In this document: piece after piece, positions 1 to 64,000 of the stretch
How positions within the stretch are numbered: position 1 is the stretch's first letter
Layout of the letters: each line of letters begins with the position of its first letter
DNA from: a virus
IMG/VR virus record: IMGVR_UViG_3300036985_003303
Span: 1 to 64,000 of that record
Length of the DNA stretch: 64,000 nucleotides
Reading direction: 5' to 3' (one strand)
Translations under genes and position numbers: made by a program
Notes under the pieces: model-generated
What the model saw: the letters and a program-made list of their open reading frames with translations, nothing else
Told to the model about the DNA's origin: nothing
Database searches by the model: none

Positions 1-1044
1 TTCAGCTTCAAGTTGATTCCAATCTTCATCTTCTTCAGCATCTAGATCTACTGATGGTATTGAAACCTCTATGTCATTATCTACACCATATAACTGATGA
101 GCAAGTTCATCTTCAGTTAAAACATCTTCCTCAGATTCATTTGTGTCTAGAATGTTTTCTTCTGACTGGTGCACAACTGGTATAATTTCTACCTCTTCTT
201 GCACCGCTTGATTATCAAGGAGTTGCTCTTCAGGTTCTGAAGCAATTAGCAAATCCAAAATCTCTACAATTTCATCATTGACTACATTTACTTCCATGTC
301 ACCTGCTTCATTTTCATTCTCTAGTTCTATAGAAGCAATGTTATAAAGAACTTGAACATAGCTATTAATGTCCATCTGTTGTCTGTACCAATTTTTTGGT
401 GCTTGATCAACAATACCAAACATAATCATCTTGTAAAGTTCCCATAAAGTCCCTTTGTCAGTGTAATCAAATGATGGTTTTTCATATTCTCTTTTGATGA
501 CATTGATTTGCTCTGAAGAAATAATCTGTTTGTCAAAATAAAGAAGCCCAAGTAATTTTGCATACTCTTTTCTGCTTACATGAATTGACTTAAACTTGTT
601 CTTCATGTTTACAATCTCAGCAAAGTGATCATCTGCTGATGCAACCATGGCTTCGATAACTTCCATAGTTTCTTCTAAAGCTGTACCGGTATGCTTTCTA
701 TTCCAAGATGCTTGATTGTTTGTAGAAACAAAAGGAACTTGGTTATCATAAATAAAACCACCAATTGAACAACTGAATCGCACCATCTTGTTGTAGGAAT
801 TGGTCCAGTTGAAGGTCATTGCCATATCTGGATCATTCAATGTTTCAATTTGCATAAATCCTAATGCAACATCTCCGTTTGATTCTGCTTTATATAATTC
901 ATTTGTTACAATGAATCCGTGCTTTGCTAGCATCTCTCTCACAGTGTCAATGATGTCACCGTGAGAAATTACTGTGTAAGACTTTGTTGCAACAGGAAGT
1001 TGCGTTTTTCTTAGATACTCTTCTGTTTGTGTTTTTGATACCAT
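1..1044 (-). CDS. Partial conserved phage protein, possibly DUF932-like (3' end outside window)
   Basis: The minus-strand frame is open from ATG at 1044 to the window edge (348 codons, no stop), so the C-terminus is missing. The N-terminal half contains SHGDIIDTVREML and a later segment with an N-S-Y-N-K motif followed by a hydrophobic strand and FIYDN. This loosely recalls DUF932 phage/plasmid proteins; that assignment is tentative. The last ~100 visible residues are very acidic (Glu/Asp runs), like a flexible tail. It starts immediately after the stop of the polymerase gene, so it is probably co-transcribed with the replication genes. No catalytic motif was recognised. Confidence 0.75.
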   Translation of the reverse strand, partial: MVSKTQTEEYLRKTQLPVATKSYTVISHGDIIDTVREMLAKHGFIVTNELYKAESNGDVALGFMQIETLNDPDMAMTFNWTNSYNKMVRFSCSIGGFIYDNQVPFVSTNNQASWNRKHTGTALEETMEVIEAMVASADDHFAEIVNMKNKFKSIHVSRKEYAKLLGLLYFDKQIISSEQINVIKREYEKPSFDYTDKGTLWELYKMIMFGIVDQAPKNWYRQQMDINSYVQVLYNIASIELENENEAGDMEVNVVNDEIVEILDLLIASEPEEQLLDNQAVQEEVEIIPVVHQSEENILDTNESEEDVLTEDELAHQLYGVDNDIEVSIPSVDLDAEEDEDWNQLEAE

Positions 1045-1045
1045 A

Positions 1046-3025
1046 CTAAAATAATGTTTCTTGATTTGTGGGTTCAATCTTTCTGATTTCTTTGTTGATT
1101 TCTCTCAGATAAAATTGAGTGTCAATTTCATAGTCTTTAAACTCTTTGTCTTCAAACTTATTCATGATCCGTTCAAGACTCTTAGATGCTTCAACCTTGA
1201 TAACTTTGTCATCTTTAACTTTTAAGATCTTACAGCCTTTTGTTGACATATAATATCTTAGTGTTTTCTGAGCCGCAGTTCTATCTAATCTATTATCTGT
1301 AAAACAAGTTAGATGGAATTTAAATCCACCAATTGCTCTAGTACCAGCACAATAGTCATAGATGTTTTTGTTTTCTTCCAATGTCTTTTCAGCATTTTGG
1401 TTGTGAACAAAATAGTTGTAGTAAGCCAAGCGTTTAATCCTGAAACTTTTGTTTTTATGAAGAGGTTTGTCAACTTCAAATCTACCTTTACTCTTAGTGT
1501 TAAACAAAAAATATTTATCATCTCTTGTTCTTTTTATAAGAGGTTTAGGAAAGTCATTCTTGATTTTATTGATGGCATCTTCTTTTGGAATTTCTTTGCC
1601 AGCAAAAATACCAATGTAATTGTTTACATCAGGAATGATAAGCTTTTCATATACTTCAAACTCTAATTGAAGCTTTGTTAATGCCTCCCATTTTTCACAT
1701 ATCTGATGATACAGTTCTTCATATTCACGCGGGATTATAATTTCACCGCCATCAGTATTAACCATGACTGGTCTTGCACCTGGAATAGATTCACATAGTT
1801 CTTCCATAAGCATTACAAGAAGTAACTGACCGTTGCAAGTAATTTTCATTGTAAACATGCTGTCCTTTAGGAAAGAGTTATCTTCATTAGACAAGCCGTA
1901 AGTTGAGTTCAGCAAAATTTTGTACACATAATTCAATGGATCTTTTTTGCTGTACTTTTTCCTGTCTTCAAAGAATCCTTCATAGATTTCACAGAAAGCT
2001 TCTCTGTTTATGTGAGCTGGGGACCAGTTGTTTCTGATAGATAGATTTGGATAAAATGAAGTTACATCAAATGATTTAATGATGAAATCTTTATCTGATT
2101 TGTAAATACCTTTCTTAGCACCATGAATGCCACCCAATGCAAATGAAAACTCTAGACCTTTATAAGTAACTTTGTGTTGGAAACTACCTTTTAGATTTTC
2201 TCCATCCAGTTTAAGCTTTTTGAATTTTGATAATGTAGCTTTTAGTTCCGGAGTTTTAAACTCAATGTATGGAAGTATAGCTTCATTCAAATCAATTACT
2301 TTTCTGTAAGTCTTTTTCTTTTTTAATTCATACTCTGGAATACCTAGTTTCTGAGAAAGCAGTTTAAGAAAAATACTTTTTGCCAATTTGGGTTCTGAGT
2401 GGTTTGTCAAATTCATTTCAAAATGGTTTGACAGATCTCCTCTAAGCAATATTTCTGCTTTGTTCTTAAAGAACAGTTCCCTTGTAGATAGACAGTCATT
2501 GATACAGTACTTCAACAACATAAGGATTTCCTTGTCATTGTGAGGTTTGCTGTGGTCTGTGCTCATGTCTTCTACATTGTGCCAGTCCATGCTATACTGC
2601 AGCCATTTAAGGCTACAGCGTTTAGCAGGATTGTCATAATTGTTTATGGCTAAAATATCACATTCTCTGAATGGGTTATCTTTTGGATTGTACAATGGAA
2701 ACTCTTTGGCATTACTTCTTCTAATTACATCTTGTGCAATCAAATAAGTTGACGCGGCAATATGGCTACCTGTTGAATTTTTGTGTGTACTCCAGTTGTA
2801 TAGTAGATATTGAGAAATCTGAGTATCAAACTTTAATCCGTTGTATGAAATCAGCATTGTTTTGTTATTAATGCAGCTGTGAATGAACTCAATGTATTCT
2901 GTGTATTGATTCCGAGTGTCACTCACTTCAAATGAAATAATATCACTTGGTTTTTGGACATTTATAAACACTGCTAAAAAGCAATTTGCTACTGTTTCAT
3001 AGTCATATACATACGCTTTAGCCAT
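1046..3025 (-). CDS. DNA polymerase, family B, with 3'-5' exonuclease
   Basis: Replicative phage DNA polymerase of about 659 residues. The exonuclease domain shows Exo I (YDYET near residue 8), Exo II (SYNGLKFDTQ) and Exo III (YCINDCLSTREL, the YxxxD type). The polymerase domain shows motif A (DVTSFYPNL), motif B (KILLNSTYG) and motif C as VNTDGG instead of the usual YxDTDS, so the first motif C aspartate is Asn. I chose the ATG at 3025 (MAKAYVYDYET) because it lies just before Exo I and avoids overlap with the upstream gene; an ATG at 3055 is also in frame. The length fits compact phage family B enzymes. It would copy the phage genome in the cytoplasm with the primase, DnaB helicase and SSB encoded in the same leftward block. 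Confidence 0.93.
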   Translation of the reverse strand: MAKAYVYDYETVANCFLAVFINVQKPSDIISFEVSDTRNQYTEYIEFIHSCINNKTMLISYNGLKFDTQISQYLLYNWSTHKNSTGSHIAASTYLIAQDVIRRSNAKEFPLYNPKDNPFRECDILAINNYDNPAKRCSLKWLQYSMDWHNVEDMSTDHSKPHNDKEILMLLKYCINDCLSTRELFFKNKAEILLRGDLSNHFEMNLTNHSEPKLAKSIFLKLLSQKLGIPEYELKKKKTYRKVIDLNEAILPYIEFKTPELKATLSKFKKLKLDGENLKGSFQHKVTYKGLEFSFALGGIHGAKKGIYKSDKDFIIKSFDVTSFYPNLSIRNNWSPAHINREAFCEIYEGFFEDRKKYSKKDPLNYVYKILLNSTYGLSNEDNSFLKDSMFTMKITCNGQLLLVMLMEELCESIPGARPVMVNTDGGEIIIPREYEELYHQICEKWEALTKLQLEFEVYEKLIIPDVNNYIGIFAGKEIPKEDAINKIKNDFPKPLIKRTRDDKYFLFNTKSKGRFEVDKPLHKNKSFRIKRLAYYNYFVHNQNAEKTLEENKNIYDYCAGTRAIGGFKFHLTCFTDNRLDRTAAQKTLRYYMSTKGCKILKVKDDKVIKVEASKSLERIMNKFEDKEFKDYEIDTQFYLREINKEIRKIEPTNQETLF

Positions 3026-3035
3026 AATTATTAGT

Positions 3036-3587
3036 TTAACATGCAGCCCATGCAATGAATTTGTATAGACCTAATTTTTCAGTTGTTGACTTTTTATATG
3101 TGACAGTTGCACATTGACTATTGCCTTCAATAAGTTCTTTAGCAATAATTATTTTTACATTGACATCTGGATTAGCTTCAACATAAGTTCTTGCTTTTTT
3201 GATACAAACTGTTTGGCTTTTATCTCTTGCAACTTCTCGTTGATCCCATGTAGTTACTGCTTTGTATACAGTTTCCCACTTACGAGTTCCTTTTTGAGGA
3301 GTTACATCTACTTGAGATTTAACTTTGTTTTTATTTTCTACAGGTGTTTCCATGCAAAACCCCCAAGCTTCACGCTTACTTGCATTGTCTGCAATATATT
3401 CTTCAATATCTCTAAAACTTTTAGTTTTTGTCATTGAAGTAACATCTTTAGTCAAATCACAAGTATGTATTCCACCGGAGTAACCTTCTTGATGACCAAA
3501 GTAATCTTCATCATCTTGACATGCTCTTTTAAAAGCATCTTGAATATTTTTACCTCTTGCTGTTCTATAAATTAGTTCTGCTCCCAT
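3036..3587 (-). CDS. Conserved phage protein with N-terminal MGA...GYSGG motif
   Basis: A 183-residue protein opening with MGAELIYRTARGK, then an AFKRACQDD helix and YFGHQEGYSGGI. I recognise this N-terminal pattern (MGA, an Ala-rich helix, aromatic-GH, GY[TS]G) as recurrent in proteins of many unrelated phages, but its function is not known to me. The C-terminal ~100 residues (TWDQREVARDKSQTVCIKKA and onward) look like a second small alpha/beta domain. The gene overlaps the start of the WGR gene's downstream end by 16 bases and precedes the polymerase, so it belongs to the replication operon. Confidence 0.8.
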   Translation of the reverse strand: MGAELIYRTARGKNIQDAFKRACQDDEDYFGHQEGYSGGIHTCDLTKDVTSMTKTKSFRDIEEYIADNASKREAWGFCMETPVENKNKVKSQVDVTPQKGTRKWETVYKAVTTWDQREVARDKSQTVCIKKARTYVEANPDVNVKIIIAKELIEGNSQCATVTYKKSTTEKLGLYKFIAWAAC

Positions 3588-4009
3588 TTTTGTTTTTCTT
3601 TAGTTTCAATTAATACTTCTGCTAATCTTACTGTTTCCGGATCTGTGGAATATAACATCCGTGTGACTGTAGTGTATTCTTCTTCAGTCATATATTTTTC
3701 ATTGACCATTTCTGCGGCAAAAGAACTATAAATTCTAGTTCTTTGATTTTGAGTGGTTGCTAATAGATCAGTATAGTTATATCCTTTGTTAACTTTGGAT
3801 TGAATTAACTTATCATATACAGCTCTAGCTTTATAAAAGGGTAAAGGACTTTCATTTTTAGTTCCATGAACCAAAGTATTACCTCTTCTCCCATAAGCAA
3901 AATTTATATTCCAAAGATTACTTTTTGGAATTTTACAAAGTTCAGCTTGATAAACTTTGTCTGATTTGTAATCCATATAATGCAAATTTGTAGTTTGGAT
4001 TAGTTCCAT
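3572..4009 (-). CDS. WGR-domain protein with C-terminal HEAT-like motif
   Basis: 145 residues. Residues ~15-75 match the WGR domain: a beta strand with VYQAEL, then WNINFAYGRRGNTLVHGTK and a helix leading to NKGYNYTDLL. WGR domains are nucleic-acid or protein binding modules best known from PARPs and also found in bacterial proteins near MoxR/VWA genes. The C-terminal ~40 residues carry a single helical motif, MLYSTDPETVRLAEVLI, that recurs in other proteins of this phage. Stop and start overlap the neighbours (TAATG type at 4009). Role inferred: DNA-associated accessory factor. Confidence 0.85.
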   Translation of the reverse strand: MELIQTTNLHYMDYKSDKVYQAELCKIPKSNLWNINFAYGRRGNTLVHGTKNESPLPFYKARAVYDKLIQSKVNKGYNYTDLLATTQNQRTRIYSSFAAEMVNEKYMTEEEYTTVTRMLYSTDPETVRLAEVLIETKEKQKWEQN

Positions 4010-4215
4010 TACATTGATGATTTTTCAATTATTCCTTTTAATGTTGTTGCGCCTAACTTGCACACATCTTCTTCATCTGACTTCAAGTACTGAAGGATTC
4101 TTTCATACTGTTCATCATCAACTAAGCCATTTCTTTTGGCAAAGTTTAGTCTAATAATATCTGGATCTCTTGGTTTTCCTGAGCCAAAAACTTTACCTAA
4201 ATCAATTGTGCTCAT
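4009..4215 (-). CDS. Small protein with single HEAT-like motif
   Basis: 68 residues, not recognised as a named family. The second half reads as two amphipathic helices with YLKSDEEDVCKLGATTLKGI, one clear copy of the S-x-D-x-E-x3-L-G motif that recurs in at least six other proteins here. The first half has a Lys/Arg-Asp-Pro-Asp loop and a helix. It overlaps the WGR gene start and follows a hairpin terminator on its upstream side (4231-4265), so it opens a new transcription segment or is read by readthrough. Function unknown; a protein-interaction peptide is plausible. Confidence 0.75.
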   Translation of the reverse strand: MSTIDLGKVFGSGKPRDPDIIRLNFAKRNGLVDDEQYERILQYLKSDEEDVCKLGATTLKGIIEKSSM

Positions 4216-4230
4216 AAACTTGAATAAATA

Positions 4231-4265
4231 AAAAGTGCGAGAAACTAGAAGAATCTCGCACTTTT
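4231..4265 (-). terminator. Rho-independent terminator
   Basis: Perfect 12-bp inverted repeat AAAAGTGCGAGA / TCTCGCACTTTT with an 11-nt loop. On the minus strand it ends in TTTTT and directly follows the stop codon of the gene at 4281-4685. It ends that unit. Confidence 0.85.
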
Positions 4266-4280
4266 GTTAAGAATTGGTGC

Positions 4281-4685
4281 TTACTTTTTAGCCTTAGCTC
4301 TTGCTGCTTCAGGATTGATTACATTGCGGAAAGGAAAAGTATCTGCATTGTCTGCAAACTTTTCTACAAAAGCAATAATATCATCTTCATTTACAAGTGT
4401 GTACTCATAAAAAGTTTTGATTGCTTTTCTTTCTTCTTTGTAGTTCTTACCTACAACTTTTCGGCCTTTAGCAATTGCTGTATCTCCGTTGTCATCTAAC
4501 TTAGGAAACAAATGGAATGTATCCTTTTGGACTGTAGAAATAATTGCTAACTGTTTTTGATCTGGCACATAGATACACTCCACGAATGGACAAGTTTCAT
4601 TTGTTCTGATCATGCTAAACGTTGGCATGCCTCTGTGATCTTGCACAACTAACATCATGCTTTTTTGGTTGGTGTTTTCTGACAT
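4281..4685 (-). CDS. Conserved hypothetical phage protein
   Basis: 134 residues with no family I can name. It contains several hydrophobic beta strands (SMMLVVQDH, CIYVPDQKQLAIIS) and ends in an Ala/Lys tail. A minus-strand TATCTTTG (4698-4705) sits 13 bases upstream of the ATG and could be a -7 promoter box (TAnnTTTG), giving an almost leaderless transcript that stops at the 4231-4265 hairpin. This isolated, individually terminated unit inside a replication operon suggests independent expression. Function unknown. Confidence 0.75.
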   Translation of the reverse strand: MSENTNQKSMMLVVQDHRGMPTFSMIRTNETCPFVECIYVPDQKQLAIISTVQKDTFHLFPKLDDNGDTAIAKGRKVVGKNYKEERKAIKTFYEYTLVNEDDIIAFVEKFADNADTFPFRNVINPEAARAKAKK

Positions 4686-4694
4686 AGTATTTTC

Positions 4695-5720
4695 TTACAA
4701 AGATATTAAATTGTTTGCAAATTCATAAGGTAATGTAAAGTCTTTGCTTGTAATGTGATAATTGATTTTCTTGTTTACCATGTGGAACAATTCAGTAAAA
4801 TACTTTTCCATTGATGAATCTTCTACTGGAAAGCAATACACATCATTGTTTTGGTCAACCACAATAAAGTGAAAAATGATTTTGTAATCAAACGCGCGGC
4901 CTCTGAGTAAACTTTCAGCAAGAATCTTGTAGATGATTGGTTGCAACCAGTACTCATACTTTTCTGCAGATGTAACAAAGTCTTTTAGTTTTCCACCGTG
5001 CGTTTTAACATCACTGATATAAACAGTTTTGCTTTGGCGATCAACTTTGATTACATCCATGATACCTTTAACACCATACTGAAGTTCATCTGGTCTATGA
5101 GATAACTCAATTTCATATCGGACTTCATCATTTTCATTCACTGGTTTAAGCAAGAAGTTTGCTTTTTCACATGCAAGAATTGCTTCTGCTTTTGCATAGC
5201 ATTTATCCCATGATGCAACATCTACAATTGTTTTCTCGCGTCCTTCTACCATGATTCTAAAATACTCAATTGAGTTTTCAGTAATGATTTTTTCTATACG
5301 CTTTTCATCACCTGTTTTGAATGGAGCTTTCTTGTCATCTACTAATGATTGATGCAAGTTTACTTCTTTCAAGTAAGCAATGATTTCTTCATGATACTCA
5401 TCTAATTCAGATGCATCTCTTGCTAAAGATAAAAGATGTTCTATACAAAGACGAGTACTATCTGTAGGAACAGATATTCCCATGTTGACAAACTTTTCTT
5501 TGAGTTGTTCTGGTTCAAGAACCATGCAGTGAACTAATGATCCTTCATCAAAATGCTTTCCTGTTTTCACATCTTTCTCACCTAATACATAGTGTTTGAA
5601 ATATGTTTTTGGAGATTCAAGCATTAGCTTTAATGCACTTGGGCTGAGCATTAGGTTCTCAACATTAGCAAAGAATGCATCATAATTCATTTGCTGTACT
5701 TCATTTAACTCTTGTTTCAT
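4695..5720 (-). CDS. PD-(D/E)XK superfamily nuclease (RecB/Cas4-like exonuclease)
   Basis: 341 residues. The order of motifs fits PD-(D/E)XK phage exonucleases: an early helix SPSALKLMLESPKTYFKHY, GSLVHCMVLEP (conserved His), GIMDVIKV (Asp), ISDVKTHGG (D-x-K catalytic pair) and LQPIIYKIL (Q-x3-Y). Such enzymes degrade or process DNA ends in phage recombination and replication. It overlaps the downstream unknown gene by four bases (ATGA). With the SSB and RecA-like ATPase in the same block it probably forms a recombination module. A second, different PD-(D/E)XK protein lies at 40111-40950. Confidence 0.88.
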   Translation of the reverse strand: MKQELNEVQQMNYDAFFANVENLMLSPSALKLMLESPKTYFKHYVLGEKDVKTGKHFDEGSLVHCMVLEPEQLKEKFVNMGISVPTDSTRLCIEHLLSLARDASELDEYHEEIIAYLKEVNLHQSLVDDKKAPFKTGDEKRIEKIITENSIEYFRIMVEGREKTIVDVASWDKCYAKAEAILACEKANFLLKPVNENDEVRYEIELSHRPDELQYGVKGIMDVIKVDRQSKTVYISDVKTHGGKLKDFVTSAEKYEYWLQPIIYKILAESLLRGRAFDYKIIFHFIVVDQNNDVYCFPVEDSSMEKYFTELFHMVNKKINYHITSKDFTLPYEFANNLISL

Positions 5721-6688
5721 TTTCTTTTTAGTTTTAATTTGAAATCAAATACTGAACTCTTTTCCAGTTTTGGATGGTAATAGTTATCTGCAATCCTTTC
5801 TAGGATTTCATTTGAAGCATACCCAAACTTTTGTTCATACTCTTTTACAATAGTATCAGACCTTCTTTTGATTCCTGTTTCAATGTTGAATGCACCTTTT
5901 AATAAAGGAAGCACTGGAACATTTGGATTGTTTCTACGGATGTTGTCATCCATGTGATTAATCAAACAGATTAACTCTACAAAAGAATCATTTGGATTAA
6001 TAGTATTGAGCAAAGTCAATGCTACTTTTTCTGAGTCTTGTGATTGCAAAAGCATTTTGATTTTGTTTGATTCTTCAAGCGTTATACCCCGGTTTTTAGC
6101 ATGGTTCAAGACTTCTTTTAACTCAATAGCTTTTTTGTTAGTAGGTATAATCATTCCAGATAAATTAACAACGTTGTTTACATCATGATTGTCACCTCTA
6201 TCCCATTGAGTTTGTGATTGCCTCCAGCTTGATCTACCATAATGTTTGTATGTCATTTGAACATAGTCATCTTCAGAAATCAAATCAAATTCTAATGCAT
6301 TTTGTAATAGTTGTTTTGCTTTTAGACAATAACTATCCCAAAAATCTAATTCTAATACATCTTTAACTTTTTGAAGACAGTACTTTTCTGAATCTTGATG
6401 ACTAAAAACATAATAGTCACAACCAAGGGCTTGAACTTTTCCAGATAGTAATTTAGCATCTGTCATTAGATACTTTCTTACCGCTAAATTAACATAGAGT
6501 GTTTTAGTTTTGTCTTTAACAATACTTTCTACATCTTCATTAATTATTTTTTCATTGATAAGTGCTGCCGTACTTGAATCAAAAATCAACTTATTGACTT
6601 TTAAATCAGTGTCATGGCATTCATAATCGTCAAGAACTACCGCGAAACAAGTCCGCGGTAGTGTCACAACATTTATTGATGAAATCAT
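5717..6688 (-). CDS. Unknown protein with internal HEAT-like motif
   Basis: 323 residues, no recognised family. The N-terminal ~110 residues are alpha/beta with FAVVLDDYECHD. The middle holds NLSGMIIPTNKKAIELKEVL and then MLLQSQDSEKVALTLLNTI, a copy of the HEAT-like S-x-D-x-E motif shared across this phage. The C-terminus is basic (KLKLKRK). It is tightly coupled to both neighbours (ATGA overlap with the nuclease start at 5720; stop one base from the MoxR stop frame at 6688). Position between nuclease and MoxR ATPase suggests replication or remodelling work, but nothing in the sequence proves it. Confidence 0.78.
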   Translation of the reverse strand: MISSINVVTLPRTCFAVVLDDYECHDTDLKVNKLIFDSSTAALINEKIINEDVESIVKDKTKTLYVNLAVRKYLMTDAKLLSGKVQALGCDYYVFSHQDSEKYCLQKVKDVLELDFWDSYCLKAKQLLQNALEFDLISEDDYVQMTYKHYGRSSWRQSQTQWDRGDNHDVNNVVNLSGMIIPTNKKAIELKEVLNHAKNRGITLEESNKIKMLLQSQDSEKVALTLLNTINPNDSFVELICLINHMDDNIRRNNPNVPVLPLLKGAFNIETGIKRRSDTIVKEYEQKFGYASNEILERIADNYYHPKLEKSSVFDFKLKLKRK

Positions 6689-7884
6689 TATTCTAAAATT
6701 ACATTTACAAATTCATCTTCAAGCATAAGTACATTGTATTTGTTGCTTGAGTTGACTACTTTCTTAGCCAATACAAACTTCAAGTCAGATCCTAATGCTT
6801 TACCAACAACCAAATCTTTTACTCTTTCAATAAATGCAGGAGTAATTTCTTTGTCTTTCACGGTATGAACCATGTGGTTAATCAATCTGGTAGTTAATAC
6901 ATAACCAAGATCAGCTCTGTAGTCTTTACCTTCTTTAACCAACTCTTTGATTTTAACTTGAATAGTATCAAAGCTAACTTTTGTATCCAAAATTTCAGCA
7001 GGTGAAATCATTTTATCCAACTTATTATGGATGAATGATGTAAACATTGTTGTAATTTCTGGACCAACTGCGCCTTCACCAATGTTCTGGATAAGCATCA
7101 GTTGTTTGTCAAAGTCCTTGATTGTTCTTAAAGAATTGTAGAACTTCACCAAACTTCTTGGATTTACTACAGGATTGTCATCTTTGATAATCTCTTTACC
7201 ATGTAACAAAGTAAAGTTAATTGCACGTTGGTCAATACCTGATTTTTCAGCCCACTCAGCCCAAACTTCTGGCTCCCATCTCATATCAAAGGTAATGTAT
7301 CTTGACTTTGCAGCAGCATCAATGTCTGTTACATTGTAAGTACCGTCATCTGGATTTTCTGTAAGAAGAATAGTCCACCCTTTTGGTAACGCCCAAGAAA
7401 TGTAGCGTTGCTTGTCAATGATTTCCATTACAGCTTGCATAAAGCGTGGTGCTGCTCTAGTGTAATCATCTAAGATAAGTACACCGTTTTCTCCCTTACC
7501 TGCAATCCAAGCTGGCTTAGCATAGCTCATTCGGCTTTGTCCATTAGCTTTCCATCCCTGTGCAGCAAAGGAATCCATGACTTTTTCATCAACCCATTTA
7601 CCCACTTGTGTATCGCCTTGCTTAGCAACCATCTGATATTCCTTAATTGGAATACCAACTAAGTCACCTAACTCATCTAGCTGAGCTAAGTTGATAATTT
7701 CTACATGTTTTATATTTAGCTCTTCAGCTAATTGTTCCACTACGGATGTCTTTCCTAATCCTGCTGCACCACAAATTGAGATAGCAACTGGTTTCAATCC
7801 ATCTTCTTGGATTGCTCTATTGTTTGTAATCAAGTGAGTCAATGTTTCTTTTAACTCTTTGCTGTTTAACTGTACTTTGTTCAT
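6688..7884 (-). CDS. MoxR-type AAA+ ATPase
   Basis: About 398 residues from ATG 7884 (MNKVQLNSKEL); a longer start at 7968 would overlap the upstream gene by 67 bases. Walker A is GAAGLGKT (residues 39-46), Walker B is GVLILDDYTRA, with sensor-like LLTENPDDGTYNV and an arginine-rich KSRYITFDMRW segment. This matches MoxR-like AAA+ ATPases (AAA_5/CbbQ type), which remodel protein complexes together with a VWA partner. The partner is encoded immediately upstream (7902-9131), the classical MoxR-VWA pairing (compare RavA-ViaA, CbbQ-CbbO). The client in this phage is unknown. Confidence 0.92.
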   Translation of the reverse strand: MNKVQLNSKELKETLTHLITNNRAIQEDGLKPVAISICGAAGLGKTSVVEQLAEELNIKHVEIINLAQLDELGDLVGIPIKEYQMVAKQGDTQVGKWVDEKVMDSFAAQGWKANGQSRMSYAKPAWIAGKGENGVLILDDYTRAAPRFMQAVMEIIDKQRYISWALPKGWTILLTENPDDGTYNVTDIDAAAKSRYITFDMRWEPEVWAEWAEKSGIDQRAINFTLLHGKEIIKDDNPVVNPRSLVKFYNSLRTIKDFDKQLMLIQNIGEGAVGPEITTMFTSFIHNKLDKMISPAEILDTKVSFDTIQVKIKELVKEGKDYRADLGYVLTTRLINHMVHTVKDKEITPAFIERVKDLVVGKALGSDLKFVLAKKVVNSSNKYNVLMLEDEFVNVILE

Positions 7885-7901
7885 AACTCTTAATTTAACT
7901 T

Positions 7902-9131
7902 TTAATTTAACTTGATTGTTTTTCCTGGTAAATGATCTGTGTCCTGACATTTTGTAGATAATACCCACAACATGTTTTTAACTGGCGCATTTGGAGCAGG
8001 ACATTCTCCATCTGTAAGATAAATGAGTGTAGTGTATTTCTTTCTGTGTTGTATGTAATAATCTACAACAGGATTGAAATCAGTACCTCCTCTTTTCTTA
8101 ATAACCAAAGGAATGTTTGGTCTATATTTTACTGGATCTTGCATCTGTGTGTCTGCAAAAACCAATGTAAAATCATGTCCACACTTGTACATGTGGTGAA
8201 TTTCATGCATAAACTCTTTAATTTCATCATCAGATACTGAAGCAGAACTGTCAATTGCAATTAAGATGGTTGAAAATTCCTGAACTTTGATTCCAAAATC
8301 TAATTCAAACCGCTTGCTTTGTTTTCTTTTGGTTTTACGCATGCTGTTTTTAGAACTGTTCCCAATGTATCTTCTCAAGTAAGCTTTCCAATTAAACTTT
8401 GGTGGTTCAATTACTTTTAAAGCTTCTAACTTTTGTAAGACCTCTCTAGGTATCGTACCCCGCATCTTTTGCACTTGCTCAACAACTTCATCCAACATGA
8501 CTTCAAGTTGCTTGTCAACGAGTTTCTGTTGTGTTTCTGATAGGTCATCGAAGTCATCCCATTGGTGATTAGGAACACGCATGTTGTTTTTACCTTGATT
8601 GGTTACTTGCATAGATCCATTAGCAACAGCATCTTTAATGGCATCAAGTAAACTTTGACCTTGTCCGCTACCTTTACCTGTTCCTGGCCCATTTCTTTCA
8701 CTTTCTCTGTTTAGTTTTTCATAGTAAACATTTGTTCCTTCGTCAGGAAGCAAGTCATAATCACTAAATTTTTCAAGTGTACAGCCATCTGGTGGTAAAT
8801 AATTGGGATCAATCTTTTGATTAATCTCAACATCTTGTGCAGTATTTGCTAACTCATGGTTTTTGAGATGCTTGTATTCTGTAATATGAAAGAATGCAAT
8901 ATGCATTAATTCGTGCTGAAGCAAACCTTTCTTCTGGTCTTCAGACAATGTTTGCCAAAATTCCGGATTAATATACAACTTGTAGTTGATTCCTTCTAGT
9001 CCAACACCGGCTGTTGGTACTTTGTCTGTCCATTCTTTGTTAAGATTTAGAAGCAGTAGCCCATAAAATGGCTGTTCTAGCATTAAGTCTTTACAAATCT
9101 TCGTGAGATTTTGTTGGAGGTTTACTGACAT
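7902..9131 (-). CDS. VWA-domain protein with metallopeptidase-like domain (MoxR partner)
   Basis: 409 residues. The N-terminal domain has HELMH (residues 73-77) followed by a helix with HITEYKHLKNHELANTAQDVEIN, matching the DUF2201-type putative zinc metallopeptidase domain. A Gly-rich linker (~150-160) precedes the C-terminal VWA domain with an intact MIDAS: DSSAS (294-298), GGTDF (~353) and LTDGE (~375). Such proteins act with MoxR ATPases, encoded directly downstream. Metal-dependent binding of a client and ATP-driven remodelling is the family expectation. The first 40 bases overlap the upstream gene. Confidence 0.92.
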   Translation of the reverse strand: MSVNLQQNLTKICKDLMLEQPFYGLLLLNLNKEWTDKVPTAGVGLEGINYKLYINPEFWQTLSEDQKKGLLQHELMHIAFFHITEYKHLKNHELANTAQDVEINQKIDPNYLPPDGCTLEKFSDYDLLPDEGTNVYYEKLNRESERNGPGTGKGSGQGQSLLDAIKDAVANGSMQVTNQGKNNMRVPNHQWDDFDDLSETQQKLVDKQLEVMLDEVVEQVQKMRGTIPREVLQKLEALKVIEPPKFNWKAYLRRYIGNSSKNSMRKTKRKQSKRFELDFGIKVQEFSTILIAIDSSASVSDDEIKEFMHEIHHMYKCGHDFTLVFADTQMQDPVKYRPNIPLVIKKRGGTDFNPVVDYYIQHRKKYTTLIYLTDGECPAPNAPVKNMLWVLSTKCQDTDHLPGKTIKLN

Positions 9132-9513
9132 TTAACTGTGGTATTTGTGATTTAATTGATTTTCTTATCTCTGAAGTCCATGTACTTGACATTAAACTGT
9201 AAAGATATTCATTGTAATAAACAAAGAATTTTTCTATACTTGAATGTGAAGGACAATTATTTTGAATGTAACTTACCATTTTAGCTAAACACTCCATCGC
9301 TGGAGTATAAGATGGCCATTCTAACAGATCTGTCATTTTTTTATCCAAGTCTTCATCTGCTTTAATTGAACTTTTGATTGGTTCTAAAGTCAAATACCAA
9401 TATAAAGCATTGTCTTTGTCTAACACAGATAGCAGTGCTAGTTGACCAAGCTTATGGTTTTCTACATCTTTGGATTCAAGAAGTCTTTTTATTTTTTTCT
9501 CCTGCGATTGCAT
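9091..9513 (-). CDS. Helical protein with N-terminal HEAT-like motif
   Basis: 140 residues, mostly helical. The N-terminus reads IKRLLESKDVENHKLGQLAL, the clearest copy of the S-x-D-x-E-x3-L-G motif in this genome. The remainder has no recognised motif. It lies between primase (overlap 38 bases) and the VWA protein (overlap 41 bases), so it is translationally coupled to both. A role in tethering replication and MoxR/VWA proteins is a guess from position only. Confidence 0.75.
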   Translation of the reverse strand: MQSQEKKIKRLLESKDVENHKLGQLALLSVLDKDNALYWYLTLEPIKSSIKADEDLDKKMTDLLEWPSYTPAMECLAKMVSYIQNNCPSHSSIEKFFVYYNEYLYSLMSSTWTSEIRKSIKSQIPQLNVSKPPTKSHEDL

Positions 9514-10474
9514 TTTTTAGGATTGGGATTAAAAATACTTTTGTGCTTGCAACACCATGTTGCTTGACACATTCTGCAATGTCTTTTTCTACATTGAAAT
9601 AAATGTAAGATATATCATACAAATCTTTGTAGTGTTTCATTGCTTTCATGCCTGCGATGTCATTGTCAAATAGAGTGAATACAAATTCATATTCTTGTCG
9701 GTACTTGTCAATCTGTGCTTGAGTGATAGTAACATTCTCGCTGTCGGGAGCTACAAGCTCAATCTGATTGAACTTGAGTGCCTTGAATGCACCGATGTCT
9801 TTCAGAGATGATGCAATGATTAGACAACGCGCCTTGTATGTGAGTTGTTCTTCACCTTGCGTATATTCTCTAAGCTTTAAGAACTTTGCTACCTTTCGCG
9901 TTGGCTGATAGATTTTGCATAGCTCTCCTGCATTATTGAAATAACCATAACACATGTTCTGAGCAAAGTTCATTTCTTCTACTCCGTCTTCTTTTGTAAT
10001 GGTAATGGTATATTCTCCTAGTGGCTTTATGTTATAGTTCTTTAAGAAAGAACCACCTATTCCAAATTGTTTCCAGAACGCAGCATCAGCATTAGTCCAT
10101 TTACGGATTGTGTACTTGTTGACTTCTCTGATTTCTTTGGAGGCGGTATTAATGTATTTAGGGATTTCTGTATCATTCTTAAAAAGATCTAGGATTTGCC
10201 TATAGCCATTTTGCCTATCTGATAAGTTGTAGAGTTCTAATACTATATCAACAGCATCACCATAGTTCCCTGAAGAAAAATCTTTAAAGCGATATATTTG
10301 TTCATCATCTGAGAAAAACAAAATCATTGAAGGATCATTGTCTGCCTTGTTAAAGATAGATTTGATTTTAACTGACTGTCCTTCTAATGCTTCTTCAAGA
10401 TTTAAAATTCTTTCCATGATCCTGTTACTAGGTATAGGAAAGTTTTTGTTAGTGTAATAAACTGTGTGTATCAT
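9476..10474 (-). CDS. DnaG-type primase (TOPRIM domain)
   Basis: 332 residues. Residues ~215-310 form a TOPRIM domain: hydrophobic CLIIASSLKDIGAF, then FDNDIAG (269-275, the DxDxxG motif) and KDIAECVKQHG. The usual TOPRIM glutamate (EGxxD) is replaced within ASSLKD, as I recall in some phage primases. The N-terminal ~120 residues resemble a catalytic-core start without a visible zinc finger. It synthesises primers on the lagging strand with the DnaB-like helicase encoded at 12684-13676. A terminator hairpin separates it from the SSB gene. Confidence 0.88.
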   Translation of the reverse strand: MIHTVYYTNKNFPIPSNRIMERILNLEEALEGQSVKIKSIFNKADNDPSMILFFSDDEQIYRFKDFSSGNYGDAVDIVLELYNLSDRQNGYRQILDLFKNDTEIPKYINTASKEIREVNKYTIRKWTNADAAFWKQFGIGGSFLKNYNIKPLGEYTITITKEDGVEEMNFAQNMCYGYFNNAGELCKIYQPTRKVAKFLKLREYTQGEEQLTYKARCLIIASSLKDIGAFKALKFNQIELVAPDSENVTITQAQIDKYRQEYEFVFTLFDNDIAGMKAMKHYKDLYDISYIYFNVEKDIAECVKQHGVASTKVFLIPILKNAIAGEKNKKTS

Positions 10475-10487
10475 AACTAAAATAAAA

Positions 10488-10515
10488 AAGGCGGGCTAAA
10501 TTAATAACCCGCCTT
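10488..10515 (-). terminator. Rho-independent terminator after SSB gene
   Basis: Perfect 8-bp stem AAGGCGGG / CCCGCCTT with a 12-nt loop, followed on the minus strand by TTTTTTATTTT. It lies just past the SSB stop codon and before the primase ATG. Confidence 0.88.
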
Positions 10516-10531
10516 GTGTTATTGGAAAAGA

Positions 10532-11317
10532 TTAATCTTCCTCCATGTCAAACAACTCGCTGTCATCCAACTCATCGTTGTCAAACGGACTGTCTGTAGG
10601 TGCATTTGCAAAATCGTCATCTTCTTGCTCTTTTGCAACTGAATCATCATCATCAACTCCGTCATTAAGAGCTGCATTTTCTGTTACAGACTTAGACTTT
10701 GTGATGTGAATGTTTGCATCAAACTTGGTAACAAGACCTCCTTCAAGTGCAAACGGCTCAGCAGCATCTTTTTTCTCTGGCAACCACATGTAATATACTG
10801 TGTATCCGCCAGCATTCTGACCTTCTGTAGCACCAATACACCAAGAGAAATACTTGTCTTTGAGTAATCCACTACGAACTACACCTGCAAGCAATTGCTC
10901 CCATGTATCAAATTTACCATCGTTGGCTTCCAACCATGCATCACCACCAACTGTAGTCAATAGTTTTTGAACAAACTCAAGAATTTTAGCTGATGCCAAA
11001 ATCTTGTAAGGCTTTCCTGTTTTTTTTGAAACGCCTTCACTTGTTCTGATTGGCCAGTTAGAAAACTGAATCTTTTTTGTTTGACCAAGGTATTGACCTT
11101 TACTTGCATCACCAAATACTTTATCAAATCCTACAAAGTCACCACCGATTGGGCGGCTTTCTACTTCAATAAAGATTTTGTATTCAGGATTCTTAGGATC
11201 CTTTGGTGTTTTTACTTGTTCAATAGACAAGTTGTTGATTTTTGCCACAACATTACCTGGCTTTAGTTCTTTGGAGATGTGATTTTTCTTAACTCCTTTT
11301 GTTGAAATTCCTGACAT
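10532..11317 (-). CDS. Single-stranded DNA-binding protein
   Basis: 261 residues. A basic N-terminal two-thirds rich in beta strands and aromatic residues (FVGFDKVFG, KKIQFSNWPI, YFSWCIGATEG, YYMWLPEKK) is followed by an extended acidic tail ending LDDSELFDMEED. That architecture (DNA-binding core plus acidic, aromatic-tipped tail) is typical of phage SSBs such as T7 gp2.5 and T4 gp32. The assignment rests on architecture and on position among primase, RecA-like and DnaB genes. It would coat ssDNA and recruit replication proteins through the tail. It is followed by its own terminator, which fits high expression. Confidence 0.82.
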   Translation of the reverse strand: MSGISTKGVKKNHISKELKPGNVVAKINNLSIEQVKTPKDPKNPEYKIFIEVESRPIGGDFVGFDKVFGDASKGQYLGQTKKIQFSNWPIRTSEGVSKKTGKPYKILASAKILEFVQKLLTTVGGDAWLEANDGKFDTWEQLLAGVVRSGLLKDKYFSWCIGATEGQNAGGYTVYYMWLPEKKDAAEPFALEGGLVTKFDANIHITKSKSVTENAALNDGVDDDDSVAKEQEDDDFANAPTDSPFDNDELDDSELFDMEED

Positions 11318-11352
11318 AACTTTTCTTTTTTTTACTAGTTAATAATTACTGT

Positions 11353-12153
11353 TTACTTAATATAGATTTGGTCCCAATGAGTAACCAAATTATCTTTCTC
11401 ATCATATTCACTGATAAGAATTTCCTTTCCTTCTAATCTTTTGATTTTACAACCAGCTAAGACATCATCACTTGGCAAGAAACATAAGTAGTTTGCTTTA
11501 CCAATGCGCGTCATATAAGCAATGGCTTGTGCCTCTGCTGAAATAGATTGTTTGTTTTTACCAATCAAATTTACATCATGTGATGTCAATTCCGCACCTT
11601 CTTTTAGGATGTTGGTTTCTTTGACATGCGCAATGTAAATAATATTGTCAGCACATTCTTCAATCATCTTGGTGATTTGCTTGAATGCTTGGCGTAGATA
11701 CTGATACCCTGAACCATTTGGCAAGAATAAAATACTGGTGTATTTAGATTTACCACATGTTGGTAGTAATCTATCTGTTGCCTCATCTTTTTTAATCCAG
11801 CTTTCTTTTCCCATTGGAGTTTTCATGTATAGTCTTTCTGCTTCCAGAATACATAAGTCTTCCAATTTAGTTAAGGTATCAACTGCAATGTACTGATATG
11901 GTTTACCTGCAGCTTTGATTTTCTGTAAGACTTTTTTCAAATCATTTAATGTTGGGACATACATCACCATACCATCAGCGGTTTGAATCTTATCTTCAAG
12001 GTTAATCACTAAGCAGTTTTCCAATCCAGCAATTGCTGTTGTTTTACCAATCTTTGGTTTACCAAAAACTAGTAATGGACTAGGGTTGATAAGCTTACTT
12101 TTAGTAGGCTTAGTCGGTAGAATAAAGTCTTCTACTTTATTTTCATCACTCAT
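11353..12153 (-). CDS. RecA/Sak4-like P-loop NTPase
   Basis: 266 residues. Walker A GKPKIGKTT (31-39), Walker B YIAVDTLTKLEDL, and a later sensor segment IIYIAHVKE. This pattern fits the phage nucleotide-binding AAA_24/Sak4 family, which are short RecA-like ATPases that act in single-strand annealing recombination beside an SSB. The neighbouring SSB gene supports that reading. It lies in an operon with DnaB helicase upstream (14-base spacing to the unknown gene at 12166). A replication-only role is the alternative. Confidence 0.88.
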   Translation of the reverse strand: MSDENKVEDFILPTKPTKSKLINPSPLLVFGKPKIGKTTAIAGLENCLVINLEDKIQTADGMVMYVPTLNDLKKVLQKIKAAGKPYQYIAVDTLTKLEDLCILEAERLYMKTPMGKESWIKKDEATDRLLPTCGKSKYTSILFLPNGSGYQYLRQAFKQITKMIEECADNIIYIAHVKETNILKEGAELTSHDVNLIGKNKQSISAEAQAIAYMTRIGKANYLCFLPSDDVLAGCKIKRLEGKEILISEYDEKDNLVTHWDQIYIK

Positions 12154-12165
12154 CTTAATTACTGT

Positions 12166-12684
12166 TTACTTTTTTACTATTTCGTTTAGCCATTTCTTCA
12201 TACTCACTGGCTTACCTGTAAGTATTGCGGCTAAATCCCTAATCGTTAACTGGTCAATTGGCAAATCCTGATCTGGATCCGGCATATCAAACTCATCTAT
12301 TTCAGATGCTTCACTTGTACATACAATTAGTTCCTCTACAGGAATGATGTACCTGATTGTGTGATTTGCTGAATGCGGTTCAGTAACTCTATATTCTTGC
12401 ATGTAATGCGGATTGTATTTCCATTTATACAATGTGCGCGATTCATCTTCAGAATCATAATCTCTGCTCACAAATTCAGTAAAGATGTCTTCTCCTTTCT
12501 CAATTTCACTTGGGAAAAAAGATATAACTCTCTCACCTGAATCATAATAAGCCATCTTAGGTGAAAAGACTGGATCTTTTGCGCCTAGTTTAGCGAATGT
12601 AGTTTTGTGATAAGATTTTAAAATTTCAATCTTTGCCTTTTTGTCCAAGGTTTCTACTGTATTTTTCTTTGTGTTTATACTCAT
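12166..12684 (-). CDS. Conserved phage protein with C-terminal IRDLAAILTGKPVS motif
   Basis: 172 residues, unnamed. The C-terminus, LTIRDLAAILTGKPVSMKKW, is a compact helix-turn segment that I recall in other Bacteroidota phages next to DnaB or RecA-like genes. The middle is beta-rich with an acidic loop. Its start abuts the DnaB stop (one-base overlap) and its stop is 12 bases from the RecA-like gene, so it is co-translated with both. A helicase or NTPase accessory protein is the likely class, by context only. Confidence 0.78.
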   Translation of the reverse strand: MSINTKKNTVETLDKKAKIEILKSYHKTTFAKLGAKDPVFSPKMAYYDSGERVISFFPSEIEKGEDIFTEFVSRDYDSEDESRTLYKWKYNPHYMQEYRVTEPHSANHTIRYIIPVEELIVCTSEASEIDEFDMPDPDQDLPIDQLTIRDLAAILTGKPVSMKKWLNEIVKK

Positions 12685-13676
12685 TACTTTTTAGTTTGAA
12701 TTGGTTGTTGATCTTGACCAGGCGTTTCCATTTCACTAATTGACATGTTATGAAACTCTGCTTTAAAGAAACTCATACCTACTTCACCATTCCTGGATTT
12801 AATCCAATGGAGAACAAGAGTATTTTCATCTTCAATTATAAATCTATCAGGTCCATAGTAACTAATAAATCTTTTTGCTGGTCTGTTGATTCCTACAACT
12901 AAATCTGCATGTTGGACAAGTCCATCACCCCCGTATATATCAGACTCTAAAATGTAGTTACCGTATTTACCATTCTCATTTCTTTCCGGTCTGTCCGTGT
13001 CCCTGTTTAACTGGGTAAGTAGAATGAATGCAATAGGAAATTTCTTTTTTAGTTCTGTACACACTTCACCAAGGTTTGCTAATGTTTCCTGCTTAGAGGC
13101 TTCATCTGCGTCCTTCTTGATTAATACGGAGTGGTCAAGGGTTATGACGGTGTTATGATATGAAATCTTACCAGCGTCATTAGTTATTGAAAACTCTTTC
13201 ATGTATTCAATAATCTCAGTTCTGAATTGTTTTACCGTTACTGATTCATCAATGATGTCAATTGGATATTTAGATGCTTCTTTAGCATACTTGTGACATA
13301 GATCAATTATATCATCTGATACAACAATATCTTCTTCTTCTGCACTACATAGGTATCTGTAAGTTTCTTTGGTTACTGATGAAAACTCTCTGAGCTTTGT
13401 TGTTCGTCCGAACATTTCCAATTGAAACTGCAGCACTCTTATGTTGAGCCCAGGGTTTAATTTAAAACCTTCTCTTACAATTTGGTCTACCATTAAAGTT
13501 TTACCTGATGCAGGTCTAGCACCTATAACAGTAATGGTATTAAACTCAAGACCGTTAAGTGTTGCATTGTTGAATTTAGGCCAAGGTGTTTTGTAACTAG
13601 GAATTAATCCCTGTTGCTTACCTTTCATGTATTTCAATGCATCTTTGTAATGTTCTTTATGGCTTTTCCACTTCAT
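12684..13676 (-). CDS. Replicative DNA helicase, DnaB-like
   Basis: 330 residues, consisting essentially of the C-terminal RecA-like motor of DnaB. Walker A is GARPASGKT (52-60), Walker B is NTVITLDHSVL, followed by FILLTQLNRDTDRP (DnaB motif H3/H4 region), ESDIYGGDGLVQHADLVVGI and LHWIKSRNGEVG. The primase-binding N-terminal domain is short or absent. It would unwind the fork 5'-3' as a hexamer. The start overlaps the upstream gene's stop by four bases. Confidence 0.92.
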   Translation of the reverse strand: MKWKSHKEHYKDALKYMKGKQQGLIPSYKTPWPKFNNATLNGLEFNTITVIGARPASGKTLMVDQIVREGFKLNPGLNIRVLQFQLEMFGRTTKLREFSSVTKETYRYLCSAEEEDIVVSDDIIDLCHKYAKEASKYPIDIIDESVTVKQFRTEIIEYMKEFSITNDAGKISYHNTVITLDHSVLIKKDADEASKQETLANLGEVCTELKKKFPIAFILLTQLNRDTDRPERNENGKYGNYILESDIYGGDGLVQHADLVVGINRPAKRFISYYGPDRFIIEDENTLVLHWIKSRNGEVGMSFFKAEFHNMSISEMETPGQDQQPIQTKK

Positions 13677-14212
13677 AAGATTTTAGTTTTAAAGTATTTT
13701 TCTTTGGTATAACTTTCATTGTTAGCTATCTTGTCACAGTAGTCAGCTAAGTCTGAATGCACAGTCCTTGTTCCATCATCTTTGCGAATGAAATACAAGG
13801 CGGTTCTCATATACAGATAGTTTTTAGCACGGTATTCAGATACATACATGATTGTTGCATCTTGAATAACTTGCCATGAGTAATTGTAGTTCTCAAAAAA
13901 CCATCTGAAATTAGTTTCAATGTTCTTCTTGTTACCTCTGGCGTATTTACCATTAGGTAACTTGGTTGTAGGAAATATCTCTATGTAATCATCAATTTGA
14001 TTTGGATAATCTTTTCCCATTAAGTCATCTAACTTTAACTTTTTCTTTGTTGCAAATAGTTCATCAATGCTTTTTAGAATTTTAAACTCACGGCTGTCTT
14101 CTGGAAGATCACCTGTAGTGTACTCTAAATACATTTGAATGTACTGTTTTACAGTAACTTTGTGATACTTTAGTCTTTCAAATAGACTGCTTTGTTTGAG
14201 ATTATTTTTCAT
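13673..14212 (-). CDS. Conserved hypothetical protein upstream of helicase
   Basis: 179 residues. The N-terminal ~70 are helical and basic (LFERLKYHKVTVKQYIQMYL), then a Lys-rich loop and an aromatic-rich region FRWFFENYNYSWQV. No named family. ATGA overlap with DnaB shows translational coupling, so a helicase loader or accessory role is possible but unproven. Confidence 0.75.
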   Translation of the reverse strand: MKNNLKQSSLFERLKYHKVTVKQYIQMYLEYTTGDLPEDSREFKILKSIDELFATKKKLKLDDLMGKDYPNQIDDYIEIFPTTKLPNGKYARGNKKNIETNFRWFFENYNYSWQVIQDATIMYVSEYRAKNYLYMRTALYFIRKDDGTRTVHSDLADYCDKIANNESYTKEKYFKTKIL

Positions 14213-14239
14213 AGAAAGGACTACTAAGATACAAAACTT

Positions 14240-14836
14240 TTACCAACTGATGGCAGAAATTCCTTTACTTTCTAAAATTAAATTTACATTTTCATCAAAC
14301 AATTTGTACAATGCATTTGATTTCCAAATAGCATGTGACTGTTCTGGTAAGAACACTTTGTTTCCATGTCCATCTTCATTTACCATCTCTGAAAAATCAC
14401 TTGCTTCAAATCCAACAAACACATATACAATGTCAGGTATGTTTGAAATTAAGTAGTCAATGAAATAGATGTTGAACATACGCCAGTCTTCCATCATTTG
14501 ATCTGTTCCTACAGCTGTTCTTGATAGATTGTAGAACATTACACCTTGATTGGTTAAAAGTTCCGGAGATATAAACTCTGAAGAAAATTCCACAGGTCCT
14601 TTAGAAATTACCAATACTTTTAGATTTGCTGGACTCATAGTAGTAAAGTCACTGAACCAAGATTTCATTGGAGGCGTAAACGGTTTACCATTAGATACAC
14701 CTGCAATCAATTTGTCCAACATCTTTTCAAATGTAGGTTTATCAAACTCCTGTAATAGGAATTTACTCCACGGGAACTCCGTGTATTTTTCTTTCTGTTT
14801 ATTTATTATATCTTTGGAGTTAATATTTGAACTCAT
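14240..14836 (-). CDS. Uracil-DNA glycosylase-like protein lacking the catalytic motif
   Basis: 198 residues. The layout follows UDG: an N-terminal W-x-x-F helix (FPWSKFLLQEF), PPMKSWFSDF, a core strand KVLVISKGP where UDG has the GQDPYH loop, NQGVMFYNLSRT (cf. QGV.LLN), then VYVFVGFEA, an EQSHAIW segment where UDG has the HPSPLS leucine loop, and ISAISW at the end (cf. IDW). The catalytic Asp of GQDPYH and the clean HPSP loop are missing, so it may bind DNA without glycosylase activity. UDG-like genes are reported from crAss-like phages. The start codon shares bases with the divergent gene at 14835. Confidence 0.72.
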   Translation of the reverse strand: MSSNINSKDIINKQKEKYTEFPWSKFLLQEFDKPTFEKMLDKLIAGVSNGKPFTPPMKSWFSDFTTMSPANLKVLVISKGPVEFSSEFISPELLTNQGVMFYNLSRTAVGTDQMMEDWRMFNIYFIDYLISNIPDIVYVFVGFEASDFSEMVNEDGHGNKVFLPEQSHAIWKSNALYKLFDENVNLILESKGISAISW

Positions 14837-15137
14837 GGCTAAAAAAATTGTTACTGTTATTAAAGAAGACACTGTTGTAAGCATAGAAGTGTCTGGTGCT
14901 TATTATCAACGCGTCTATGATTTGATGGCAAGGTTATTAGAACAACAACCTGATCCGAAGCAAGCTTTGATGAACATTGATACTCCTACCAATGAAACTC
15001 CGCTTACTATATCTGAAGCAGTTATTCAAACTTTTATGATGCTTATAAAGTCTGTTGAAGACGAAGCAAATAAAGATTTGAAAAAACACACAACAGATGT
15101 TGAGTTAGATATTAAAGAAGATCCTTCCGAAAGTTAA
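14835..15137 (+). CDS. Conserved 100-residue phage protein, isolated on plus strand
   Basis: 100 residues: basic beta hairpin MAKKIVTVIKEDTVVSIEVS, then helices (AYYQRVYDLMARLLEQQ; EAVIQTFMMLIKSVEDEA) and an acidic tail. It is the only rightward gene among leftward ones. Its ATG and the ATG of the UDG-like gene sit on the same CATG, and its 3' end overlaps the convergent gene by 26 bases. The codon pattern and helical periodicity look genuine, and I recall similar proteins in related phages. Function unknown; it would need a promoter inside the UDG-like gene. Confidence 0.72.
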   Translation: MAKKIVTVIKEDTVVSIEVSGAYYQRVYDLMARLLEQQPDPKQALMNIDTPTNETPLTISEAVIQTFMMLIKSVEDEANKDLKKHTTDVELDIKEDPSES

Positions 15138-15507
15138 TGTTGAGGAAGTCCCCAATCAAGTACATCTTTTCAATGACATCGGACAAGTCTTGTCTTGATA
15201 GATCTGCAAATGACTTATAGTATTTTTGCTGATCCACATAATAAGTCAAACCGCACTGGTCTTTGATGTCCTTTTTAGTTTTCTTGATGTCCTCTCCTGT
15301 TTCGTCTGAGATTTCTTTAATCATTACATGGATTTTTGCAAGTTGTGCCTTGGTATTGTTAGGCTCTACTGCTTCCATGATGCATTCTATCTCATCATCT
15401 TCAGTCAATTCGCGTATGAATTGATTGAATCTAGTTTTCATCAGACCATCTTTAGGAATAAGCTTTCCATTTACCATTTTGAATTTGATGACACAGGTCT
15501 TTTTCAT
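15112..15507 (-). CDS. Conserved protein, possibly NinB/recombination-like
   Basis: 131 residues. The segment KAQLAKIHVMIKEISDETGE followed by a Lys-rich helix and CGLTYYVDQ loosely resembles the core of phage NinB-type recombination proteins (a Q-x3-H/W helix followed by an E-x-TG turn), but the match is weak. The C-terminus is helical. ATGA overlap with the YubB-like gene upstream. Without homology search I treat the function as unknown. Confidence 0.72.
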   Translation of the reverse strand: MKKTCVIKFKMVNGKLIPKDGLMKTRFNQFIRELTEDDEIECIMEAVEPNNTKAQLAKIHVMIKEISDETGEDIKKTKKDIKDQCGLTYYVDQQKYYKSFADLSRQDLSDVIEKMYLIGDFLNINFRKDLL

Positions 15508-16022
15508 GCGGCTGTTTCATTAACTCTGGTTACTTGACAACTTTCCATTGGTGAACTTTCAATAAAGTTTTCTAACGCGTCATAGTTAAATCCACTTGGA
15601 CAATCTTCATCATCATCTTCTTCTCGAAATCTACATTCATCAATTTCATCTTGAGTAGGTGATTGTTCATACAAACTTTTTTCTCCGTCACTGATTTCAA
15701 ATGTGTACTTACCATATAGATCCATTCCTGGTTCATCATAGCTATAAGTAAATTGCAAGTCAAACAACTCTGCAATTCTTACTATGTCATTTGGAATTGG
15801 TGCCCATCTGGATTGAAATGAAAGCGTAAGATAGTTATCTCCTTGGTCTAAGGTGCTTATTTCAAACATGTATCCGTCAATTGAACCGTCTAGTCCAAAT
15901 AATAACTGACCATGGCCTGTTTTTTCTTGCATATCAATTGTTTTTTCAAACAATTTGTAAAGATTTTCTACATTTTTTTGTTCTCCGGTAAACTCTACAT
16001 TATTCCAACACCAATTTGGCAT
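15504..16022 (-). CDS. Ferredoxin-like-fold (YubB/Api92-type) protein
   Basis: 172 residues beginning MPNWCWNNVEFTG, the hallmark of the YubB/Api92 ferredoxin-like family (DUF1281-like) found on plasmids and phages. The central FQSRWAPIPNDIVRIAEL and YSYDEPGMDLYGKY also fit. The C-terminus is acidic with a Cys pair. The family's role is unknown; it is frequent in mobile elements. Confidence 0.82.
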   Translation of the reverse strand: MPNWCWNNVEFTGEQKNVENLYKLFEKTIDMQEKTGHGQLLFGLDGSIDGYMFEISTLDQGDNYLTLSFQSRWAPIPNDIVRIAELFDLQFTYSYDEPGMDLYGKYTFEISDGEKSLYEQSPTQDEIDECRFREEDDDEDCPSGFNYDALENFIESSPMESCQVTRVNETAA

Positions 16023-16061
16023 ACTGTTTATTTTTAAGGTTCAACATCTGGGTTTATGTAT

Positions 16062-16565
16062 CTAATAGCGTTCCTTCTTATCTCTCTTAACTGCAAAGAC
16101 GTAGCTATTCCCTGTCCTCTTTCTTTCTTTCTTTTTCTTTGAAGAGGACTCTTCATTTTGTTCTGTGTATTCGTCAAGTGCAACTTGCTTAAATAATCCA
16201 TGTTCTTGTCTATCTTTTCCATAAGCTGTTAGTGGGTAAATTTGATTTTGAACAAAGTTGTTGAAATGTTTTGAGATAAACTCTTTATGTCCTTCAACTG
16301 GAATGTAATTGTTTATATAGTAAAAAACTGTTGCATGATTAGTAACATTAATAATTTCTGCAATTTGTTCTAATACTATTTCAGGATAGATGAGCTTAGC
16401 TAATTTGACAGCATGATATTTCATGGCAACATAGTATCTATCTCTCCTATTTACTTTAGCAAAGTATCTTTGCAATTGTCTTAAATCTGGATAGAGTTCG
16501 TACAAATCTTGGTCATTACTAACCAAGCCGCTGTAAAAAAACTTATTTATCATTCCGTGATTCAT
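16062..16565 (-). CDS. DnaA domain IV-like DNA-binding protein
   Basis: 167 residues. Residues ~40-95 (RRDRYYVAMKYHAVKLAKLI, then LEQIAEIINVTNHATVFYYI) follow the helix pattern of DnaA domain IV, where the last helix-turn-helix (GRDHTTVLHA in DnaA) binds DnaA boxes. The C-terminal 50 residues are charged and Lys-rich. No AAA+ domain is present, so it is a stand-alone DNA-binding module, perhaps an origin or operator binder. It overlaps the upstream gene by 23 bases. Confidence 0.72.
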   Translation of the reverse strand: MNHGMINKFFYSGLVSNDQDLYELYPDLRQLQRYFAKVNRRDRYYVAMKYHAVKLAKLIYPEIVLEQIAEIINVTNHATVFYYINNYIPVEGHKEFISKHFNNFVQNQIYPLTAYGKDRQEHGLFKQVALDEYTEQNEESSSKKKKERKRTGNSYVFAVKRDKKERY

Positions 16566-16833
16566 AAAACTTCCTTTCTTCTTTTGTTAGTTCATTGTAT
16601 TCATATACTGGTGGATTCAGCATTTGTTCTTCAGACTCATAGTATGGTTCTGTTTTGCTGCCAAGTATTCCGCTACTACGCGGTGTTATTCTTTTTATGC
16701 AGCCTTCATCAATAATGATTTGCTCTACTTCAAAAATGCTCATGTCTTTATACCTGGCTATGTCTTTTACAGAACTACCAGTTTCATACATTAAGCCAAT
16801 TCTTTTTTTTGAGCGAGCACTGAGTTCAGGCAC
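16543..16833 (-). CDS. Small helix-turn-helix protein
   Basis: 96 residues. The N-terminal 45 residues (ARSKKRIGLMYETGSSVKDI followed by ARYKDMSIFEVEQII) have the spacing of a homeodomain/Trp-repressor-like helix-turn-helix: helix, TGSS turn, recognition helix. The rest is polar. It is likely a DNA-binding regulator next to the DnaA-domain-IV-like protein. No stronger evidence. Confidence 0.7.
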   Translation of the reverse strand: MPELSARSKKRIGLMYETGSSVKDIARYKDMSIFEVEQIIIDEGCIKRITPRSSGILGSKTEPYYESEEQMLNPPVYEYNELTKEERKFYESRNDK

Positions 16834-17114
16834 TAAGCTAATTTAGGATTCAGTATTTCATCCAGTTCTGCGTCTAATGCATCAAATTCTGATTGTTCAA
16901 TAGGAACAAATCTGTCTGGATTGAAATAGTGATAAGGAAAACAGTCTTCTCCGAGGGTGATTTCATCAAGTACAAAGCCGAGTGAGTTTGATGATAGTAA
17001 CGGCTGTGCCTCTACTAATGTGTAGATAGAACCTGCTTGTACCCATTTTTCTTGTGGGATTTCTGCAGGTTTATTCTTATCATTGATGCACATAATTTTC
17101 ATTGGTAAACTCAT
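16833..17114 (-). CDS. Conserved small phage protein
   Basis: 93 residues starting MSLPMKIMCINDKNKPAEIP, then WVQAGSIYTLVEA and CFPYHYFNPDRFVPIE. I recognise this combination (C-I-ND-x4-P, W-x-x-G-x-x-Y, F-x-x-x-RF) in small proteins of many Bacteroidota phages; the function is not known. An acidic tail follows. TAATG-type overlaps on both sides. Confidence 0.78.
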   Translation of the reverse strand: MSLPMKIMCINDKNKPAEIPQEKWVQAGSIYTLVEAQPLLSSNSLGFVLDEITLGEDCFPYHYFNPDRFVPIEQSEFDALDAELDEILNPKLA

Positions 17115-17323
17115 AATTGTCTTCCTTGTTTAATTTGGTTTAACTCTTCTTCATCTTTTTCTGCTAACCATAAATCAAAATCTGTTTCAAAATCACCATA
17201 CCAACCTGACATTACTTGTGTTAAGAATGTCTTGAGTATGTTTTCACATTGCGGTTTACTATAACCGTAGTCATCTCTTAGTAATGCAACAATGTTATCG
17301 GGTACTTCGACTTTAATTGTCAT
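17111..17323 (-). CDS. Small hypothetical protein
   Basis: 70 residues: basic strand MTIKVEVPDNIV, then helices ending in an acidic segment WLAEKDEEELNQIKQ. Overlaps both neighbours by four bases. Not recognised. Confidence 0.68.
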   Translation of the reverse strand: MTIKVEVPDNIVALLRDDYGYSKPQCENILKTFLTQVMSGWYGDFETDFDLWLAEKDEEELNQIKQGRQL

Positions 17324-17616
17324 GGTGTTTGCAATTTGATTATCTTCTGTAAGAACAATTCATTCTCTCTTTTCAGATCTTTGATGCGGTTATCTTTATC
17401 TATAAGTTCAACCTTCAACTTTCTGTTTTTAAGAATAAGCGCGCCTTTTTCTTCAGCTTTCATCAGATCTTTCATTTCACTTATCTCTGACTGGAGCATT
17501 CCAATTTCCATATTGAGATTACAATTGGATTCTTCCAATTGTTTTTTCTCAAACTCTAACCAAAGAACCTTTTCTTCAGGAGTCTTTGGTCTTAAATTCA
17601 TTAATGTATCATCCAT
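17320..17616 (-). CDS. Coiled-coil protein
   Basis: 98 residues, almost entirely heptad-like: WLEFEKKQLEESNCNLNMEI and repeats of Leu/Ile every 3-4 residues to the C-terminus. A dimeric or trimeric coiled coil is predicted by eye. Position between a small unknown gene and the ClpS-like adaptor; function unknown. Confidence 0.7.
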   Translation of the reverse strand: MDDTLMNLRPKTPEEKVLWLEFEKKQLEESNCNLNMEIGMLQSEISEMKDLMKAEEKGALILKNRKLKVELIDKDNRIKDLKRENELFLQKIIKLQTP

Positions 17617-17618
17617 CT

Positions 17619-17840
17619 CTACTGTATTAATTCAACCTTGAGGTTGTGATTTTCTAAATTGTTTTTTATGTCCAGTAGTTCCATAAAATCTCCACTCTTA
17701 ATAGTTACCTTCTTGTTGTTATGTGCAATCAATACACATTGATCCGCTTGAATAGGCATGTGTTCACAGTACCTAATCAAACATGCTTTAACAAACATGA
17801 AACTATTCTTGTCATCATTATGTAATACTAGCTTTGCCAT
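17619..17840 (-). CDS. ClpS-like adaptor protein
   Basis: 73 residues from ATG 17840 (MAKLVLHNDDKNSF); an ATG at 17867 is less likely. The sequence follows the ClpS core: first strand with the NDD motif, helix FMFVKACLIRYCEHM (F-V at the expected place), QADQCVLIAHNN (cf. A..I...VH..G) and a final helix-strand NNLENHNLKVELIQ. ClpS delivers N-degron substrates to ClpAP. A phage copy could redirect or block host N-end-rule proteolysis. It lacks the flexible N-terminal extension needed for ClpA engagement, which would favour an inhibitor or sequestration role; this is inference. The first 23 bases overlap the helicase gene end. Confidence 0.78.
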   Translation of the reverse strand: MAKLVLHNDDKNSFMFVKACLIRYCEHMPIQADQCVLIAHNNKKVTIKSGDFMELLDIKNNLENHNLKVELIQ

Positions 17841-18909
17841 TGTACTTGAATATTTTAGTTTTATCAAAATCTTTTAATGCACTCTTGCACCAATAGTAAT
17901 CCACTGTGTCCGCATAGCACAGTAAATGTACAATACTTTTTTCATTTGGATTAAGTCTTAGAAACCTACCAATCTTTTGTTTGAGTTTCTTTTCATTGGC
18001 ATACGCATGCATTATGATACCTACCTTTAAGTTGGGTATGTTTGCACCTTCAGCTATCTGAAGCACTGAACTTAATTTACTAATTTTTCCTGACTTAAAC
18101 AAATCTAAGTACTCTTTTGATCTAGGTTCTTTAGAATGATACACATGTTTACAGATAAGATCCGCTTGTTCAGTATAGTCTGTGAAGACTAATGTCTTTT
18201 CTGTTTGTTCATTAAGCAATCTTTGTGCATAGTCAACCTTTGTTTTGTATGACTGCATTGCTTTTAAACGCATGATCCGTTGTATCATCTTTTTCTTTTC
18301 ATCTTTAGCTTGGTCAATGAACTTAGTCCACATGTTGTAGTTTGCTACTTCAGACATAAGTCCTCCGCTTTTAGTACGCACTGAAGGCTTACTGTTTAGC
18401 TCAAGCAAATGAACATAGATCCGATAATCATTAAGCATGTGATCAGCAATACCATCACTGATCTCATACTTATAAATCACAGGACAAAACTCATCACAAA
18501 CTTTAAATGATTCAGATGTTTTGTATTTAGGATAACTTCCAGTCAACCCTAGTATTGGGCCGTCATATAATCTCAACCAATCACCGTGCTTTTTCTTAGC
18601 GTTGTGACATTCATCAAGATAAACAAAATCATAATTGTAATTAGCTTTATGTAAGCTGATGTACGTTATGAATTGCATGTGTGGTATCAGATACTCAAGC
18701 CCATGTTCTTGCGCCTGACCTATCCATTCTTGATGAATAGATATTTTAGGTGCGACTACCAAGAACAATGATGTATCTGTATATCTTTTTGCCATGTGCT
18801 TGAGGCCTAATAAAGTTTTGCCTGCACCTGTACCCAAGATAACACCAGAATATTTCCTTGTTCCTATAGCTGTAAGACATGATGCTTGAATTTCTGATTT
18901 CTTATTCAT
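17818..18909 (-). CDS. SF2 DEXH-box helicase
   Basis: 363 residues. Walker A GTGAGKT (26-32), motif Ia VVAPKISIHQEW, DECH box (99-102), motif III GLTGSYP, motif IV TLVFTDYTEQA, motif V VLQIAEGANIP and motif VI QKIGRFLRL. This is a compact SF2 helicase of the UvsW/XPB-like type, likely acting in recombination-dependent replication, fork regression or R-loop removal. It is encoded just upstream of the ClpS-like gene. Confidence 0.92.
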   Translation of the reverse strand: MNKKSEIQASCLTAIGTRKYSGVILGTGAGKTLLGLKHMAKRYTDTSLFLVVAPKISIHQEWIGQAQEHGLEYLIPHMQFITYISLHKANYNYDFVYLDECHNAKKKHGDWLRLYDGPILGLTGSYPKYKTSESFKVCDEFCPVIYKYEISDGIADHMLNDYRIYVHLLELNSKPSVRTKSGGLMSEVANYNMWTKFIDQAKDEKKKMIQRIMRLKAMQSYKTKVDYAQRLLNEQTEKTLVFTDYTEQADLICKHVYHSKEPRSKEYLDLFKSGKISKLSSVLQIAEGANIPNLKVGIIMHAYANEKKLKQKIGRFLRLNPNEKSIVHLLCYADTVDYYWCKSALKDFDKTKIFKYNGKASIT

Positions 18910-18913
18910 GTTA

Positions 18914-19087
18914 TTAATGTATTTTTATTGTTAAAGTATCTGTTAGCATCCATTGACAGTTGCTTGTTATAACATAACAATTATTTTCATCTAAAAAATC
19001 TTCAGGAGATTCCCATATATTTTCATCATAAGAATACACATTTACTCTTTGTGTTTCATAATCCAAAACTATTAATGTTTTTTTCAT
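18914..19087 (-). CDS. Small hypothetical protein (57 aa)
   Basis: ATG at 19087; the protein reads MKKTLIVLDYETQRVNVYSY then a polar stretch with two Cys and ends TLTIKIH. Its start overlaps the stop of the next upstream zinc-ribbon gene (ATGA), and the frame fills the gap to the helicase gene, which supports reality. Unknown function. Confidence 0.6.
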   Translation of the reverse strand: MKKTLIVLDYETQRVNVYSYDENIWESPEDFLDENNCYVITSNCQWMLTDTLTIKIH

Positions 19088-19209
19088 AACTCTTTTTCTA
19101 CAGGTTCAGGTGTACATACATGACCATCACTCCATTTAATACCTGGAGGTGGTGTTGTTTCGGGTGAGCTGTACTTAGTACCGCATTCACTACATACAAA
19201 TTTATTCAT
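19084..19209 (-). CDS. Tiny zinc-ribbon protein (41 aa)
   Basis: Begins MNKFVCSECGTKYSSPET and continues to a later DGHVC, giving C-x2-C plus a third Cys. It looks rubredoxin-like or a partial zinc knuckle. Start and stop overlap both neighbours by four bases. Function unknown; small single-knuckle proteins are often nucleic-acid or protein adaptors. Confidence 0.62.
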   Translation of the reverse strand: MNKFVCSECGTKYSSPETTPPPGIKWSDGHVCTPEPVEKEL

Positions 19210-19421
19210 AGCCATCTTAAATTTTCTGGTGGACATTTAGCTCCGGTATCTCCTTCATGGAAACGCGCCCATATACCGCCATCTCTTACTGTAGAAATAA
19301 ATCCTACCTCGCAATCAGGATGGTCTTCATCTATTGCATGAGGTGGCATGTATAATACAGGTGCACCTAAGTCTTCAAACTTTACTTCTCTCCCTTCAAT
19401 AAATACTTTATCTTCTGACAT
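19206..19421 (-). CDS. Conserved phage protein (71 aa, GAPV...HPDCE motif)
   Basis: Contains GAPVLYMPPHA, then DHPDCEVGFISTVRD and a C-terminal NLRW. This motif order is common in phage proteins that I recall as small SH3-like or beta-barrel proteins of unknown function. Overlaps the zinc-ribbon gene start. Confidence 0.78.
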   Translation of the reverse strand: MSEDKVFIEGREVKFEDLGAPVLYMPPHAIDEDHPDCEVGFISTVRDGGIWARFHEGDTGAKCPPENLRWL

Positions 19422-19427
19422 ACTATT

Positions 19428-19829
19428 CTATTTTAAAAATCCTAACTCTCTTGCTTCTTTTGGATTAGCATGTACCCACTGGTGACATGCCCGGCAGGTA
19501 GCAAACCATGTATCAACTCCTAAAAAGTTATCACCTGTTCTATATGCAGCGTGATGAATTTCAGTTGATTGTTTAGTGCAATCAGCAGTGTTGATTTGAC
19601 AAACCGGATGTTTTTCTAACTGAACCTTTCTAAGTTTAGTATATAGTCCATCAAGTTTTTTCTTTTTGTCGCTAACCTTTTTGATTTGTGTTCGCGTTGG
19701 CTGAACTTTTACATCCTGTTTGAATGCACAATCTTTACAAAGTTTATAGCGAGTGCCATCAACAGTTACATTCTTGTAAATGTATTTTTGTTGATGACAC
19801 CCGTTACATTCCTTCATCTTGGTAATCAT
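19428..19829 (-). CDS. HNH-type nuclease domain protein
   Basis: 133 residues. The N-terminus has a zinc ribbon (CNGCHQQK ... CKDC). After a basic linker, the C-terminal half carries CQINTADC, EIHHAAYRTGDNFL and CRACHQWVHANPKEARELG, the pattern of an HNH/NinG-like zinc-supported nuclease fold (H-H, N, H). It may nick or resolve DNA in recombination. Start overlaps the upstream stop by four bases. Confidence 0.85.
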   Translation of the reverse strand: MITKMKECNGCHQQKYIYKNVTVDGTRYKLCKDCAFKQDVKVQPTRTQIKKVSDKKKKLDGLYTKLRKVQLEKHPVCQINTADCTKQSTEIHHAAYRTGDNFLGVDTWFATCRACHQWVHANPKEARELGFLK

Positions 19830-20431
19830 GCAGCTGCAAAGTTTACAGGTAAAAGATTTTCCTGAATCAATTTCTTAATGATGTCAGTCTTAGTAATACC
19901 CAAGTCTTTGAATGATAAAGTACAGATGAATTTAGGATCTGGTTTAACTTCAACAGACAATAACTTTTTCAATGCAGCCGTTGTAAAAATGTTGGACAAT
20001 GGTTCATTCTTTTTAATGCTTACCTCTTTAGTAAAACTATTTGGTGCTGCACATGTACCATTCTTGTGTTCTTTTGTAAAAGAAACTAACTCAGTGTCTG
20101 CAAATGTAACAAGGCTGTTAGTTTTATTTAACATGATCTCCTGCTTCCAAAGATTTAAAATTGTTTGTGTCAATTTATTTCTCTTAAAGATTTTAGCTTT
20201 CTTACTACTGTTCATAGCATAAAGTTCTTGAGGAGTGTACATATCAAGACCAACCATTAAATGTTTAAACATTTTGTATTGACCTTGAGTAAGTGTTGTG
20301 TAATCTACAACAGAAGTTGTTGGGAATTGCTTAGATTCCATCTGGCCGGAATACATTAATTCCTGTAAGCCATCAAAGCTGTTAACTGTTTTCATCTTAA
20401 ATGTTTTTTGTGGGGTGAATTTATTCGTCAA
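19826..20431 (-). CDS. Conserved hypothetical protein
   Basis: 201 residues; the start at 20431 overlaps the upstream gene by 11 bases and an alternative ATG at 20395 (MKTVNSFDGL) is plausible. Mixed alpha/beta, with a basic middle (SSKKAKIFKRNKLTQTILNL) and two similar hydrophobic C-terminal helices. Not recognised. Confidence 0.72.
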   Translation of the reverse strand: MTNKFTPQKTFKMKTVNSFDGLQELMYSGQMESKQFPTTSVVDYTTLTQGQYKMFKHLMVGLDMYTPQELYAMNSSKKAKIFKRNKLTQTILNLWKQEIMLNKTNSLVTFADTELVSFTKEHKNGTCAAPNSFTKEVSIKKNEPLSNIFTTAALKKLLSVEVKPDPKFICTLSFKDLGITKTDIIKKLIQENLLPVNFAAA

Positions 20432-20657
20432 GATCTATGTCATCGGGGAACTCCATGTCCTCTGGTAGATCTTCTATGTAATCTTCTACAAACTGAATGT
20501 TTTCTGTAGTATCTTCAACAACATCAAAAGGATTTGTATCTCCTATGCTACTTCCAAAGTTTGATTCATCAAGATAGCGCAAGTCTTCGTCAGACATTCT
20601 GAGATAAGCCTCAATGCTAATATTAATAATTTTACCATTTGGAAGTTGATATATCAT
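20421..20657 (-). CDS. Small acidic protein
   Basis: 78 residues. N-terminus MIYQLPNGKIINISIEAYL then MSDEDLRYLDE, a pattern I recall in several phages. The C-terminal 40 residues are strongly acidic, ending FPDDIDLDE. Negative charge could support DNA mimicry, but that is speculation. Follows the gene at 20665 after seven bases. Confidence 0.75.
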   Translation of the reverse strand: MIYQLPNGKIINISIEAYLRMSDEDLRYLDESNFGSSIGDTNPFDVVEDTTENIQFVEDYIEDLPEDMEFPDDIDLDE

Positions 20658-20664
20658 GAATTAA

Positions 20665-21072
20665 TTACATAATTGTTATTTCTTTTTGGTTTGGAATATA
20701 GCTGGTGTAGACATCAACTACTGCTGTTATTTCAGAACTATCAGTAATTAAAGCTAAACCGGTATAGCCCGTGATTGGATTTATATGTTCAACTAGGACA
20801 CGAATATACAAATCATTTACTATAAGAGCATTGTCTTCATAGTATTTTTTGTATGGACCAGGGTATGAACTTACAGTAAGCGGTACATATATGTAGTCAC
20901 CTTCTTGAAAATGTTTCTCATTGTTTCTGAGTTTCTTTTCATTAAGGAAATCTACAAGCATGTCTTTGTCAGACACGTTCTCTAATAAAAATTTGAGTAA
21001 TCTTTGTTGTGTTACTTTAGGAGCACTGTAAAACTTTGTTTCTAACAAGTCAGCAAGATTTTCTTTTGTCAT
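20665..21072 (-). CDS. Hypothetical protein
   Basis: 135 residues: N-terminal helices (LADLLETKFYSAPKVTQQRL, then LLKFLLENVSDKDM) followed by a beta-rich domain with GDYIYVPLTV and a tyrosine/glycine loop. No recognised motif. Genuine by codon structure and tight spacing. Confidence 0.7.
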   Translation of the reverse strand: MTKENLADLLETKFYSAPKVTQQRLLKFLLENVSDKDMLVDFLNEKKLRNNEKHFQEGDYIYVPLTVSSYPGPYKKYYEDNALIVNDLYIRVLVEHINPITGYTGLALITDSSEITAVVDVYTSYIPNQKEITIM

Positions 21073-21075
21073 GGG

Positions 21076-21225
21076 TTACGCTACCATTGCGGATACATAA
21101 ATAATTTCTTTATCACCATGAAGTATATTAAAAGTTTTAACTGCTTCAATGTAATCTTTTGCAACAATGTTAATGCCTGAACAAAGTTCTGTAGCAAGGA
21201 CAAAGCAAATGTGGAATTTTTTCAT
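21076..21225 (-). CDS. Small hypothetical protein (49 aa)
   Basis: ATG at 21225; begins MKKFHICFVLATELCSGINI and ends IIYVSAMVA. An AT-rich leader and a hairpin at 21248-21273 precede it, and its stop abuts the next gene. Probably real; function unknown. Confidence 0.55.
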   Translation of the reverse strand: MKKFHICFVLATELCSGINIVAKDYIEAVKTFNILHGDKEIIYVSAMVA

Positions 21226-21247
21226 AGTTTAATTTTTAAAAGTTAAA

Positions 21248-21273
21248 GGGTAGGTAATGTCACAAACCTACCC
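21248..21273 (-). terminator. Hairpin, likely terminator
   Basis: Perfect 8-bp stem GGGTAGGT / ACCTACCC with a 10-nt loop, followed on the minus strand by TTTAACTTTT. Lies between the 21331-21357 hairpin and the small gene at 21076-21225; could also act in attenuation. Confidence 0.6.
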
Positions 21274-21330
21274 TCATGTACAACCAGTGCAAGTCTATCC
21301 TTGCTGTCTTAGCGTCATTAGAATAAAGAA

Positions 21331-21357
21331 CCACCGCGAGTTAGACTACAACGGTGG
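21331..21357 (-). terminator. Hairpin terminator after gene 21367-21903
   Basis: 6-bp stem CCACCG / CGGTGG with flanking bases, followed on the minus strand by TTCTTTATTCT. Directly downstream of the stop of the MGQYYK protein gene. Confidence 0.65.
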
Positions 21358-21366
21358 CTCAAATAT

Positions 21367-21903
21367 TCACCCTACATGCTCTACAATATCAAATTCTAAT
21401 TCAGTGTATCCTTCAGGTACTTTTTCTGATACAGAAATCAAATTGCGTGACCATAGTCCTACAATTTCTGAATCCCCCCTGAAATCACCGCCTCCTCTAC
21501 CGTTACCTTCGCAGGTTAACAATGGAAGCGGGTGTATTTGCCAACCATCTTTATCTGTAGGAACAGTTGTTTTGTCAACGTATTCCTTGGTATCATGGTT
21601 GATTACATATCGGCTTTTTGTTTTAGATAATGGAGTTTTAGGTTTTAATATTGTTATATCTTCACAAAGACTATAAAAATTATCTCCATCTTCAGAACCG
21701 TCTACTGCATCAGCATAATCACCACACCAGGTAACAGGCATTGGATTTTTGTAGATTAAATTTTCAAATGACTTTACAAAATCATTTTTCATCCATGAAT
21801 GTTCCATTAACTTGGATCCTGAACCATATTGGTATGAAGATACCCAACCAATTACATTTTTCTTTTCTTTGTCTAGCAAGATTGCTTTATAATACTGTCC
21901 CAT
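21367..21903 (-). CDS. Conserved protein, MGQYYK family
   Basis: 178 residues starting MGQYYKAILL, with YGSGSKLMEHSWMKN and VTWCGDYADAV. This combination (MGQYYK, KLMEHS, W.GDYAD) is widespread in phage and bacterial proteins of unknown function. The C-terminal half has HPLPLLTCEGNGRGGGDFRG. No catalytic residues proposed. Confidence 0.82.
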   Translation of the reverse strand: MGQYYKAILLDKEKKNVIGWVSSYQYGSGSKLMEHSWMKNDFVKSFENLIYKNPMPVTWCGDYADAVDGSEDGDNFYSLCEDITILKPKTPLSKTKSRYVINHDTKEYVDKTTVPTDKDGWQIHPLPLLTCEGNGRGGGDFRGDSEIVGLWSRNLISVSEKVPEGYTELEFDIVEHVG

Positions 21904-21906
21904 GTT

Positions 21907-22512
21907 TTAAATTTTTGCGTAATGTGTTTCTCCACTGCTGAATCTAGCAGTGACTTTTAATGGCATAGAGTTTTCTTTGAAGAAATCTTCTACAACTTCA
22001 ATCAATTCATCTGTTATATTGGAAGCAAATCGTTCAGCATTTTTGCATTGAATCTTTATCATACCTGCTGGCATATCTGAATACCATTGCGCATCTGCTA
22101 AGAAATCAATTTGATCCATGTTCACATCGCATGCATCATAGGTAATATACCAATCAAGACTTGCGCCTTCATAGTATGCACCTCGTACTACACAATTAAT
22201 GTTTACTGTAACATCAATGTCACCAAACTTCTTGTTCTTATAGAACTGAAACTGGGGTATAGATGCATAACTTCTGAGTTCATGTGGATCTTCGTCACAT
22301 GTATGGTGATAACTGAATCCCTTTGTTGGAGCCAATTCCATAGCGTTTTCTTGTAAGTTGGTAAAGAAGTCATCACATTCCCATGATTCAGGAGCACAAT
22401 CTTCCATCTCATCTGTTTCTTCTCCTTCAGAATCCAATACTGGTCGCTCATAGTTCATCAACACCGCATAAACATTACGCGCATTGACATTGTGAAAGTT
22501 GCTTGTTCCCAT
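21907..22512 (-). CDS. Conserved acidic phage protein, MGTSNF family
   Basis: 201 residues beginning MGTSNFHNVNARNVYAVL, an N-terminus I recall in other phage proteins. It is acidic, with paired strands (FGDIDVTVNINCVVRGAYY) and C-terminal SSGETHYAKI. Three bases separate it from the next gene. Function unknown. Confidence 0.8.
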   Translation of the reverse strand: MGTSNFHNVNARNVYAVLMNYERPVLDSEGEETDEMEDCAPESWECDDFFTNLQENAMELAPTKGFSYHHTCDEDPHELRSYASIPQFQFYKNKKFGDIDVTVNINCVVRGAYYEGASLDWYITYDACDVNMDQIDFLADAQWYSDMPAGMIKIQCKNAERFASNITDELIEVVEDFFKENSMPLKVTARFSSGETHYAKI

Positions 22513-22513
22513 G

Positions 22514-22702
22514 TTAAATGTTTTTTAGGGTGGGTAATAATTTGATTTGTTGTTCTTGTTCTAATCTTAACTCCGTGCCACTTTTGTGGTAGAACTTGCG
22601 GGTTAACTTTTTTAATATACCTTGTTCAGGCCATACATTTTCATGTCCCGGAAGACAACACATTAGTGGAAATGGTTCAACTACTCTTGATTTTCTCGCC
22701 AT
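22514..22702 (-). CDS. Small hypothetical protein
   Basis: 62 residues, basic. The start overlaps the upstream stop by 22 bases. Contains MCCLPGHEN and a C-terminal amphipathic segment. Not recognised; accepted because it closes the gap in a tightly packed operon. Confidence 0.6.
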   Translation of the reverse strand: MARKSRVVEPFPLMCCLPGHENVWPEQGILKKLTRKFYHKSGTELRLEQEQQIKLLPTLKNI

Positions 22703-23127
22703 GCTATTACAGATTGTTCTTGGTTATACAATTCTTCATACCCAATTAAGATTTGAGCTATGTAATCAACTCCTCCATTAAGATCCAGGAGGTCTAGTAG
22801 AATTTCCGGGCACATGTTGTACAATTCTTTGATTGTAAATTCATGATGTCCGCTCATTCTTACATTTAGATGAGGGCAATGATTATGCATGTGATAACAT
22901 AATTCATCTAATTCAGTAAGTGTCATGTCATAACCATTTTGTTCAAATGATTTTCCTCTACTTAAAGCTTCTTTGGGAGTTAAACTTAGGAACGCCATGT
23001 GTCCATCTTCCCGTCTACCGCAATATCTGATTTTTTGTGTCATAGGATTTAAATTATAGGATAGCACCTTTGATGTAATCTCCGGCACTAACCCTTGTTT
23101 CTTAAAATGGAAATCCGTCATCTTCAA
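22681..23127 (-). CDS. Hypothetical protein
   Basis: 148 residues. Basic N-terminus, GRREDGHMAFLSLTPKEALS in the middle, a His/Cys-containing segment (YHMHNHCPHLNVRM) and a helical C-terminus. No family recognised. Start overlaps the upstream gene by 26 bases; ATG at 23121 is an alternative. Confidence 0.7.
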   Translation of the reverse strand: MKMTDFHFKKQGLVPEITSKVLSYNLNPMTQKIRYCGRREDGHMAFLSLTPKEALSRGKSFEQNGYDMTLTELDELCYHMHNHCPHLNVRMSGHHEFTIKELYNMCPEILLDLLDLNGGVDYIAQILIGYEELYNQEQSVIAWRENQE

Positions 23128-23899
23128 TCATTTGGTCAAGACCTTGGTCACAAATGTCTTGAGCAATTTCACCGTTGAGTCCTGACCAATGTTTTTGTTC
23201 TGTTGGCTTTGGGGATTCCTGTGGTGATGATAGTAACTTGCGTTCTTTGTCATGGACATTGAACATGTTGAACATGTCATCATACAAGCGCACATTGACT
23301 CTAGTGTTATCTATTGTTTCTTTTGATAGGCAATCTAGCGCAAATGCTTGGCGTTTTTCTGAAAGGTTTCTTTCTTTGTATGAGTTCATACCTAACAGCG
23401 CAATGTCACTTCTGTGCTGAATGTAGTATCCCCATGCAAATGCTGAATACGCTGTACCATGCAATGATTTGTATGAAAGTTCCATATCTTCTGCATCAGC
23501 CTTATCGGTTGGAGAGAAATAGAATTTTATTGTAGTCCCTACTCCTGTAAGAACAATATACTTTCTAAGCACGGTGTCATTACCCATACGGTTTATAGCA
23601 GGCTGACGATACTTTTCATCATAAATAGCCTTAGCTTCTTTGCGCATGATCATTGATTCGATTTCTCTGTGGCGAGATGCAAGGTTTTTGTTATTAGATT
23701 GTTCATCTCTTGTTTCTACAGCTTTAGCAATACGCATCCAAGTGTTGAACATTTTCTTTAAGAAGTACTTTTTGTTATCTAAATACACATACTGCGTAGT
23801 GATATTAATAACAGTTCTTTCTGCATTTTCAATGTTGAATACATCACCGATGCTTGCCTTGTTTTTACTCAAGGTCTTTACTGGTTGAAATGCTTTCAT
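23102..23899 (-). CDS. Unknown protein ending in an SSB-like C-terminal peptide
   Basis: 265 residues. N-terminal half beta-rich (GDVFNIENAERTVINITTQY), then a helical basic region and a segment KYIVLTGVGTTIKFYFSP. The last residues are MIEDDGFPF, closely resembling the conserved C-terminal tip of bacterial SSB (acidic residues then I/F-P-F) that recruits many DNA-repair proteins. The rest does not look like an OB fold. It might hijack SSB-binding partners of the host; this is inference from nine residues. Confidence 0.75.
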   Translation of the reverse strand: MKAFQPVKTLSKNKASIGDVFNIENAERTVINITTQYVYLDNKKYFLKKMFNTWMRIAKAVETRDEQSNNKNLASRHREIESMIMRKEAKAIYDEKYRQPAINRMGNDTVLRKYIVLTGVGTTIKFYFSPTDKADAEDMELSYKSLHGTAYSAFAWGYYIQHRSDIALLGMNSYKERNLSEKRQAFALDCLSKETIDNTRVNVRLYDDMFNMFNVHDKERKLLSSPQESPKPTEQKHWSGLNGEIAQDICDQGLDQMIEDDGFPF

Positions 23900-24195
23900 G
23901 GTTGTATGATTTGAATTTTTTGACTAAACTCTCCATTCCAATTAGCAGTTACTCCTGCGTCTTGAAATATTTTTACAATTTCATTGCCGTTACCTGACCA
24001 ACTTAACCAACATTCACCTGATTCTTTAAGGTCGGCTGCTGCTTGTTCATGGTAGAATACAACTTTGTCAACTTTATCATCTGGTACAGCGAGCCAACCA
24101 CATGAGTTGCAACACAAAAAGTTTTGCTTTGCAAAGTATCCATTCTTTCTTAAAACTGTAAAAGCTTTGTTGATTTTTTTCTTTCCTTCTGTCAT
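23896..24195 (-). CDS. DUF6891-like protein
   Basis: 99 residues from ATG 24195; a longer start at 24258 would overlap the upstream gene by 62 bases. Pattern: FTVLRKNGYFAKQNFLCCNS, then SCGW, VVFYHEQAAAD and GVTANWNGEFSQKIQI. This matches my memory of DUF6891 (R-x-x-G-Y-x-A, CC-x2-CGW, FYHxQ, W-x-G). Cys residues may bind metal. Function unknown. Confidence 0.8.
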   Translation of the reverse strand: MTEGKKKINKAFTVLRKNGYFAKQNFLCCNSCGWLAVPDDKVDKVVFYHEQAAADLKESGECWLSWSGNGNEIVKIFQDAGVTANWNGEFSQKIQIIQP

Positions 24196-24196
24196 C

Positions 24197-24388
24197 TTAT
24201 TCTGATTTAAAGGTTTGATTGTAATATTCTTCATCTGCATAATCATTACTTCCGTCATACCATTTCATGTAAGCATCTTTTATCTGCTGCTTTTCTAATT
24301 CTTTTGCTTGTTCAAATGACTTTCTCATTTCTAATAAGTTGCCAGAATGTTTTATGTATTGGTATTCTAACCATTCTACTGCTGTCAT
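24197..24388 (-). CDS. Conserved small phage protein (TAVEWL ... FEQAKE)
   Basis: 63 residues from ATG 24388 (MTAVEWLEYQYIKH). The longer frame to 24559 runs through the tRNA-like gene and is not used. MRKSFEQAKELEKQQIKDAY and the ending EEYYNQTF are typical of a small phage protein seen in many Bacteroidota phages, function unknown. Confidence 0.8.
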   Translation of the reverse strand: MTAVEWLEYQYIKHSGNLLEMRKSFEQAKELEKQQIKDAYMKWYDGSNDYADEEYYNQTFKSE

Positions 24389-24459
24389 CTCTTTTGATTT
24401 AAAATGTACTGCGAATAGCACAATGCCATTAACAATACTGTGATTACTATTTCCTTCAT
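24385..24459 (-). CDS. Possible tiny membrane peptide (24 aa)
   Basis: ATG 24459 to a stop overlapping the next ATG (ATGA). Peptide starts MKEIVITVLLMALCYSQYIL: one hydrophobic segment. Accepted only for the coupled stop/start; could be a leader peptide. Confidence 0.4.
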   Translation of the reverse strand: MKEIVITVLLMALCYSQYILNQKR

Positions 24460-24482
24460 AGGAATTAATTTTAGGGGTTAGA

Positions 24483-24553
24483 GGTATAGGAGGGAGTCGA
24501 ACCCTCACACATAGCGTTGTTGCTACAGCTCTGCCAGTTGAGCTTACTATACC
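24483..24553 (-). tRNA. tRNA-like gene with a 6-nt anticodon loop
   Basis: On the minus strand: 7-bp acceptor GGTATAG / CTATACC, D arm AGCT-loop with GG-AGCT, T arm GAGGG-TTCGACT-CCCTC, no encoded CCA. The anticodon stem GTAGC / GCTAT closes a loop AACAAC of only six bases with no U33, and nucleotide 26 is missing; total 71 nt. The anticodon cannot be assigned. It may be a degraded tRNA, a tRNA mimic or a one-base sequencing error. Confidence 0.7.
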
Positions 24554-24576
24554 GACCATCTGGGTTGCAGACAGTA

Positions 24577-24855
24577 TTAATATTCAGGACCGAGATCAAT
24601 CCACTCACCTCCTTCATAGATCTCAAGGTCATGGATGAATCCATCCTTACCAAGAACCATACGTTGGTCAGTATAATTTACTGCAATCTTGCCATTAGGT
24701 AGACGAAATACAGATGGTTTTTCCTTACCGTTTATTCTGATTACATTTTTGATAAAGCGCATTTCAGAAAAACTGAAGTGATCTGTTGTTGCAATATGCT
24801 TAGGTACTCCTGACTCCATTCCGAAGGCAGCAAGTAATAAGATTAGAAATTTCAT
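24577..24855 (-). CDS. Small exported protein
   Basis: 92 residues with an N-terminal signal sequence-like stretch MKFLILLLAAFGMESG and a beta-rich remainder (IRINGKEKPSVFRLPNGKIA). No lipobox. Probably exported or periplasmic; function unknown. It neighbours other envelope-directed genes (metallopeptidase, lipoprotein). Confidence 0.7.
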   Translation of the reverse strand: MKFLILLLAAFGMESGVPKHIATTDHFSFSEMRFIKNVIRINGKEKPSVFRLPNGKIAVNYTDQRMVLGKDGFIHDLEIYEGGEWIDLGPEY

Positions 24856-24875
24856 TTGTTTTTTTCTTTAAGTAA

Positions 24876-25367
24876 TTAAATAAACTTTTTTTTCTGTAAG
24901 AGCACTATGATTTCATTGGCTTCATTTTCCGCCCATGTTATCATCTCTTCTTCATGAGTACCCCATTGGTCATTGTATAACCTACCAGCCATGTGCATAC
25001 ACTCGTGCATCACGCAGGTGTAGACTTCATGATTACTATAGTTATTTTGTAATGAACCTATGTTTAGGAATATAAATGGTAAAGGACTCTTGTCAAGATT
25101 TTTATCTCTTGGATGGTAGTTACATAGACCGTCAATATACGATCCACCTTCAGCGATTCTATCTTCAGCTCCTGAAAGGGATAGTCCATGCATACCTGTT
25201 ACACGGTAATGTAAGAACACTTGCTTGGCATCACAACCTAGAAGTAATTCATATTGCCCGCGGTCTATACTGAGAATAGTTTCAGGCATTCTTTTTTTAG
25301 AAGTAATTGTCTTTACACAAAAGAGAATAAAGAATAGTGTTGCTAGTAATAACAGTGTTGTCTTCAT
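24876..25367 (-). CDS. Membrane-anchored zinc metallopeptidase-like protein
   Basis: 163 residues. N-terminal membrane segment LLLLATLFFILFCVKTI (residues 4-20) with no lipobox. Near residue 120, VMHECMHMAGRLYND carries HECMH (HExxH zinc motif), followed ~20 residues later by EEEMITWAENEANEI, with Glu residues placed as the third ligand of a gluzincin. Likely acts in the periplasm or outer surface. The last base of the lipoprotein frame overlaps its start. Confidence 0.78.
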   Translation of the reverse strand: MKTTLLLLATLFFILFCVKTITSKKRMPETILSIDRGQYELLLGCDAKQVFLHYRVTGMHGLSLSGAEDRIAEGGSYIDGLCNYHPRDKNLDKSPLPFIFLNIGSLQNNYSNHEVYTCVMHECMHMAGRLYNDQWGTHEEEMITWAENEANEIIVLLQKKKFI

Positions 25368-25507
25368 ATTGATTTGTTTTGTGTGTCAACTTTACCGTAT
25401 GCATCACAGTGCTGATACTTGCTGTGTGCACATGATGTTACGGCAATTAAGATTAGGGTAGCAAAAGCTGTGAGTAAAATTACTCTGGGTACAATAGTTG
25501 TTTTCAT
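25364..25507 (-). CDS. Small lipoprotein (YQHCDAYG family)
   Basis: 47 residues from ATG 25507 (MKTTIVPRVILLT). Signal peptide and lipobox VTSC, followed by the mature part CAHSKYQHCDAYG. The same Cys-x-(S/T)-x-Y-Q-H-C-D-A-Y-G pattern occurs in the lipoprotein at 28957-29193, so they are paralogues. The frame continues upstream to 25684 without a lipobox-compatible start, so the shorter start is used. Likely an outer-envelope protein, possibly for superinfection exclusion (inference). Confidence 0.75.
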   Translation of the reverse strand: MKTTIVPRVILLTAFATLILIAVTSCAHSKYQHCDAYGKVDTQNKSI

Positions 25508-26171
25508 TTGTCTAAAGGTTTTTAAAATGAAGTGAATAAAAAAAAGATTTTGTTGATGCTCTACACTTGCAGCATATTCCGATACAAAATCTAATAAAAA
25601 TCTTGAGCAATCAATAGTGGATTCAAATGCATACTTCTTCCTTTGCTGGCCAATACATTCTAGATACTTTGGGGTTACGCACATTAGTATCCATAGTGCC
25701 GGTGACTGGTTACACCTTTTTTGTTTGCATGATAAGCGGGTAGTTCAAATCCCTAGGTACTTCGACACTGAGAACTATGATTGCGTCTGTTAAGAATAAA
25801 ATATGAGGGACTACCCCTCTGCACTCAGTTGTAAGTTCAATACTTCTCTATAACATGGAGATTTTGTTCCTGAGCAATTAAGCCTAACTCCTAGTATATT
25901 TTACCTACAACTGCTCACCCTTGGGAGAATGATTAAATGTTTCTGTACGTCCAACAAGCATGACTTGTGTTGTTTCTGTTTCTTAATCATTGTGGTTTCA
26001 CATCTTACATCCTTTCATGCGGTTAAACCCATGAGCCTTGTTAGCATTACAAGTTAACCTTCCTGTAAGAAGTCTTTATATCCACATGAGAATGGTGCAT
26101 TAAAAAATGGAAGAGCATATACGGCACCATCTCTTCCAGTATAGGTTACAAGCCCGACCTAGATGCGTAGG
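25508..26171. other. Structured intergenic region without clear genes
   Basis: About 660 bases with no convincing coding frame. It is full of inverted repeats: CAGTTGTA (25827-) with TACAACTG (25906-), AATGATTAA (25928-) with TTAATCATT (25982-) enclosing an inner CAACAAG/CTTGTGTTG hairpin, CTTGT-loop-ACAAG near 26037-26053, and GAGG...CCTC near 25806. The octamer GTTTCTGT occurs twice inside the second structure. Suggests one or more folded RNAs; strand not decided. Confidence 0.5.
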
Positions 26172-26354
26172 TCATTCAGTAGGATAATCAGGTTCATCTC
26201 TTGGATCTTCCTGGTTCTGCATAAATACATTGGCATTAACACAATCTTTGTTATTGAATACCACTACTTCCATTATATTTTTTGCTTGTTGAACTGTGAG
26301 GTCATTGAAGATTTCCACATGTCCTCTTCCGAAGTGTAAGATAACTGTCCACAT
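26172..26354 (-). CDS. Small hypothetical protein (60 aa)
   Basis: Beta-alpha-beta pattern: MWTVILHFGRGHVEIF, helix TVQQAKNIMEVV, then a polar acidic tail PRDEPDYPTE. One base separates it from the upstream membrane protein gene. Unknown. Confidence 0.65.
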   Translation of the reverse strand: MWTVILHFGRGHVEIFNDLTVQQAKNIMEVVVFNNKDCVNANVFMQNQEDPRDEPDYPTE

Positions 26355-26355
26355 A

Positions 26356-26628
26356 CTAATCTTTTTTAGGAGTATAGCTGTTTTGTGTATTGATTTCTGA
26401 AACTATTGTTTTACTTGATTTCATTGGTCTTACAGCTCTTTCATTTGTAGATACTATAGAAGAGAATACTATAGAGAGTAGAAACAAAGTTTCAAACCCT
26501 AATGTAGTAGTAGACCAAGTAGTGAAGTCTATCCAAGCGTTGTTCTTCATACCGTAAAAAAATTGCTGTAGTCCTAATGCTATGGATAGGTTGATACAGA
26601 CTTTGCTAAGAATGGTTATTGTTTTCAT
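26356..26628 (-). CDS. Small membrane protein
   Basis: 90 residues with two hydrophobic segments (SKVCINLSIALGLQQFFYG; TLGFETLFLLSIVFSSIV) and a polar Lys/Ser C-terminus. Probably inner membrane. Function unknown; part of the accessory block of envelope proteins. Confidence 0.7.
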   Translation of the reverse strand: MKTITILSKVCINLSIALGLQQFFYGMKNNAWIDFTTWSTTTLGFETLFLLSIVFSSIVSTNERAVRPMKSSKTIVSEINTQNSYTPKKD

Positions 26629-26738
26629 ATAACTATATTATTATGACTAATTAGTGATTTTGAGCCTTATGCTCTTTTAAAGATTTAGGTGGGTGGTGAT
26701 CTTACTTATGCACAAAAGAACCCATTACATATAAAAAA

Positions 26739-26773
26739 TACCCTAATCTTGTTTGTGTGATGAGATTAGGGTA
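26739..26773 (-). terminator. Rho-independent terminator
   Basis: Perfect 11-bp stem TACCCTAATCT / AGATTAGGGTA, 13-nt loop, followed on the minus strand by TTTTTTATA. Ends the unit containing the gene at 26859-27059. The surrounding 26629-26858 stretch is otherwise non-coding. Confidence 0.85.
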
Positions 26774-26858
26774 CTATAATGGCATGGTATTCTTCGCGTG
26801 TAAACAAGAATAGCCTTAATAAGCTCCTTATCAAGCCGTTATAGGGCCTTATAGGGAC

Positions 26859-27059
26859 TTAAAAGTCAACTCCTTCAGTGTATCCACACTTAGCGAGAAA
26901 TGGAGCTTCGCATGCTACTACACACTTACCCTTTTCCCATTTGGCTAGGAATTGTACTTTGTGTGTTAGTGCTTGCAGGCGAAAGTCATAGTATTCTCTG
27001 CTTGTCATTGTACATTCTACAATGAAGTTTTCTGTGTAATCTGTTTTGTTTTGTGACAT
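26859..27059 (-). CDS. Small hypothetical protein (66 aa)
   Basis: Reads MSQNKTDYTENFIVECTMTS and ends AKCGYTEGVDF; three Cys. A copy of the TACTATCAC repeat (27063-27071) lies three bases before the ATG. Terminated at 26739-26773, so it is probably a monocistronic unit. Unknown. Confidence 0.68.
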   Translation of the reverse strand: MSQNKTDYTENFIVECTMTSREYYDFRLQALTHKVQFLAKWEKGKCVVACEAPFLAKCGYTEGVDF

Positions 27060-27144
27060 TTTGTGATAGTATTTAATGAATAATTAGACACTTCCCCTTC
27101 CTGATGATAGTAACTTACCAATTTTTTGGGAGTGGTGTGAATGT

Positions 27145-27268
27145 GGGACTGTAATTTCGCGGAAGTCTGAAACGAAGAGTTTCAGCCCACGGAGTGTTGC
27201 CCGCGGCAGCGAGCCAAGGTATAGCCAGGCGCGTAGGATCTGCAAGATCCTGTTAGCCGACACCATGC
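27145..27268. ncRNA. Structured RNA-like element, copy 1
   Basis: GC-rich (unlike the AT-rich genome) and non-coding. Hairpins: CTGAAAC-GAAGA-GTTTCAG (7 bp), AGGATCT-GCA-AGATCCT (7 bp). Landmarks shared with copy 2 in the same order: GTAAT, GTCTGAA, GTTTCAGCCC/GTTCAGCCC, CGGAG, GCCC-CGGCAG, AGGCG, AGCCGACAC. About 124 nt. Strand not settled. Confidence 0.6.
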
Positions 27269-27275
27269 ATACCAT

Positions 27276-27421
27276 GGGCTAGTAATCCCCAGGAGTCTGA
27301 ACCTGGGTTCAGCCCTCGGAGAGCAAGGGTTGCCCAACGGCAGGGCGAAGCCCTTATAAGAGTTGATCGGGAAGAAGCCCAGGCGGCAGAAACCGGAGGT
27401 TTCAATGAGCCGACACAATGC
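27276..27421. ncRNA. Structured RNA-like element, copy 2
   Basis: Diverged tandem copy (146 nt) of the element at 27145-27268. Hairpins: CCCAGG-loop-CCTGGG, GGGC-GAA-GCCC, GAAACC-GGA-GGTTTC. Base changes between copies keep the first stem paired (GAAAC/GTTTC versus CCAGG/CCTGG), which suggests selection on RNA structure. Confidence 0.6.
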
Positions 27422-27462
27422 TTTTTTGGGAGTGGGCGGGTGTGGTGATAGTAACCAAAAAA

Positions 27463-27498
27463 ATAATGCCTGTCACTCCGAAGAGCAACAGGCGTTAT
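27463..27498 (-). terminator. Rho-independent terminator
   Basis: 11-bp stem ATAATGCCTGT / ACAGGCGTTAT (one G-T pair), 14-nt loop, followed on the minus strand by TTTTTTTGG. Ends the gene at 27503-28171. Confidence 0.85.
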
Positions 27499-27502
27499 CT
27501 TA

Positions 27503-28171
27503 TTATCGCTTGCGTAATTCAGCAAGCATTGCACGAGCATCAGCAACACGGTCTTCACGGTCAAGGTTACGAATGTCCCTAACTTTCAACTTGGAAGCCT
27601 TTGCAATGCGAAGCATTTCAAGGTTGTCCTTAGCCTTGTCAAGTTTCTCCAAAGCAAGCATTGCCTGAATTGGTTCGCAGAATGACTTAGCAATAGTACC
27701 ACGCGAAGGGTTTTCTTGATTGTTGTTAGGAACCAAATAAGAACCGTTTGTAGACAACAACTTGAATGAGTCTGCACCGTGGTAGTGGAACGGAACCATG
27801 TCGCCTAACTTGATTGAACCTGAAGCGAAGCAATCAGATAAAGCAAGGTCGCCTGCAATTACAACTTTCTTATCTCCGAACTCGAAGTGAAATGAGTAAC
27901 CGTCTGAATGAACAAGTTCTAAGTCCATAGTATAGACAACAGTACCGTTAAGCGCATTGCGAGGTGTAATACCATTAGCAACTAACTCAACAGGAGCGAC
28001 AGCAGGAGCTGATTCAAGACTGATAGACAAACTTGTTGCTAAAGCAATAAGAGTGTCAACGTCCATAGCTTGCAAAGACTTTTTAGTAATACTGTTAGCT
28101 TTGCAAATAGCTTTTTGAGCAAAGATTGTTTCAACAACGTCTGCTTGAGTAAATGTGGAAGTAGTTTCCAT
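27503..28171 (-). CDS. Unknown 222-aa accessory protein
   Basis: N-terminal helical region rich in Ala/Ser, a beta-rich centre (ALNGTVVYTMDLELVHSDGY; FGDKKVVIAGDLAL) and a long charged C-terminal helix ending MLAELRKR. No recognised family. It is a single-gene unit, with its own upstream motif (28295-28317) and downstream terminator. More balanced base composition than neighbours suggests separate acquisition. Confidence 0.72.
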   Translation of the reverse strand: METTSTFTQADVVETIFAQKAICKANSITKKSLQAMDVDTLIALATSLSISLESAPAVAPVELVANGITPRNALNGTVVYTMDLELVHSDGYSFHFEFGDKKVVIAGDLALSDCFASGSIKLGDMVPFHYHGADSFKLLSTNGSYLVPNNNQENPSRGTIAKSFCEPIQAMLALEKLDKAKDNLEMLRIAKASKLKVRDIRNLDREDRVADARAMLAELRKR

Positions 28172-28294
28172 AATAAATTTTGCGTTTTATACCCGCACGG
28201 TTTTAAAAAAGGATAACACATTTATCTGTTGGCTGTGTAGACACCAATGCTTTAGCAAACTACGAAGAGTAAGACAGCCCGTAAGGGAAAAAAG

Positions 28295-28317
28295 CACCGA
28301 AGGGGTGAATTTACATT
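28295..28317 (-). promoter_or_regulatory. Conserved leader motif, copy A
   Basis: Minus strand AATGTAAATTCACCCCTTCG then GTG. Same block as at 28872-28894 and 30135-30157 (core AATGTAAAT, then CCCTKCGGT). Located ~125 bases before the ATG at 28171. Confidence 0.55.
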
Positions 28318-28483
28318 TGAGGCTGAGTACTGGTGTGTGCGAACCGCGTAGTGCCGAAGAATGAGGCTGCTCGCGGTGAGCAAGAGAGAAAGATAGAAAG
28401 AGCGCGCGCAGCGCACCGTTTGAGTGAATGATTGGGAGCTGTTGTGAATACATTTGAGGTGGGAGTGATAGTAAAAAAACAGT

Positions 28484-28503
28484 GGTATCCCCGAAGGGAC
28501 ACC
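28484..28503 (-). terminator. Rho-independent terminator (UUCG loop)
   Basis: Minus strand GGTGTCCC-TTCG-GGGATACC, 8-bp stem with a UUCG tetraloop, then ACTGTTTTTTT. Ends gene 28510-28845. Confidence 0.88.
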
Positions 28504-28509
28504 ATGTTA

Positions 28510-28845
28510 TCAACTGTTGAAGTGGTTGATTAGCCGTTGTGTTACTGCTCTGTGTACCATTGCGTGAACAGGACGTTCTACATTGTTGTTAATCATCACA
28601 AGAAAGTCAAACTTCATTGAACCGTCAGGAAGATATTGTTTGTTTAACATAGATACAGCAACATCTATGTTAAACACTTCTTCTAGTTCTTGTTCAACAT
28701 AATCTAATGGTCCGTTGTTGTATTCCTCGTATCTTTCTAAGTTGCACATTAGTTTATACATATCAGATGCAGCTGTTACTGTTGCAGCAATGTTTAGAAA
28801 TCTAGATGCAGCTGACCTACCGATAGTTGTTGTAATAAAATTCAT
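28510..28845 (-). CDS. Unknown 111-aa accessory protein
   Basis: N-terminal hydrophobic/Ala-rich helix (RSAASRFLNIAATVTAASDM), acidic middle YVEQELEEVFNIDVAVSML and a C-terminal helix VHRAVTQRLINHF. No family recognised. Monocistronic: leader motif at 28872-28894 and terminator at 28484-28503. Confidence 0.7.
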   Translation of the reverse strand: MNFITTTIGRSAASRFLNIAATVTAASDMYKLMCNLERYEEYNNGPLDYVEQELEEVFNIDVAVSMLNKQYLPDGSMKFDFLVMINNNVERPVHAMVHRAVTQRLINHFNS

Positions 28846-28871
28846 AATATAAGGGTTTTAATTAATTAATA

Positions 28872-28894
28872 GACCGCAGGGCTAGATTTACATT
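28872..28894 (-). promoter_or_regulatory. Conserved leader motif, copy C
   Basis: Minus strand AATGTAAATCTAGCCCTGCG then GTC, 27 bases before the ATG at 28845; 21 of 23 bases match the copy at 30135-30157. Preceded upstream by ACTCAAC (28908-28914), also shared with that copy, and followed by AAACCCTTA in both. Confidence 0.65.
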
Positions 28895-28934
28895 TATGCG
28901 CCTGTGTTGTGTTGAGTGATAGTAAACAAAAAAA

Positions 28935-28956
28935 GGTAAGGGCCGAAGCCCTACCC
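28935..28956 (-). terminator. Rho-independent terminator (UUCG loop)
   Basis: Minus strand GGGTAGGGC-TTCG-GCCCTTACC followed by TTTTTTTG. Immediately after the stop of the lipoprotein gene at 28957. Confidence 0.9.
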
Positions 28957-29193
28957 TTAATATCCTTCTGCATATCTTGCATCAAACATAACTTGTGTAA
29001 CCTCTTCAGGTTCTATGTTTAGATTGAATGCAACTTCATTTACATACTCTTCATTCTCTGGGTTATCCACAGAGTTGACACCATAGGCATCACAATGTTG
29101 ATAAGTAGATTTGCAAGATGCTAATGCATACAATGCTGAGAATGTTATTATTGTCCACAAAAATAACATTCCAAATCCTGATGACTTTTTCAT
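28957..29193 (-). CDS. Lipoprotein (YQHCDAYG family), longer paralogue
   Basis: 78 residues. Signal sequence MKKSSGFGMLFLWTIITFSA, lipobox LASC, then CKSTYQHCDAYG, the same motif as the 47-aa lipoprotein at 25364-25507. The C-terminal ~40 residues are acidic and helical (EVAFNLNIEPEEVTQVMF). Expected to be lipidated and envelope-associated. I recall this motif in small lipoproteins of marine Bacteroidota and their phages. Possible superinfection exclusion, unproven. Confidence 0.78.
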   Translation of the reverse strand: MKKSSGFGMLFLWTIITFSALYALASCKSTYQHCDAYGVNSVDNPENEEYVNEVAFNLNIEPEEVTQVMFDARYAEGY

Positions 29194-29199
29194 AAGCTT

Positions 29200-29349
29200 T
29201 TAATTTTTTAAGTTAATTAGTTTGTTGTTTAATGGGACTACCTTGTTAAACCAATAGTCCCGTGCAATTTTGTACCAACCTTTATCCATGTAGTGTTGGT
29301 GTTTATCTAATGCATCTTGAAGTCGCATTAGAAGTTCACGATGAGTCAT
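29200..29349 (-). CDS. Small protein (49 aa)
   Basis: Starts MTHRELLMRLQDALDKHQHY; helical, basic, with an aromatic centre (GWYKIARDYWF). Stop six bases before the lipoprotein ATG. No membrane segment. Unknown. Confidence 0.6.
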   Translation of the reverse strand: MTHRELLMRLQDALDKHQHYMDKGWYKIARDYWFNKVVPLNNKLINLKN

Positions 29350-29353
29350 GGCT

Positions 29354-29512
29354 TTAGTCTTTAAGAGTTAATACTAAAACAAAACCAAACACTGCAGACA
29401 TAATGCCTGCAAGAATTTGATTACTTAATTGTGGAGCTGTGAATGCCGTTACTCCAAAGGCAATTACTATTAGTGAGTTGAACGCAACCCACGTTATCTT
29501 TTCTGCTTTCAT
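29354..29512 (-). CDS. Tiny membrane protein (52 aa)
   Basis: Two hydrophobic segments, WVAFNSLIVIAFGVTAF and ILAGIMSAVFGFVLVLTL, separated by a short Pro/Asn turn: a predicted helical hairpin. Start overlaps the upstream stop (ATGA). Unknown function. Confidence 0.62.
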   Translation of the reverse strand: MKAEKITWVAFNSLIVIAFGVTAFTAPQLSNQILAGIMSAVFGFVLVLTLKD

Positions 29513-29652
29513 AAGCTTTTAATTTTAAAGACACCTAATTTATGTGTGCCTTGGTTTAACAATTGTTTTTTCTTCCACAAGCACAATGCTTTATTGTAGA
29601 AGTTGAATGACTCCACAACTGTAGAGCCATTCAAATACTGTAGCTGGTACAT
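29509..29652 (-). CDS. Small basic protein (47 aa)
   Basis: MYQLQYLNGSTVVESFNFYN then KALCLWKKKQLLNQG and KIKSL. Overlaps neighbours at both ends by one to four bases. Beta-hairpin plus basic helix by eye; unknown. Confidence 0.6.
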   Translation of the reverse strand: MYQLQYLNGSTVVESFNFYNKALCLWKKKQLLNQGTHKLGVFKIKSL

Positions 29653-29762
29653 TACTTCAGTCCGATTAAATCAAACATAAGTAGTGTACCTACTAACAAT
29701 ACCAAAGTAAGAGTGAGTCCTGTCCACAGAACCCACTCTTTTTGTTTTTTCAACAGTCCCAT
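29652..29762 (-). CDS. Tiny membrane peptide (36 aa)
   Basis: Basic start MGLLKKQKEW then one transmembrane segment (VLWTGLTLTLVLLVGTLLMF). Coupled start/stop with both neighbours. Confidence 0.6.
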   Translation of the reverse strand: MGLLKKQKEWVLWTGLTLTLVLLVGTLLMFDLIGLK

Positions 29763-29932
29763 TACTTGCGTGTGCAAATTATGATTGAACCTATTGTACC
29801 CCAGCCTAAAAATGACCAGTTAGCAGCCATTAATTGGTCATTGCTATTAGCAATAAACAATCCTACTAAAGACAATGTCATCATAACTAAGCATAAGATA
29901 GTTACGACTGTTGAAAGTGTTAATCTTTTCAT
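29762..29932 (-). CDS. Tiny membrane protein (56 aa)
   Basis: Two hydrophobic segments (TVVTILCLVMMTLSLVGLFI; FLGWGTIGSIIIC) with an Asn/Asp turn. Stop overlaps the next ATG (TAATG). Unknown. Confidence 0.62.
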   Translation of the reverse strand: MKRLTLSTVVTILCLVMMTLSLVGLFIANSNDQLMAANWSFLGWGTIGSIIICTRK

Positions 29933-29935
29933 AGC

Positions 29936-30106
29936 TTAGTTTTTAGAATTAAACAATGGAGAGATTATGTTAACCACCATACAAGTCAATGACAAAGTCA
30001 ATGCAGTTATGGACATAACATACTGGTCTGTTGTATCAGACTCAAGCACTTCGATAGTGCTAACGCCACTCATAACAATGAGTAGCAAAGAAAATAAATG
30101 TTTCAT
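29936..30106 (-). CDS. Tiny exported or membrane protein (56 aa)
   Basis: MKHLFSLLLIVMSGVSTIEV: signal-like N-terminus, short polar loop (LESDTTDQ), then a second hydrophobic segment SITALTLSLTCMVVNII. First gene of the six-gene cluster; the leader motif copy D lies 29 bases before its ATG. Confidence 0.62.
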   Translation of the reverse strand: MKHLFSLLLIVMSGVSTIEVLESDTTDQYVMSITALTLSLTCMVVNIISPLFNSKN

Positions 30107-30134
30107 AATAATTTTTTTTAAGGGTTTGTCATAT

Positions 30135-30157
30135 GACCGAAGGGCTAAATTTACATT
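30135..30157 (-). promoter_or_regulatory. Conserved leader motif, copy D
   Basis: Minus strand AATGTAAATTTAGCCCTTCG then GTC. Precedes the six-gene small-protein operon and sits just left of the divergent control region. Shared flanks with copy C: ACTCAAC upstream, AAACCCTTA downstream. Confidence 0.65.
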
Positions 30158-30489
30158 AAGAGGTGGTCATTCTAGTTGAGTACATACAACATCTAACCAC
30201 TCCTGGTGTGTCTGTGTCTGCTTGTCAGGACATGTGCTTCCGTGTCCTGGTGTGGTGCGAGCTTGCGAGCACAGGCTCTGCTCTCCTCTGCACAGACCTC
30301 TCTCCCCTGGAACTTTTTCTTGGATCCTGTTGTGATTTTTCTTTCGGCTTGAGATTTTATGGGGGGTAGCACCCTCCAGCTGATTGACGGGGGGATAAAG
30401 AACTAGGGATGTTCCCCACATCATTATACATTATATTTTTGATTTACCCACATCATAATACTCTCTGGATCCATATTACCCAAAATTTG
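30158..30489. other. Divergent intergenic control region
   Basis: About 330 bases between leftward and rightward genes. The 30160-30340 part is GC-rich and pyrimidine-biased on the plus strand, with a hairpin CAGGACATG ... CGTGTCCTG (30227-30250) and GTGCGAGCTTGCGAGCAC (30254-30271). Then comes the G6 element and an AT-rich promoter zone. Candidate replication origin or early promoter region; no coding seen. Confidence 0.5.
30361..30408 (+). repeat. G6-N19-GAC-G6-N9-TAGGG element, copy 1
   Basis: GGGGGG (30361-30366), 19 bases, GACGGGGGG (30386-30394), then ATAAAGAACTAGGG. Same arrangement with the same spacing at 31126-31173. Three or four G runs could form a quadruplex. Confidence 0.7.
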
Positions 30490-30497
30490 TATTTTTG
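30490..30497 (+). promoter_or_regulatory. Putative -7 promoter box TATTTTTG
   Basis: Matches Bacteroidota TAnnTTTG. Only three bases precede the ATG at 30501, so the transcript would be leaderless. Confidence 0.45.
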
Positions 30498-30500
30498 TCT

Positions 30501-30803
30501 ATGGACTATTCAAATATGTGGTGGAATGATGCTATAGAGATTCCTCTAATGGTCAAGCATATGCAGATAATAAAGCATTTTGAAAAGAAGTATGGTGTGG
30601 AAGTTAACAGAGAAATGACTTTTGTAGAATCTAAGTACATAGCAGATGCTATTACACAAATCAAATTTCTAAAAGTTCGGAAGATCATAGATACCAACAA
30701 AGCCTGTACGTTGTTTAGGCTAGTCTGCAGTACGGATCAAGAGAGTAAGCAGATGGGATTAGACCTAATGCAACAGCTCAAGGCCAAGGCTAGAAAAAAA
30801 TAA
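30501..30803 (+). CDS. Helical protein with HEAT-like motif
   Basis: 100 residues from ATG 30501 (MDYSNMWWNDAIEIP); an in-frame TTG at 30495 is less likely. Mostly helical; the C-terminus has LVCSTDQESKQMGLDLMQQL, a copy of the S-x-D-x-E motif, and a basic end KAKARKK. First rightward gene. Possibly an early regulator; function unknown. Confidence 0.75.
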   Translation: MDYSNMWWNDAIEIPLMVKHMQIIKHFEKKYGVEVNREMTFVESKYIADAITQIKFLKVRKIIDTNKACTLFRLVCSTDQESKQMGLDLMQQLKAKARKK

Positions 30804-30820
30804 GTATGAATTGTTACGGG

Positions 30821-30852
30821 TTGTATCTTTAAGAGAAAGTTTATTATATTTG
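30821..30852 (+). promoter_or_regulatory. Promoter (TTG ... TATATTTG)
   Basis: TTG (30821-30823), 21-base spacer, TATATTTG (30845-30852). Perfect Bacteroidota -33/-7 arrangement, 21 bases before the ATG at 30874. Confidence 0.7.
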
Positions 30853-30873
30853 TTTTCATAAAACAATCAGATC

Positions 30874-31014
30874 ATGGCAAAAATGGGATTACAAGGATCG
30901 AACACTAGAGTTGCTGTTAAAGTTACTAGGCCTGGTGTTCACGCAAAGACCAAAACTTCAAAGTCTAAGCAAAGCAAGAACTACAAAAAGGCCAACAGAG
31001 GCCAAGGCAGATAA
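30874..31014 (+). CDS. Small basic conserved phage protein (46 aa)
   Basis: Reads MAKMGLQGSNTRVAVKVTRP, then GVHAKTKTSKSKQSKNYKKA and RGQGR. The segment RPGVH-x-K-x-KTSK-x-K-x-SKNYKK-x3-RGQGR is a widespread tiny phage protein in my memory; it is ribosomal-protein-like in composition and probably binds nucleic acid. Single-gene unit with strong promoter and terminator, implying high expression. Confidence 0.78.
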   Translation: MAKMGLQGSNTRVAVKVTRPGVHAKTKTSKSKQSKNYKKANRGQGR

Positions 31015-31066
31015 TATTCCGCTTCTCTCTCCAGGCGGGCTACGGTGTGACCACACAGTTGCACAG

Positions 31067-31102
31067 AACCCTTACGAACTTCTACCCTCGTAAGGGTTTT
31101 TT
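31067..31102 (+). terminator. Rho-independent terminator
   Basis: Perfect 11-bp stem AACCCTTACGA / TCGTAAGGGTT, 10-nt loop, then TTTTATC. Ends the 30874-31014 unit. Confidence 0.88.
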
Positions 31103-31125
31103 ATCTTCCTAAATATACTAATATA

Positions 31126-31173
31126 GGGGGGACATCAAAAACCTAGCAATGACGGGGGGTATAGAAGATAGGG
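31126..31173 (+). repeat. G6-N19-GAC-G6-N9-TAGGG element, copy 2
   Basis: GGGGGG (31126-31131), 19 bases, GACGGGGGG (31151-31159), then TATAGAAGATAGGG. Spacing identical to copy 1, with unrelated spacer bases. Followed by three GGTGCA-type words (31172-31232) and the 31252 promoter. Confidence 0.7.
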
Positions 31174-31251
31174 TGCACCCAAATAGGTGCAAAAACACGC
31201 AAATTAAAGAAAAATTGCACCAAAAAGGGTGCATAATCCAATTATCTTTAG

Positions 31252-31259
31252 TAGATTTG
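31252..31259 (+). promoter_or_regulatory. Promoter -7 box TAGATTTG
   Basis: Fits TAnnTTTG, four bases before the ATG at 31264, so the RNA would be leaderless or nearly so. Upstream GTGCACC/GGTGCA inverted words (31173-31232) may be an operator. Confidence 0.55.
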
Positions 31260-31263
31260 TGTC

Positions 31264-31488
31264 ATGATAAAAAAATATTTAAAAATTGAACCTGCTGATT
31301 CTAAAAAATATCAGATAAAAGGCGGTGTGAAGGATGAGTTTGGAATAATGACTGGTTTAATAATTAGACCTTCATTTAAAGATAGACTTTGGATTCTATT
31401 AGGTTATGATATTGGTGTGGGTATCACTGTTATTACTGATAAACCAGCCAAACCTATTAGTACAACACACAGTTGTAATTTAATGTAG
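31264..31488 (+). CDS. Small hypothetical protein (74 aa)
   Basis: Basic N-terminus MIKKYLKIEPADSKKYQIKG, beta-rich centre with LWILLGYDIGVGITVIT and a Thr/Ser/His end. Three bases from the RepL-like gene; probable operon. Unknown. Confidence 0.65.
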   Translation: MIKKYLKIEPADSKKYQIKGGVKDEFGIMTGLIIRPSFKDRLWILLGYDIGVGITVITDKPAKPISTTHSCNLM

Positions 31489-31491
31489 GTT

Positions 31492-31986
31492 ATGATAAAG
31501 CCGGTAATTAGGAAAGTTAAGTTAGAACAAGGCATTGCTGATGTTTCTACTGGAGAAATCCTTCCACATTCCACAACCATCAATGTAGTTGACAAAGATC
31601 TAGTGATTGTTCACAGCGATGAGTATGTGATCATAGATAGTTCAGCTCTTCAGTACATTCTTCAGAACTTTAGCCCGGTAGACTACGGCAGGATCTTGAA
31701 AATGGCGGACATGACCAATGGTGTGTACAATATCTTGTACCACAACCGCCAAATTCCGCATACTGACGCTACACTTATGGAGCAATTGCAGTACACGCGC
31801 AACAAGTACGCTGACTTTATGAAGAGGTTGTACCGCAAGAGTGTGATCAGTTACATTCATACTGTTAAAGATGGAAAAGAGATGAAGTACATTATGCTTA
31901 ATCCCAACTTGGCTAGGAAAAGAAAGACAATTGACAAGAATTGTCTAACATATTTTGATGAACTAGGAACTAAAAGCGGGTTATAA
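31492..31986 (+). CDS. RepL-like winged-helix protein
   Basis: 164 residues. Residues ~55-140 form a helix-rich winged-helix-like domain: SALQYILQNFSPVDYGRILK, NGVYNILYHN, YADFMKRLYRKSVISYI, then a beta wing and YIMLNPNLARKRK. This recalls RepL plasmid replication proteins, which crAss-like phages are reported to encode. It may bind the origin or a promoter; its location next to the divergent G6 elements fits such a role. Confidence 0.68.
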   Translation: MIKPVIRKVKLEQGIADVSTGEILPHSTTINVVDKDLVIVHSDEYVIIDSSALQYILQNFSPVDYGRILKMADMTNGVYNILYHNRQIPHTDATLMEQLQYTRNKYADFMKRLYRKSVISYIHTVKDGKEMKYIMLNPNLARKRKTIDKNCLTYFDELGTKSGL

Positions 31987-32324
31987 TGAAAGGATTACCA
32001 ATAACATCATTTGAGGGAGGAGATATTTTATTTAGTCTGAGCGATATGAATGAACAATGGCTTTATAGAAACGGAGAGTTAGAAAAAATGACAAGTTCCG
32101 CATCTGACTTTGAAATAAGAAAACCTTTGCCAAATGAATTGTTTCTTAAAATGGCAAGATCAACAGGAGATGAAGTAGCTATAAAATTATATCAAGCATT
32201 AGTTGATGAATGGATAACTGAAACGGAGCATGACAGATTTTCAAAAATGTTAGATTCAAGAGATCCTGAAGCGCGCCACTTGGTTAACTTGCTTTTGAAT
32301 AGACGCATAAATGAATTAAAATGA
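31986..32324 (+). CDS. Protein with C-terminal HEAT-like motif
   Basis: 112 residues. N-terminal beta-rich half (FEGGDILFSLSDMNEQWLYR), C-terminal helices with WITETEHDRFSKMLDSRDPE then ARHLVNLLLNRRI: a copy of the recurrent motif, preceded by the usual T/S-E-x-E helix. Start and stop overlap neighbours. Unknown. Confidence 0.7.
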   Translation: MKGLPITSFEGGDILFSLSDMNEQWLYRNGELEKMTSSASDFEIRKPLPNELFLKMARSTGDEVAIKLYQALVDEWITETEHDRFSKMLDSRDPEARHLVNLLLNRRINELK

Positions 32325-32506
32325 AAGTATTTTACAAAGTTATAAATGGATTTAAAGTTAAATTTTATTGCAGTTATTTCTGTATTGGCATTGGAATGGA
32401 TCAGTTTACTCCAGTTTACCATAGATATATTACTGGACAATCATTGGGACCTGTTAAAAATGAAGTATGTGGATACAAGACGGAAAAGAGTTTACTGAAG
32501 AAATGA
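32321..32506 (+). CDS. Small hypothetical protein
   Basis: 61 residues, aromatic-rich (MKVFYKVINGFKVKFYCSYF). ATGA overlap with the previous gene and a 40-base overlap with the next. Possibly real; unknown. Confidence 0.5.
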   Translation: MKVFYKVINGFKVKFYCSYFCIGIGMDQFTPVYHRYITGQSLGPVKNEVCGYKTEKSLLKK

Positions 32507-32883
32507 TTCCAGAAGGAGCAGTCGGTTTTATATATGAAATGATGGCAATCATTGATGGGAAATCGGTTAGATACATTGGTAAGAAGAACTTCTATGCTGA
32601 TGTCAAAACTAAACTGGCTAAGAAAGATATTCCTACAGACAAAAGGTTGAAGACTTACAAACGTGTGAGAAAAACAACCTACAAAAACTATTTCAGTAGC
32701 AATGATGTCTTAAAACAAGCGCACAAAGATGGAGTAGTTATCCGCAGAGAGATATTGCAGATCTGCTTTGGCAAGCAGGAGTTGTCTTACTTTGAATGTA
32801 AGTTTCAATTTGGCTGGGGTGTACTTGAGAGTGATGAGTTTTTGAATGGTAATATATTGGGTAAATTTTATAAACTAAAATAA
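32467..32883 (+). CDS. SegE-like GIY-YIG-related endonuclease domain protein
   Basis: 138 residues. Contains VGFIYEMMAI, VRYIGKKNFYAD (the YIG strand), TTYKNYFSSNDVLKQ (W/Y-x-x-Y-x-SS), IRREILQICFGKQELSYFE with the conserved late Glu. This is the layout of T4 SegE-like GIY-YIG proteins. Start ATG 32467 chosen since MWIQDGKEFTEEM precedes the first strand. It may cut DNA or be an inactive descendant. Confidence 0.78.
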   Translation: MWIQDGKEFTEEMIPEGAVGFIYEMMAIIDGKSVRYIGKKNFYADVKTKLAKKDIPTDKRLKTYKRVRKTTYKNYFSSNDVLKQAHKDGVVIRREILQICFGKQELSYFECKFQFGWGVLESDEFLNGNILGKFYKLK

Positions 32884-33234
32884 ATGAAAAAAGAAACAAA
32901 GGACATGGGAGAAATCTCTGATGGCTACCACACATTTAATGAGTTGTATGCTTTTCGCAAAATGTACAATGCTGCGGCATTTAATGCTTGGGCTAAAGAA
33001 GGTCTTTATGATGTTCATAAATCCAAATGTCATAGTGATGGACTACCGTGCTTTGGTGGCGGATGGTTTATTGTCATGGCTGTATTGCCAGGTGGACAAG
33101 TAAGTAATCACTATCAATTAGAAGATTGGGATTTGTTCCAGTGTATAGAAGAACCATTTGTGAAATATCACTATGATGGCCATAGTGCGCAAGATGTGTT
33201 GGATCGTTTAGAAGAAGTTTGTAAAATCAATTAA
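32884..33234 (+). CDS. Conserved phage protein (SDGYHTFNELY family)
   Basis: 116 residues with SDGYHTFNELYAFRKMYN, DVHKSKCHSDGLPCFGGGWF, QVSNHYQLEDW and YDGHSAQDVLDRL. One of the most widespread phage proteins of unknown function I can recognise. Conserved His, Asp and Cys suggest metal or ligand binding. Confidence 0.88.
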   Translation: MKKETKDMGEISDGYHTFNELYAFRKMYNAAAFNAWAKEGLYDVHKSKCHSDGLPCFGGGWFIVMAVLPGGQVSNHYQLEDWDLFQCIEEPFVKYHYDGHSAQDVLDRLEEVCKIN

Positions 33235-33235
33235 A

Positions 33236-33559
33236 ATGGAAAAAAAAACATTGGGTAACACCACAGCAAGTAAAGCTAGAGAGAATGTTAAGGACATTCA
33301 GTTCTGGGGAAATGGAGATACATTTAAACTTATTGCTAAAGCTTCAAGCGTTAATGAGGGTTGGATGAAATCAACTAAAGCAATGCAGGCTGGTTCGTCA
33401 GTTGTTGTACAGGTTACAACCCAACAAAGAAATCCTGATGGATCTTATGCGGTAGCTGAAGCTTTAACAACAGTTCCTAATGCGGAGATCATTGAAAAGG
33501 TAGATGGAGAAACAGGAGAAGTGGTAGACCGCTATATCCAATATAGATTATTCAATTAA
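33236..33559 (+). CDS. Conserved phage protein (FWGNGDTFKLIAK)
   Basis: 107 residues. IQFWGNGDTFKLIAKASSVN, WMKSTKAMQAG, VVQVTTQQRNPDGSYAVAEA. I recall this in Bacteroidota phages, apparently a small beta-barrel. Function unknown. Two bases after the preceding stop. Confidence 0.8.
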   Translation: MEKKTLGNTTASKARENVKDIQFWGNGDTFKLIAKASSVNEGWMKSTKAMQAGSSVVVQVTTQQRNPDGSYAVAEALTTVPNAEIIEKVDGETGEVVDRYIQYRLFN

Positions 33560-33576
33560 ATAAACAAAAAATAGTT

Positions 33577-33858
33577 ATGTTATACCAAGGAAAAATTGTC
33601 ATTTTAGACAAACCGGCTTATGAGCCAAAAATTAAAGGATTAGAACTTAGTCCAGAAGCGCAAGCATCTATGGAAGCTGATCTTGTTAAGCACTACACGC
33701 GACTAACTGTACATGCAGTTGGTGAAGATGTAACTTTCTGTAAGGCAGGAGATGAAGTGTTGGTTACACCTCGTCAATTATCTTACTGTGATGTAGTAGA
33801 TATTGAAGGAAAAACAAAGTTTGTTGCTAAAGAAGCAGATTGCATTGGCAAGTACTAA
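33577..33858 (+). CDS. GroES/gp31-like co-chaperonin (tentative)
   Basis: 93 residues. The order VILDKPAYEPK, helix, LTVHAVGEDVTFCKAGDEVL, then a strand-rich end with AKEADCIGKY resembles the GroES fold (V-x-x-VG-x-x-V-x3-K-x-GD-x-V...). A mobile-loop segment would be the LSPEAQASMEADLVKHY helix, which is atypical. If correct it would help host GroEL fold the capsid protein. Followed by a strong terminator. Confidence 0.6.
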   Translation: MLYQGKIVILDKPAYEPKIKGLELSPEAQASMEADLVKHYTRLTVHAVGEDVTFCKAGDEVLVTPRQLSYCDVVDIEGKTKFVAKEADCIGKY

Positions 33859-33879
33859 TTAGTGTTAAACTATAAATGA

Positions 33880-33909
33880 AAGGTCTTGGTTACTCAAGGC
33901 CTTTTTTTT
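33880..33909 (+). terminator. Rho-independent terminator
   Basis: AAGGTCTTG / CAAGGCCTT (9 bp, one G-T pair), 6-nt loop, then TTTTTTG. Ends the early rightward operon. Confidence 0.88.
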
Positions 33910-33912
33910 GTT

Positions 33913-33967
33913 TATATTTGTTGCATAAGAGAAAACTTTTTTGTATATTATATACATTGTTTATTAA
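33913..33967 (+). promoter_or_regulatory. Late promoter region
   Basis: TATATTTG (33913-33920) and, 21 bases on, TTGTATATTATATACATTGT then TTATTAA (33941-33967). The second block closely matches the one at 54118-54145 upstream of the major tail gene. Drives the appendage and lysis genes. Confidence 0.65.
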
Positions 33968-33978
33968 AATTAGAGATT

Positions 33979-34437
33979 ATGTCAATTATAAATTCAGACG
34001 GTTTAAATACCAACTGGCAACTTAATGTTTTGAAAGGCCTTCAAGGTATCATAGATGAACTCAATTCAACTATAAATGTTAATGGTAGTGTAAATGCCAA
34101 CATTGTTTCACCATTAGGTATTCGAACAGAAACAGAAAGTGTAAGTGTTGCATTGTCTTCAGAACAATGGAGAGAAATTATTAGACCTGTTTTAATTATA
34201 TCTTCAGGAGATATTCCAACACTCATAACTGCGAAACCTCGTTCTATATCTTTTGCTAGTAATGGTACAGATCCCGCATTAGTATCATTTGATAGCGGTG
34301 CAACTTATGAGCAAATTCCTCCAGGAACTACATTAAACATGGATGCAGGAGGAATTGCCAATTATTATGAAGTTGACACCTTTGGGTATGATACATCAAC
34401 TGATGGAGCTTCTTTGATCATTACATATAATTTATAG
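33979..34437 (+). CDS. Virion appendage protein (tentative)
   Basis: 152 residues from ATG 33979 (MSIINSDGLNTNWQLN); the frame is open further upstream but runs across the promoter. Short N-terminal helix, then NGSVNANIVSP and a beta-rich C-terminus with repeats of Ser/Thr/Gly. The structure resembles other phage tail or head-fibre subunits. Followed by two more appendage-like genes with TAATG/one-base spacing. Confidence 0.68.
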   Translation: MSIINSDGLNTNWQLNVLKGLQGIIDELNSTINVNGSVNANIVSPLGIRTETESVSVALSSEQWREIIRPVLIISSGDIPTLITAKPRSISFASNGTDPALVSFDSGATYEQIPPGTTLNMDAGGIANYYEVDTFGYDTSTDGASLIITYNL

Positions 34438-34439
34438 TA

Positions 34440-35003
34440 ATGAGTACTCAAATTCATTTAGACAGGTATTCATCAAATCCTAATGGGTATTTGAGTAGAT
34501 TGTATACACAGAATAACTCTAGTACTCCTGTAACAGCTACGGATGATGAAGGTAGTTTATTAGATGGGGGGTTAGGAACTCTTACTATTCCTGCAAATGG
34601 ATTTCAAAAAGGGGATAGCTTTAAAGGAGTGCTAATAGGTCATTTATCTTGTGTAGGTACAGCTACTTTACAAATTAGAGTTAAAACAGCATCAGGAATA
34701 CCATTAGCTGACACAGGTGCAATGGCAATGAATCTTACTACTAATAAACATTGGAAACTTGATGTTGATTTTACTGTAAGACAAATAGGTGCAGCTACTG
34801 TAGCTTCTATAGCATCAGGAGGATTGTTTGCTTATACCAAAAATTCTGGGTTTAACTTTGAAGGTGTAAATTTCAGCATAGTTAATAATTTAGATTTTGA
34901 CACTACTGTAGATAATACACTTGTTATAACTGCTCAATGGAATACAAATAACGCAGGAAATTCTATTTACTCAGAAATCTTTACATTAAATAAGACATAT
35001 TAA
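34440..35003 (+). CDS. Beta-rich appendage protein
   Basis: 187 residues, no Cys in the C-terminal half, beta strands throughout, ending in ITAQWNTNNAGNSIYSEIF. The (I/V)TAQW...NSI motif is typical of C-terminal jelly-roll domains of phage fibres. Probably a head or tail fibre. Stop overlaps the next ATG. Confidence 0.7.
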   Translation: MSTQIHLDRYSSNPNGYLSRLYTQNNSSTPVTATDDEGSLLDGGLGTLTIPANGFQKGDSFKGVLIGHLSCVGTATLQIRVKTASGIPLADTGAMAMNLTTNKHWKLDVDFTVRQIGAATVASIASGGLFAYTKNSGFNFEGVNFSIVNNLDFDTTVDNTLVITAQWNTNNAGNSIYSEIFTLNKTY

Positions 35004-36397
35004 TGAGCACAAATATATATAGAAATTTGCCAGGAAATGTACATGATGCGGCAGTTAATAGTAACGCGCCATCTGGTACAAATCCTTTTGCAACAGAATT
35101 AGATCTTGCAAATATCAATAATGTAGGAAATGCTAATTTATTAATAAGCGGTGGAGCGTCATGGTCTGGAACAGGACTTATCTTTAATACCACAGCTCTT
35201 ACATTTCAAATATCTGGAATTGTTTATACAGCAAATCCACAAACTATAACATTGCCTGCAAGCAACCCAACAAATCCTAGATTTGATGCAATAGTAGTAG
35301 ATGAAGCAGGTACAGTTTCTATAATATCAGGAACTGCTGCAGCAAATCCACTTACTCCGGCAATCAATGAAACATTTGTTCTTTTGCAATATGTATTAGT
35401 TGGAGCAGGTGCAACTGTACCAACGGTAACAAATGAATTTGTTTACAGAGATGGATCTAGTCCAGACTGGTTGCCAGTGTCGGTACCAGGAACAGCTCCT
35501 TTATTAGTTGCAAATTTTTCAAGTACTTTTCCTGCACCTTTTCAAGGTTCTGAATGTACTCTTGTAAATGCTCCTACATATAATGCAGGAAAGTATATTC
35601 AATATACAAAACCTGTTGGTACTATACCTAGAGCAACATTTGCTTTTTTATCATTTAGAGTTAATCTACCTGCAACCTTAGCTGCAAGAAATATTCAAGT
35701 ATCTCTTTTCAATGGAACTACTTTGATAGGATCTGTTCAAGCTACAGCTTGGGGATTAAATATGAGTAGTATAAATAACTGGCAATTGGTTTCTATTCCT
35801 ACAGGAGCATTTGGAAATGTTGCCATTACAACAATGACAAGGATTAGACTTTTTCTTACAGGTACAACAGCAAATACTTTTTCTACAGGAATAGATAGGT
35901 ATGCAGTTGATGATGTAAAATTTCAATCTGGATTTGGACCACAATCAAATGTAGCGACTATAGATATAGAAGCTAACGGGACTCCTATTGGATCTACAGC
36001 TAAGTTAAGTTTTATGCCAACAGTAGGAACAACATGGCAACTAACAAATGATTTAGTTAACAATAAAATAGAAGTAAGAGCTAACTCTATAAATGCAAGT
36101 GTTTTTCCTGAATTGGTAACACTTGGTAGGAATTTAGTAACTACGGATGCTGGGAAATTTTTAATGGTGGATTCAATAAATCCAGAAACTATGACTGTTC
36201 CATTAGGTAGCGTTGTTTCTATTCCTATAGGAAGCGTTATTAAAATTGCTCAACAAGGATTTGGTTCTGTAACTATAGCTGCTGCAGTAGGTGTAATAGT
36301 GTTATGTTCAGGTCCATTTATTATTCCTGGTCAATATAGAGTTGCTACATTAACAAAAACGGCTATAGATACTTGGTATTTAGAGTACAGTATATAA
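35003..36397 (+). CDS. Tail or head fibre protein
   Basis: 464 residues, Asn/Thr/Gly/Pro-rich, beta repeats. N-terminal NIYRNLPGNVHDAAVNSNAP, a central carbohydrate-binding-like beta sandwich around residues 160-320 (LVANFSSTFPAPF ... NIQVSLFNGTTLIG), and a C-terminal compact beta domain (VTIAAAVGVIVLCSGPFI). Likely receptor binding or virion decoration. Confidence 0.72.
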   Translation: MSTNIYRNLPGNVHDAAVNSNAPSGTNPFATELDLANINNVGNANLLISGGASWSGTGLIFNTTALTFQISGIVYTANPQTITLPASNPTNPRFDAIVVDEAGTVSIISGTAAANPLTPAINETFVLLQYVLVGAGATVPTVTNEFVYRDGSSPDWLPVSVPGTAPLLVANFSSTFPAPFQGSECTLVNAPTYNAGKYIQYTKPVGTIPRATFAFLSFRVNLPATLAARNIQVSLFNGTTLIGSVQATAWGLNMSSINNWQLVSIPTGAFGNVAITTMTRIRLFLTGTTANTFSTGIDRYAVDDVKFQSGFGPQSNVATIDIEANGTPIGSTAKLSFMPTVGTTWQLTNDLVNNKIEVRANSINASVFPELVTLGRNLVTTDAGKFLMVDSINPETMTVPLGSVVSIPIGSVIKIAQQGFGSVTIAAAVGVIVLCSGPFIIPGQYRVATLTKTAIDTWYLEYSI

Positions 36398-36408
36398 AAT
36401 AAAATAAA

Positions 36409-36954
36409 ATGAAAGGTGTTTGTTGTAAAATAGTAATGAGTGCTGGATATAAAGACACAGCACATTTTATAGATAGTGCATTTCACCCAAATATGGCAGG
36501 ATTTGCGGTTGGAGCTAGTACAATACTAGCAACCATTGCTTATTATTTCAATGTAATATTTGGCATAGAATTACCTGTAGGAATAGTTTTAATAGTCTTA
36601 TTTGGCTTAGAAATGTTTACCGGAATCAGAGCCTCTAGAACAGAGAACAAAACATTTGACTCAGAATTATTTGGAAAAGGTTGGTTAAAGTTGTTAATTT
36701 ACATGATAATGATTGGATGCTCCCATGCATTAGCTGTTCATGTTCCAGTAAAAACTTTTTTTAGTTGGGACTTTAACATTTATTCATGGTTGCATTATGG
36801 ATTTTATAACTTTGTACTGATAAACTTGATTTGGTCTAATTTAGAAAACTTTAAAAGACTTGGTTGGAATGAATATGTACCAATACTAAAGCAGTTGTCA
36901 AAGTACATTAAAGATGAACCTAAAACAAAAAATGATGGAAGAGAAAACAATTAA
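36409..36954 (+). CDS. Holin (phage holin family 4-like)
   Basis: 181 residues with three to four membrane segments: ASTILATIAYYFNVIFGI, VGIVLIVLFGLEMFTGI, LIYMIMIGCSHALAV, and an aromatic YGFYNFVLINLIW. The FGLEMFTGIRASRTENKTFDS loop and topology match the TcdE/phage_holin_4 family. It would form the inner membrane lesion that releases the amidase encoded at 37459. ATG 36436 (MSAGYKD) is an alternative start. Confidence 0.85.
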   Translation: MKGVCCKIVMSAGYKDTAHFIDSAFHPNMAGFAVGASTILATIAYYFNVIFGIELPVGIVLIVLFGLEMFTGIRASRTENKTFDSELFGKGWLKLLIYMIMIGCSHALAVHVPVKTFFSWDFNIYSWLHYGFYNFVLINLIWSNLENFKRLGWNEYVPILKQLSKYIKDEPKTKNDGRENN

Positions 36955-37159
36955 AGAAAGATGGAAAGCAAAAACACCAAAATTTTGGAAGAAAATGCAA
37001 AGAATTGGTATAGCAGCTGGAGTACTAGGCGGAATCCTTTTAGCTTCTCCTATAGCACTACCTGCGGCAATATTGACTGGAGCGGGTTATCTGATTGCAC
37101 TTGGTAGTGCAACTGCAACATTATCACAACTTACAGTTGAAAACCCTGAAACAAAGTAA
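36935..37159 (+). CDS. Second membrane protein of lysis cassette
   Basis: 74 residues from ATG 36935 (MEEKTIKERWKAK), overlapping the holin by 20 bases; starts at 36914 or 36932 are possible. Basic N-terminus then hydrophobic GIAAGVLGGILLASPIALPA and ILTGAGYLIALGSATATL: a two-helix hairpin. Could be an accessory holin or antiholin. I recall similar proteins beside holins in Bacteroidota phages. Confidence 0.72.
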   Translation: MEEKTIKERWKAKTPKFWKKMQRIGIAAGVLGGILLASPIALPAAILTGAGYLIALGSATATLSQLTVENPETK

Positions 37160-37161
37160 TC

Positions 37162-37455
37162 ATGGCAAAGAAAAAAGTTGAAGATTTCAAAGTGGATGTT
37201 GATACCAAGAAGGTAGATGTTCATGTAGAAAAAAAAGATGGCGGTTTTAAAGCTGAAGTCAATACTGAAAAGGTTGATGTAAAGTTTGAAAAAGGAACAA
37301 CTGGATCAGATTTTGATTTAGATTCTAAAAAACTTGACATCCATGTAAAAAAAGATGAAAACGGAACTACTGTTGAAGTAGATGCTGCAAATGGATTCTT
37401 AAAAAAGATTGGTAATCTTATCTCAAAGATTTTTGTTAAGAAATTTAACAAGTAA
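37162..37455 (+). CDS. Charged beta-repeat protein with cationic amphipathic tail
   Basis: 97 residues: an alternating Lys/Asp/Val repeat (DVDTKKVDVHVEKKDGGFKA, then VNTEKVDVKFEKG) of about 24 residues, and a C-terminal amphipathic helix GFLKKIGNLISKIFVKKFNK, positively charged and hydrophobic. Lies between two membrane proteins and the endolysin. The tail resembles membrane-active peptides; a spanin-like or disruptin-like lysis role is inferred. Confidence 0.72.
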   Translation: MAKKKVEDFKVDVDTKKVDVHVEKKDGGFKAEVNTEKVDVKFEKGTTGSDFDLDSKKLDIHVKKDENGTTVEVDAANGFLKKIGNLISKIFVKKFNK

Positions 37456-37458
37456 AAA

Positions 37459-38145
37459 ATGGGAGAGTTAGATCTAAAAAAAATCAAGCAGGTTCCTTTA
37501 TCATCAGGTCAATACATTGATGAAGAAGTTAAAAAGGTTCAAATTGTTTTGCACCATACTGCTGGAAATTCATCTGCACCTGCAACTATTAAGATGTGGG
37601 ATACAGATGACAGAGGTAAAATTGCAACATGTATTGTAATCTCTGGAAAAGGTTTGTCTAAAGATACCTTTGATGGAGAGATTTGTCAAGCATTTGGTTC
37701 TAAAAAATGGGGTTATCACTTAGGTCTTAAACAAGATATTTTTAGATCTAAAGGTGTTGCATACAAATCCATTGATCCTATAGCTATAGGTATTGAGATA
37801 TGCAACTGGGGACCATTAGATAAAGTAGGTGATAAGTATTACAACTATGTGGATAGAGAAGTTTCTGTTGACCAAGTTTGTGTATTAAGCGCGCCTTACA
37901 AAGGACATCTATATTATCATGCATATACGGATGCTCAGATTGAATCAGTGCGTCAGCTGTTAGTTTACTGGAGCAAGATCCATGGAATTGATTTGACTTA
38001 TAACGAAGACATCTGGGGTATATCAGTTAGAGCTTTAAAAGGAGAGAATGGAGTTTTTACTCACAACTCATACCGTAAAGACAAATCTGATGTTTCTCCA
38101 CAACCAAAGTTAATTGCAATGCTTAAAGCATTAAAGAATGGCTAG
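37459..38145 (+). CDS. Endolysin, N-acetylmuramoyl-L-alanine amidase (Amidase_2)
   Basis: 228 residues. Zinc-ligand HHT near residue 32-34 (IVLHHTAGNS), then WGYHLGL, IGIEICNWGP with Glu, and a later FTHNSYRKDKSDVSPQP giving the second His and Asp/Cys position. Typical Amidase_2 fold of about 230 residues. No signal peptide, so it needs the holin. It cleaves peptidoglycan at the end of infection. Confidence 0.92.
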   Translation: MGELDLKKIKQVPLSSGQYIDEEVKKVQIVLHHTAGNSSAPATIKMWDTDDRGKIATCIVISGKGLSKDTFDGEICQAFGSKKWGYHLGLKQDIFRSKGVAYKSIDPIAIGIEICNWGPLDKVGDKYYNYVDREVSVDQVCVLSAPYKGHLYYHAYTDAQIESVRQLLVYWSKIHGIDLTYNEDIWGISVRALKGENGVFTHNSYRKDKSDVSPQPKLIAMLKALKNG

Positions 38146-38431
38146 AAACTCATTAGCAGGTAAGTCTACTGGAACCAGTAAGTCTGCAAAGTATTTTGCT
38201 TCTAATCCTGAAGCGCGTAAGAAAAAGAATGAATACAACAAAGAGTATCATTCAAGTCCTTCGCGTATCAAATATAGAGAGCAATTAAATGAAGCTAATA
38301 GAAAATCTGGAACTTATGGTAACAAAGATGGCAAAGATAAGTCACATACTAAAAAAGGAACATTAGTAAATGAGAAAGCTTCTACAAACCGCGCTAGAAA
38401 TGGTAAAGGAAACAATGCTAGAAAAAAATAA
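38138..38431 (+). CDS. Small highly basic conserved phage protein
   Basis: 97 residues: SGxxSAKYFASNPEARKKKNEYN type sequence, EYHSSPSRIKYREQLNEANR, GKDKSHTKKGTLVNEKAS. Widespread phage family in my memory; Lys/Arg/Asn-rich, probably DNA or RNA binding, perhaps a virion-packaged protein. Start overlaps the endolysin by eight bases. Followed by a terminator. Confidence 0.82.
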   Translation: MARNSLAGKSTGTSKSAKYFASNPEARKKKNEYNKEYHSSPSRIKYREQLNEANRKSGTYGNKDGKDKSHTKKGTLVNEKASTNRARNGKGNNARKK

Positions 38432-38460
38432 ACTCCCCTTTGAATTTTATTTCATTGGCT

Positions 38461-38490
38461 AAAAGCACTTAGGAATAGGTGCTTTTTTTA
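38461..38490 (+). terminator. Rho-independent terminator
   Basis: AAAAGCAC / GTGCTTTT stem (8 bp), then TTTATT. Ends the lysis operon. Confidence 0.78.
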
Positions 38491-38520
38491 TTAAACATTA
38501 AATAGTTAAACATTTATTAT

Positions 38521-38528
38521 TATATTTG
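38521..38528 (+). promoter_or_regulatory. Promoter -7 box TATATTTG
   Basis: TAnnTTTG box 21 bases before the ATG at 38550. The word AATAGTTAAACAT (38501-38513) just upstream recurs before the 46489 promoter (46458-46470). Confidence 0.65.
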
Positions 38529-38549
38529 ACATAATAAACATTAAATATT

Positions 38550-38816
38550 ATGTCAGAACAAACCAACCAAGAAGAACGCGAGTACACTCCACAAGAGATA
38601 CGCGCCATGCAAGAAAAAACACTTGCATATTACAGGAGTCAAGAAAAGGTTCTTGCTACTCAATGTATTGTTGAGGAACTAAAAGCTCGCATTAAAAAAG
38701 CACAATTTGAAGCATTTGATTATTCGCTAAGAATGATGCAAATTAATCAAGCTATGCAGGATGCAGCTGAAGAGGAAGAAAAAGAAGCAAAAGAGTCTGA
38801 AACAAAAGAAGAGTAA
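38550..38816 (+). CDS. Coiled-coil acidic protein
   Basis: 88 residues. Acidic N- and C-termini and a central helix (YYRSQEKVLATQCIVEELKA) with heptads. First gene of the packaging operon. Function unknown; could be a small chaperone or regulator. Confidence 0.7.
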   Translation: MSEQTNQEEREYTPQEIRAMQEKTLAYYRSQEKVLATQCIVEELKARIKKAQFEAFDYSLRMMQINQAMQDAAEEEEKEAKESETKEE

Positions 38817-38818
38817 TC

Positions 38819-39202
38819 ATGGCAAAAGCACTAGTTGTTAACAAGCAAGTGCCGCTATCTTTGATTGAAGTAATTAAGTTTCAAATAAACATGTATTGCT
38901 TCATAAATAAGATTAGGTTAAGTCCGGCACAATTAGATTGTTTGTCTTTATTGGGATTATACGGTGAAATGAACATGTCAGATTTCTGCAATGAAGTTAT
39001 TTCTGAAGAGATCTTTGGCAATGTTCAGACTACAAGAAACTTTATCACAAAGTGTGTAAAAGAAGATTTGGTAACTAGAAGTGGATTAGGAAACAAACTT
39101 GTTACATTAAACAAAGATTTGGAACTATTGACTGAGGGAACTATATTACTTAATTTAAAAGTATATCATCTTGAAACCGACCAAGGGCAAAGAGCTAATT
39201 AA
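38819..39202 (+). CDS. Conserved winged-helix-like protein
   Basis: 127 residues with helices (IKFQINMYCFINKIRLSPAQ, CLSLLGLYGE), a turn and a strand-rich wing (GNKLVTLNKDLELL). Looks like a winged-helix or MarR-like fold. Next to an IHF-like gene; possibly DNA bending or packaging. The 3' end overlaps it by 32 bases. Confidence 0.68.
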   Translation: MAKALVVNKQVPLSLIEVIKFQINMYCFINKIRLSPAQLDCLSLLGLYGEMNMSDFCNEVISEEIFGNVQTTRNFITKCVKEDLVTRSGLGNKLVTLNKDLELLTEGTILLNLKVYHLETDQGQRAN

Positions 39203-39566
39203 AAAAACAGCTCAAGAATTGAATTTACCAGAGGAGATGGTAAAAGATGTTGTTGAGTTTTACTATTCTATAGTAACTAGAAAGATTGAGAATTTAGAAA
39301 GTGCTACAATCTTTTTGCATGGATTAGGTACTCTTAGATTAAGCAGAAGAAAGCTTGAAAAGAATATTGAGAGAATGCAGAAATTATTGGAGAGTAATTC
39401 TCAAGAGGATTTTAAAAAAGTAATTAAGTTCAATCTTTCTAAAACACTATTGGACAGCAAAGTTAAAGGGTTAGAAATGTGTAATGAATACTATAAACCA
39501 TTATATGAAAAGCGTAATAAAAATTTGGAAAGCAAAAGGGCAAATCCTGGAGGGGATCAAGAATAA
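39171..39566 (+). CDS. IHF/HU-family-like DNA-binding protein
   Basis: 131 residues. KELIKKTAQELNLPEEMVKD then VVEFYYSIVTRKI, FLHGLGTLRLSRRKLEKN follow the HU/IHF order (helix pair, then GxGxF strand). The TTG at 39171 is the start in this frame. crAss-like phages carry IHF-like genes by their packaging genes, so context agrees. It should bend DNA, maybe at packaging or late promoters. Confidence 0.75.
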   Translation: MKPTKGKELIKKTAQELNLPEEMVKDVVEFYYSIVTRKIENLESATIFLHGLGTLRLSRRKLEKNIERMQKLLESNSQEDFKKVIKFNLSKTLLDSKVKGLEMCNEYYKPLYEKRNKNLESKRANPGGDQE

Positions 39567-39831
39567 CATTTTCAAAAATGAGCATGTTGAAGAAATTGCC
39601 AAAGAAAGATGGGCTATCTGTGAACAGTGTCCAATAGTAGACAAAGAAGGAGATAAGTGTTTGGTTCCTGGAACCGGCCCATGTTGTGGATCTTGCGGAT
39701 GTAGCATGGGATTAAAACTAAGAGCACTTGGTTCTGATTGTCCAGAAGGTAAATGGGATGCAGTGTTGTCACATGAAGAAAGTTATTTACTACAAAAAAA
39801 ATTAGGAGATGACTCAGAACAAGAAAAGTAG
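39484..39831 (+). CDS. Cysteine-rich zinc-binding protein (DUF6171-like)
   Basis: 115 residues. Two C-x2-C pairs and a compact Cys cluster: CEQCPIVD, CLVPGTGPCCGSCGCSMGLK and DCPEGKW. This resembles small phage zinc-finger proteins beside packaging genes. The 83-base overlap with the IHF-like gene is unusual; the true ATG might be 39505 or later. Likely metal-stabilised. Confidence 0.75.
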   Translation: MNTINHYMKSVIKIWKAKGQILEGIKNNIFKNEHVEEIAKERWAICEQCPIVDKEGDKCLVPGTGPCCGSCGCSMGLKLRALGSDCPEGKWDAVLSHEESYLLQKKLGDDSEQEK

Positions 39832-40114
39832 TTTATATAATGCGGGTATTATGCCAATTGATCCTAGTGATGCACAAGGATTGTGGAGTCAAATAACTCA
39901 AGGTAGTACTATTCCTTATGATCCATACAAGACGGTATCAATTTCTGCAGATGAAAAAGAGTATTTGGAAACTATTGCTCTTGCTGCAGATTTGTTAGCT
40001 GGTGAAGTAATTTCATCTCAAGACTTTTTTAAGTTGAAACTATTACTTAAAAGTGCAGATGAAGAAGTAAGAAACACAGGTATCATATTTTTAAACCAAA
40101 AGGCAAAACTATGA
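39809..40114 (+). CDS. Protein with C-terminal HEAT-like motif
   Basis: 101 residues. The N-terminal half is disordered-looking (Gly/Pro/Asp), the C-terminus is helical with LAGEVISSQDFFKLKLLLKS then ADEEVRNTGIIFLNQKAKL: a copy of the recurrent S-x-D-E-E motif, and the most HEAT-like (ADEEVRNTG). Overlaps both neighbours. Unknown. Confidence 0.72.
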   Translation: MTQNKKSSLYNAGIMPIDPSDAQGLWSQITQGSTIPYDPYKTVSISADEKEYLETIALAADLLAGEVISSQDFFKLKLLLKSADEEVRNTGIIFLNQKAKL

Positions 40115-40950
40115 GTGTAAAATTTTATGCCGATGAACACAAATACATCAGTATTGATGAAAGAGATCCAATTGATTGGATAAGTGTGACAAGGTTGATT
40201 CATTACTTTAAAGAACCATTTGATACAATCAAAATGGCTGAGGCTTGTTCTAAAGGAAAGAATCCCAAGTATAACAAAATGACTCCTGAAGAAATTATTA
40301 AACTGTGGGAATCTGAAAATAAAAGAGCTGTTAACTTAGGTTCATGGTATCATGACCAAAGAGAAAAAGACGTTCTTGCTTGCAACACAATTACAAGAAA
40401 AGGAAAAGAGTTAACAATCATAAATCCTTTGATGGATGGATTAGTTAAACTTGCACCAGAACAACAATTAGTTGATGGTATTTATCCTGAGCATTTGGTT
40501 TATTTAAAATCGGCAGGTGTTTGTGGACAAGCAGATAGAATTGAAGTTGTAGATGAATTGATTGATGTCTATGACTACAAAACAAACAAAGAAATCAAAC
40601 TTCAAGGATTTACAGACAGGTTAGGTAAAAGTAAAAAACTACTTGGGCCACTTTCTCATTTGGATGAATGTAACTACAATGAATATGCTTTACAGTTAAG
40701 TACCTACATGTACATAATGTTGAAGCATAACTTTAATTTGAAACCAGGTAAAATCCAACTAGATCACATTGAATTTGAGATTGATCACTTGGATAAAAAT
40801 GGCTATCCTGTTGTTGCTACAGATGCTATGGGTGATCCGCTAGTAAAAAGTGTAGTACCGTATGAATTACCCTACATGAAAAAAGAAGTGATTGCTATGT
40901 TTAAGTATGTTCAAGAACACAGAGAAAAAATATTAAACCATGGCCATTAA
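40111..40950 (+). CDS. PD-(D/E)XK nuclease of the packaging module
   Basis: 279 residues. GSWYHDQRE (conserved H), YPEHLVY (Glu), CGQADRIEV (Asp) and VYDYKTNKE (D-x-K). This is a PD-(D/E)XK fold different from the recombination nuclease at 4695-5720. A matching nuclease next to the terminase gene is known in crAss-like phages. Possible resolvase or packaging-linked nuclease. Confidence 0.85.
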   Translation: MSVKFYADEHKYISIDERDPIDWISVTRLIHYFKEPFDTIKMAEACSKGKNPKYNKMTPEEIIKLWESENKRAVNLGSWYHDQREKDVLACNTITRKGKELTIINPLMDGLVKLAPEQQLVDGIYPEHLVYLKSAGVCGQADRIEVVDELIDVYDYKTNKEIKLQGFTDRLGKSKKLLGPLSHLDECNYNEYALQLSTYMYIMLKHNFNLKPGKIQLDHIEFEIDHLDKNGYPVVATDAMGDPLVKSVVPYELPYMKKEVIAMFKYVQEHREKILNHGH

Positions 40951-41452
40951 ACTATTTGATGCAATAAATGGTAAAGTAGTTCCAACGGAACACTGCCAAA
41001 CTATTCCTTTCTTGAGAAGGATAATGGAAGAATATCCAGATAATCATTTAGAGATTTATGCTTACTTATTTTACATGAGTTGCAGGAGTTCTGAAAATCC
41101 ATATTTTAACCGACCTCAAGATGAAGTGCAAGATGAAATTCTTTCAGATTTAAATCCTAACTTTGATCCAGAAGATAGACTTATTCGTATGGCACTGGAT
41201 AGATGCAAAGACATGTATGAAACGCCAACCATTCGTGCTTACAATGGTATTTCTAACATGCTAGAAAAGTTAGCGTTTTATATGAACACTCAAACCATTA
41301 CAGATGGTAGAGATGGAAATATTACAGCTATTGTGAGTGCTGCAAAAAACTTTGATGCCATTCGTAAATCATTTAAAGGAGTGGCAAAAGATTTGGAAGA
41401 AGAACAATCATCAAGAGCCAGAGGTGGACAAAAACTAAGTTACGATGACTAA
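40940..41452 (+). CDS. Possible terminase small subunit
   Basis: 170 residues, helical, with a C-terminal basic end (RARGGQKLSYDD). Directly upstream of TerL with eight-base overlap, the usual place for TerS. No obvious HTH. I cannot confirm the function from sequence alone. Confidence 0.6.
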   Translation: MAIKLFDAINGKVVPTEHCQTIPFLRRIMEEYPDNHLEIYAYLFYMSCRSSENPYFNRPQDEVQDEILSDLNPNFDPEDRLIRMALDRCKDMYETPTIRAYNGISNMLEKLAFYMNTQTITDGRDGNITAIVSAAKNFDAIRKSFKGVAKDLEEEQSSRARGGQKLSYDD

Positions 41453-43670
41453 TGATGACCTAGGGGAGTTCCATCAAGATATACCTCTTTGGGACAATGG
41501 TGTTTGGACAACTTATAGTTTTCCAAGCAGACTTGATATGGCTACAACTTTAGAAGCAGATTATTTTAAAGAACCTGGTCAATATGATTTTGATGAAATA
41601 GTTCATGAGTTCCAAAAGCAAGGACTCAAATTTAAAAAAGTGAGTTATTTCTGTGATGCCGCAGATGGCACTAAAGACTTTATTGACTATTGGGATGATC
41701 AAAAATTAAAATGCAGAAAAGGAGTTTTGTTTTGGAAAGGTGATAAAAAGTATTACCTGCCGCGTGATTACTATTTCTGGATTAATTTTTTGCCAATCAT
41801 TGATAAAGTAAAAAGAAAAACAGATTTTCCAGACATACATGATGCGCAATATCACATGTCACTTTATGAAGCAATTGGAGAATTGTTTTATTTGCATGGA
41901 ATTATCTTAAAGAAAAGACAGTTTGGATCTTCATTCTACCATGGAGCCAAACTAGTAAATGTACTATGGTTTGAGTATGGACCAGTTCTTAAAATCGGTT
42001 CTTCATTAAGTGCTTATGTAACGGGGGTGAATGGTACTTGGAAAATGATCAATGAGTACAAAAACTTTTTGAATCAACATACTGCCTGGTACCGACCAAT
42101 GAATCCGTCAGGTGTCGGTGAGTGGCAACAGAAAATTGAGTATGTTGAAAATGGTAGAAAAACAGAAAGAGGTAGAAAAGGAGTTCTTCAAGCGTTGTCA
42201 TTTGAGCAATCAGATACAGCCGGTGTAGGGGGACTTTGTACTTTGTTCTTTTATGAAGAAGCAGGAATTGCCAAATCCATGGATAAAACATACGAGTTCA
42301 TGCTTCCTGCATTACAAGCCGGTGAAATTACTACAGGTTATTTTATTGCATCTGGAACCGTAGGTGATTTGAAACAGTGTGAACCTTTGCGTAAATACAT
42401 GCATAAAGCCAAGGGAAATGGATTCTATGAAGTAAAGAATAAATGGGCCGATCCAAAAGGAACAGTTCTTACCACAGGATTGTTTATTCCAGAACAATGG
42501 TCAATGCCTCCATACATTGATGAGTTTGGTAATTCTAAAGTAGAAGAAGCATTAGAAGCATTAATTGAGTTAAAGAAACAGTGGAAAAAAGATTTAGATC
42601 CAGAAACATATCAGATCCGTTGTTCTCAGCGACCAACTAACATGGAAGAAGCATTTGCCTTTAGAGGTGAAAGTATATTTCCATTGGAACTGGTTAAGTC
42701 ACACAAACGTGATATTGAAGAAGGTGATTATCCTTATTCTTGTTACAACTTAGCTTATGATAACAAAGGTGAGATTGTTGCATCACCTACAACCAAGAAA
42801 CCAATACTGATTTTTCCTACAGATAAAAGCGCAGAAGATAAATCTGGCGCAATACAAGTATGGGAAGAGCCAGATGAAGAAAAGGATTTTTGCACCACAT
42901 ATTTTGCATCTGTGGATCCCGTGTCTGAGGGAAAAACAGTAACCTCAGATTCACTTTGTTCTATTCATGTTTACAAGAATCCAATACAAGTACAAAGGGT
43001 ATTGGCTAATGGGGAAGTGGAAACATTCATTGAAGGAGATAAAATTGTAGCAGCCTGGACCGGCAGGTATGATGACATCAACAAAACACATGAAAGATTA
43101 GAACTTATCATTGAGTGGTATCAAGCATGGACAGTTGTTGAGAACAACGTGCCTCTATTTATACAATACATGCAGTTTAAGCGCAAGCAAAAGTATTTAG
43201 TGCCCTCTTCTCAAATAGTTTTTTCTAAAGAAGTACAGCAGTCTAAAACTCAATTCCAACAATATGGTTGGCGAAATGTTTCCACCATATTTAAGACTGT
43301 AATGTTGAGTTATTTAATTGAGTACCTTAGAGAAGAACTTGATGTGGAAACAGATGAAGACGGGAAGATCTATAAGAAGCATTATGGTATATCCAGAATC
43401 CCTGATTACATGGCCATGGTTGAGATGGAACACTACCAACCTGGAGTCAATGTGGATAGATTAATTTCTTTGGGAGCTTTGATTACATTTGTAAAAATAC
43501 AAGAAGCAAGCAGAGGTTTGAAGAAAAGAGTTGAATATGATAATGAAGAAGATTTGGAAAAGTCAGAAAATTTGTATAAATTAAATAGGAGTCCTTATAG
43601 ACATCTTGGATCAAGCAGTGAATCTTTAAGTATGAAGAAACCGCGCAATCCATTTAAAAACTTTAGATAA
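41445..43670 (+). CDS. Terminase large subunit
   Basis: 741 residues. ATPase: Walker A-like KKRQFGSSFYHG (156-167, in place of GKT), Walker B TLFFYEEAG (266-274). C-terminal RNase H-like nuclease: ASVDPVSEG (Asp 491) and TVVENN (Glu 566). N-terminal ~100 residues precede the ATPase. Length and layout fit large Bacteroidota-phage TerL. It cuts and translocates DNA into the prohead through the portal, encoded next. Confidence 0.92.
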   Translation: MTNDDLGEFHQDIPLWDNGVWTTYSFPSRLDMATTLEADYFKEPGQYDFDEIVHEFQKQGLKFKKVSYFCDAADGTKDFIDYWDDQKLKCRKGVLFWKGDKKYYLPRDYYFWINFLPIIDKVKRKTDFPDIHDAQYHMSLYEAIGELFYLHGIILKKRQFGSSFYHGAKLVNVLWFEYGPVLKIGSSLSAYVTGVNGTWKMINEYKNFLNQHTAWYRPMNPSGVGEWQQKIEYVENGRKTERGRKGVLQALSFEQSDTAGVGGLCTLFFYEEAGIAKSMDKTYEFMLPALQAGEITTGYFIASGTVGDLKQCEPLRKYMHKAKGNGFYEVKNKWADPKGTVLTTGLFIPEQWSMPPYIDEFGNSKVEEALEALIELKKQWKKDLDPETYQIRCSQRPTNMEEAFAFRGESIFPLELVKSHKRDIEEGDYPYSCYNLAYDNKGEIVASPTTKKPILIFPTDKSAEDKSGAIQVWEEPDEEKDFCTTYFASVDPVSEGKTVTSDSLCSIHVYKNPIQVQRVLANGEVETFIEGDKIVAAWTGRYDDINKTHERLELIIEWYQAWTVVENNVPLFIQYMQFKRKQKYLVPSSQIVFSKEVQQSKTQFQQYGWRNVSTIFKTVMLSYLIEYLREELDVETDEDGKIYKKHYGISRIPDYMAMVEMEHYQPGVNVDRLISLGALITFVKIQEASRGLKKRVEYDNEEDLEKSENLYKLNRSPYRHLGSSSESLSMKKPRNPFKNFR

Positions 43671-46405
43671 TGGAAATATTAAATGCAATAGACTTAAAAA
43701 AGGGCAAGAAAACCAAGAAAAATAGATTTGGTGTTTTTACCCAGCCCATTCAATTTGTACCATCAGATGAAAAAGATGATGAGTGGTCAAAATGGAATAT
43801 TGATTGGTTAGAGTGGCAGGGCATTAAGCAGATTGGTTCTAAAGCCAGACGCATAATGAAGAATTATAAACTTGCTAAAGGTGTAATTGATAAAACAGAT
43901 TATCTTCCGGATGTAGAGAATGATATGACAGAGATGCTTGAAACTCTTACTGAAGGACAAAATGAAGCATTGGAGTTAAAGTTTTATCCAATCATTCCTA
44001 ATCTTGTAAACACTTTAGTTTCTGAGTTTGCAAAAAGAAATACCAAAGTAGATTACCGTGCTATTGATGAGTATTCATACAATGAAGTCATGGATAAAAA
44101 AACCGAAGCTATTAGTAAAGTTTTAGTTGAGTATGCTCAGCAAAAACTTATTGCTAAAATGGTTGAAATGGGATTGGATCCAAACTCAGAAGAAGCACAA
44201 CAACAATTAAATCCTGAAGCATTAAAAAAACTTCCAGAGATTGAAGATTTTTATTCTAAAAAATATCAGACACTTGCTGAAAAATGGGCGGTAAAACAAC
44301 ATGCAATTGATGTAAACCGTTTTAAAATGGATGAGATGGAAGAAATTGCTTTCAGAGATTCATTAATTACAGACAGTGAATTTTGGCATTTTAAAATGCT
44401 AGAAGATGATTACAATATTGAATTATTAAACCCCGCACTTTCATTTTACCATAAGTCACCAAATGTACATTACATTTCTCAAGGTAACTGGGCGGGATGG
44501 ATTGACATGCTTACTATTGCAGATGTTGTAGATAAGTATGGTTACTTAATGACTGCTGAACAATTAGAATCACTTGAACTATTGCATCCAGCACGTTCAG
44601 CTAGACACATGATTGATGGTATTCCAAATGATGGTTCATTGTACAATACGGATGATACTTATGAATCTAACAGAAGATCTGGTGTAGATATGCGTAGACA
44701 TTTAGCATTTGTAGAAAACGCACATGATCCTCATGATGTTGTATCCTACATTGTTGGACAAAGTGAACATGCTGGGAATTTACATACTGTTGAATTGTTG
44801 CGCGTGTCTACATCTTATTGGAAAACTCAAAGACGCGTTGGTCAATTGACTAAAATTGATGAAGATGGTGCAGTTATTACAGAAATTATAGATGAGAACT
44901 ATGTAGTAACTACAAAGCCTGTTTACAACAAAGTATTTGAGAAAAAAGAAACTGGGGATAATTTAGTTTTTGGTGATCACATAGATTGGTTTTGGGTTAA
45001 TCAAGTATGGGGTGGAGTTAAAATTGGAAACAATAGAACCATCTTTAATACAGAAACTGACACAGATTTTGATCCAATCTATTTAGGAATTGATAGAGAT
45101 AAACCAGGCCCACTCAAATTCCAATTCCGTGGAGATAAAACTATGTATGGAGCCAAACTTCCAATTGAAGGAAGAGTGTTCTCTGATAGAAATACTAAGT
45201 CCACATCATTTGTTGATTTGCTAAAGCCCTCACAAATTGGATACAATATCTGTAACAATCAAATAGCAGATATTCTTGTAGATGAATTAGGTTCTGTAAT
45301 TGTACTTGACCAGAATGCAATTCCAAAACATTCAATGGGCGAAGACTGGGGTAAAAACAATCTTGCAAAGGCGTATGTAGCTATGAAAGATTTCTCAATG
45401 CTCCCATTAGATCCAAGTATTGCTAATACGGAAAGTGCTACAAACTTTCAGCATTATCAAGTTTTAAATCTTGAACAATCAAATAGGTTGATGTCAAGAA
45501 TCCAATTGGCTAATTACTTTAAAGCACAGGCCATGGAAGTTGTTGGTTTAAATCCACAGCGAATGGGACAACAGCTTGGACAAATAAATACAGCAACAGG
45601 AATTGAACAAGCAATGTCTGGTTCTTATGCTCAAACTGAAACTTACTTTATTCAACACAGTGATCACTTAATGCCGCGTGTACATCAAATGAGAACAGAC
45701 CTCGCACAGTTTTATCATTCAACAAAACCATCAGTTAGATTGCAAGGAATGATTTCTCCAGATGAAAGAACAAACTTTGAGATCAATGGTACAGATTTAC
45801 TATTAGTTGATTTAAATGTATTCTGTTTAACCAATGCGACTAATAGAAATACGCTTGAGCAATTAAAGCAAGTCTTTATGAGCAATAACACAACTGGTGC
45901 ATCTGTTTATGATTTAGGAGAATTAATGCAATCTGATTCAATTGGTTCACTGAATACTATTCTTAAAGGTATTGAAACTAAATCTGAAGAAAGAAGAAAA
46001 GAAGAAATGCAATCTGCACAGCAACAACAAGAAGCTGAAATTCAAGCTAGACAACAAGAAAAACAAATGGAAATGGATCATGAATCTCGCGAAAAAGAAA
46101 AAGATCGCAGATCTAGATTACTTGAAGCAGAAATCAAAGCAGCTGGTTATGGTGCTATGCAAGATGTCAATAAAAATAATCAATCTGATTTCCAAGATGT
46201 ATTGAAAGATGTTAGAGAATCTGAACAATATGCTGATACTATGAACTTTAACAAAGAAAAGGAATCTAATAAAAAAGATGTCCATCAGCAAAAGTTAGAC
46301 TTGGACAGAGAAAAAATGGTAAATGAATCAAGAAACAAACAAGTTGAATTAGCTATTGCTCAGGAAAATAAAAACAAGTTTGACCAGAAAAAACCTAGCA
46401 AATAA
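43670..46405 (+). CDS. Portal protein
   Basis: 911 residues, between TerL and the scaffold-like gene. N-terminal domain with SKWNIDWLEWQGIKQIGSKA, core region with repeated aromatic and Gly-Asp segments, and a long C-terminal charged helix (residues ~770-900; Gln/Lys/Glu repeats, REKEKDRRSRLLEAEIKAAG). Size and position are those of large portals (podovirus type). The stop overlaps TerL's start frame (ATG at 43670 on TerL's last base). Confidence 0.88.
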   Translation: MEILNAIDLKKGKKTKKNRFGVFTQPIQFVPSDEKDDEWSKWNIDWLEWQGIKQIGSKARRIMKNYKLAKGVIDKTDYLPDVENDMTEMLETLTEGQNEALELKFYPIIPNLVNTLVSEFAKRNTKVDYRAIDEYSYNEVMDKKTEAISKVLVEYAQQKLIAKMVEMGLDPNSEEAQQQLNPEALKKLPEIEDFYSKKYQTLAEKWAVKQHAIDVNRFKMDEMEEIAFRDSLITDSEFWHFKMLEDDYNIELLNPALSFYHKSPNVHYISQGNWAGWIDMLTIADVVDKYGYLMTAEQLESLELLHPARSARHMIDGIPNDGSLYNTDDTYESNRRSGVDMRRHLAFVENAHDPHDVVSYIVGQSEHAGNLHTVELLRVSTSYWKTQRRVGQLTKIDEDGAVITEIIDENYVVTTKPVYNKVFEKKETGDNLVFGDHIDWFWVNQVWGGVKIGNNRTIFNTETDTDFDPIYLGIDRDKPGPLKFQFRGDKTMYGAKLPIEGRVFSDRNTKSTSFVDLLKPSQIGYNICNNQIADILVDELGSVIVLDQNAIPKHSMGEDWGKNNLAKAYVAMKDFSMLPLDPSIANTESATNFQHYQVLNLEQSNRLMSRIQLANYFKAQAMEVVGLNPQRMGQQLGQINTATGIEQAMSGSYAQTETYFIQHSDHLMPRVHQMRTDLAQFYHSTKPSVRLQGMISPDERTNFEINGTDLLLVDLNVFCLTNATNRNTLEQLKQVFMSNNTTGASVYDLGELMQSDSIGSLNTILKGIETKSEERRKEEMQSAQQQQEAEIQARQQEKQMEMDHESREKEKDRRSRLLEAEIKAAGYGAMQDVNKNNQSDFQDVLKDVRESEQYADTMNFNKEKESNKKDVHQQKLDLDREKMVNESRNKQVELAIAQENKNKFDQKKPSK

Positions 46406-46488
46406 GATAATTATATGTTTTAACTATAGTATGGAAAAAACTTTTCAGTTAATCAAAAATAGTTAAACATATATTGTTTACAATTGAA

Positions 46489-46513
46489 TAAATTTGCTTA
46501 TATTATTTATAGT
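46489..46513 (+). promoter_or_regulatory. Late promoter
   Basis: TAAATTTG (46489-46496) then CTTATATTATTTATAGT. Shares the AATAGTTAAACAT word (46458-46470) with the 38521 promoter. Drives scaffold and capsid genes. Confidence 0.65.
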
Positions 46514-46533
46514 CAGAACTAAAACCAACAAAG

Positions 46534-47814
46534 ATGACAGAAGAAGAAAAAGCAGCTCAAGCAGCTGCACAAAACTCTGCTACAACGGTAGCAGAGGTTG
46601 ATTTTGATAACCTGGATGATTTACTTGGAATCCCATCAGCGAGTTCAGTTATTGCTCCTGCAGAGTCCAAAAATTCAGTGTTAAAATCAGATAAAGTTGA
46701 CATATCGTTCCTAGACAAAATTGGTGATGATGATACAGAATCATTAAAAGATCCGGAGATTGCTAAAGCTGCTGTGTCTGCACTTGTTGATGATGAATTT
46801 ACTGGAGGCCCTAGTGATGCAGCTGATGCAGCTGAAGAAAAGGATAAAGGTGGAAGACCGCGTTTGACAAAGGATGCAATGATTGAAGCAGCAACTAGGT
46901 TAATTGACAAAGGAGTTCTTCAACCATTTGATGACGGAAAAGCACTTACTGATTATACAGTAGATGATTTTGAAGAACTTATTCAAGCAAACATTGATTC
47001 ACAAACAAGTGAAGTTGCACAAAATGCACCGGTTCAATTGTTTCAACAGTTGCCAGAAGAAGTTCAAGCTGTTATTCATTATGCATTGAATGGCGGTCAA
47101 GACATCAAATCAGTATTTAGTCAATTAGCTAAAGCACAAGAAACATTTGATTTGGATACTGCAAATGAGCACGACCAAGAAAGTATTGCTAGACAATACT
47201 TAAATCTTTCTGGCTTTGGTTCTGTAGAAGAAGTTGAAGATGAAATCAATGTTCTTAAAGATCGCGGAGATTTGCAAAAATATGCTGAAAGGTATAAACC
47301 AAAATTGGATGCAAGACAAGCTGAGGTAATTGAAAAAAGATTGAAAGATCAACAATCAGCTCAAGTCCGTAAAAATGACATGGAAAAAAGATACCATGAT
47401 GTTGTTTACAATACTTTAAACAACAACAACTTAAATGGTATTCCATTAAATAACAAAGTTCAAACCATGTTGTACTATGGTCTTACAGACGCTACTAAGT
47501 ATCAAGACTCAAAAGGTAATGCTACAAATGCATTAGGATACTTACTAGAGCAACATCAGTTTGGAGAAAAGGCAAATCCGTCATTGGTGGCTGAAGCATT
47601 ATGGTTACTTGCTGATCCGGTTAATTACCGTAACTCAGTAAAACAACTTGGTGCTAATGTAGCAAATTCAAATACGGTAAGGGCTTTAAGAACAGAAGAA
47701 GCTTCAAGAAATACATCATCAACTGGAATCGGGGAACAAAACACAAGTGCTAGTAGAGTGTCTAACAAAAGAGAGCCAATTAAAAGGCAAGGTAAGACAC
47801 TATTTTCTAGATAA
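46534..47814 (+). CDS. Capsid scaffold-like protein
   Basis: 426 residues: disordered acidic N-terminus, helix-rich centre with few aromatics, Gln/Asn-rich middle and a basic C-terminal tail ending LFSR. Location between portal and major capsid protein and composition fit a scaffold or assembly protein. No protease motif seen. Confidence 0.78.
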   Translation: MTEEEKAAQAAAQNSATTVAEVDFDNLDDLLGIPSASSVIAPAESKNSVLKSDKVDISFLDKIGDDDTESLKDPEIAKAAVSALVDDEFTGGPSDAADAAEEKDKGGRPRLTKDAMIEAATRLIDKGVLQPFDDGKALTDYTVDDFEELIQANIDSQTSEVAQNAPVQLFQQLPEEVQAVIHYALNGGQDIKSVFSQLAKAQETFDLDTANEHDQESIARQYLNLSGFGSVEEVEDEINVLKDRGDLQKYAERYKPKLDARQAEVIEKRLKDQQSAQVRKNDMEKRYHDVVYNTLNNNNLNGIPLNNKVQTMLYYGLTDATKYQDSKGNATNALGYLLEQHQFGEKANPSLVAEALWLLADPVNYRNSVKQLGANVANSNTVRALRTEEASRNTSSTGIGEQNTSASRVSNKREPIKRQGKTLFSR

Positions 47815-47844
47815 TTAAATAGTAAACAATAAACAAATATAAAA

Positions 47845-49461
47845 ATGAGTACACCAGTTTTAAATAATGGGATGTTCCTTCGGGACAACTATTACACAGC
47901 AAGCTCTCATGTGGATTCTTACCACTTGATGAATTTGATGAAAGACACGCAACCAGATGACTTAGGACCAATTGAACTTTGGGCGCAAGTTAAAAAGTTG
48001 GAGATGCCTTTGTATCAAATGTCTTCTTTTAACGGAAAGAATGTTATTGAGGTAAACCACCCAAGAGGTGAATACAAGTGGTCAACACCTGTATCTGAAG
48101 AACTTCCTTTCATTATGGAAGATCTTGATCCATCAAACACTATCAAAGGCGTAGATGGTACTCCGTTCAAAATCAAATTGAACAAGCGTGTATTTGGACA
48201 TGGTGACATCATCACTTATGACAAATTCAATGGAAAAGAACTTTATATCACAGATGAAGACATCTTGGATATGGGTGACGGATATATCTATACAGTTCAA
48301 ATGCCGAACAACGATTCAGCTGCAACTTTTGATAACCGTTTCTTGACAAACAACACTTACTTCTTCCGTGTAGGTTCTGCGCGTGGTGAGTACGGTGAGC
48401 GTTACTCAGATCTTTCTATGACTCACACAACTCGTGAGTTCTACAACTATGTTGGTAATGCAGATGCACACGTTCACTATACAATTTCATCTAAAGTGAA
48501 ATTGATGGAGAAAGGTGGTATGCAAGCTGACGGTTCAATTCCTGTAACTGAAATTTGGAAAAACTTTGATACGTCAATGGATCCATCTATCAATACATTG
48601 GAAGGAATGGTTGCTGCTAAAGGACAAGGTTATGTGAAAAAAGCAATGGACAATGGAAACTTGGTTCGTTCTTTCATCACTAAGTTGGAAGCAGCTCACC
48701 TTTCCAAAATTGCTTATGATATTGAAACTTACCTTATGTGGGGTAAAGGTGGACGTATCAAGCAAGATGGTCCAGATGACCTTCGTTTGTCAGTTGGTTT
48801 GTGGAAACAATTAGACTTGTCTTACAAGCATGTTTACAACAAATCTGATTTCCGTCTTGACATCTTCCGTTCTGAGATTTTCAACTTCTACAATGGTAAA
48901 GTTGATTTCCAAGGACCAGATCCAAAACGTGAATTGATTGTTCAAACTGGAATGGGTGGTATGCGTATTATCAATGAAGCAATCAAGCGTGAGGCTTTTG
49001 CATCAGGATTGGTAATGAACGCAAAAGAATTGGAAGCAGTAAAAGGTTCAGGAATGGACTTGTCTTACGGTTTCTCTTTCACAAGCTACACAATTCCTTT
49101 CTTGGCAAATGTGAAGTTTGTTTTGAACCCTGCGTTTGACAACTTACAAAACAATGAGATTGAAAACCCAATCATTGATGGTTTCCGTTTGTCTTCTTAC
49201 TCATTTATCATCTTTGATATTACTGAGAATGGTCAAGACAATATCAAATTGTTGAAATGTGCTTGGAACAAGGATCTTGTTTGGAGATATGTAAATGGTT
49301 CTATGGACTATATGGGACGTACTCAAGGGTTCGCTTCATCTGGTAACTTCAATGGATACCAAATCTACATGACGCAAGCAATGCCTGCAATCAAAGTAGA
49401 AGATCCTACTAAAGTGTTGAAAATTGTTATGAGAAACCCAATCACGGGAGGTTCATTATAA
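47845..49461 (+). CDS. Major capsid protein
   Basis: 538 residues, first gene after the scaffold. Mixed alpha/beta with long strands (VIEVNHPRGEYKWSTPV) and a helical region near residues 260-320. Codon use differs from the neighbours: CGT is strongly favoured for Arg, as in very highly expressed genes. Followed by a terminator. HK97-type fold is expected but not proven here. Confidence 0.88.
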   Translation: MSTPVLNNGMFLRDNYYTASSHVDSYHLMNLMKDTQPDDLGPIELWAQVKKLEMPLYQMSSFNGKNVIEVNHPRGEYKWSTPVSEELPFIMEDLDPSNTIKGVDGTPFKIKLNKRVFGHGDIITYDKFNGKELYITDEDILDMGDGYIYTVQMPNNDSAATFDNRFLTNNTYFFRVGSARGEYGERYSDLSMTHTTREFYNYVGNADAHVHYTISSKVKLMEKGGMQADGSIPVTEIWKNFDTSMDPSINTLEGMVAAKGQGYVKKAMDNGNLVRSFITKLEAAHLSKIAYDIETYLMWGKGGRIKQDGPDDLRLSVGLWKQLDLSYKHVYNKSDFRLDIFRSEIFNFYNGKVDFQGPDPKRELIVQTGMGGMRIINEAIKREAFASGLVMNAKELEAVKGSGMDLSYGFSFTSYTIPFLANVKFVLNPAFDNLQNNEIENPIIDGFRLSSYSFIIFDITENGQDNIKLLKCAWNKDLVWRYVNGSMDYMGRTQGFASSGNFNGYQIYMTQAMPAIKVEDPTKVLKIVMRNPITGGSL

Positions 49462-49476
49462 TCATATTTTATTAAC

Positions 49477-49504
49477 AAGGGAGTCATTAGTTTGGCTCCC
49501 TTTT
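49477..49504 (+). terminator. Terminator after capsid gene
   Basis: AAGGGAG / CTCCCTT stem (7 bp), 12-nt loop, then TTTAAAC. Right after the capsid stop. Confidence 0.82.
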
Positions 49505-49517
49505 AAACTTTAAAATC

Positions 49518-49775
49518 ATGTCAACAATCAAAGTTGGGGTATCAAGCCCAGATCCAGTATTAAATAGATCAGCTTATGCTGAATCAGCATTAGCTCGTAT
49601 TGCTCATATCAATGAAGCAGTTCGTTTAATGAAAGCAGATGTTGCAACTGTGGGTATTTTACCAGCACAACCTGCATTAACAGGAACAACAGTAGCTCCT
49701 TTGAGAGCAGAAGTTGAAGTCCGATTAGACACTATTGAAGCAAAATTAAATGCTCTTATAGCAGCATTATCTTAG
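49518..49775 (+). CDS. Small virion protein with C-terminal helix
   Basis: 85 residues: N-terminal part VGVSSPDPVLNRSAYAES, Ala-rich, and heptad-like C-terminus LDTIEAKLNALIAAL (trimeric coil by eye). Bounded by terminators on both sides, so a single unit with high expression likely. Possibly a capsid-decorating or head-fibre protein. Confidence 0.7.
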   Translation: MSTIKVGVSSPDPVLNRSAYAESALARIAHINEAVRLMKADVATVGILPAQPALTGTTVAPLRAEVEVRLDTIEAKLNALIAALS

Positions 49776-49786
49776 AAAGGTAAATT

Positions 49787-49816
49787 GAGGTAGCCGTTAT
49801 GCGTCTGCCTCTTTTT
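49787..49816 (+). terminator. Terminator
   Basis: GAGGTAG / CTGCCTC stem (7 bp, one G-T), 11-nt loop, then TTTTTATTA. Confidence 0.78.
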
Positions 49817-49818
49817 AT

Positions 49819-49826
49819 TATATTTG
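49819..49826 (+). promoter_or_regulatory. Promoter -7 box TATATTTG
   Basis: Exact TAnnTTTG, overlapping the terminator's T-tract; ATG of the next gene follows after 28 bases. Ends one unit and begins the next. Confidence 0.65.
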
Positions 49827-49854
49827 TCAGTCATTAATAATAAACCAACCAAAA

Positions 49855-50847
49855 ATGAGTACAAAATTAGAACACATGGGAAAGGTAACAATTAAACCTT
49901 TCACCGATCCAAATCAAGAGAACATGGGACTTGAAAAATATAACTATGTTGTATTTCCTAACACGTTCCAAGTAGAATCTCTTGCTGCCGTTGAACAAAA
50001 TGGCAAAATGCGTTATTTGACAGGTCTTAATGAGTTTGCACCAGAGGTGAAACAGATTAAAGACTCCGCAAAAAAATCTGCTGTAATTAAAGACATCAGA
50101 GAAACAATTGCTTTACTTGAAAGAGAAAGAGCATTTAACCAAATTGATCCAGAGGATAAAGATTTCTGGAGCAAAGTTGAATTATTCAAGCCAAGTAATT
50201 CAGACATTTGGGGAAAAGTATTTTTGAAACTAGGCAATGATGATATTGTTTTAGATCCAAAAGAAAATTTGGACCATCTCATTATTGTTAAAGCTATTGA
50301 AAATGGAGGATTTTCATTAGTGGCTTCAAACTTTGAGGAAGCAAAAAGAACAAAAGCAAAATGGTATCTTGATAGACTGATAGATACTGTGGCAACAAGT
50401 GTGGGAATCAGCAAGTTGAAAAACAAAGCTGGAGCTTTACTGGAGCAATTATCTGAGGATAACCCAAGGAAATTGTTTTACATTGCTAAGAATATTGATG
50501 GAAACAGTCCGCAGTATTCAAACAAAACATTACCAGGAGTTATTTATGGTAACTTAGATAACTACATCAACGGTAAAGGGTTTGACAATAACATGAAGCG
50601 TTGTGCTACAACATTCATTGAAAGTTCAGAAATGAGCGTTGAGGATTTGAAAATTAAAGCAATTATCAAAGATGCAAGTTTCTACAAATTCATTATTGTA
50701 AAACCTGATGGAATGTTACACGAAGCTTCACAAAATGTGATGCTTGGTAGAAATGTATCTGACATCTTGGAATATTTGAAAAATCCAACTAATGAAGACA
50801 TGTTGGATCTTTTGATGGCAAAAGTAGAAGATATTTGGAGTAAATAA
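49855..50847 (+). CDS. Unknown structural or assembly protein
   Basis: 330 residues, helical and charged, few Cys. Regions KQIKDSAKKSAVIKDIRETI and LEYLKNPTNEDMLDLLMAKV look like helices of an interacting protein. No domain named. Position after the capsid suggests a head-completion or internal protein. Confidence 0.7.
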   Translation: MSTKLEHMGKVTIKPFTDPNQENMGLEKYNYVVFPNTFQVESLAAVEQNGKMRYLTGLNEFAPEVKQIKDSAKKSAVIKDIRETIALLERERAFNQIDPEDKDFWSKVELFKPSNSDIWGKVFLKLGNDDIVLDPKENLDHLIIVKAIENGGFSLVASNFEEAKRTKAKWYLDRLIDTVATSVGISKLKNKAGALLEQLSEDNPRKLFYIAKNIDGNSPQYSNKTLPGVIYGNLDNYINGKGFDNNMKRCATTFIESSEMSVEDLKIKAIIKDASFYKFIIVKPDGMLHEASQNVMLGRNVSDILEYLKNPTNEDMLDLLMAKVEDIWSK

Positions 50848-50862
50848 TTAAATTTATATATC

Positions 50863-51084
50863 ATGTCAGAATCTAAAAACAAAAAAAAAGAGTTAACTCT
50901 TAAAGAACAACAAGAAGCAGATAAAGCTTATGCAAGAAAAACTATGACTTCATCTCCAAATTCTTCTTCAAATTCTAGAGCCAATAAAGTTGTTGGTAAG
51001 TATAAAAATGGCGGATCTGTTGGTAATAAAAAAGTTATGCCTAAGAAAGCTATGGGTGGTAAAATGGGTAAAAAATCTTGTTAA
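50863..51084 (+). CDS. Lysine-rich small protein (73 aa)
   Basis: Disordered, with clusters of Lys and Ser/Gly (NKKKELTLKEQQEADKAYAR; KNGGSVGNKKVMPKKAMGG). First of a row of basic small genes; stop overlaps the next ATG (TAATG). Confidence 0.68.
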   Translation: MSESKNKKKELTLKEQQEADKAYARKTMTSSPNSSSNSRANKVVGKYKNGGSVGNKKVMPKKAMGGKMGKKSC

Positions 51085-51233
51085 TGTCAAAACAAGGTTT
51101 ATATTCAAACATCAATGCTAAAAGAAAAAGAATAGCATCAGGTTCCGGGGAGTCAATGAGAAAACCCGGAACTAAAGGTGCTCCAACTAAAGCAAGTTTT
51201 ATTAAGTCTGCAAAGACTGCAAAAAAGAAATAG
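51084..51233 (+). CDS. Small basic protein, KQGLYSNI family (49 aa)
   Basis: MSKQGLYSNINAKRKRIASG then SGESMRKPGTKGAP. I recognise this (QGL[YW]xNIxxKRxRI, GSGExMRxPG) from many phages, function unknown. Basic, unstructured C-terminus. Confidence 0.82.
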   Translation: MSKQGLYSNINAKRKRIASGSGESMRKPGTKGAPTKASFIKSAKTAKKK

Positions 51234-51235
51234 TC

Positions 51236-51358
51236 ATGGCTGTAAAGAAAGTTAAAAAAGAAAAATCAGACTGTGCAGTTAAGGTTAAAAAATCTTTTCA
51301 AGCAGGAATGATGATTGGTCGCAACATGAAAAAACCAATTACTAATAAGAAAAAGTAA
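51236..51358 (+). CDS. Small basic protein (40 aa)
   Basis: MAVKKVKKEKSDCAVKVKKS then FQAGMMIGRNMKKP: mostly Lys. Overlaps the next ATG by one base. Confidence 0.6.
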   Translation: MAVKKVKKEKSDCAVKVKKSFQAGMMIGRNMKKPITNKKK

Positions 51359-51528
51359 TGGCAAAGACGGCAATTAATTATTGGGGACTAGCAGATGAAT
51401 ATGCTACCTCAAAACATAAAATGGAAAAAGGTGATGATATTTCTAAATATGAAAGATATGAAGAAGTAAAAGAAGCTTATGAAGCCGGGTTTTTGAAAGC
51501 TGTGGAATTATTAAAAAGTGAAGACTAA
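51358..51528 (+). CDS. Small helical protein (56 aa)
   Basis: MAKTAINYWGLADEYATSKH then helices with EEVKEAYEAGFLKAVELLK. Less basic than its neighbours. TAATG coupling at both ends. Confidence 0.6.
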   Translation: MAKTAINYWGLADEYATSKHKMEKGDDISKYERYEEVKEAYEAGFLKAVELLKSED

Positions 51529-51800
51529 TGGCAAAGACAGCAGCTTGGACAAGAAAAGAAGGCAAGGATCCTAAAGGTGGATTAAATGCTAAAGGTGTTG
51601 CTTCATATAGAAAAGCAAATCCAGGAAGTAAATTGCAAACTGCAGTTACTACTAAACCTTCTAAGCTTAAAGCTGGAAGTAAAGATGCTAAACGAAGAAA
51701 AAGTTTTTGTGCTAGAATGTCTGGAATGCCAGGTCCTGCTAAAAAACCAAATGGAGAACCTACAAGAAAAACTCTTGCATTAAGGAAGTGGAATTGTTAA
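51528..51800 (+). CDS. DUF6321-like small basic protein
   Basis: 90 residues: AAWTRKEGKDPKGGLNAKGV, GSKDAKRRKSFCARMSGMPG, RKTLALRKWNC. This matches DUF6321 proteins from other phages and virus-like genomes, a basic, Cys-containing family of unknown function. Confidence 0.85.
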   Translation: MAKTAAWTRKEGKDPKGGLNAKGVASYRKANPGSKLQTAVTTKPSKLKAGSKDAKRRKSFCARMSGMPGPAKKPNGEPTRKTLALRKWNC

Positions 51801-51811
51801 TACAATAGATC

Positions 51812-51979
51812 ATGGCAATAAAGAAAGGAATGGGTTTTAAAGCAGCCCAAAAAGGTATAGCAAAAAAGCAAGGTGTTTCTATGGAAGCAGCCGGTGCTAT
51901 TTTGGCATCCGCTGCAAGAAAAGCATCTCCCGCGGCCAAACGCAAGAACCCAAATCTTAAAAAAGTTAAAGGGAAATGA
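51812..51979 (+). CDS. Small basic protein (55 aa)
   Basis: MAIKKGMGFKAAQKGIAKKQ and later AGAILASAARKASPAAKRKN. Ala/Lys-rich like histone tails. Stop overlaps the ATG at 51976. Recognised from other phages. Confidence 0.72.
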   Translation: MAIKKGMGFKAAQKGIAKKQGVSMEAAGAILASAARKASPAAKRKNPNLKKVKGK

Positions 51980-52905
51980 GCAAGTTAAGACCATTTGCAT
52001 TAAGAGATAAACTTGGAAATATAGTTTCTGGAAGTTTAGTTTATAGTACAACAAAACCTAAAAATGGTGATTTTTTTCTTGTTGTAGAAGGTGTTGAAAG
52101 AAATGAAATCAACCCTGGTAATTATTCAAGTATTGTCCGTCAGTATTACGGTAGTGCAACTACATCTGAAAATTTTGGAGATAAAGCAAAAGCTTTTATT
52201 TCCAGCTATGGATATGCTCCAAGTAATGTTCTATTATCTGATTCAATTTGTTCAGATGATGTAGATGGTCCTATTTATGCAGATGTAACTAACATCGGTC
52301 AAACTCCTTCATCACTTAATGAATTTTTAGGTGCATTTATGTCTGGAGGATTAGCTGGCTATCCACACACAGGTACATTAGGAATTGCTGCTTGGGCTAG
52401 TCATGCTACAACAACTACTAAAGGTGCATTGTTTTTGATTAATATGCCGCACATTGGTATTTCAATAGATAATCAAGTAGGTAGGATCAGACGAAGAGGA
52501 AAAGCAACTAATGGTGCTGATAATACATGTGGCGCAGTTGCTACAGCAATTGCTTGGGTAATGGCCAATGCCGTAGCACCAGTTGCAACAAATTTTCCAA
52601 ATGACTATCAGAACTATGTTTTGTGTAATATTCTTTTTCCTTTTAAAGCAGCTATCACAGCTTTACCAACTTATGGTGCAAGAATGATATATGCTACTGA
52701 AAAAATTAGAGTTGCAGGTGATGCATTTTTAATTGGAGCAACTGGAATTTCTGCAAATGTTCCAGCAGGTATTGATGTATTTTATTGTTCAGGAACATTT
52801 ATAAATACAGATGATACTTACAGTGCATACATTAATGTAACTTCATTTAAAAAGTTTAATGGTACTTGGAGTGACTTGACAACTGCTTTCTTAAAGACTT
52901 TATAA
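51976..52905 (+). CDS. Probable virion protein
   Basis: 309 residues. Short N-terminal basic part, VYSTTKPKNGDFFLVVEGVE, then Ala/Gly/Thr-rich beta regions (SGGLAGYPHTGTLGIAAWAS). Looks like a structural or tail protein; no known domain. Unusual Cys pair positions are modest. Confidence 0.68.
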   Translation: MSKLRPFALRDKLGNIVSGSLVYSTTKPKNGDFFLVVEGVERNEINPGNYSSIVRQYYGSATTSENFGDKAKAFISSYGYAPSNVLLSDSICSDDVDGPIYADVTNIGQTPSSLNEFLGAFMSGGLAGYPHTGTLGIAAWASHATTTTKGALFLINMPHIGISIDNQVGRIRRRGKATNGADNTCGAVATAIAWVMANAVAPVATNFPNDYQNYVLCNILFPFKAAITALPTYGARMIYATEKIRVAGDAFLIGATGISANVPAGIDVFYCSGTFINTDDTYSAYINVTSFKKFNGTWSDLTTAFLKTL

Positions 52906-52914
52906 TAGGAACAC

Positions 52915-53616
52915 ATGACAAATGATACTATTCAAATAAAAGTCAAACAGCGAATTAATAAATTGGCTAGTAATGACTATGACAACATTATGCCTTGGCA
53001 AATTGTTGAAGCTTTTAATAAAGCACAAGTAACTTGGTGCAGAAGAAACTTGATGGGAACTAATATGACTAAGACTGGCGATGAAGCTAGTAAAAGACGT
53101 ATTGATGATTTACAAGTTTTGCTTTCAGACAAACCATTAGCAATGGTCAAAAAGGATTTGTATTTTCAATCTCCAACTTTACCTGCAGACTATTTTGAGT
53201 GGAAAAGACTTTCCAGCAAATCAAAAAAAGATTGTTGTGATAAAAGACAAATGGTAATTTATCTTGCAGAAGAAGCAAACGTAGATGAACTTTTGAGGGA
53301 TCATAATAAAAAACCAAGTTTTGAATGGGCTGAAACTTTTGCTACAGTACTAGGAAATAAAATTAAAGTTTACACAAACAATGATTTTGAATTAGAGAGC
53401 ACAGTTTTGACTTATTACAGACAACCAAGAAGAATACAAATTCCAGGAACATCGGATCCATATACAGGACTTGTTTCAACTGTAAATGTTGAATGTGAAT
53501 TTAAAGATGACTTAGTGGAATTATTCATTGATGAATGTGTAAAAATTCTAGCAGGAGATCTTGAAGATGTTACTGCAAATCAAATTGCAGATAATTCAGT
53601 AGAAACTAATAATTAA
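52915..53616 (+). CDS. Head-tail connector or ring protein
   Basis: 233 residues with NIMPWQIVEAFNKAQVTWCR and KRRIDDLQVLL, LYFQSPTLPADYFEWKRLSS. The helix pattern and position after head genes match podovirus-like ring/adaptor proteins (as in crAss-like phages). Binds below the portal (inferred). Confidence 0.72.
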   Translation: MTNDTIQIKVKQRINKLASNDYDNIMPWQIVEAFNKAQVTWCRRNLMGTNMTKTGDEASKRRIDDLQVLLSDKPLAMVKKDLYFQSPTLPADYFEWKRLSSKSKKDCCDKRQMVIYLAEEANVDELLRDHNKKPSFEWAETFATVLGNKIKVYTNNDFELESTVLTYYRQPRRIQIPGTSDPYTGLVSTVNVECEFKDDLVELFIDECVKILAGDLEDVTANQIADNSVETNN

Positions 53617-53623
53617 GAATAAG

Positions 53624-54085
53624 ATGAACTCACCACAAAGAGGTCTATTAAAAAGACCAACACAACAAGCAACAAGTTCTACTTACACAAAACCATCTGG
53701 TAATCATTGTGTAGAGGAAACAACAGTTTGCGTTTGTGAATTAATGAATGCATCTATTTCATTTCATAAACTACATTTAAAAGTAGCAGGTCCTGGTGCA
53801 CACGCTATGCATGTTGCATTAGGCCCTTTATATGAAGGATTACCTGATCTTATAGATACTATTACAGAAGCATACCAAGGAGCAGCTGAAAGAATTTTAG
53901 TTCTTCCAGACTGTTGTCCAAGAAGTCTTAATTCTGTAGAAGAAGGTATTGTTTACATCAGAGAAATTTATGATATGATTTGTGCTTTACAAGACATTAT
54001 GTGTTTCTCAGAAATCAGCAATGAACTTGACAATGTAAAAAGATTACTAGGTTCAACAAAGTACAAACTTTTATTTTTAAAATAA
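53624..54085 (+). CDS. DUF5856-like ferritin-fold protein
   Basis: 153 residues. After a disordered start, a four-helix-like arrangement: LMNASISFHKLHLKVAGPGA, ALGPLYEGLPDLIDTITEAY then QGA, EEGIVYIREIYDMIC, EISNELDNVKRLLGSTKYKL. This resembles DUF5856 (ferritin/Dps-like) with conserved His/Glu/Asp. Extra Cys pairs (CVCEL, DCCP) are unusual. Role in virion or stress, unknown. Confidence 0.75.
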   Translation: MNSPQRGLLKRPTQQATSSTYTKPSGNHCVEETTVCVCELMNASISFHKLHLKVAGPGAHAMHVALGPLYEGLPDLIDTITEAYQGAAERILVLPDCCPRSLNSVEEGIVYIREIYDMICALQDIMCFSEISNELDNVKRLLGSTKYKLLFLK

Positions 54086-54112
54086 TTTGCACTAAGTGTT
54101 GCACAATTGGAT

Positions 54113-54145
54113 TATTTTTGCTATATTAAATATATTGTTTATTAA
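54113..54145 (+). promoter_or_regulatory. Late promoter
   Basis: TTTG (54086-54089), 23-base spacer, TATTTTTG (54113-54120), then CTATATTAAATATATTGT and TTATTAA, matching the block at 33941-33967. Confidence 0.7.
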
Positions 54146-54159
54146 CTAAAAAAAGAAAA

Positions 54160-55746
54160 ATGAGTTATTTTAATCATGCTTACCGCAAATCATTTGTCGG
54201 AACAAAAGCAACCCAAGCAAATGTACCTGGTGTATCCAATGCGGTGAATAACGGATTATTGCTTGACGCAGGTGTACCAACATCAGCTTTAGCAAATGCT
54301 GTTGCACCAAATTCATTAGGAGTTGGTACTTATGGATTTTTTAATCCAAACACTTATGTATCTGTAAACAACGCATCTCCGGAAGTAGTTGCAGGAAAAC
54401 CATTGGTTTTTGCTGCTGCATCTTTGTTTACAAATGATAAGATTGGACCTTTCCACGGAGGGTACAAAGAGTCTAACAAATCAAAGATGATCAATCCAAG
54501 ATTTGTTCACAAATTTTCTAAAATGACAGGTGCTGCTCCAGAGCAATCTATTTGGCATTTAGGAAATACAAACTGGAACTCTGATTCAATTGATACTTTA
54601 GGTTTCCTTGTAGCAGGTGTTGGTTATACCGTTGGTATTTATACTAATGTTGCATTAGTAGGTGGTACAGGTGTTGGTGCTTTTGCTACAGTTCAAGTCA
54701 ATGGTGCTGGTAATGTTGTTTCTATTGTAATTACAGAACCGGGACAAGGATACACAGTTGGTGATGTTTTAACATTGCCTGCTTCAGTTCCATTTGTTCC
54801 AGGTGCTCCTGCTTCAGTTCCAGTTGCAACAATCAAATACAACGCAGTAGGAAGTGCTCCTTGTAAATTTAATTTTGTATGTGGAGAAACATACAATCTT
54901 CGTGTTGACTTATGGGGTTCACCCGTATTGCGTTACTTGAACCATGACTTGTACAAAACTTTCGCAGCTTATACAGGTTGTTGTCCAACAGGTGCAATTG
55001 TACCAGGAAATGTAGATTCTACATTGGTAATGATCAACTGGGCTAACCAAATCGTAACTGATGTATGGTTGCAGTACTTTGTTCGCCCAATCGTTTATAC
55101 TCAAACAGGTGTTCCATTGTTTGCTACAGCTGCTGAAGCAATTGCTGCAGGTTTCCCTGGAACTAATGTATGGTCAACTTATGTATCTCCAGGATACATT
55201 GCTGGTGCATTGGCTGGTATTCGTTTGATTGGAGCTTACATTGAAACTAAATTTGGTAACTGTTCATTCCAAAACAGTGATTTCTATGAAAAAGAAATCA
55301 TTCAGATGAACTTATCATTGACAGATTTGACTGGTGATCCATGTGACTTCTCTGCACTTTGTGCTACTAAAGAATATGCAGGATTTACTGGACAAGGTTA
55401 TGGTGAAACTGTATTGCGTGATGTGATTCTTGATGAGTCATACTTACAAAATCATTTCTCTGATGATGTTCGTATCCGTGAGATCACTCAAGGAGATCAG
55501 TATTTCACTGCGGTTAACCGTAATGCGTTGTACACGCGTTATGTAATCCAACACAGTGTTCCTCGTTACAACAACCCTAGTGGTGTTTATGATGATGATC
55601 AGTATGCATTGAATATCTATGTTACTGTTACTACAGCAACAGCATTTGAAACATTCATGGCAACATGGTTGGGTGCGGCTGCAGTTGGTGCAGTTACAAC
55701 ATTGAATACTTTTGGTCATACTGCTTACACACCAGCAGTTCTTTAA
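54160..55746 (+). CDS. Major tail protein with inserted GxGY domain
   Basis: 528 residues. N-terminal residues 1-140 and C-terminal ~260 frame an inserted beta domain (~145-235) with GVGYTVGIYTNVALVGGTGV and EPGQGYTVGDVLT, the GxGYxxGD pattern common in phage virion decoration repeats. C-terminal core has strands with many Val/Thr. Strong own promoter, terminator and CGT-rich codons indicate very high expression, as for a tail tube, sheath or fibre. Type of tail not decided. Confidence 0.72.
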   Translation: MSYFNHAYRKSFVGTKATQANVPGVSNAVNNGLLLDAGVPTSALANAVAPNSLGVGTYGFFNPNTYVSVNNASPEVVAGKPLVFAAASLFTNDKIGPFHGGYKESNKSKMINPRFVHKFSKMTGAAPEQSIWHLGNTNWNSDSIDTLGFLVAGVGYTVGIYTNVALVGGTGVGAFATVQVNGAGNVVSIVITEPGQGYTVGDVLTLPASVPFVPGAPASVPVATIKYNAVGSAPCKFNFVCGETYNLRVDLWGSPVLRYLNHDLYKTFAAYTGCCPTGAIVPGNVDSTLVMINWANQIVTDVWLQYFVRPIVYTQTGVPLFATAAEAIAAGFPGTNVWSTYVSPGYIAGALAGIRLIGAYIETKFGNCSFQNSDFYEKEIIQMNLSLTDLTGDPCDFSALCATKEYAGFTGQGYGETVLRDVILDESYLQNHFSDDVRIREITQGDQYFTAVNRNALYTRYVIQHSVPRYNNPSGVYDDDQYALNIYVTVTTATAFETFMATWLGAAAVGAVTTLNTFGHTAYTPAVL

Positions 55747-55767
55747 GACCGGAGTTATATCTTCCTA

Positions 55768-55808
55768 AAATGGAGAATAGAGTCTTTCTCTGTTCTCCAT
55801 TTTTTTTA
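55768..55808 (+). terminator. Strong terminator
   Basis: 15-bp stem AAATGGAGAATAGAG / CTCTGTTCTCCATTT (one G-T), 5-nt loop, then TTTTT. Strongest hairpin in the window. Confidence 0.92.
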
Positions 55809-55819
55809 AATGAAATCTT

Positions 55820-56380
55820 ATGGCAACAAATTCATTAAGTTTAAATATTCCAAACATTATGACAGACTGTGTTCTTCGCATAGAAGACACAAGCGTGTAT
55901 GATTTACTCATGCCTTATGTTTGCCCTACTGTCCAAGTATTAGTACCTGGATATAGAGATTGCATTACTTTCAATGACACAACTTTTCCACCAATTTATA
56001 AAGGATTTATTCTTAATCTCACGGCTTGTGATTTAAAAATACAAACTGAATGTTGTGGAACTGAGTTCCATTCATTACCCGATGGGATTTATGTCATCAA
56101 GTATGCACTATCTCCGCATGATAAAATGTATGTTGAGTACAATCATTTGCGTGTTACAGCTTTAAGAAAACAACTGAAAGAGGAATGGTGCAAACTTAAA
56201 TTGAGTGCATGTGAACCAATTCCAGAAACTAAGAATAAATTTATATCTTTGATGGAGATTACTGGTTACATAGATGCAGCTCAAGCAAAAGCTGAATACT
56301 GTTTAGACCATGATCAGGCAATGGTTTTGTATAACTATGCCAAAAAACTGTTAGATAATTATTCATGTAAACTTTGCTAA
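55820..56380 (+). CDS. Conserved tail-module protein
   Basis: 186 residues: N-terminal beta part with CITFNDTTFPPIYKGF, Cys pairs (ECCGTEF), MYVEYNHLRVTALRKQLKEE and IDAAQAKAEYC ... LYNYAKKLL. I recall this family in Bacteroidota phages. Tail assembly likely. Confidence 0.72.
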   Translation: MATNSLSLNIPNIMTDCVLRIEDTSVYDLLMPYVCPTVQVLVPGYRDCITFNDTTFPPIYKGFILNLTACDLKIQTECCGTEFHSLPDGIYVIKYALSPHDKMYVEYNHLRVTALRKQLKEEWCKLKLSACEPIPETKNKFISLMEITGYIDAAQAKAEYCLDHDQAMVLYNYAKKLLDNYSCKLC

Positions 56381-56381
56381 A

Positions 56382-56522
56382 ATGGCTCAGAATTGTCAAA
56401 ATTGTGGAGTATGTACTTGTACAGGAACATACATTGTAAATGCAACAAATGGTAAATCATGTTGCACTGCTTGCGTTAATACAGTCAATCAGCAAATTGC
56501 TGAAGGCCAAATAAAGAAATAA
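56382..56522 (+). CDS. Tiny cysteine-rich protein (46 aa)
   Basis: MAQNCQNCGVCTCTGTYIVN and SCCTACVNTV: C-x2-C-x2-C-x-C plus CC-x2-C. Likely zinc- or cluster-binding. One base before the next ATG; belongs to the Cys-rich tail genes. Confidence 0.65.
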   Translation: MAQNCQNCGVCTCTGTYIVNATNGKSCCTACVNTVNQQIAEGQIKK

Positions 56523-56523
56523 A

Positions 56524-57975
56524 ATGGCTCAGGATCAAGTACAAAATAAGTATTATACATTAATAGATTGTTGTAGCAATCAAGCGTATGTATATCCTAC
56601 AGGACATCCTTATGCAGGAACACCTGTGTACATTAAATACACTGGAGTTTTCTTTGACATTGAGCCAATAGATCTTGTAATTAATCCTGAAATAATAACA
56701 AGTTTTGAAGATTCATCAGGCAATGTAACAAATGGATGTTTTATTTTAAAATCAGCAAATCCACCAGCTGGACCAGATCCAACTAATACACAGAATTGGT
56801 TTGATGCTATTTATACAGGATTAGTTACTACACCAATGTGTTGTGATTGCAATACAGCATGTAACTCATTATTTTTTCAATGGGTAGGTGTTGGTAATAT
56901 TACATTAGGTCAACCTATTTATTCTTTTGTAGGACCAACTGGAACTTATGATGGACACAATTATTATGAGATTTTAAATACTTGGACAGAGCCTGTTGTA
57001 TTTGTTTGGTTTTCAGTAGATGATCAAGTGTGGTATTTATCAACTGTTTTAGGAGATGCATTAACTATTATTGATACACTTAATTCAACTGATTTAATTC
57101 CAGCAGAAGAAGGTGTAATAACATCATGGCAAAGTGGAAGATTTGAATCTTACATTTGTAAAGCTATAGAACCAGTTATTCCAGTAGTAAATCCTGGTTT
57201 AACTTATCCAGAAGAAAGATACCAATTAACTTGCTGTTCTACAGGAGAAGCATTAGTTGTAAATGGATTACCGGGAGTATTTGTGTTCCAAGGTATAACA
57301 AGTAATGATAATCATCCAGATGACTTCTTAGAAGTTGTTTTAACAACTATCAAAGACATCAATGCAAATGTTATTACTGGATGTTACCGCGTAACAGAGG
57401 CAGAATGTTTTGAAGAATGGGAAGAAGTTTTATGGCAAGACTTTTTTGTTGAAACTGAATGTGTAAGTACATGCCAGGAATGTTTACCAAAACCGGTAAT
57501 AATTCCTCCAGTTACAAATCACAAGATGATTTATCCTGATTTTATAGTAAATAATGTAGAACCTTTTGATGCAGAACAAATATTCTGTGCATTTGGAGAT
57601 GCAAACTATGAAAAGGTTTTAGCATTAAGATATGGAATACAATTCTGTTGTCCTACAGATCTAATGCAATCAACAATAGAACATGAAATCTTAAAGATGG
57701 ATATTGCAGAGGATCCAAACGCGTGTTGTCCAATTGCTCCACTTCCAGGTACATGTAAAAAGTATTCAATCATTATTCCAATTGATGTTGAAGGATGGTT
57801 GTATTTTAAAGATTGCAACCGAGTTGTAAGAACTGTTATGTTCTATTCAGCTAGTACACCTTATGAAGTCTTTGTATGTGGTACAACTGGACAAACATCA
57901 GCAGACATTTACATTCTTGCAAACAACCAAGACTTACTGCAAGTACAGTTTTCTGAAGGAGTGGATTGCAATTAA
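56524..57975 (+). CDS. Cysteine-rich tail protein
   Basis: 483 residues with about two dozen Cys, many in CC pairs (IDCCSNQAYVYPTG, MCCDCNTACN, LTCCSTGEALV, FCCPTDLMQ). Two repeats of the pattern [Y/L]-x3-CCS-x-(Q/G)-x-A sit at residues ~10 and ~235, suggesting internal duplication. Mostly beta. Probably a tail tip or fibre stabilised by disulphides or metal. Confidence 0.7.
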   Translation: MAQDQVQNKYYTLIDCCSNQAYVYPTGHPYAGTPVYIKYTGVFFDIEPIDLVINPEIITSFEDSSGNVTNGCFILKSANPPAGPDPTNTQNWFDAIYTGLVTTPMCCDCNTACNSLFFQWVGVGNITLGQPIYSFVGPTGTYDGHNYYEILNTWTEPVVFVWFSVDDQVWYLSTVLGDALTIIDTLNSTDLIPAEEGVITSWQSGRFESYICKAIEPVIPVVNPGLTYPEERYQLTCCSTGEALVVNGLPGVFVFQGITSNDNHPDDFLEVVLTTIKDINANVITGCYRVTEAECFEEWEEVLWQDFFVETECVSTCQECLPKPVIIPPVTNHKMIYPDFIVNNVEPFDAEQIFCAFGDANYEKVLALRYGIQFCCPTDLMQSTIEHEILKMDIAEDPNACCPIAPLPGTCKKYSIIIPIDVEGWLYFKDCNRVVRTVMFYSASTPYEVFVCGTTGQTSADIYILANNQDLLQVQFSEGVDCN

Positions 57976-57992
57976 ATTAGGAAATTAAATTA

Positions 57993-58010
57993 AAAATTTG
58001 TATATTATTA
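57993..58010 (+). promoter_or_regulatory. Putative late promoter
   Basis: AAAATTTGTATATTATTAGC (57993-58012): the TTTG-TATATTA part matches the other late promoters but the -7 TA is degenerate. Four bases before the ATG at 58014. Confidence 0.4.
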
Positions 58011-58013
58011 GCT

Positions 58014-58526
58014 ATGGGAAAGCCAACAAATACTAGAAGTTCTGGATGTGCTGTAACAACAAGTAATTGTGTTGTATGGCAAGGACCAGATTTATGTTGC
58101 ATTAATTTGTGTCATGGTGATACAATTAGCGATGTCATAAATGAATTAGCTAAAAAGATTTGCAAAATCTTTGAAATGTTAGATGTTCAGTCTTATGATT
58201 TATCAGAGTTAATAAGTACAGAATGTCCACCAGCAAACTTTGTTGAGCTTATTCAATTGCTTATTGATACTATTGCAAAAGTAAATACAGGAACATCTGT
58301 AACAACAGGTGGAACTAATGGTTGCCCTGAATGTGAAATGGCTGTTGCTACATGTTTTCAACAACAGTATGGTGCAGTTATGTCAATGACTGAATACATA
58401 ACAGCTATTGGTGCAAAATTGTGTGATCAACAAGTATTAATTCAAACACAGAATAATGCTTTAGCTCAAATGCAACAACAAATTGCTGCATTACAAGCAC
58501 AGGTTAATCTTTTAATAGGCGGATAA
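58014..58526 (+). CDS. Conserved tail-module protein with C-terminal coil
   Basis: 170 residues: NCVVWQGPDLCCINLCHGDT, ISDVINELAKKICKIF, then a trimeric-coil-like C-terminus (LAQMQQQIAALQAQVNLL). I recall the SNCVVWQGPD...CHGDTISDV pattern in related phages. A fibre adaptor is likely. Confidence 0.75.
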   Translation: MGKPTNTRSSGCAVTTSNCVVWQGPDLCCINLCHGDTISDVINELAKKICKIFEMLDVQSYDLSELISTECPPANFVELIQLLIDTIAKVNTGTSVTTGGTNGCPECEMAVATCFQQQYGAVMSMTEYITAIGAKLCDQQVLIQTQNNALAQMQQQIAALQAQVNLLIGG

Positions 58527-58527
58527 A

Positions 58528-59520
58528 ATGAAAAAGAAATGCACTCCGCAGAATAATGCGATAATAATTAAGACTCCTGTATGTTGTCCAGAACCAATTG
58601 TTCCTATAGTTAATGGTTGTGTAGATCCGTTTACATATACCTGGAATATGGCAGTTAATCAAGCACTACTTGATGAAACATTATCTGTACAAGATTGGTT
58701 TGGTTCATTGATAAGTAGCGGACTAATATTGTCAGATGCTTCAAATATTTGTTGTTCAAACTGTAAGGATGCTCCATTTTATTTTTTAGGTGGGGTGGAA
58801 ATATTTAATACACTAGGTAAAGCAGTACCAGAGTCAATATGCTGTATAAATGTTGCAGCATCTGGTTCGATATACCCAAGTTATTTACAAAATTGGGAAG
58901 TACCACCAGCTTGTTGTAGTAATGATTTTGAAAGTTGTTTAAATCAGTTTTCAAATGTTGTAGACATGCTTACATTACTTAATACAGGAGTTGTAGAGGT
59001 TAATGGTTATGATAATACACTTCTTTGTAAAATTTACAATTTGCTTATTAATACACCAGAAGATTTGTTTCAAGGAGAAACACTTTCAGATGTCTTTATA
59101 ACTATTATAGAAAAAGGATTTATTTCTTATTGTTGTGACTGCAATGTGTTTATTGGAACTCCCGGAGCATTTACAAAATGGTTAGAACAGGGCGGATGTG
59201 GTTCAACACCTATTCCTCCACCTCAAAAACCATATAGAGTTTACAGTCAAGTACTAGAAACAGGTGCACCTTATAATTCAATTATATATAAATGTATGGG
59301 AATCCAGTTTGCAGTTTGTTATGGAACAAATCAAACAGATATTGATGCTTTAGTAGCAATGTTTAATTCAAATCCACAAGTTCAACCAAACGCTTGTTTT
59401 TTAACCTACGGGATTTATTATAACAATGGAGATGGAAGAGTTATGTGTATGATGCCTGCTTCTACATATCTTGCAAATTGTTCTGGAGGAATGATGACAC
59501 TTGAAGTTATATATGATTAA
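58528..59520 (+). CDS. Cysteine-rich tail protein, paralogue A
   Basis: 330 residues. NICCSNCKDAPFYFLGGVEI, SICCINVAAS, ACCSNDFESCLNQF, SYCCDCNVFIG and TKWLEQGG. The same order occurs in the next gene, so they are duplicated paralogues. Extra C-terminal beta domain (VYSQVLETGAPYNS to the end). Confidence 0.72.
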   Translation: MKKKCTPQNNAIIIKTPVCCPEPIVPIVNGCVDPFTYTWNMAVNQALLDETLSVQDWFGSLISSGLILSDASNICCSNCKDAPFYFLGGVEIFNTLGKAVPESICCINVAASGSIYPSYLQNWEVPPACCSNDFESCLNQFSNVVDMLTLLNTGVVEVNGYDNTLLCKIYNLLINTPEDLFQGETLSDVFITIIEKGFISYCCDCNVFIGTPGAFTKWLEQGGCGSTPIPPPQKPYRVYSQVLETGAPYNSIIYKCMGIQFAVCYGTNQTDIDALVAMFNSNPQVQPNACFLTYGIYYNNGDGRVMCMMPASTYLANCSGGMMTLEVIYD

Positions 59521-59531
59521 TAAGATAAGCA

Positions 59532-60353
59532 ATGGGCTGTAAAAAATGTAATACAAACAAATGTACATGTGAAGTAACTACATGTATCAATCCTTTGATC
59601 TATATGATGAAAGGAGTATTTTCTTTGGTAGGAACTGAGTCAGATAATCTTCAAGTATTAGAAATTTTAGCAAGCATTTCAAAAAGAGGTGGACCTATTA
59701 AATTTCCAATAAAAACAACAACAACTGCTAGTACAGGTACTGCTGCGGATACAGCAACTAATGCTAAACTTGGATTTACTTTAGATATAACTACAGCGTT
59801 GATTGAAACATTGACTGATGGTATATCTATTTCTAATAACAAAAATCTTTGTTGTCCTGATTGTAAAAATGGAGTTTACTTTTTAGGAGGTGCACAAAAT
59901 TTTATAGATTTACATACAGCACTTAGTCTTTCAACAACAAGAATTTGTTGTTTAGAGCATGCAGCTACTATTGAAACATGGTTAAAAGTTTTAGAAAAAA
60001 CAAATGATCAATATAAGTGTTGTGATACTGATTTTAATGAAGCAGTTCAGCAATGGTTCAATGCATCAAGTTCAACAAGTGTTAATTTTTACTTAGATGA
60101 CATTTTAGCAATTGGTGTTTTAGAATCTTCTTCTTTTAATGGATATAGCGGATTAGGAATTTTGTTTAACTATTTACAGTTAAACCATCCTGAATTAACT
60201 GCTGAAGATTACTTGAATATTTTAGGAGTCATTGTAAATTTGGGAATTGTTATTCAGTGTAATGGTTGCGAAATGATAATGGCTTCAGTAGAAACATATT
60301 TAAAATGGGCTGAAGCTACTGGTGGCGGAGGCGGTGGTGCTATGCCCGCATAA
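59532..60353 (+). CDS. Cysteine-rich tail protein, paralogue B
   Basis: 273 residues. MGCKKCNTNKCTC start, then NLCCPDCKNGVYFLGGAQNF, ICCLEHAA, KCCDTDFNEAVQQWF and IVIQCNGCEM ... LKWAEATGG: homologous to the previous gene. Ends with a Gly-rich tail. Lacks the extra C-terminal domain. Confidence 0.72.
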   Translation: MGCKKCNTNKCTCEVTTCINPLIYMMKGVFSLVGTESDNLQVLEILASISKRGGPIKFPIKTTTTASTGTAADTATNAKLGFTLDITTALIETLTDGISISNNKNLCCPDCKNGVYFLGGAQNFIDLHTALSLSTTRICCLEHAATIETWLKVLEKTNDQYKCCDTDFNEAVQQWFNASSSTSVNFYLDDILAIGVLESSSFNGYSGLGILFNYLQLNHPELTAEDYLNILGVIVNLGIVIQCNGCEMIMASVETYLKWAEATGGGGGGAMPA

Positions 60354-60378
60354 TTATAAAATTTAAAAACTATTTGAA

Positions 60379-61230
60379 ATGGGATGTTCATCTTGTCAAC
60401 AAAATAATCATGTAGTACCAACTACACATGTACATAACTCAACTACTCAAACGCATTGTGAATGTGCTTGTGGTTGTGATGAACCGGTGTGTCCAACACC
60501 ACAACCTTGTACTGAGATTACAGACAGCAAGTGTATAATTTATACAGATGCTGCAATTAAGTGCGGTAATGATACAGTAGTTGCACAAGACACATTTGTT
60601 TCTACAGCTTTAAATCAAATTGTTACTTACTTTTGTAATCAAACTGGTTTAGTGACTACAGCGGATATTAATTGCGGGGATGTTACAATTGTTCCAGCGG
60701 GAACGAGTATTCAGGATGCACTTGATTTGGTTGTACAATTTATTTGTGAGATTCAGTTAACTCCTGGACCAGAAGGCCCCCAAGGAATTGAAGGTCCTGC
60801 AGGTCCACAAGGACCTCAAGGTGAAATTGGTCCACAAGGTCCTCAAGGAGATGTAGGTCCAGAAGGCCCTCAAGGTCCGCAAGGAGATCCAGGAACTAAT
60901 GGAACTAATGCATATAAGTTTGTTTATGAGGAACTTTCAAATTTTGGTGGTGATTCTATTGATATTACTAGACCGCAATTAGAAATTTGTGGTTTGGTTC
61001 CAACTTCATGTTTTGGAAATGACAGTTTAGTTGATGAAGTTTGCGATTTACATGTCAATGTTTATTATTTAGATTCAGGAACTTGGTATAAAATACCAAA
61101 CTTACCATTTTTAAGTACTGACCAAGGTTATGGTTTAAAAATAGACAATTTATCAGGAACAATAAGCGTTGAATTAAATGTAGCAGCTGTTGATACACCA
61201 GTAAGAGTAAGAGTTGTTATATTAGCATAA
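60379..61230 (+). CDS. Collagen-like fibre protein
   Basis: 283 residues. Cys-rich N-terminus ([20 protein letters not shown]), a repeated TDxKCxxY..C-type middle, then a collagen stretch of about 16 G-x-y triplets from ~residue 130 ([16 protein letters not shown] and on), and a C-terminal beta domain (~residues 180-283). Likely a trimeric receptor-binding or side fibre. Confidence 0.85.
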
Positions 61231-61240
61231 AATTTTAGAC

Positions 61241-61732
61241 ATGTGTGAAAACTGTGGAAATAATAGTTGTTCTGGAAATTGCAATGTAATTCCTAAAGGT
61301 CTTCGTGGCCCAAGAGGACATCAAGGCGATAAAGGAGATAAAGGTGATCAAGGACCAATTGGTTTAACTGGCGCGCAAGGTCCATCCGGTGCGCAAGGTT
61401 TGACTGGTTTAACTGGTCCTATTGGTTTAACAGGTCCACAAGGTCCTATTGGTCCTTCAGGATTAGTTGGTTCAGCAGGTTTACCTGGAGCAAATGGTAT
61501 TAATGGAACAAATGGTAATGACGGTGCACCTGGAGCAACTGGAGGACAAGGTTTAATTGGAGATACAGGATTTTCTGGTCGTGGAGTTGCTGTGTTTGTT
61601 CAAACAAGTCAACCAGTAGCTGCTGACTTTACTACACAATATGGAGGCATTGATGGATTTGGTGTAAACTTTATTCCTGGAAATGATGCAATAAGACCTG
61701 GTGATATTTGGATTCAATCATGCACACCATAA
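61241..61732 (+). CDS. Collagen-like fibre protein, short
   Basis: 163 residues. N-terminus MCENCGNNSCSGNCNV, collagen triplets from ~22 to ~120 (GPRGHQGDKGDKGDQG...), C-terminal beta piece. Trimeric. C-x2-C and C-x3-C N-terminus matches neighbours. Confidence 0.85.
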   Translation: MCENCGNNSCSGNCNVIPKGLRGPRGHQGDKGDKGDQGPIGLTGAQGPSGAQGLTGLTGPIGLTGPQGPIGPSGLVGSAGLPGANGINGTNGNDGAPGATGGQGLIGDTGFSGRGVAVFVQTSQPVAADFTTQYGGIDGFGVNFIPGNDAIRPGDIWIQSCTP

Positions 61733-61735
61733 TTT

Positions 61736-63511
61736 ATGAGCAATTTTAAAATATTTGATGGTACAAATTGGATAGATCCATGTGATTGCAATATTAGCAT
61801 AGTGGATATTGATGGGGTAACTTATCAGTTACTTAATCCAAATAACTGTATTGTAAGTTATTTTGATGGAACTAACTGGTGTCCTATAACATGTCCATGT
61901 CAATGTCCGGAAGGATACATATTTAATCCTGCAACAAATGCATGTGAACAAACAACAATTGAACCAGCTACGCCAAGTGGAGGAGCAACCGTTCCAATTG
62001 TTGCAGGTGGTGCAAGTCCTGCTTATGGTAGTGCATCAACTAGATTATATGAAGATATTTCTACTAAAATATTTCCTTTAAATGGTTGGTCAGATTCAAG
62101 TCTTTGTCCATTTGGTACACCGAATTGTACAGCTGGTTATCAAGTTTATGAATCAGCAGGTATTGGAACTATTTTAAATATTGATGGTTTATCTGTATTA
62201 GGAAATAATGTATTTACTAACTCCCCTCCTAGTGTTACAGGTGGTAGATTAAATAATGTAGGTATATGGGCTACGGGTTATCCACTTAATCAATGGTTGC
62301 CTGTTGAGTTTTGTATAAATTTACCAGCAAGTAAAACTTACATATTTGCAATTGCCGGAGATAATCAAATTAGAGCAAGTATTACGTCTACAACTTTTAT
62401 GGGAGGTGTAACTAACTTTAATCTTGTAAACTTATGGGCTTCATATAACCCAAGCGGTACACCTACAGATGTAGCTGTATCAAGAACTTTTAGTATATGG
62501 CACATGTTTCCAATTACTTTACCAGTAGGAAGTCACATTTTACAATTACAAGGAATGGACTTTGGTCCAGTTGCAGCATTTGGTGCAGAAATTTATGATA
62601 TACCTGTTGGAAATCCCGGAGATGTTTGGCCAGCAGATCAAACTATGCAGGCATTTTTAGCTAGCACAACAGTTACTTTAGCAGATCTTGCACCATTTCT
62701 TGCATTTACAACAGAACAATTAATTCAAACTCCTCCTTTATTAGTTGCTGATTTTGGTGAAACAATTACTTGGACTTGTCCGGATGGTAGTCCTGTAGAT
62801 TTTTGTAATGGTGCACCACAATGTATTGTTACAGATTCAATTCCATGTGGTCAAGGAAATGCATTAACAAGTGAAACAGAAATAAATATTTGGTTTGATA
62901 ATTCAGGTTCAATGAATACAACATTGTCACCATTGCAATTAATGCAATCAACCATACTTCAAGCATGCTTGTTGCCTATTTATAATAATGATCCGGTGCT
63001 TTATAATGAAAGAGTCAAAGTACTTAATATGTTTTCCGGAAATGGATGGAATTTTAATGAAAGATTTATTAGATGTTTAGCTGAAGAAAGAAATTTTCAA
63101 AGAGCAGTAGATATAACTGTTAATCAAGTTATTAATTTAACTTTTGCAGATGAATCTAATGAATATGGATATGGAGGTTCTGCACCATTTAATAGTGGAT
63201 CAAGAACAGCTGGATATGATACAGACATTGCTTATTTAAGAAATGTAATGTCAACGGTTGGATACACAATAAAAGGAACTGCATTTAGAGTAGATACTGG
63301 ACCAGGTACTTATTCAGGATTTAGAGGATTAACCCAAGCAACATTTATTAATAATGGTGCATACACTGTTCCCAATAATGTATCAGACTATTATACTATA
63401 AACTTTAATTGTAACTTAGACACATTGGCTGCAGCTTCTGCAACTTACTATAGAGATCAGATAGTTGCTGCTCTTACAGCTTTAGGAATAAGTATCCCAG
63501 TGTGTCCATAA
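61736..63511 (+). CDS. VWA-domain adhesin/tail fibre protein
   Basis: 591 residues. N-terminus with two FDGTNW repeats (residues ~7 and ~43; [27 protein letters not shown]) and an EGF-like Cys cluster; Thr/Pro-rich linker; central beta domain with [12 protein letters not shown] and [16 protein letters not shown]-terminal VWA starting [16 protein letters not shown] with MIDAS residues DNSGS (388-392) and a later helix-rich core. VWA domains bind proteins or glycans via a metal ion. Likely a receptor-binding protein. Confidence 0.78.
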
Positions 63512-63523
63512 ATAATATATGAT

Positions 63524-64000
63524 ATGTGTACTTGTAAAGGAAATTGTGATTGCAAAAGCAATGAAATAAAATTAAAAGGTCCAAGAGGATTTGTTGGACC
63601 GGCAGGACCACAAGGTCCCGTAGGACCACAAGGTCTACAAGGTCTACAAGGCGCACCTGGACCACAAGGAAGTCAAGGTCCGCAAGGTTTAAGTGGCGCA
63701 ACTGGATCTGCAGGTGCAGCAGGTGCAACTGGAGCACAAGGTATTCCTGGAATACCTACAACTGTAGATGATACAACAACTGTAGATCTTAGTTATACTT
63801 CAGGTACATTAACTGCAAAAGTACAAGATACAGGGTGGGTAGACTTACTTGGCTTTAGTCATTATTCTACAGATCCTACTATGACTGTTAAAAGACCGCA
63901 AGTAAGACGCATTGGAAATGTTGTGCATTTTAGAGGCAGCGTTGTCGTTCCATTAGAAGATCCTACTAAATTGGGTTCTGTTATTACATGGATATATAAA
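63524..64000 (+). CDS. Partial collagen-like fibre protein (3' end outside window)
   Basis: Open to the window edge. N-terminus [20 protein letters not shown]; collagen triplets to ~residue 78 ([20 protein letters not shown]...), then [10 protein letters not shown] and a beta domain with [16 protein letters not shown]. Related to the genes at 60379 and 61241. Confidence 0.85.

Follow-up and report, generated by a model that had tools for sequence, protein, structure and literature searches.

The MoxR-vWA systems of bacteria rely on adaptors called effector-associated domains (EADs), which are small, for the most part helical, located at protein ends and present in several copies (PMC7159879, PMC8195603); for the EADs of the MoxR-vWA conflict systems, a role as coupling adaptors has been proposed (Kaur et al. 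2020, PMC7159879). The SHOCT domain, short, C-terminal and made of two helices, is found promiscuously on many proteins, and the first experiments on it gave no support for oligomerisation (PMC3581485). The EAD of the bacterial systems is the closest working analogy for the module described here. The TFIIS N-terminal domain (TND), a helical docking domain that occurs on several proteins, is a further point of comparison.

The window analysed comprises bases 1-64,000 of a 117,346-bp IMG/VR virus record, which has 518 ORFs in its whole length. The record is a crAss-like phage, and the terminase of the window is about 25% identical to those of crAss-like and Flavobacterium phages over most of its length. 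Several of its proteins carry a real three-helix module that is undescribed in the libraries searched. The seven carriers, A to G, and the two candidate core partners are as follows.

3572..4009, minus strand: carrier A, WGR-like domain (residues 1-80) and C-terminal module (residues 86-144, about 3578-3754; core 3599-3697)
4009..4215, minus strand: carrier B, 68 aa with little beyond the module; core 4033-4128
5717..6688, minus strand: carrier C, directly downstream of MoxR, BRCT-like part (weak) and helical domain; internal core 6008-6085
6688..7968, minus strand: MoxR-type AAA ATPase (Pfam AAA_5, 24.1 bits, cut-off 22), candidate core partner
7902..9131, minus strand: DUF2201 protein with a putative metallopeptidase domain (HELMH) and a VWA-like domain (DxSxS), candidate core partner
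9091..9513, minus strand: carrier D, N-terminal module, core 9439-9513; the ORF and the VWA gene have 41 bp in common
30501..30803, plus strand: carrier E, C-terminal module, core 30681-30779; weakest copy
31986..32324, plus strand: carrier F, C-terminal module, core 32208-32303 (E-value 1.2e-5 with the A-family profile)
39809..40114, plus strand: carrier G, variable N-terminal part and conserved C-terminal module, core 40004-40102

The carriers lie amid replication, recombination and packaging genes, with PD-(D/E)XK proteins, a Toprim primase-like protein, a DnaB-like helicase and the terminase. Further downstream, 54160-61732 encodes structural-type proteins with many paired cysteines, followed by two collagen-like proteins with G-P-x repeats (60379-61230 and 61241-61732). 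At the end of this structural gene run, the product of 61736-63511 has DNSGSM in a VWA-like stretch, and its sequence suggests that it may be a second VWA-type protein of the phage.

The head of carrier A is a WGR domain by fold and by sequence. The fold is recognised by VIA, with a Z score of 10.9 against 2ra8 and scores of about 8-9.6 against PARP WGR domains (PARP2 about 9); the sequence gives 21.0 bits with Pfam WGR, just under the cut-off of 22, and is 33% identical to a phage WGR protein. The three helices of its module match only generic bundles in the PDB (7yh8 with Z 8.4, the DnaK lid with Z about 6), and the lack of closer matches does not argue for a new fold. Carrier C has a weakly BRCT-like part in its model, with Z scores of 4-6, which do not establish the assignment. 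Residues ~136-160 of C contain a second SHOCT-like stretch, ALEFDLISEDDYVQM, which is kept in near orthologues and has no S-x-D turn.

The original prediction, that one helical motif recurs in seven proteins, is borne out: all seven ORFs and peptides are present at the positions listed above. An HMM built from the seven ungapped 30-residue copies and searched against the 518 ORFs of the record recovers exactly A to G with E-values of 1e-13 to 2e-11, the next ORF having an E-value of 0.37. In a leave-one-out test, which reports the E-value of the left-out copy when it is the first non-training match, A has 2e-4, D 2.6e-4, F 0.010, G 0.014 and C 0.018, and B and E are not recovered. Since the seven copies had been chosen by eye, the motif was retested with profiles from other phages, each made from a single gene family. 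The A-family profile finds F (1.2e-5), C (6.5e-5), B (4e-4), G (0.025) and D (0.029) of the window; the D-family profile finds B (2e-6), A (4e-5), F (0.004), G (0.005) and C (0.037); and the G-family profile finds A (1e-4), F (0.005) and E (0.011). The top unrelated ORF among the 518 in these three tests has E-values of 0.09 to 1.3. The B- and C-family profiles are weaker, with a clear match to D alone (6e-4 and 3e-4, respectively) and weak matches to the remainder. Copy E, the weakest, is clearly matched by the G-family profile alone, and its S-T-D-x-E-S turn is retained in orthologues of 68-80% identity. Copy C of the window has a two-residue deletion in the hairpin when compared with distant orthologues.

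Profile-profile comparison with hhalign gives 96% for D-C over 53 columns and 96% for G-A over 45 columns, helix 1 included, followed by A-D (95%), G-D (93%), A-C (84%) and G-C (67%). The D-C and G-A matches support homology past the core. The shared unit is longer than the motif S-x-D-x-E-x3-L-G first proposed. The carriers are otherwise different, as predicted, but the statement that they share nothing visible does not quite hold for C with D or for A with G. The sequences point to one homologous module of about 45-60 residues, mostly located at the ends of otherwise different proteins. No Pfam or PHROGs family reaches its cut-off for this module, in agreement with the expectation that it is not an annotated common domain.

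The unit consists of helix 1, an I-T/S-x-E-E-Y stretch that caps helix 2, and an M/L-L-x-S-x-D-x-E stretch that forms the turn and caps helix 3. The conserved columns are I, T/S/D, Y, I/L, M/L, L, S (44/45), D (41/45), E/D, L, A/G, and two aliphatics. The module is C-terminal in A, B, E, F and G, N-terminal in D, and internal in C, and hence terminal in six of the seven carriers. The AF2 model of A (pLDDT 88) has helices at 86-103, 109-119, and 124-144, with T108 just before the second of them and S121-T-D123 as the turn before the third. In the AF2 model of the C orthologue of L049, the helices are confident and the hairpin 226-237/241-252 lies within a helical domain. Because of the places of these residues in the two predicted models, S-x-D-x-E is read as a turn plus a helix cap. 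The motif is one of the best-conserved stretches of D (3 of 105 segments are as good) and of G (6 of 69); its conservation is above average in C (38 of 351 as good) and average in A.

Related phages carry the same module. The first related loci, fetched through MoxR and the terminase, contain 92 copies after iteration at E-values up to 0.0023, with the next match at 0.3, and the reversed and shuffled proteomes of these loci have no match below 0.02. A further 81 loci, fetched mostly through family C, contain 89 motif copies, including 49 of C type and 37 of D type with the motif, and their reversed and shuffled controls give none. The total in related phage contigs is about 180 motif proteins. 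Chance or composition as the source of the motif was ruled out by the shuffled, reversed and other-phage controls. Searches of whole records give seven copies here, six in a sister record and up to six in another record, 122 kb long, with a MoxR of about 40% identity. Family C is encoded in at least 223 viral contigs. Among annotated phages, C has no relative, and A has just two matches, one marginal and the other to a phage DNA ligase in the WGR region; two scans of bacterial genome contigs with C and the terminase gave no relative. MoxR is present in 14 of 25 records, those without it being mostly fragments.

The carriers C and D flank the candidate core. The genes for D, for the DUF2201 metallopeptidase/VWA protein, for MoxR and for C are closely packed and in part overlap, both in the window and in relatives. 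The DUF2201 protein exceeds the Pfam cut-offs for both DUF2201_N (62.1 bits) and DUF2201 (47.8 bits). The order D-VWA-MoxR-C is found in MoxR loci of sufficient length, and VWA-MoxR is the only gene-order link of the carriers that survives in distant relatives, where MoxR identity falls to about 39%. A and B are located near this run, and E, F and G are 21-31 kb away. Insertions interrupt the VWA and MoxR genes in related phages (L054 5162-10756; L057 9712-9947): L054 and L057 have group I introns at MoxR (Rfam RF00028, 58 and 87 bits), and the split genes of L054 contain ORFs resembling GIY-YIG and LAGLIDADG homing endonucleases.

The module resembles EADs in being small, non-enzymatic and helical (in the models of A and the C orthologue), in its mostly terminal position, and in having several copies per genome on different proteins, some beside the MoxR-vWA pair (C and D flanking, A and B near) and some elsewhere (E, F and G). 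In contrast to EADs, its copies occur in phages. C and D match no VMAP, iSTAND, Ubl or GAP1 component in Pfam or PHROGs, and no known effector is recognised here. The EAD hallmark that copies of the same genome are closest to each other is weakly apparent for the C-D pair (uncorrected p 0.006; p 0.045 when computed on five clades) and is not seen for A-B, A-C or B-C.

The reading tentatively preferred here, with somewhat less than an even chance of being right, is that the homologous module is an adaptor by which its carriers are coupled to a single hub, for which MoxR with its VWA/metallopeptidase partner is the leading candidate. The proteins held at this hub would be the WGR protein, the weakly BRCT-like one and several small ones, and binding could be module-to-module or module-to-VWA. 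MoxR-VWA leads because D and C keep their places next to it in the operon; that these two, which have chiefly the module in common, have long persisted beside VWA-MoxR is the best hint of function that the sequences offer. The data show the common sequence, its conservation, predicted helices in two carriers and the operon order, and from these we infer an adaptor role and the MoxR-VWA hub. The proposal that the motif is a detachable docking tag remains plausible given its terminal position, the existence of phage WGR-domain proteins without the module, and the behaviour of the G slot. This slot lies ahead of a PDDEXK-like gene and the terminase; the G gene is missing from it in L093 and L099, and another module protein occupies it in L071. 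In C, however, the module stays in place and decays in some lineages: the hairpin still aligns in the orthologues L010 7259-8503, L012 11194-12138, L014 11179-12102, and L015 11190-12146, but the S-x-D turn is lost. This degeneration counts against a cleanly detachable unit and against the adaptor-hub reading. Also against that reading are the distance of E, F and G from the operon, the weakness of the EAD hallmark of closest copies within a genome, and the fact that helix-turn geometry by itself could account for the invariant S, D and E. The suggestion of a MoxR/VWA partner gains indirect support from the conserved gene order. The fuller version, a phage adaptor network in which a MoxR-VWA-metallopeptidase core gathers at least seven proteins (WGR and BRCT-like ones among them) through the appended three-helix module, as a viral counterpart of the EADs, is rather doubtful. 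In L103 (5877-6454), two neighbouring small genes, each with a module, lie in the slot that holds only G in the window.

The module might instead dock onto another hub, for example a protein of the host or the machinery with which the phage replicates or packages its DNA, with C and D beside MoxR-VWA for an unrelated reason; this is also rather doubtful. The location of the carriers amid replication, recombination and packaging genes, with E, F and G far from MoxR, speaks for such a hub; the only deeply conserved gene-order link, however, leads to VWA-MoxR.

A SHOCT-like oligomerisation domain or general short tag, whose copies bind each other or the carrier body and have no common hub, is unlikely. 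SHOCT and SHOCT_2 (PF09851, PF20612) resemble the module in being short, mainly C-terminal and placed on unrelated proteins, and they form a helix-turn-helix with an I-T-x-E-E-like start of helix 2. SHOCT_2 matches 7 of 24 module sequences at E-values up to 1 (best 20.1 bits, cut-off 24), and SHOCT matches 2 of the 24; a SHOCT score of 16 bits compares with a cut-off of 27, and every score is under the curated gathering cut-off. The promiscuity of SHOCT fits this explanation, but the initial experiments did not favour oligomerisation (PMC3581485). The module also differs from the two-helix SHOCT in having a third helix and the near-invariant S-x-D turn ahead of it.

The identification of the motif as a single HEAT/ARM repeat, as originally proposed, is upheld only as a resemblance of the hairpin. 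The LL-x-S-x-D-x-E hairpin is similar to the H2-H3 turn of the designed 42-residue repeat proteins 4rv1 and 4hxt, which are the top PDB sequence matches of the motif profile, through LVKLLTSTDSEVQKEA. The E-values of these matches are sums over many copies (6-10 repeats), while single repeats reach 6-10 bits; for this reason, no homology to 4rv1 and 4hxt was read into them. Residues 222-299 of the C orthologue resemble beta-catenin (Z 5.6) and the CLASP2 TOG domain (Z 4-5), within the chance range for helical folds. ARM and HEAT repeats come in tandem arrays, whereas the module occurs once per protein. The Pfam matches of the module proteins include no Arm or HEAT model, and the first two helices are more SHOCT-like. 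The similarity to the TND is restricted to a weak sequence match in the last helix (6zuy, E-value 0.8, not significant) and a weak structural similarity of the model of C to TND-containing chains, whereas the TND itself is a larger bundle and belongs to eukaryotic transcription. One module sequence has a lone CARD match (E-value 0.0074).

Convergence, in which stable helix-turn-helix units with two capping boxes would have arisen many times over without any role in common, is improbable. T108 and D123 directly precede helix N-termini in the model of A, which gives the conserved positions structural reasons. However, single-family profiles from other phages recover unrelated carriers above nearly all other ORFs, which makes convergence unlikely; the matches reach 45-53 columns, and three phage genomes (FpV4, ProJPt-Bp1 and cr273_1) have no match at an E-value of 0.05. 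A client tag or degron, whose exposure would mark a protein for remodelling or cleavage by the VWA/metallopeptidase and MoxR, is hardly likely. For it, the VWA protein has the putative DUF2201 metallopeptidase domain with HELMH, and the MIDAS site of a VWA domain could in principle receive an acidic turn if this were exposed; against it, the turn residues may be buried or serve structure only.

As far as could be found, no task is known for these phage MoxR-VWA pairs. On the coupling-adaptor reading, the presence of the module on both operon neighbours and on other proteins names the candidate clients concretely, and the module, as a small peptide, is a bait with which the partner could be fished. 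The profile also applies to phage proteins left unknown by public libraries. If the reading is true, appended adaptor domains would extend from bacterial conflict systems to viruses.

Follow-up and report, generated by a model that had tools for sequence, protein, structure and literature searches.

An uncultivated crAss-like phage carries, in DNA that codes for no protein, a real fold that has been maintained in evolution and is present as two diverged copies; together they make up a new element, which matches no described RNA family. The element falls in the 64,000-nt window (the whole stretch of DNA analysed here) of the 117,346-bp phage record G000. Tentatively, and at somewhat less than an even chance, we read it as a non-coding cis-acting control region upstream of leftward, probably early, genes, with hairpin modules placed between its sites.

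A tandemly duplicated element outside described RNA families

Folded module copy 1 (27145-27268, + strand) and copy 2 (27276-27421, + strand) are present where the original prediction put them, with their landmarks in the order it gave, and the tandem duplication that it proposed is borne out by comparison of the copies. Local alignment joins them end to end with a score of 27.5 (highest among 1000 shuffles, 17.5), and a covariance model made from the copy-1 sequences of the window, L011 and L006 matches copy 2 at E=4.9e-8 and detects no additional copy in the 117-kb record. Copy 1 is homologous to copies in G001/G040, G003/G004, G043 and G008/G009, while relatives of copy 2 occur in G001/G040, G003/G004, G043 and G010. 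The element is also GC-rich in an AT-rich genome, as predicted (GC 0.57 versus 0.36 on its left side). The 14-bp direct repeats described as bracketing the pair are exact and exactly 300 bp apart (27122-27135 and 27422-27435, + strand), and a repeat of this type is reached in 5 of 5000 shuffles; they are missing or decayed in relatives, and thus are not a general feature.

The absence of a coding frame, likewise part of the original prediction, holds across the arrays of ten lineages, where the longest stop-free frame is below the 95% shuffle level in nine and equal to it in the tenth. The Rfam search that had been proposed as a check (Rfam 15, all 4227 families) gives the element no match at the gathering threshold and nothing credible up to E=5. 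Searches of phage records by blastn with the element and by megablast with 24 kb return zero matches. Elsewhere in the window, an Rfam model places a tRNA at 24482-24553 (- strand, 42.8 bits) that is not called by ARAGORN. A Y RNA of the TROVE/Ro protein, an idea taken from the crAss001 literature, was considered and dropped, PF05731 being absent in 15 records, some of them fragments.

Compensatory changes maintain the hairpins

In three helices (H1, H3 and H2b) changes in one arm are matched by changes in the other, so that pairing is preserved both inside a single genome and from phage to phage. These compensatory changes support the modules as a structured nucleic-acid element. In copy 1, H1 (CTGAAAC-GAAGA-GTTTCAG, 27167-27185, + strand) and H3 (AGGATCT-GCA-AGATCCT, 27235-27251, + strand) are covarying helices, with 56/56 cells paired over 8 sequences and 54/54 over 9 sequences, respectively. 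Taken together, all 110 of 110 cells are paired and 7 of 13 pairs show two-sided change, and the observed pairing of H1 and H3 is reached by 6 and 0 of 5000 shuffles; these counts come from hand-extracted helices in few and related sequences, and so express support and not a probability. H2a is conserved in sequence in both copies (TGCC-CGC-GGCA, 27198-27208, and TGCC-CAAC-GGCA, 27331-27342, both + strand) and thus gives no covariation to judge by in copy 1. H2b of copy 2 (AGGGC-GAA-GCCCT, 27342-27354, + strand) appears as AGGAC-GCA-GTCCT in G010 and as AGGGC-GTA-GCCCT in G043, the former a change in both arms (AGGGC/GCCCT versus AGGAC/GTCCT).

The changed hairpin bases of the original prediction are confirmed as to compensatory change and corrected as to the stem: in copy 2 the first stem reads CTGAACC/GGTTCAG (CTGAACC-TG-GGTTCAG, 27297-27312, + strand) and not CCAGG/CCTGG. 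This is the same helix as copy-1 H1, from which it differs by one compensatory pair (A-T to C-G), and its innermost pairs are probably open. H3 of copy 2 (GAAACC-GGA-GGTTTC, 27389-27403, + strand) covaries as well and is retained even in G034, G032 and G029. Within one genome the H3 arms read GGATCT/AGATCC in copy 1 and GAAACC/GGTTTC in copy 2, a difference that speaks for folding of a single strand rather than for a palindromic protein site. The modules also share conserved unpaired sequence (CGGAG and GCCGACAC). An extra stem between the site flank and CGGAG was considered and set aside, its support being inconsistent.

Loop form weakly favours the + strand as the strand that folds. On this strand 17 of 20 tallied hairpins have G...A loops, of which 10 are exact GNA (mostly closed by C-G, and with all four bases found in the middle position) and seven are longer (GCGA, GAAGA, GTCAA); the three remaining loops are those of copy-2-type H1. 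Folding z-scores are no better on + than on -, leaving the strands unseparated. A scan of the 117-kb record for GNA triloop hairpins with stems of at least 6 finds nine over both orientations, about the number expected by chance, with two of them in this array.

The strongest rival to a control region is an independent structured non-coding RNA transcribed rightward (+) from the array, in which UGGGANNGUAAU repeats and G...A hairpins would serve as a scaffold or sponge by binding a phage or host protein, or would affect RNA polymerase in the manner of antitermination hairpins. We consider this possible although doubtful. The G...A loops lie on the appropriate strand and include GNRA-type GCGA and GAAGA pentaloops, H1 and H3 contain just two G-U pairs, both fitting +, and tandem copies with conserved unpaired sequence suit such an RNA, as do L106 and L127, in which a +-direction hairpin and T-runs lie past the array. 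The modules also exceed, in size and in the amount of conserved unpaired sequence, what would suffice for a simple promoter or operator, which favours a folded RNA. Weighing against it, no + promoter is recognisable, the terminator scan finds none on + after copy 2 in the window, the + strand has no advantage in folding z-score, and the neighbouring genes and their motif (see below) point leftward.

The modules lie in an intergenic array shared by ten lineages

Relatives were gathered by DNA-pattern scans of viral contigs, terminase searches and neighbour-gene searches; every one is an uncultivated contig, with several closely related to one another. The array is found at one shared intergenic position in each of ten lineages (the window with its near-identical L007, G001/G040, G003/G004, G043, G008/G009, G010, G029, G032, G034 and G027). 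H1 followed by CGGAG is present in the first six of these, the terminal hairpin alone is kept in G034, G032 and G029, and no hairpin is seen at the array of G027. In L131 (G029) the clearest tandem units of the syntenic array are two direct repeats of ~45 bp (GGGACAGTAATCTTTACGTGTGTACTTCCGGACA...) at ~3360-3500.

The part of the array that stays constant across the ten lineages is (T/A)GATGATAGTAA, which adjoins the gene corresponding to that at 26859-27059 of the window. Beside this gene all ten arrays carry TGATGATAGTAA, usually accompanied by GGGNNNGTAAY copies, and a canonical TTACTATCATCA or a near form of it stands by the gene together with degenerate copies, for example ATTACNRTCCCAT, and all of these share one strand. 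GGGNNNGTAAY-type sites number one to four in most arrays, with a spacing that is often 22 or 41-45 bp; several of the sites in the arrays are degenerate, and the extra divergent copies in G010 were judged by eye. Two sites are placed in the window on the + strand: GGGACTGTAAT at 27145-27155 (leftward ATTACAGTCCC) and TACCATGGGCTAGTAAT at 27270-27286 (leftward ATTACTAGCCCATGGTA). The latter is the top match of the site position matrix in the 117-kb record, and the second window site, at 27139, scores about the same as the gene start at 21891 and a place at 95273.

Between the array sites, the clade of the window has one or two folded modules of ~100-150 nt each. They look like insertions or expansions in an older intergenic array, since in G008 the module sits within a unit that also exists module-free (GGGACTGTTACTaaaACACgat); this direction of change is our inference.

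The original prediction also allowed for a mobile non-coding unit, a suggestion that the relatives do not support. Such a MITE-like unit would take the 14-bp repeats as its target-site duplication, in keeping with their exactness and 300-bp spacing and with the presence or absence of modules among relatives. Its copies, however, have diverged yet remain at one syntenic place, the bracketing repeats are unconserved, and zero copies occur elsewhere in G000 or in the records of the searched relatives, so that we regard mobility as very improbable. Scans of viral contigs return true relatives together with chance matches in unrelated sequence, with no true copy off the syntenic place, and a scan of one genome contig gives chance-like matches only. 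An att site was rejected as well, the record having no tyrosine integrase (PF00589 unmatched).

A leftward motif shares its core with the array sites

The array is flanked by two orphan genes on the - strand, one of 66 aa on its left (26859-27059) that is syntenic in relatives and one of 222 aa on its right (27503-28171), whose intrinsic terminator (27468-27493, - strand) forms the right border of the region. Fold comparison of the 66-aa protein gives no significant match, and comparison of the neighbouring gene with a phage collection gives no match. The record encodes DNA polymerase, primase, DnaB-like helicase, terminase, portal and major capsid families. Its terminase is ~25% identical to those of Flavobacterium phages (e.g. 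FpV4, Fpv3 and Fpv20), and the terminase search matches 114 phage records, including Bacteroides and crAssphage-named entries. The replication genes are on the leftward strand and the structural genes on the rightward strand, with the switch at ~30.3 kb. The leftward genes near the array are probably early, by analogy with other crAss-like phages (PMC8375218, PMC10136315), whose early genes are read by the virion RNA polymerase; this transcription program has been compared with the one in N4 (PMC8375218, PMC10136315, PMC7886860). Comparison of the large virion proteins at 64-117 kb with PHROGs shows no RNA polymerase family and one structural-protein match only.

The motif TTACTATCA is strongly strand-specific. 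Over ten fragments (from the ten lineages, ~127 kb summed) it occurs between genes 22 times leftward and 0 times rightward, for a shuffle expectation of 0.54 and a maximum of 3 in 100 shuffles, and many of the sites are 11-85 bp upstream of a leftward ATG. All sites listed here are on the - strand. The site at 27105-27113, contained in TTACTATCATCA, is a candidate promoter or operator core before gene 26859-27059 and is found in all ten lineages. Three others follow the U-tracts of leftward terminators: that at 27446-27454 comes right after the terminator of gene 27503-28171, and those at 28466-28474 and 28917-28925 come after UUCG-loop terminators. A further site (~115555-115563 of the record) stands just before a leftward gene, as the first does before the gene starting at 27059. 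From this placement TTACTATCA looks like a promoter or operator core of the leftward genes. Two further features lie nearby: a GC-rich, non-coding stretch of ~300 bp (28172-28466) between a TTACTATCA-bearing terminator and gene 27503-28171, with hairpins such as GGTGCGCTGCGCGC, and a motif near ATGTAAATYTAGCCCTKCGGTC that recurs on the - strand ahead of leftward genes (~28320, 28880 and 30150).

Read leftward (e.g. ATTACTATCCCAT), the array sites have the core TTACTATC, which they share with TTACTATCA, and we infer from this common core that the sites and the motif are related. Because the array sites contain the core of a leftward strand-specific motif, a control region is at least as likely as an independent RNA. 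As such a region, the array would gather the protein or RNA polymerase that reads TTACTATCA as a leftward promoter or operator core, and the hairpins would act in cis, either as structures extruded from supercoiled DNA or as folds in a transcript running across this region, with the effect of tuning expression of the leftward block. The + strand, on which the loop form is found, is the template strand for leftward transcription. Elsewhere in the record TTACTATCA sites are without such hairpins, the link between fold and motif being specific to this locus.

Two weaker rivals bear on the same sites. If transcription started at TTACTATCA near 27450, the modules could fold as - strand RNA in the 5' leader of gene 26859-27059 and control this gene post-transcriptionally. 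The motif at 27454 does lie immediately past a terminator U-tract, and the region is directly upstream of a gene that remains adjacent in relatives; however, the part present in ten lineages is the second TTACTATCATCA, 45 bp before the ATG and downstream of the modules, the motif right of the array is absent in some lineages (e.g. G008/G009), and the loops and G-U pairs suit the opposite strand. A leader is on these grounds unlikely.

We likewise give little credence to a replication origin or single-strand initiation site, at which iteron-like repeats and hairpins would serve an initiator or primase. Repeats of one site accompanied by hairpins, proximity to the GC-skew minimum in G000 and the encoded primase and DnaB-like helicase would fit this function, and as in iteron origins and operator arrays the array consists of direct repeats of one site at a fixed locus. 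In contrast to such arrays, the core motif here also stands singly before other leftward genes, and the skew minimum fails to track the array in most relatives, lying at the gene-strand switch in G034, G027, G043 and G010. A repeat cluster at 31.13-31.24 kb, by a gene with low-confidence winged-helix resemblance, is at least an equal candidate for an origin. More broadly, the window at 31130-31490 carries AGGTGCA/TGCACCAAAAA repeats upstream of a rightward 164-aa gene, possibly an operator for an initiator or regulator; a low-confidence model of the protein (31492) suggests winged-helix (MarR-like) resemblance, and similar repeat clusters occur in G034 (GTGTTATTTTTAGCACC) and G027 (AAAAAGGTGC).

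Comparison with known hairpin elements

Early promoters of phage N4 are hairpins in the template strand, with a three-base loop whose 5' G and 3' A form a sheared pair and with variable stem bases that are free to change if the hairpin is kept (PMC4496689). The array resembles the promoters of the N4 virion RNA polymerase in its short hairpins, many with three-base G..A loops (C(GGA)G in copy-2 H3), in stem bases that vary with pairing kept, and in the location of the loop form on the template strand of the nearby, probably early, leftward genes. Set against the N4 loop form (GNA with C:G closing), half of the 20 hairpins have the exact loop and half depart from it. Like N4, crAss-like phages employ a virion RNA polymerase, and their transcription program is broadly N4-like (PMC10136315). 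Their enzyme, which combines two double-psi-beta-barrel domains in one polypeptide (PMC7886860), is nevertheless of a different family from that of N4, which has been compared with T7 RNA polymerase (PMC4496689). Unlike N4 promoters, the modules are ~100-150 nt long with several hairpins and conserved unpaired sequence, the central loop base is unconserved, and some loops are tetra- or pentaloops. The module with its TTACTATC repeats might be an array of extrudable-DNA-hairpin promoters for the crAss-like virion RNA polymerase, convergent with N4, but we hold this more specific proposal to be a long shot.

The GAAGA pentaloop on the 7-bp stem of H1 presumably resembles the boxB hairpin of lambda nut and other phage antitermination hairpins. 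The array differs from lambda nut in its stems and context, and no boxA or N-like protein was identified.

Implications

In the papers on crAss-like phages consulted here (PMC10136315, PMC7886860), neither early promoter sequences nor structured non-coding elements are described for these phages. A control region built from TTACTATCA and a folded array would provide targets for study of virion RNA polymerase recognition, of the control of leftward genes and of the role of folded DNA or RNA. Were the hairpins indeed promoters, an N4-type hairpin promoter would have evolved convergently in a polymerase of a different family. As a covarying element outside Rfam, the duplicated fold could found a new family.

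Follow-up and report, generated by a model that had tools for sequence, protein, structure and literature searches.

The divergent control region of this crAss-like phage very probably contains a conserved cis-element of about 90-120 bp (copy A), which marks the junction between leftward replication genes and rightward structural genes in a broad set of crAss-like phages. A second G-rich site nearby (copy B) is, on the same reading, a look-alike. The initial annotation had regarded the two sites as a matched pair with fixed spacing and a potential for G-quadruplex formation. This idea is corrected here: judged by comparison of related sequences, copy A stands as a real conserved cis-element at the leftward/rightward switch, while duplication, fixed spacing and a canonical G-quadruplex are not supported. 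An origin, which that annotation had suggested beside a packaging signal, is the leading reading here. A description was not found in the open-access literature, and as far as found the element is undescribed. Crassvirales dominate the human gut virome, and where and how their DNA replication starts has been described as unknown (PMC10136315). The element represents a concrete target: short, conserved, usually present once per genome at the gene switch, found in about 50 divergent relatives and with a look-alike in the cultured crAss001. It can also serve as a landmark to orient and annotate crAss-like genomes, whether it acts as an origin, in early-transcription control or in packaging.

The window, a stretch of 64,000 nucleotides from a 117,346-bp viral record, originates from a crAss-like phage. 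PHROG matches were obtained for the portal (phrog_6547, E 1e-84), the terminase (phrog_6681, E 6e-58), the major head protein (phrog_11589, E 1e-31) and the DNA polymerase (phrog_1252, E 2e-125). The nearest portals of named phages are those of Leptolyngbya phage Lbo-JY46 (33%) and csAssE-Sib (26%). Leftward genes left of 30.1 kb constitute the replication side; rightward genes start at 30.5 kb and lead to terminase, portal and capsid. Copy A (30361) is located between the first leftward ORF of the replication-side module (29936-30106, minus strand, 56 aa) and the first rightward ORF (30501-30803, plus strand, 100 aa, ATG at 30501), with its G strand directed toward the structural module. The leftward genes and the element are separated by an A-poor tract (30205-30355), the lowest-A region of the window with an A fraction of 0.11 on the plus strand. 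Thus, a leftward transcript of this tract would be U-poor. The A fraction is 0.10-0.14 in the relatives L064, L066, L067, L068 and L070, despite changing G and C content. Farther left, Rfam reported a tRNA match at 24482-24553 (minus strand, 42.8 bits, above threshold), where ARAGORN did not report a tRNA.

The pattern G6-N19-GAC-G6-N9-TAGGG has two exact matches in the window, at 30361-30408 (copy A) and 31126-31173 (copy B). No further copy was found in the whole 117,346-bp record, a reversed control pattern yielded no match across the same record, and 100 dinucleotide shuffles of the window contained none. Two exact copies with unrelated intervening bases, flanking the first rightward genes, had been noticed initially, and the coordinates as well as the shuffles confirm this. 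The N19 stretches are identical at just 3 of 19 bases, so the likeness of the copies resides in the G tracts, GAC and TAGGG. A strict G6-N19-GAC-G6 scan of viral contigs gave 58 matches, mostly GC-rich coincidences; only L039 and L056, members of the same genus, had two copies. Four AT-rich contigs of the first scan (L022, L023, L031, L034) resemble copy A. Its block order is common to L022, L031 and L034, and crass-type genes are present in L034 and L031.

Copy A comprises three blocks within a profile-matched span at 30353-30444 (plus strand, nhmmer E=2.9e-6). Block 1 (30361-30378, plus) consists of GGGGGG and TAGCACCCTCC; alignments of 47 and 51 sequences gave the consensus GGGGG(G)TACCMC, an imperfect inverted repeat. 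Block 2 (30386-30394, plus) is GAC followed by GGGGGG, the G tract being invariant in the wider family and GAC one of several triplets. Block 3 (30404-30422, plus) is TAGGG followed by a C-rich, G-poor tract (ATGTTCCCCACATC). Among 51 non-redundant sequences, the block 1 bases T, A, C, C and the sixth-base C carry 1.4-2.3 bits. Columns 12-14 (GG) and 16-28 (C) after the second G run reach 0.2-1.0 bits, where the null distribution has its 99th percentile at 0.16. The GG at +12 to +14 contributes 0.5-1.0 bits and the C-rich tract at +16 to +28 up to 0.95 bits, and several columns of the latter contain no G or almost none. Immediately ahead of the second G tract, nine sequences each have GAC or GCC and five each GGC or GGT, with other triplets in the remainder (n=51); the interval after five Gs ranges from 19 to 24 bases. 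Because interval and triplet vary across the family, the exact 19-base spacing with GAC, initially taken for a constraint, is a local feature. The alignments place the constraint on GGGGG(G)TACCMC, G6 at a distance of 8-13 bases, RGG and a C-rich, G-free tract, not on N19-GAC. All relatives covering the switch possess copy A (L064, L066, L067, L068, L070, L071/L083 and L085), in the form GGGGG(G)TAC..C..-GGGGGG-..TAGGG with changing intervals.

Copy B (31126-31173, plus), matching G6-N19-GAC-G6-N9-TAGGG, is not a second copy of this conserved element. In the profile search it had no match at E<=10. Relatives L066 and L067 have a G5-N19-GAC-G5 version, and the G tracts are gone or reduced in L068, L070, L083 and L085. 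In L083 and L070, the first G run of copy B forms the right-hand arm of a palindrome (CCCCCTAATATATAATATAGGGGG in L083) that immediately follows the small upstream gene. The expectation that the pattern is conserved among related phages held for copy A in its generalised form and largely failed for copy B. A single duplicated element, either recognised by a protein at two G tracts that are always 19 bp apart or folding into a G-quadruplex, is very improbable. The exact pattern occurs twice, never arose in shuffles, and both copies are retained in the close relatives G004/L064 and L039. However, copy B is missed by the profile and decays in other relatives, the copy A interval varies between 19 and 24 bases, and just two G tracts are invariant. 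A conserved four-tract G-quadruplex architecture is absent from the family: two invariant tracts are separated by an interval of about 20 bases, and an adjacent C-rich tract would compete. The canonical G-quadruplex is unlikely, since the conserved constraint does not include four G tracts.

Copy B adjoins two operator-like palindromes, TGCACCCAAATAGGTGCA (31174-31191), conserved in 9 of 9 loci examined, and TGCACCAAAAAGGGTGCA (31216-31233), situated 42 bp from the first. In eight of the nine loci, among them L086 with 55-57% protein identity, perfect palindromes of the type TGCACC-N6-GGTGCA are paired at a distance of 42-43 bp; L085 has three copies at other spacings. Several relatives show the palindrome pair followed by a host-type box TAnnTTTG 3-4 bp before a start codon. 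The pair precedes a predicted gene for a 164-aa protein (31492-31986, plus) and looks like an autoregulatory operator pair. Judged from the sequences of these loci, copy B is an incidental look-alike adjoining the operator pair and does not represent the same element as copy A. The 164-aa gene served as query for close relatives; nine contigs were found at 74-100% identity, and alignment added L085 (68%) and L086 (57%). Its product is possibly a DNA-binding regulator. No Pfam or PHROG match, including RepL, was obtained for the protein, and a structure model (pLDDT 43) was too weak for comparison.

A relaxed scan with the pattern GGGGGTACCMCN{8,22}GGGGGG retrieved at least 120 stretches. Among the matches listed, nearly all stretches with a GC content below about 0.43 share one layout: GGGGG(G)TACCMC, 8-13 bases, GGGGGG, about 11 bases, GG and a G-free C-rich tract (CCCACCACATCCTC), followed by ..TTACATACTAAAAAACC. 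GC-rich matches of the relaxed scan were discarded as unrelated to the copy A family. About 50 non-redundant AT-rich viral contigs carry the element, usually once per genome and usually at a divergent switch. The nearest upstream genes are leftward and the downstream genes rightward in most contigs, with the G strand toward the structural side; L034, L093, L127 and L171/G011 have one or a few leftward genes directly right of the element. Of 50 contigs, most have the strict pattern at a single place; G013 and G023 have it at two. A crass-type TerL was detected in 19 of 47 element-bearing records, in 15 of the 18 with a length of at least 20 kb, and in none of 14 control genomes.

An independent profile HMM (nhmmer) was trained on other phages, excluding the group of the window and all Steigviridae, and applied to 783 kb of genomes. 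The match at 30353-30444 was the sole one in the 117-kb record of this phage. One clear site each was found in G001 (E 6e-15) and G011 (E 6e-13), and matches with E values from 5e-8 to 2e-3 were obtained in the relatives L067, L066, L064, L085, L083 and L070. A second clear profile site was found neither in G001, G011 and this genome nor in the matched relatives. Phage csAssE-Sib had a weak match (E 0.01) at 2028-2085, away from its switch.

Similar sites occur in the divergent regions of two named phages, cr106_1 (Steigviridae; 25620-25653, minus strand) and crAss001 (MH675552, base 133). The former scored 5.3 bits (E 6.8) in the profile search and the latter was not matched. The site of crAss001 and its Kehishuvirus relatives resembles copy A in an GGGGGTAGGACCCC-N-GGGGG motif near the switch, a G strand toward the structural genes and a following A-tract, but differs in the loop sequence. 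This version is conserved in about 35 phage records, among them Kehishuvirus isolates, cr85_1, cr128_1 and bajarodcaudo virus 1, and a function was not described for it in the open-access literature. The crAss001 and cr106_1 sites, below significance in the profile search, are probable family members on architecture and position only. The pattern is absent from crAss002, phi14:2, phi17:2 and the examined Suoliviridae.

Promoter signals differ on the two sides of the element. Host-type -7 boxes were located at 30490-30497 (TATTTTTG, plus), 3 bp before the ATG at 30501, and at 31252-31259 (TAGATTTG, plus), 4 bp before the ATG at 31264. These distances suggest that rightward mRNAs are leaderless or nearly so. 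Across 53 loci, the Bacteroidota host-type -7 box TAnnTTTG reaches its highest plus-strand densities (5.0 and 3.2 per kb) at a distance of 100-350 bp to the right of the element, compared with 0.2-0.3 per kb on the minus strand of the same interval; left of the element, it shows no enrichment on either strand (0-0.8 per kb). In this genome, 17 rightward genes have a gap upstream of them, and the box stands before 8 of these; of the leftward genes, 0 of 25 have it (Fisher 2e-4). The combined figures for three genomes are 15 of 49 rightward and 4 of 67 leftward genes (p 6e-4). Leftward genes have other leaders. The module TGTAAATTTAGCCCTTCGGTC (TGTAAATYTAGCCCTNCGGTC) at 30135-30155 (minus) recurs before another leftward gene at 28892. 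Repeated leftward leaders were also found in L109 and in G001, where TCCAACTCATAA stands before several leftward genes (minus strand; 22150, 21883 and 21357 in reverse-complement coordinates); one of the leaders abuts the element. These repeated leaders, differing between phages, are candidate early promoters of a phage polymerase. A motif search before leftward genes revealed lineage-specific leaders and no motif in common with the element. Since leftward genes carry other repeated leaders and rightward genes host boxes, the place of the element is between the two promoter systems, and the repeated promoter is something other than the element. Early and middle genes of crAss-like phages are read by a virion polymerase and late genes by the host polymerase, a division with which the promoter split observed here agrees (PMC10136315, PMC8375218).

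The cumulative GC skew of G001 has its minimum at 22 kb, at the element (22.2 kb), and its maximum at 104 kb of 121 kb. Over whole genomes, skew maxima coincide with the junction of convergent genes, and the arms are of unequal size; hence most of the large-scale skew is probably linked to transcription. A local component was apparent at third codon positions of minus-strand genes, which separate the two influences in part. Minus-strand genes right of the element have a skew of +0.32 (n=12, s.e. 0.06; about six of these ORFs are solid, e.g. genes of 372 and 369 aa, and the one of crAss001 is doubtful because relatives annotate a plus-strand gene there), compared with -0.03 for those on the left (n=136, s.e. 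0.02). The difference indicates that local skew tracks the element rather than gene direction. Rightward genes show a skew of +0.27 in the first kilobase, which declines to zero at 4-6 kb, indicating a local effect that reaches from the element to the right. A similar pattern could arise from antisense transcription. In csAssE-Sib, the skew turns at the coding switch and not at the weak element match at 2.0 kb. The skew of this genome becomes positive about 5 kb left of the element. The leftward genes at 25700-30100 have a positive GC skew and a GC content of up to 0.43, unlike the remaining leftward module.

Copy A is tentatively read as the core of a replication origin, the leading interpretation, at less than even confidence. 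It is preferred because the element is nearly single-copy, has its place between promoter systems rather than within one and is accompanied by the local skew; conservation, position, orientation and the lack of overlap with detectable promoter systems are observed as well. A docking or melting site would be formed by the pair of G tracts together with two imperfect dyads (GGGGTACCMC and RTRRGGNCCCAY), between the first leftward promoter or leader and the first rightward host promoter. Strand-asymmetric synthesis would start at the element, with the G-rich strand exposed toward the structural genes. For these steps, we infer binding of an initiator, melting and priming at the element. No initiator was identified, iterons or DnaA-type boxes were not recognised by eye, and the paired TGCACC palindromes near copy B look like an operator. 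Counting against an origin are the skew maxima at the convergent junction, the unequal skew arms, the skew turn about 5 kb to the left in this genome, the turn at the coding switch in csAssE-Sib and the missing pattern in crAss002, phi14:2 and the examined Suoliviridae.

Replication origins of tailed phages are found at divergent early-promoter regions, e.g. oriF of T4 and the primary origin of T7. The element shares with them a single site near early promoters, a G-rich/C-rich strand asymmetry and adjacent AT-rich DNA. It differs in having no known initiator motif and in being known from sequence alone, and the replication proteins are different. The mitochondrial CSB II is a G-tract primer-termination site, which depends on neighbouring G tracts that form a hybrid G-quadruplex. 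Both have G6-type tracts on a single strand and a link to strand asymmetry, but the tracts of the element are about 20 bases apart, and the comparison is an analogy only. By this analogy, a G-strand transcript directed toward the structural genes, stalled or held at the two G6 tracts as RNA-DNA hybrid, might prime the leading strand at an origin common to a large part of the Crassvirales, a speculative and quite improbable proposal. If true, it would account for the invariance of the G tracts, the G-free tract behind them and a local content of G above that of C on the exposed strand. The replication initiator locus repL of p-crAssphage (cited in PMC10136315) is a further comparison: in the present phage, a small and possibly DNA-binding gene, accompanied by the paired palindromic operators, is situated about 1.1 kb to the right of copy A. 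The 164-aa protein, however, does not match RepL, and its structure model permits no comparison. A 2023 review regards the replication mechanism of crAss-like phages as unknown and notes that the genomes can be divided by GC skew into two possible replichores (PMC10136315).

Control of divergent transcription is a somewhat unlikely, yet serious, alternative to the origin. The element would be an early leftward promoter of the virion RNA polymerase or a protein site insulating the leftward module from the rightward host-type promoters. In L097, L109, L120, L115 and L093, the first leftward start codon is about 40-60 bp from the G tract, which requires a leftward start within the element or next to it. 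Host-type boxes are not enriched on the minus strand at this place, and a leftward module devoid of such boxes fits literature on early transcription that resists rifampicin and is carried out by the virion polymerase (PMC10136315, PMC8375218). A promoter of that polymerase would be expected before several early genes; the element, with one profile match per genome, did not recur in this manner. It is nearly single-copy, whereas the other leftward genes need promoters and have different repeated leaders, and in L034, L093, L127 and G011 it is embedded in or borders a run of leftward genes and has such genes to its left and right. A packaging signal, recognised or cleaved by the terminase near a physical genome end, is improbable. 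Contig ends pointed to it, with 12 of 48 contigs ending within about 1.1 kb left of the element and none within 2 kb right. These ends spread smoothly with distance, however, short contigs are biased toward keeping structural genes, and in the present genome, a linear record, 30 kb separate the element from the end.

A structured RNA, with a conserved fold of the G tracts and flanks in a rightward or leftward transcript leader, is likewise quite improbable. Flanks of block 1 pair better with each other than flanks swapped between phages (z -4.0, plus strand; in a second set, -3.3 for one strand and -3.1 for the other), although this test leaves lineage composition in the signal and the effect is not clearly strand-specific. 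Marked hairpins were found in the single lineages L087, L201, L204 and L176 at positions differing between lineages, and the better pairing of own flanks is ascribed to such lineage-specific inverted repeats. RNAalifold predicted no consensus pair on 47 sequences, and Rfam gave no relevant match on the region. A hairpin of the interval between the G tracts was rejected, as its pairing was no better than that of swapped sequences. A P1-type stem flanking both tracts was weak and mixed with direct repeats.

Outside the copy A family, six contigs with a GC content of 0.52-0.56 (L088, L144, L122, L102, L126, L194) contain a common GGGGGTACCCC..GGTGGGGGG motif after a CACAAAAGC-type sequence, unrelated to copy A. 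On sequence grounds, this motif is a separate conserved element of another phage group.
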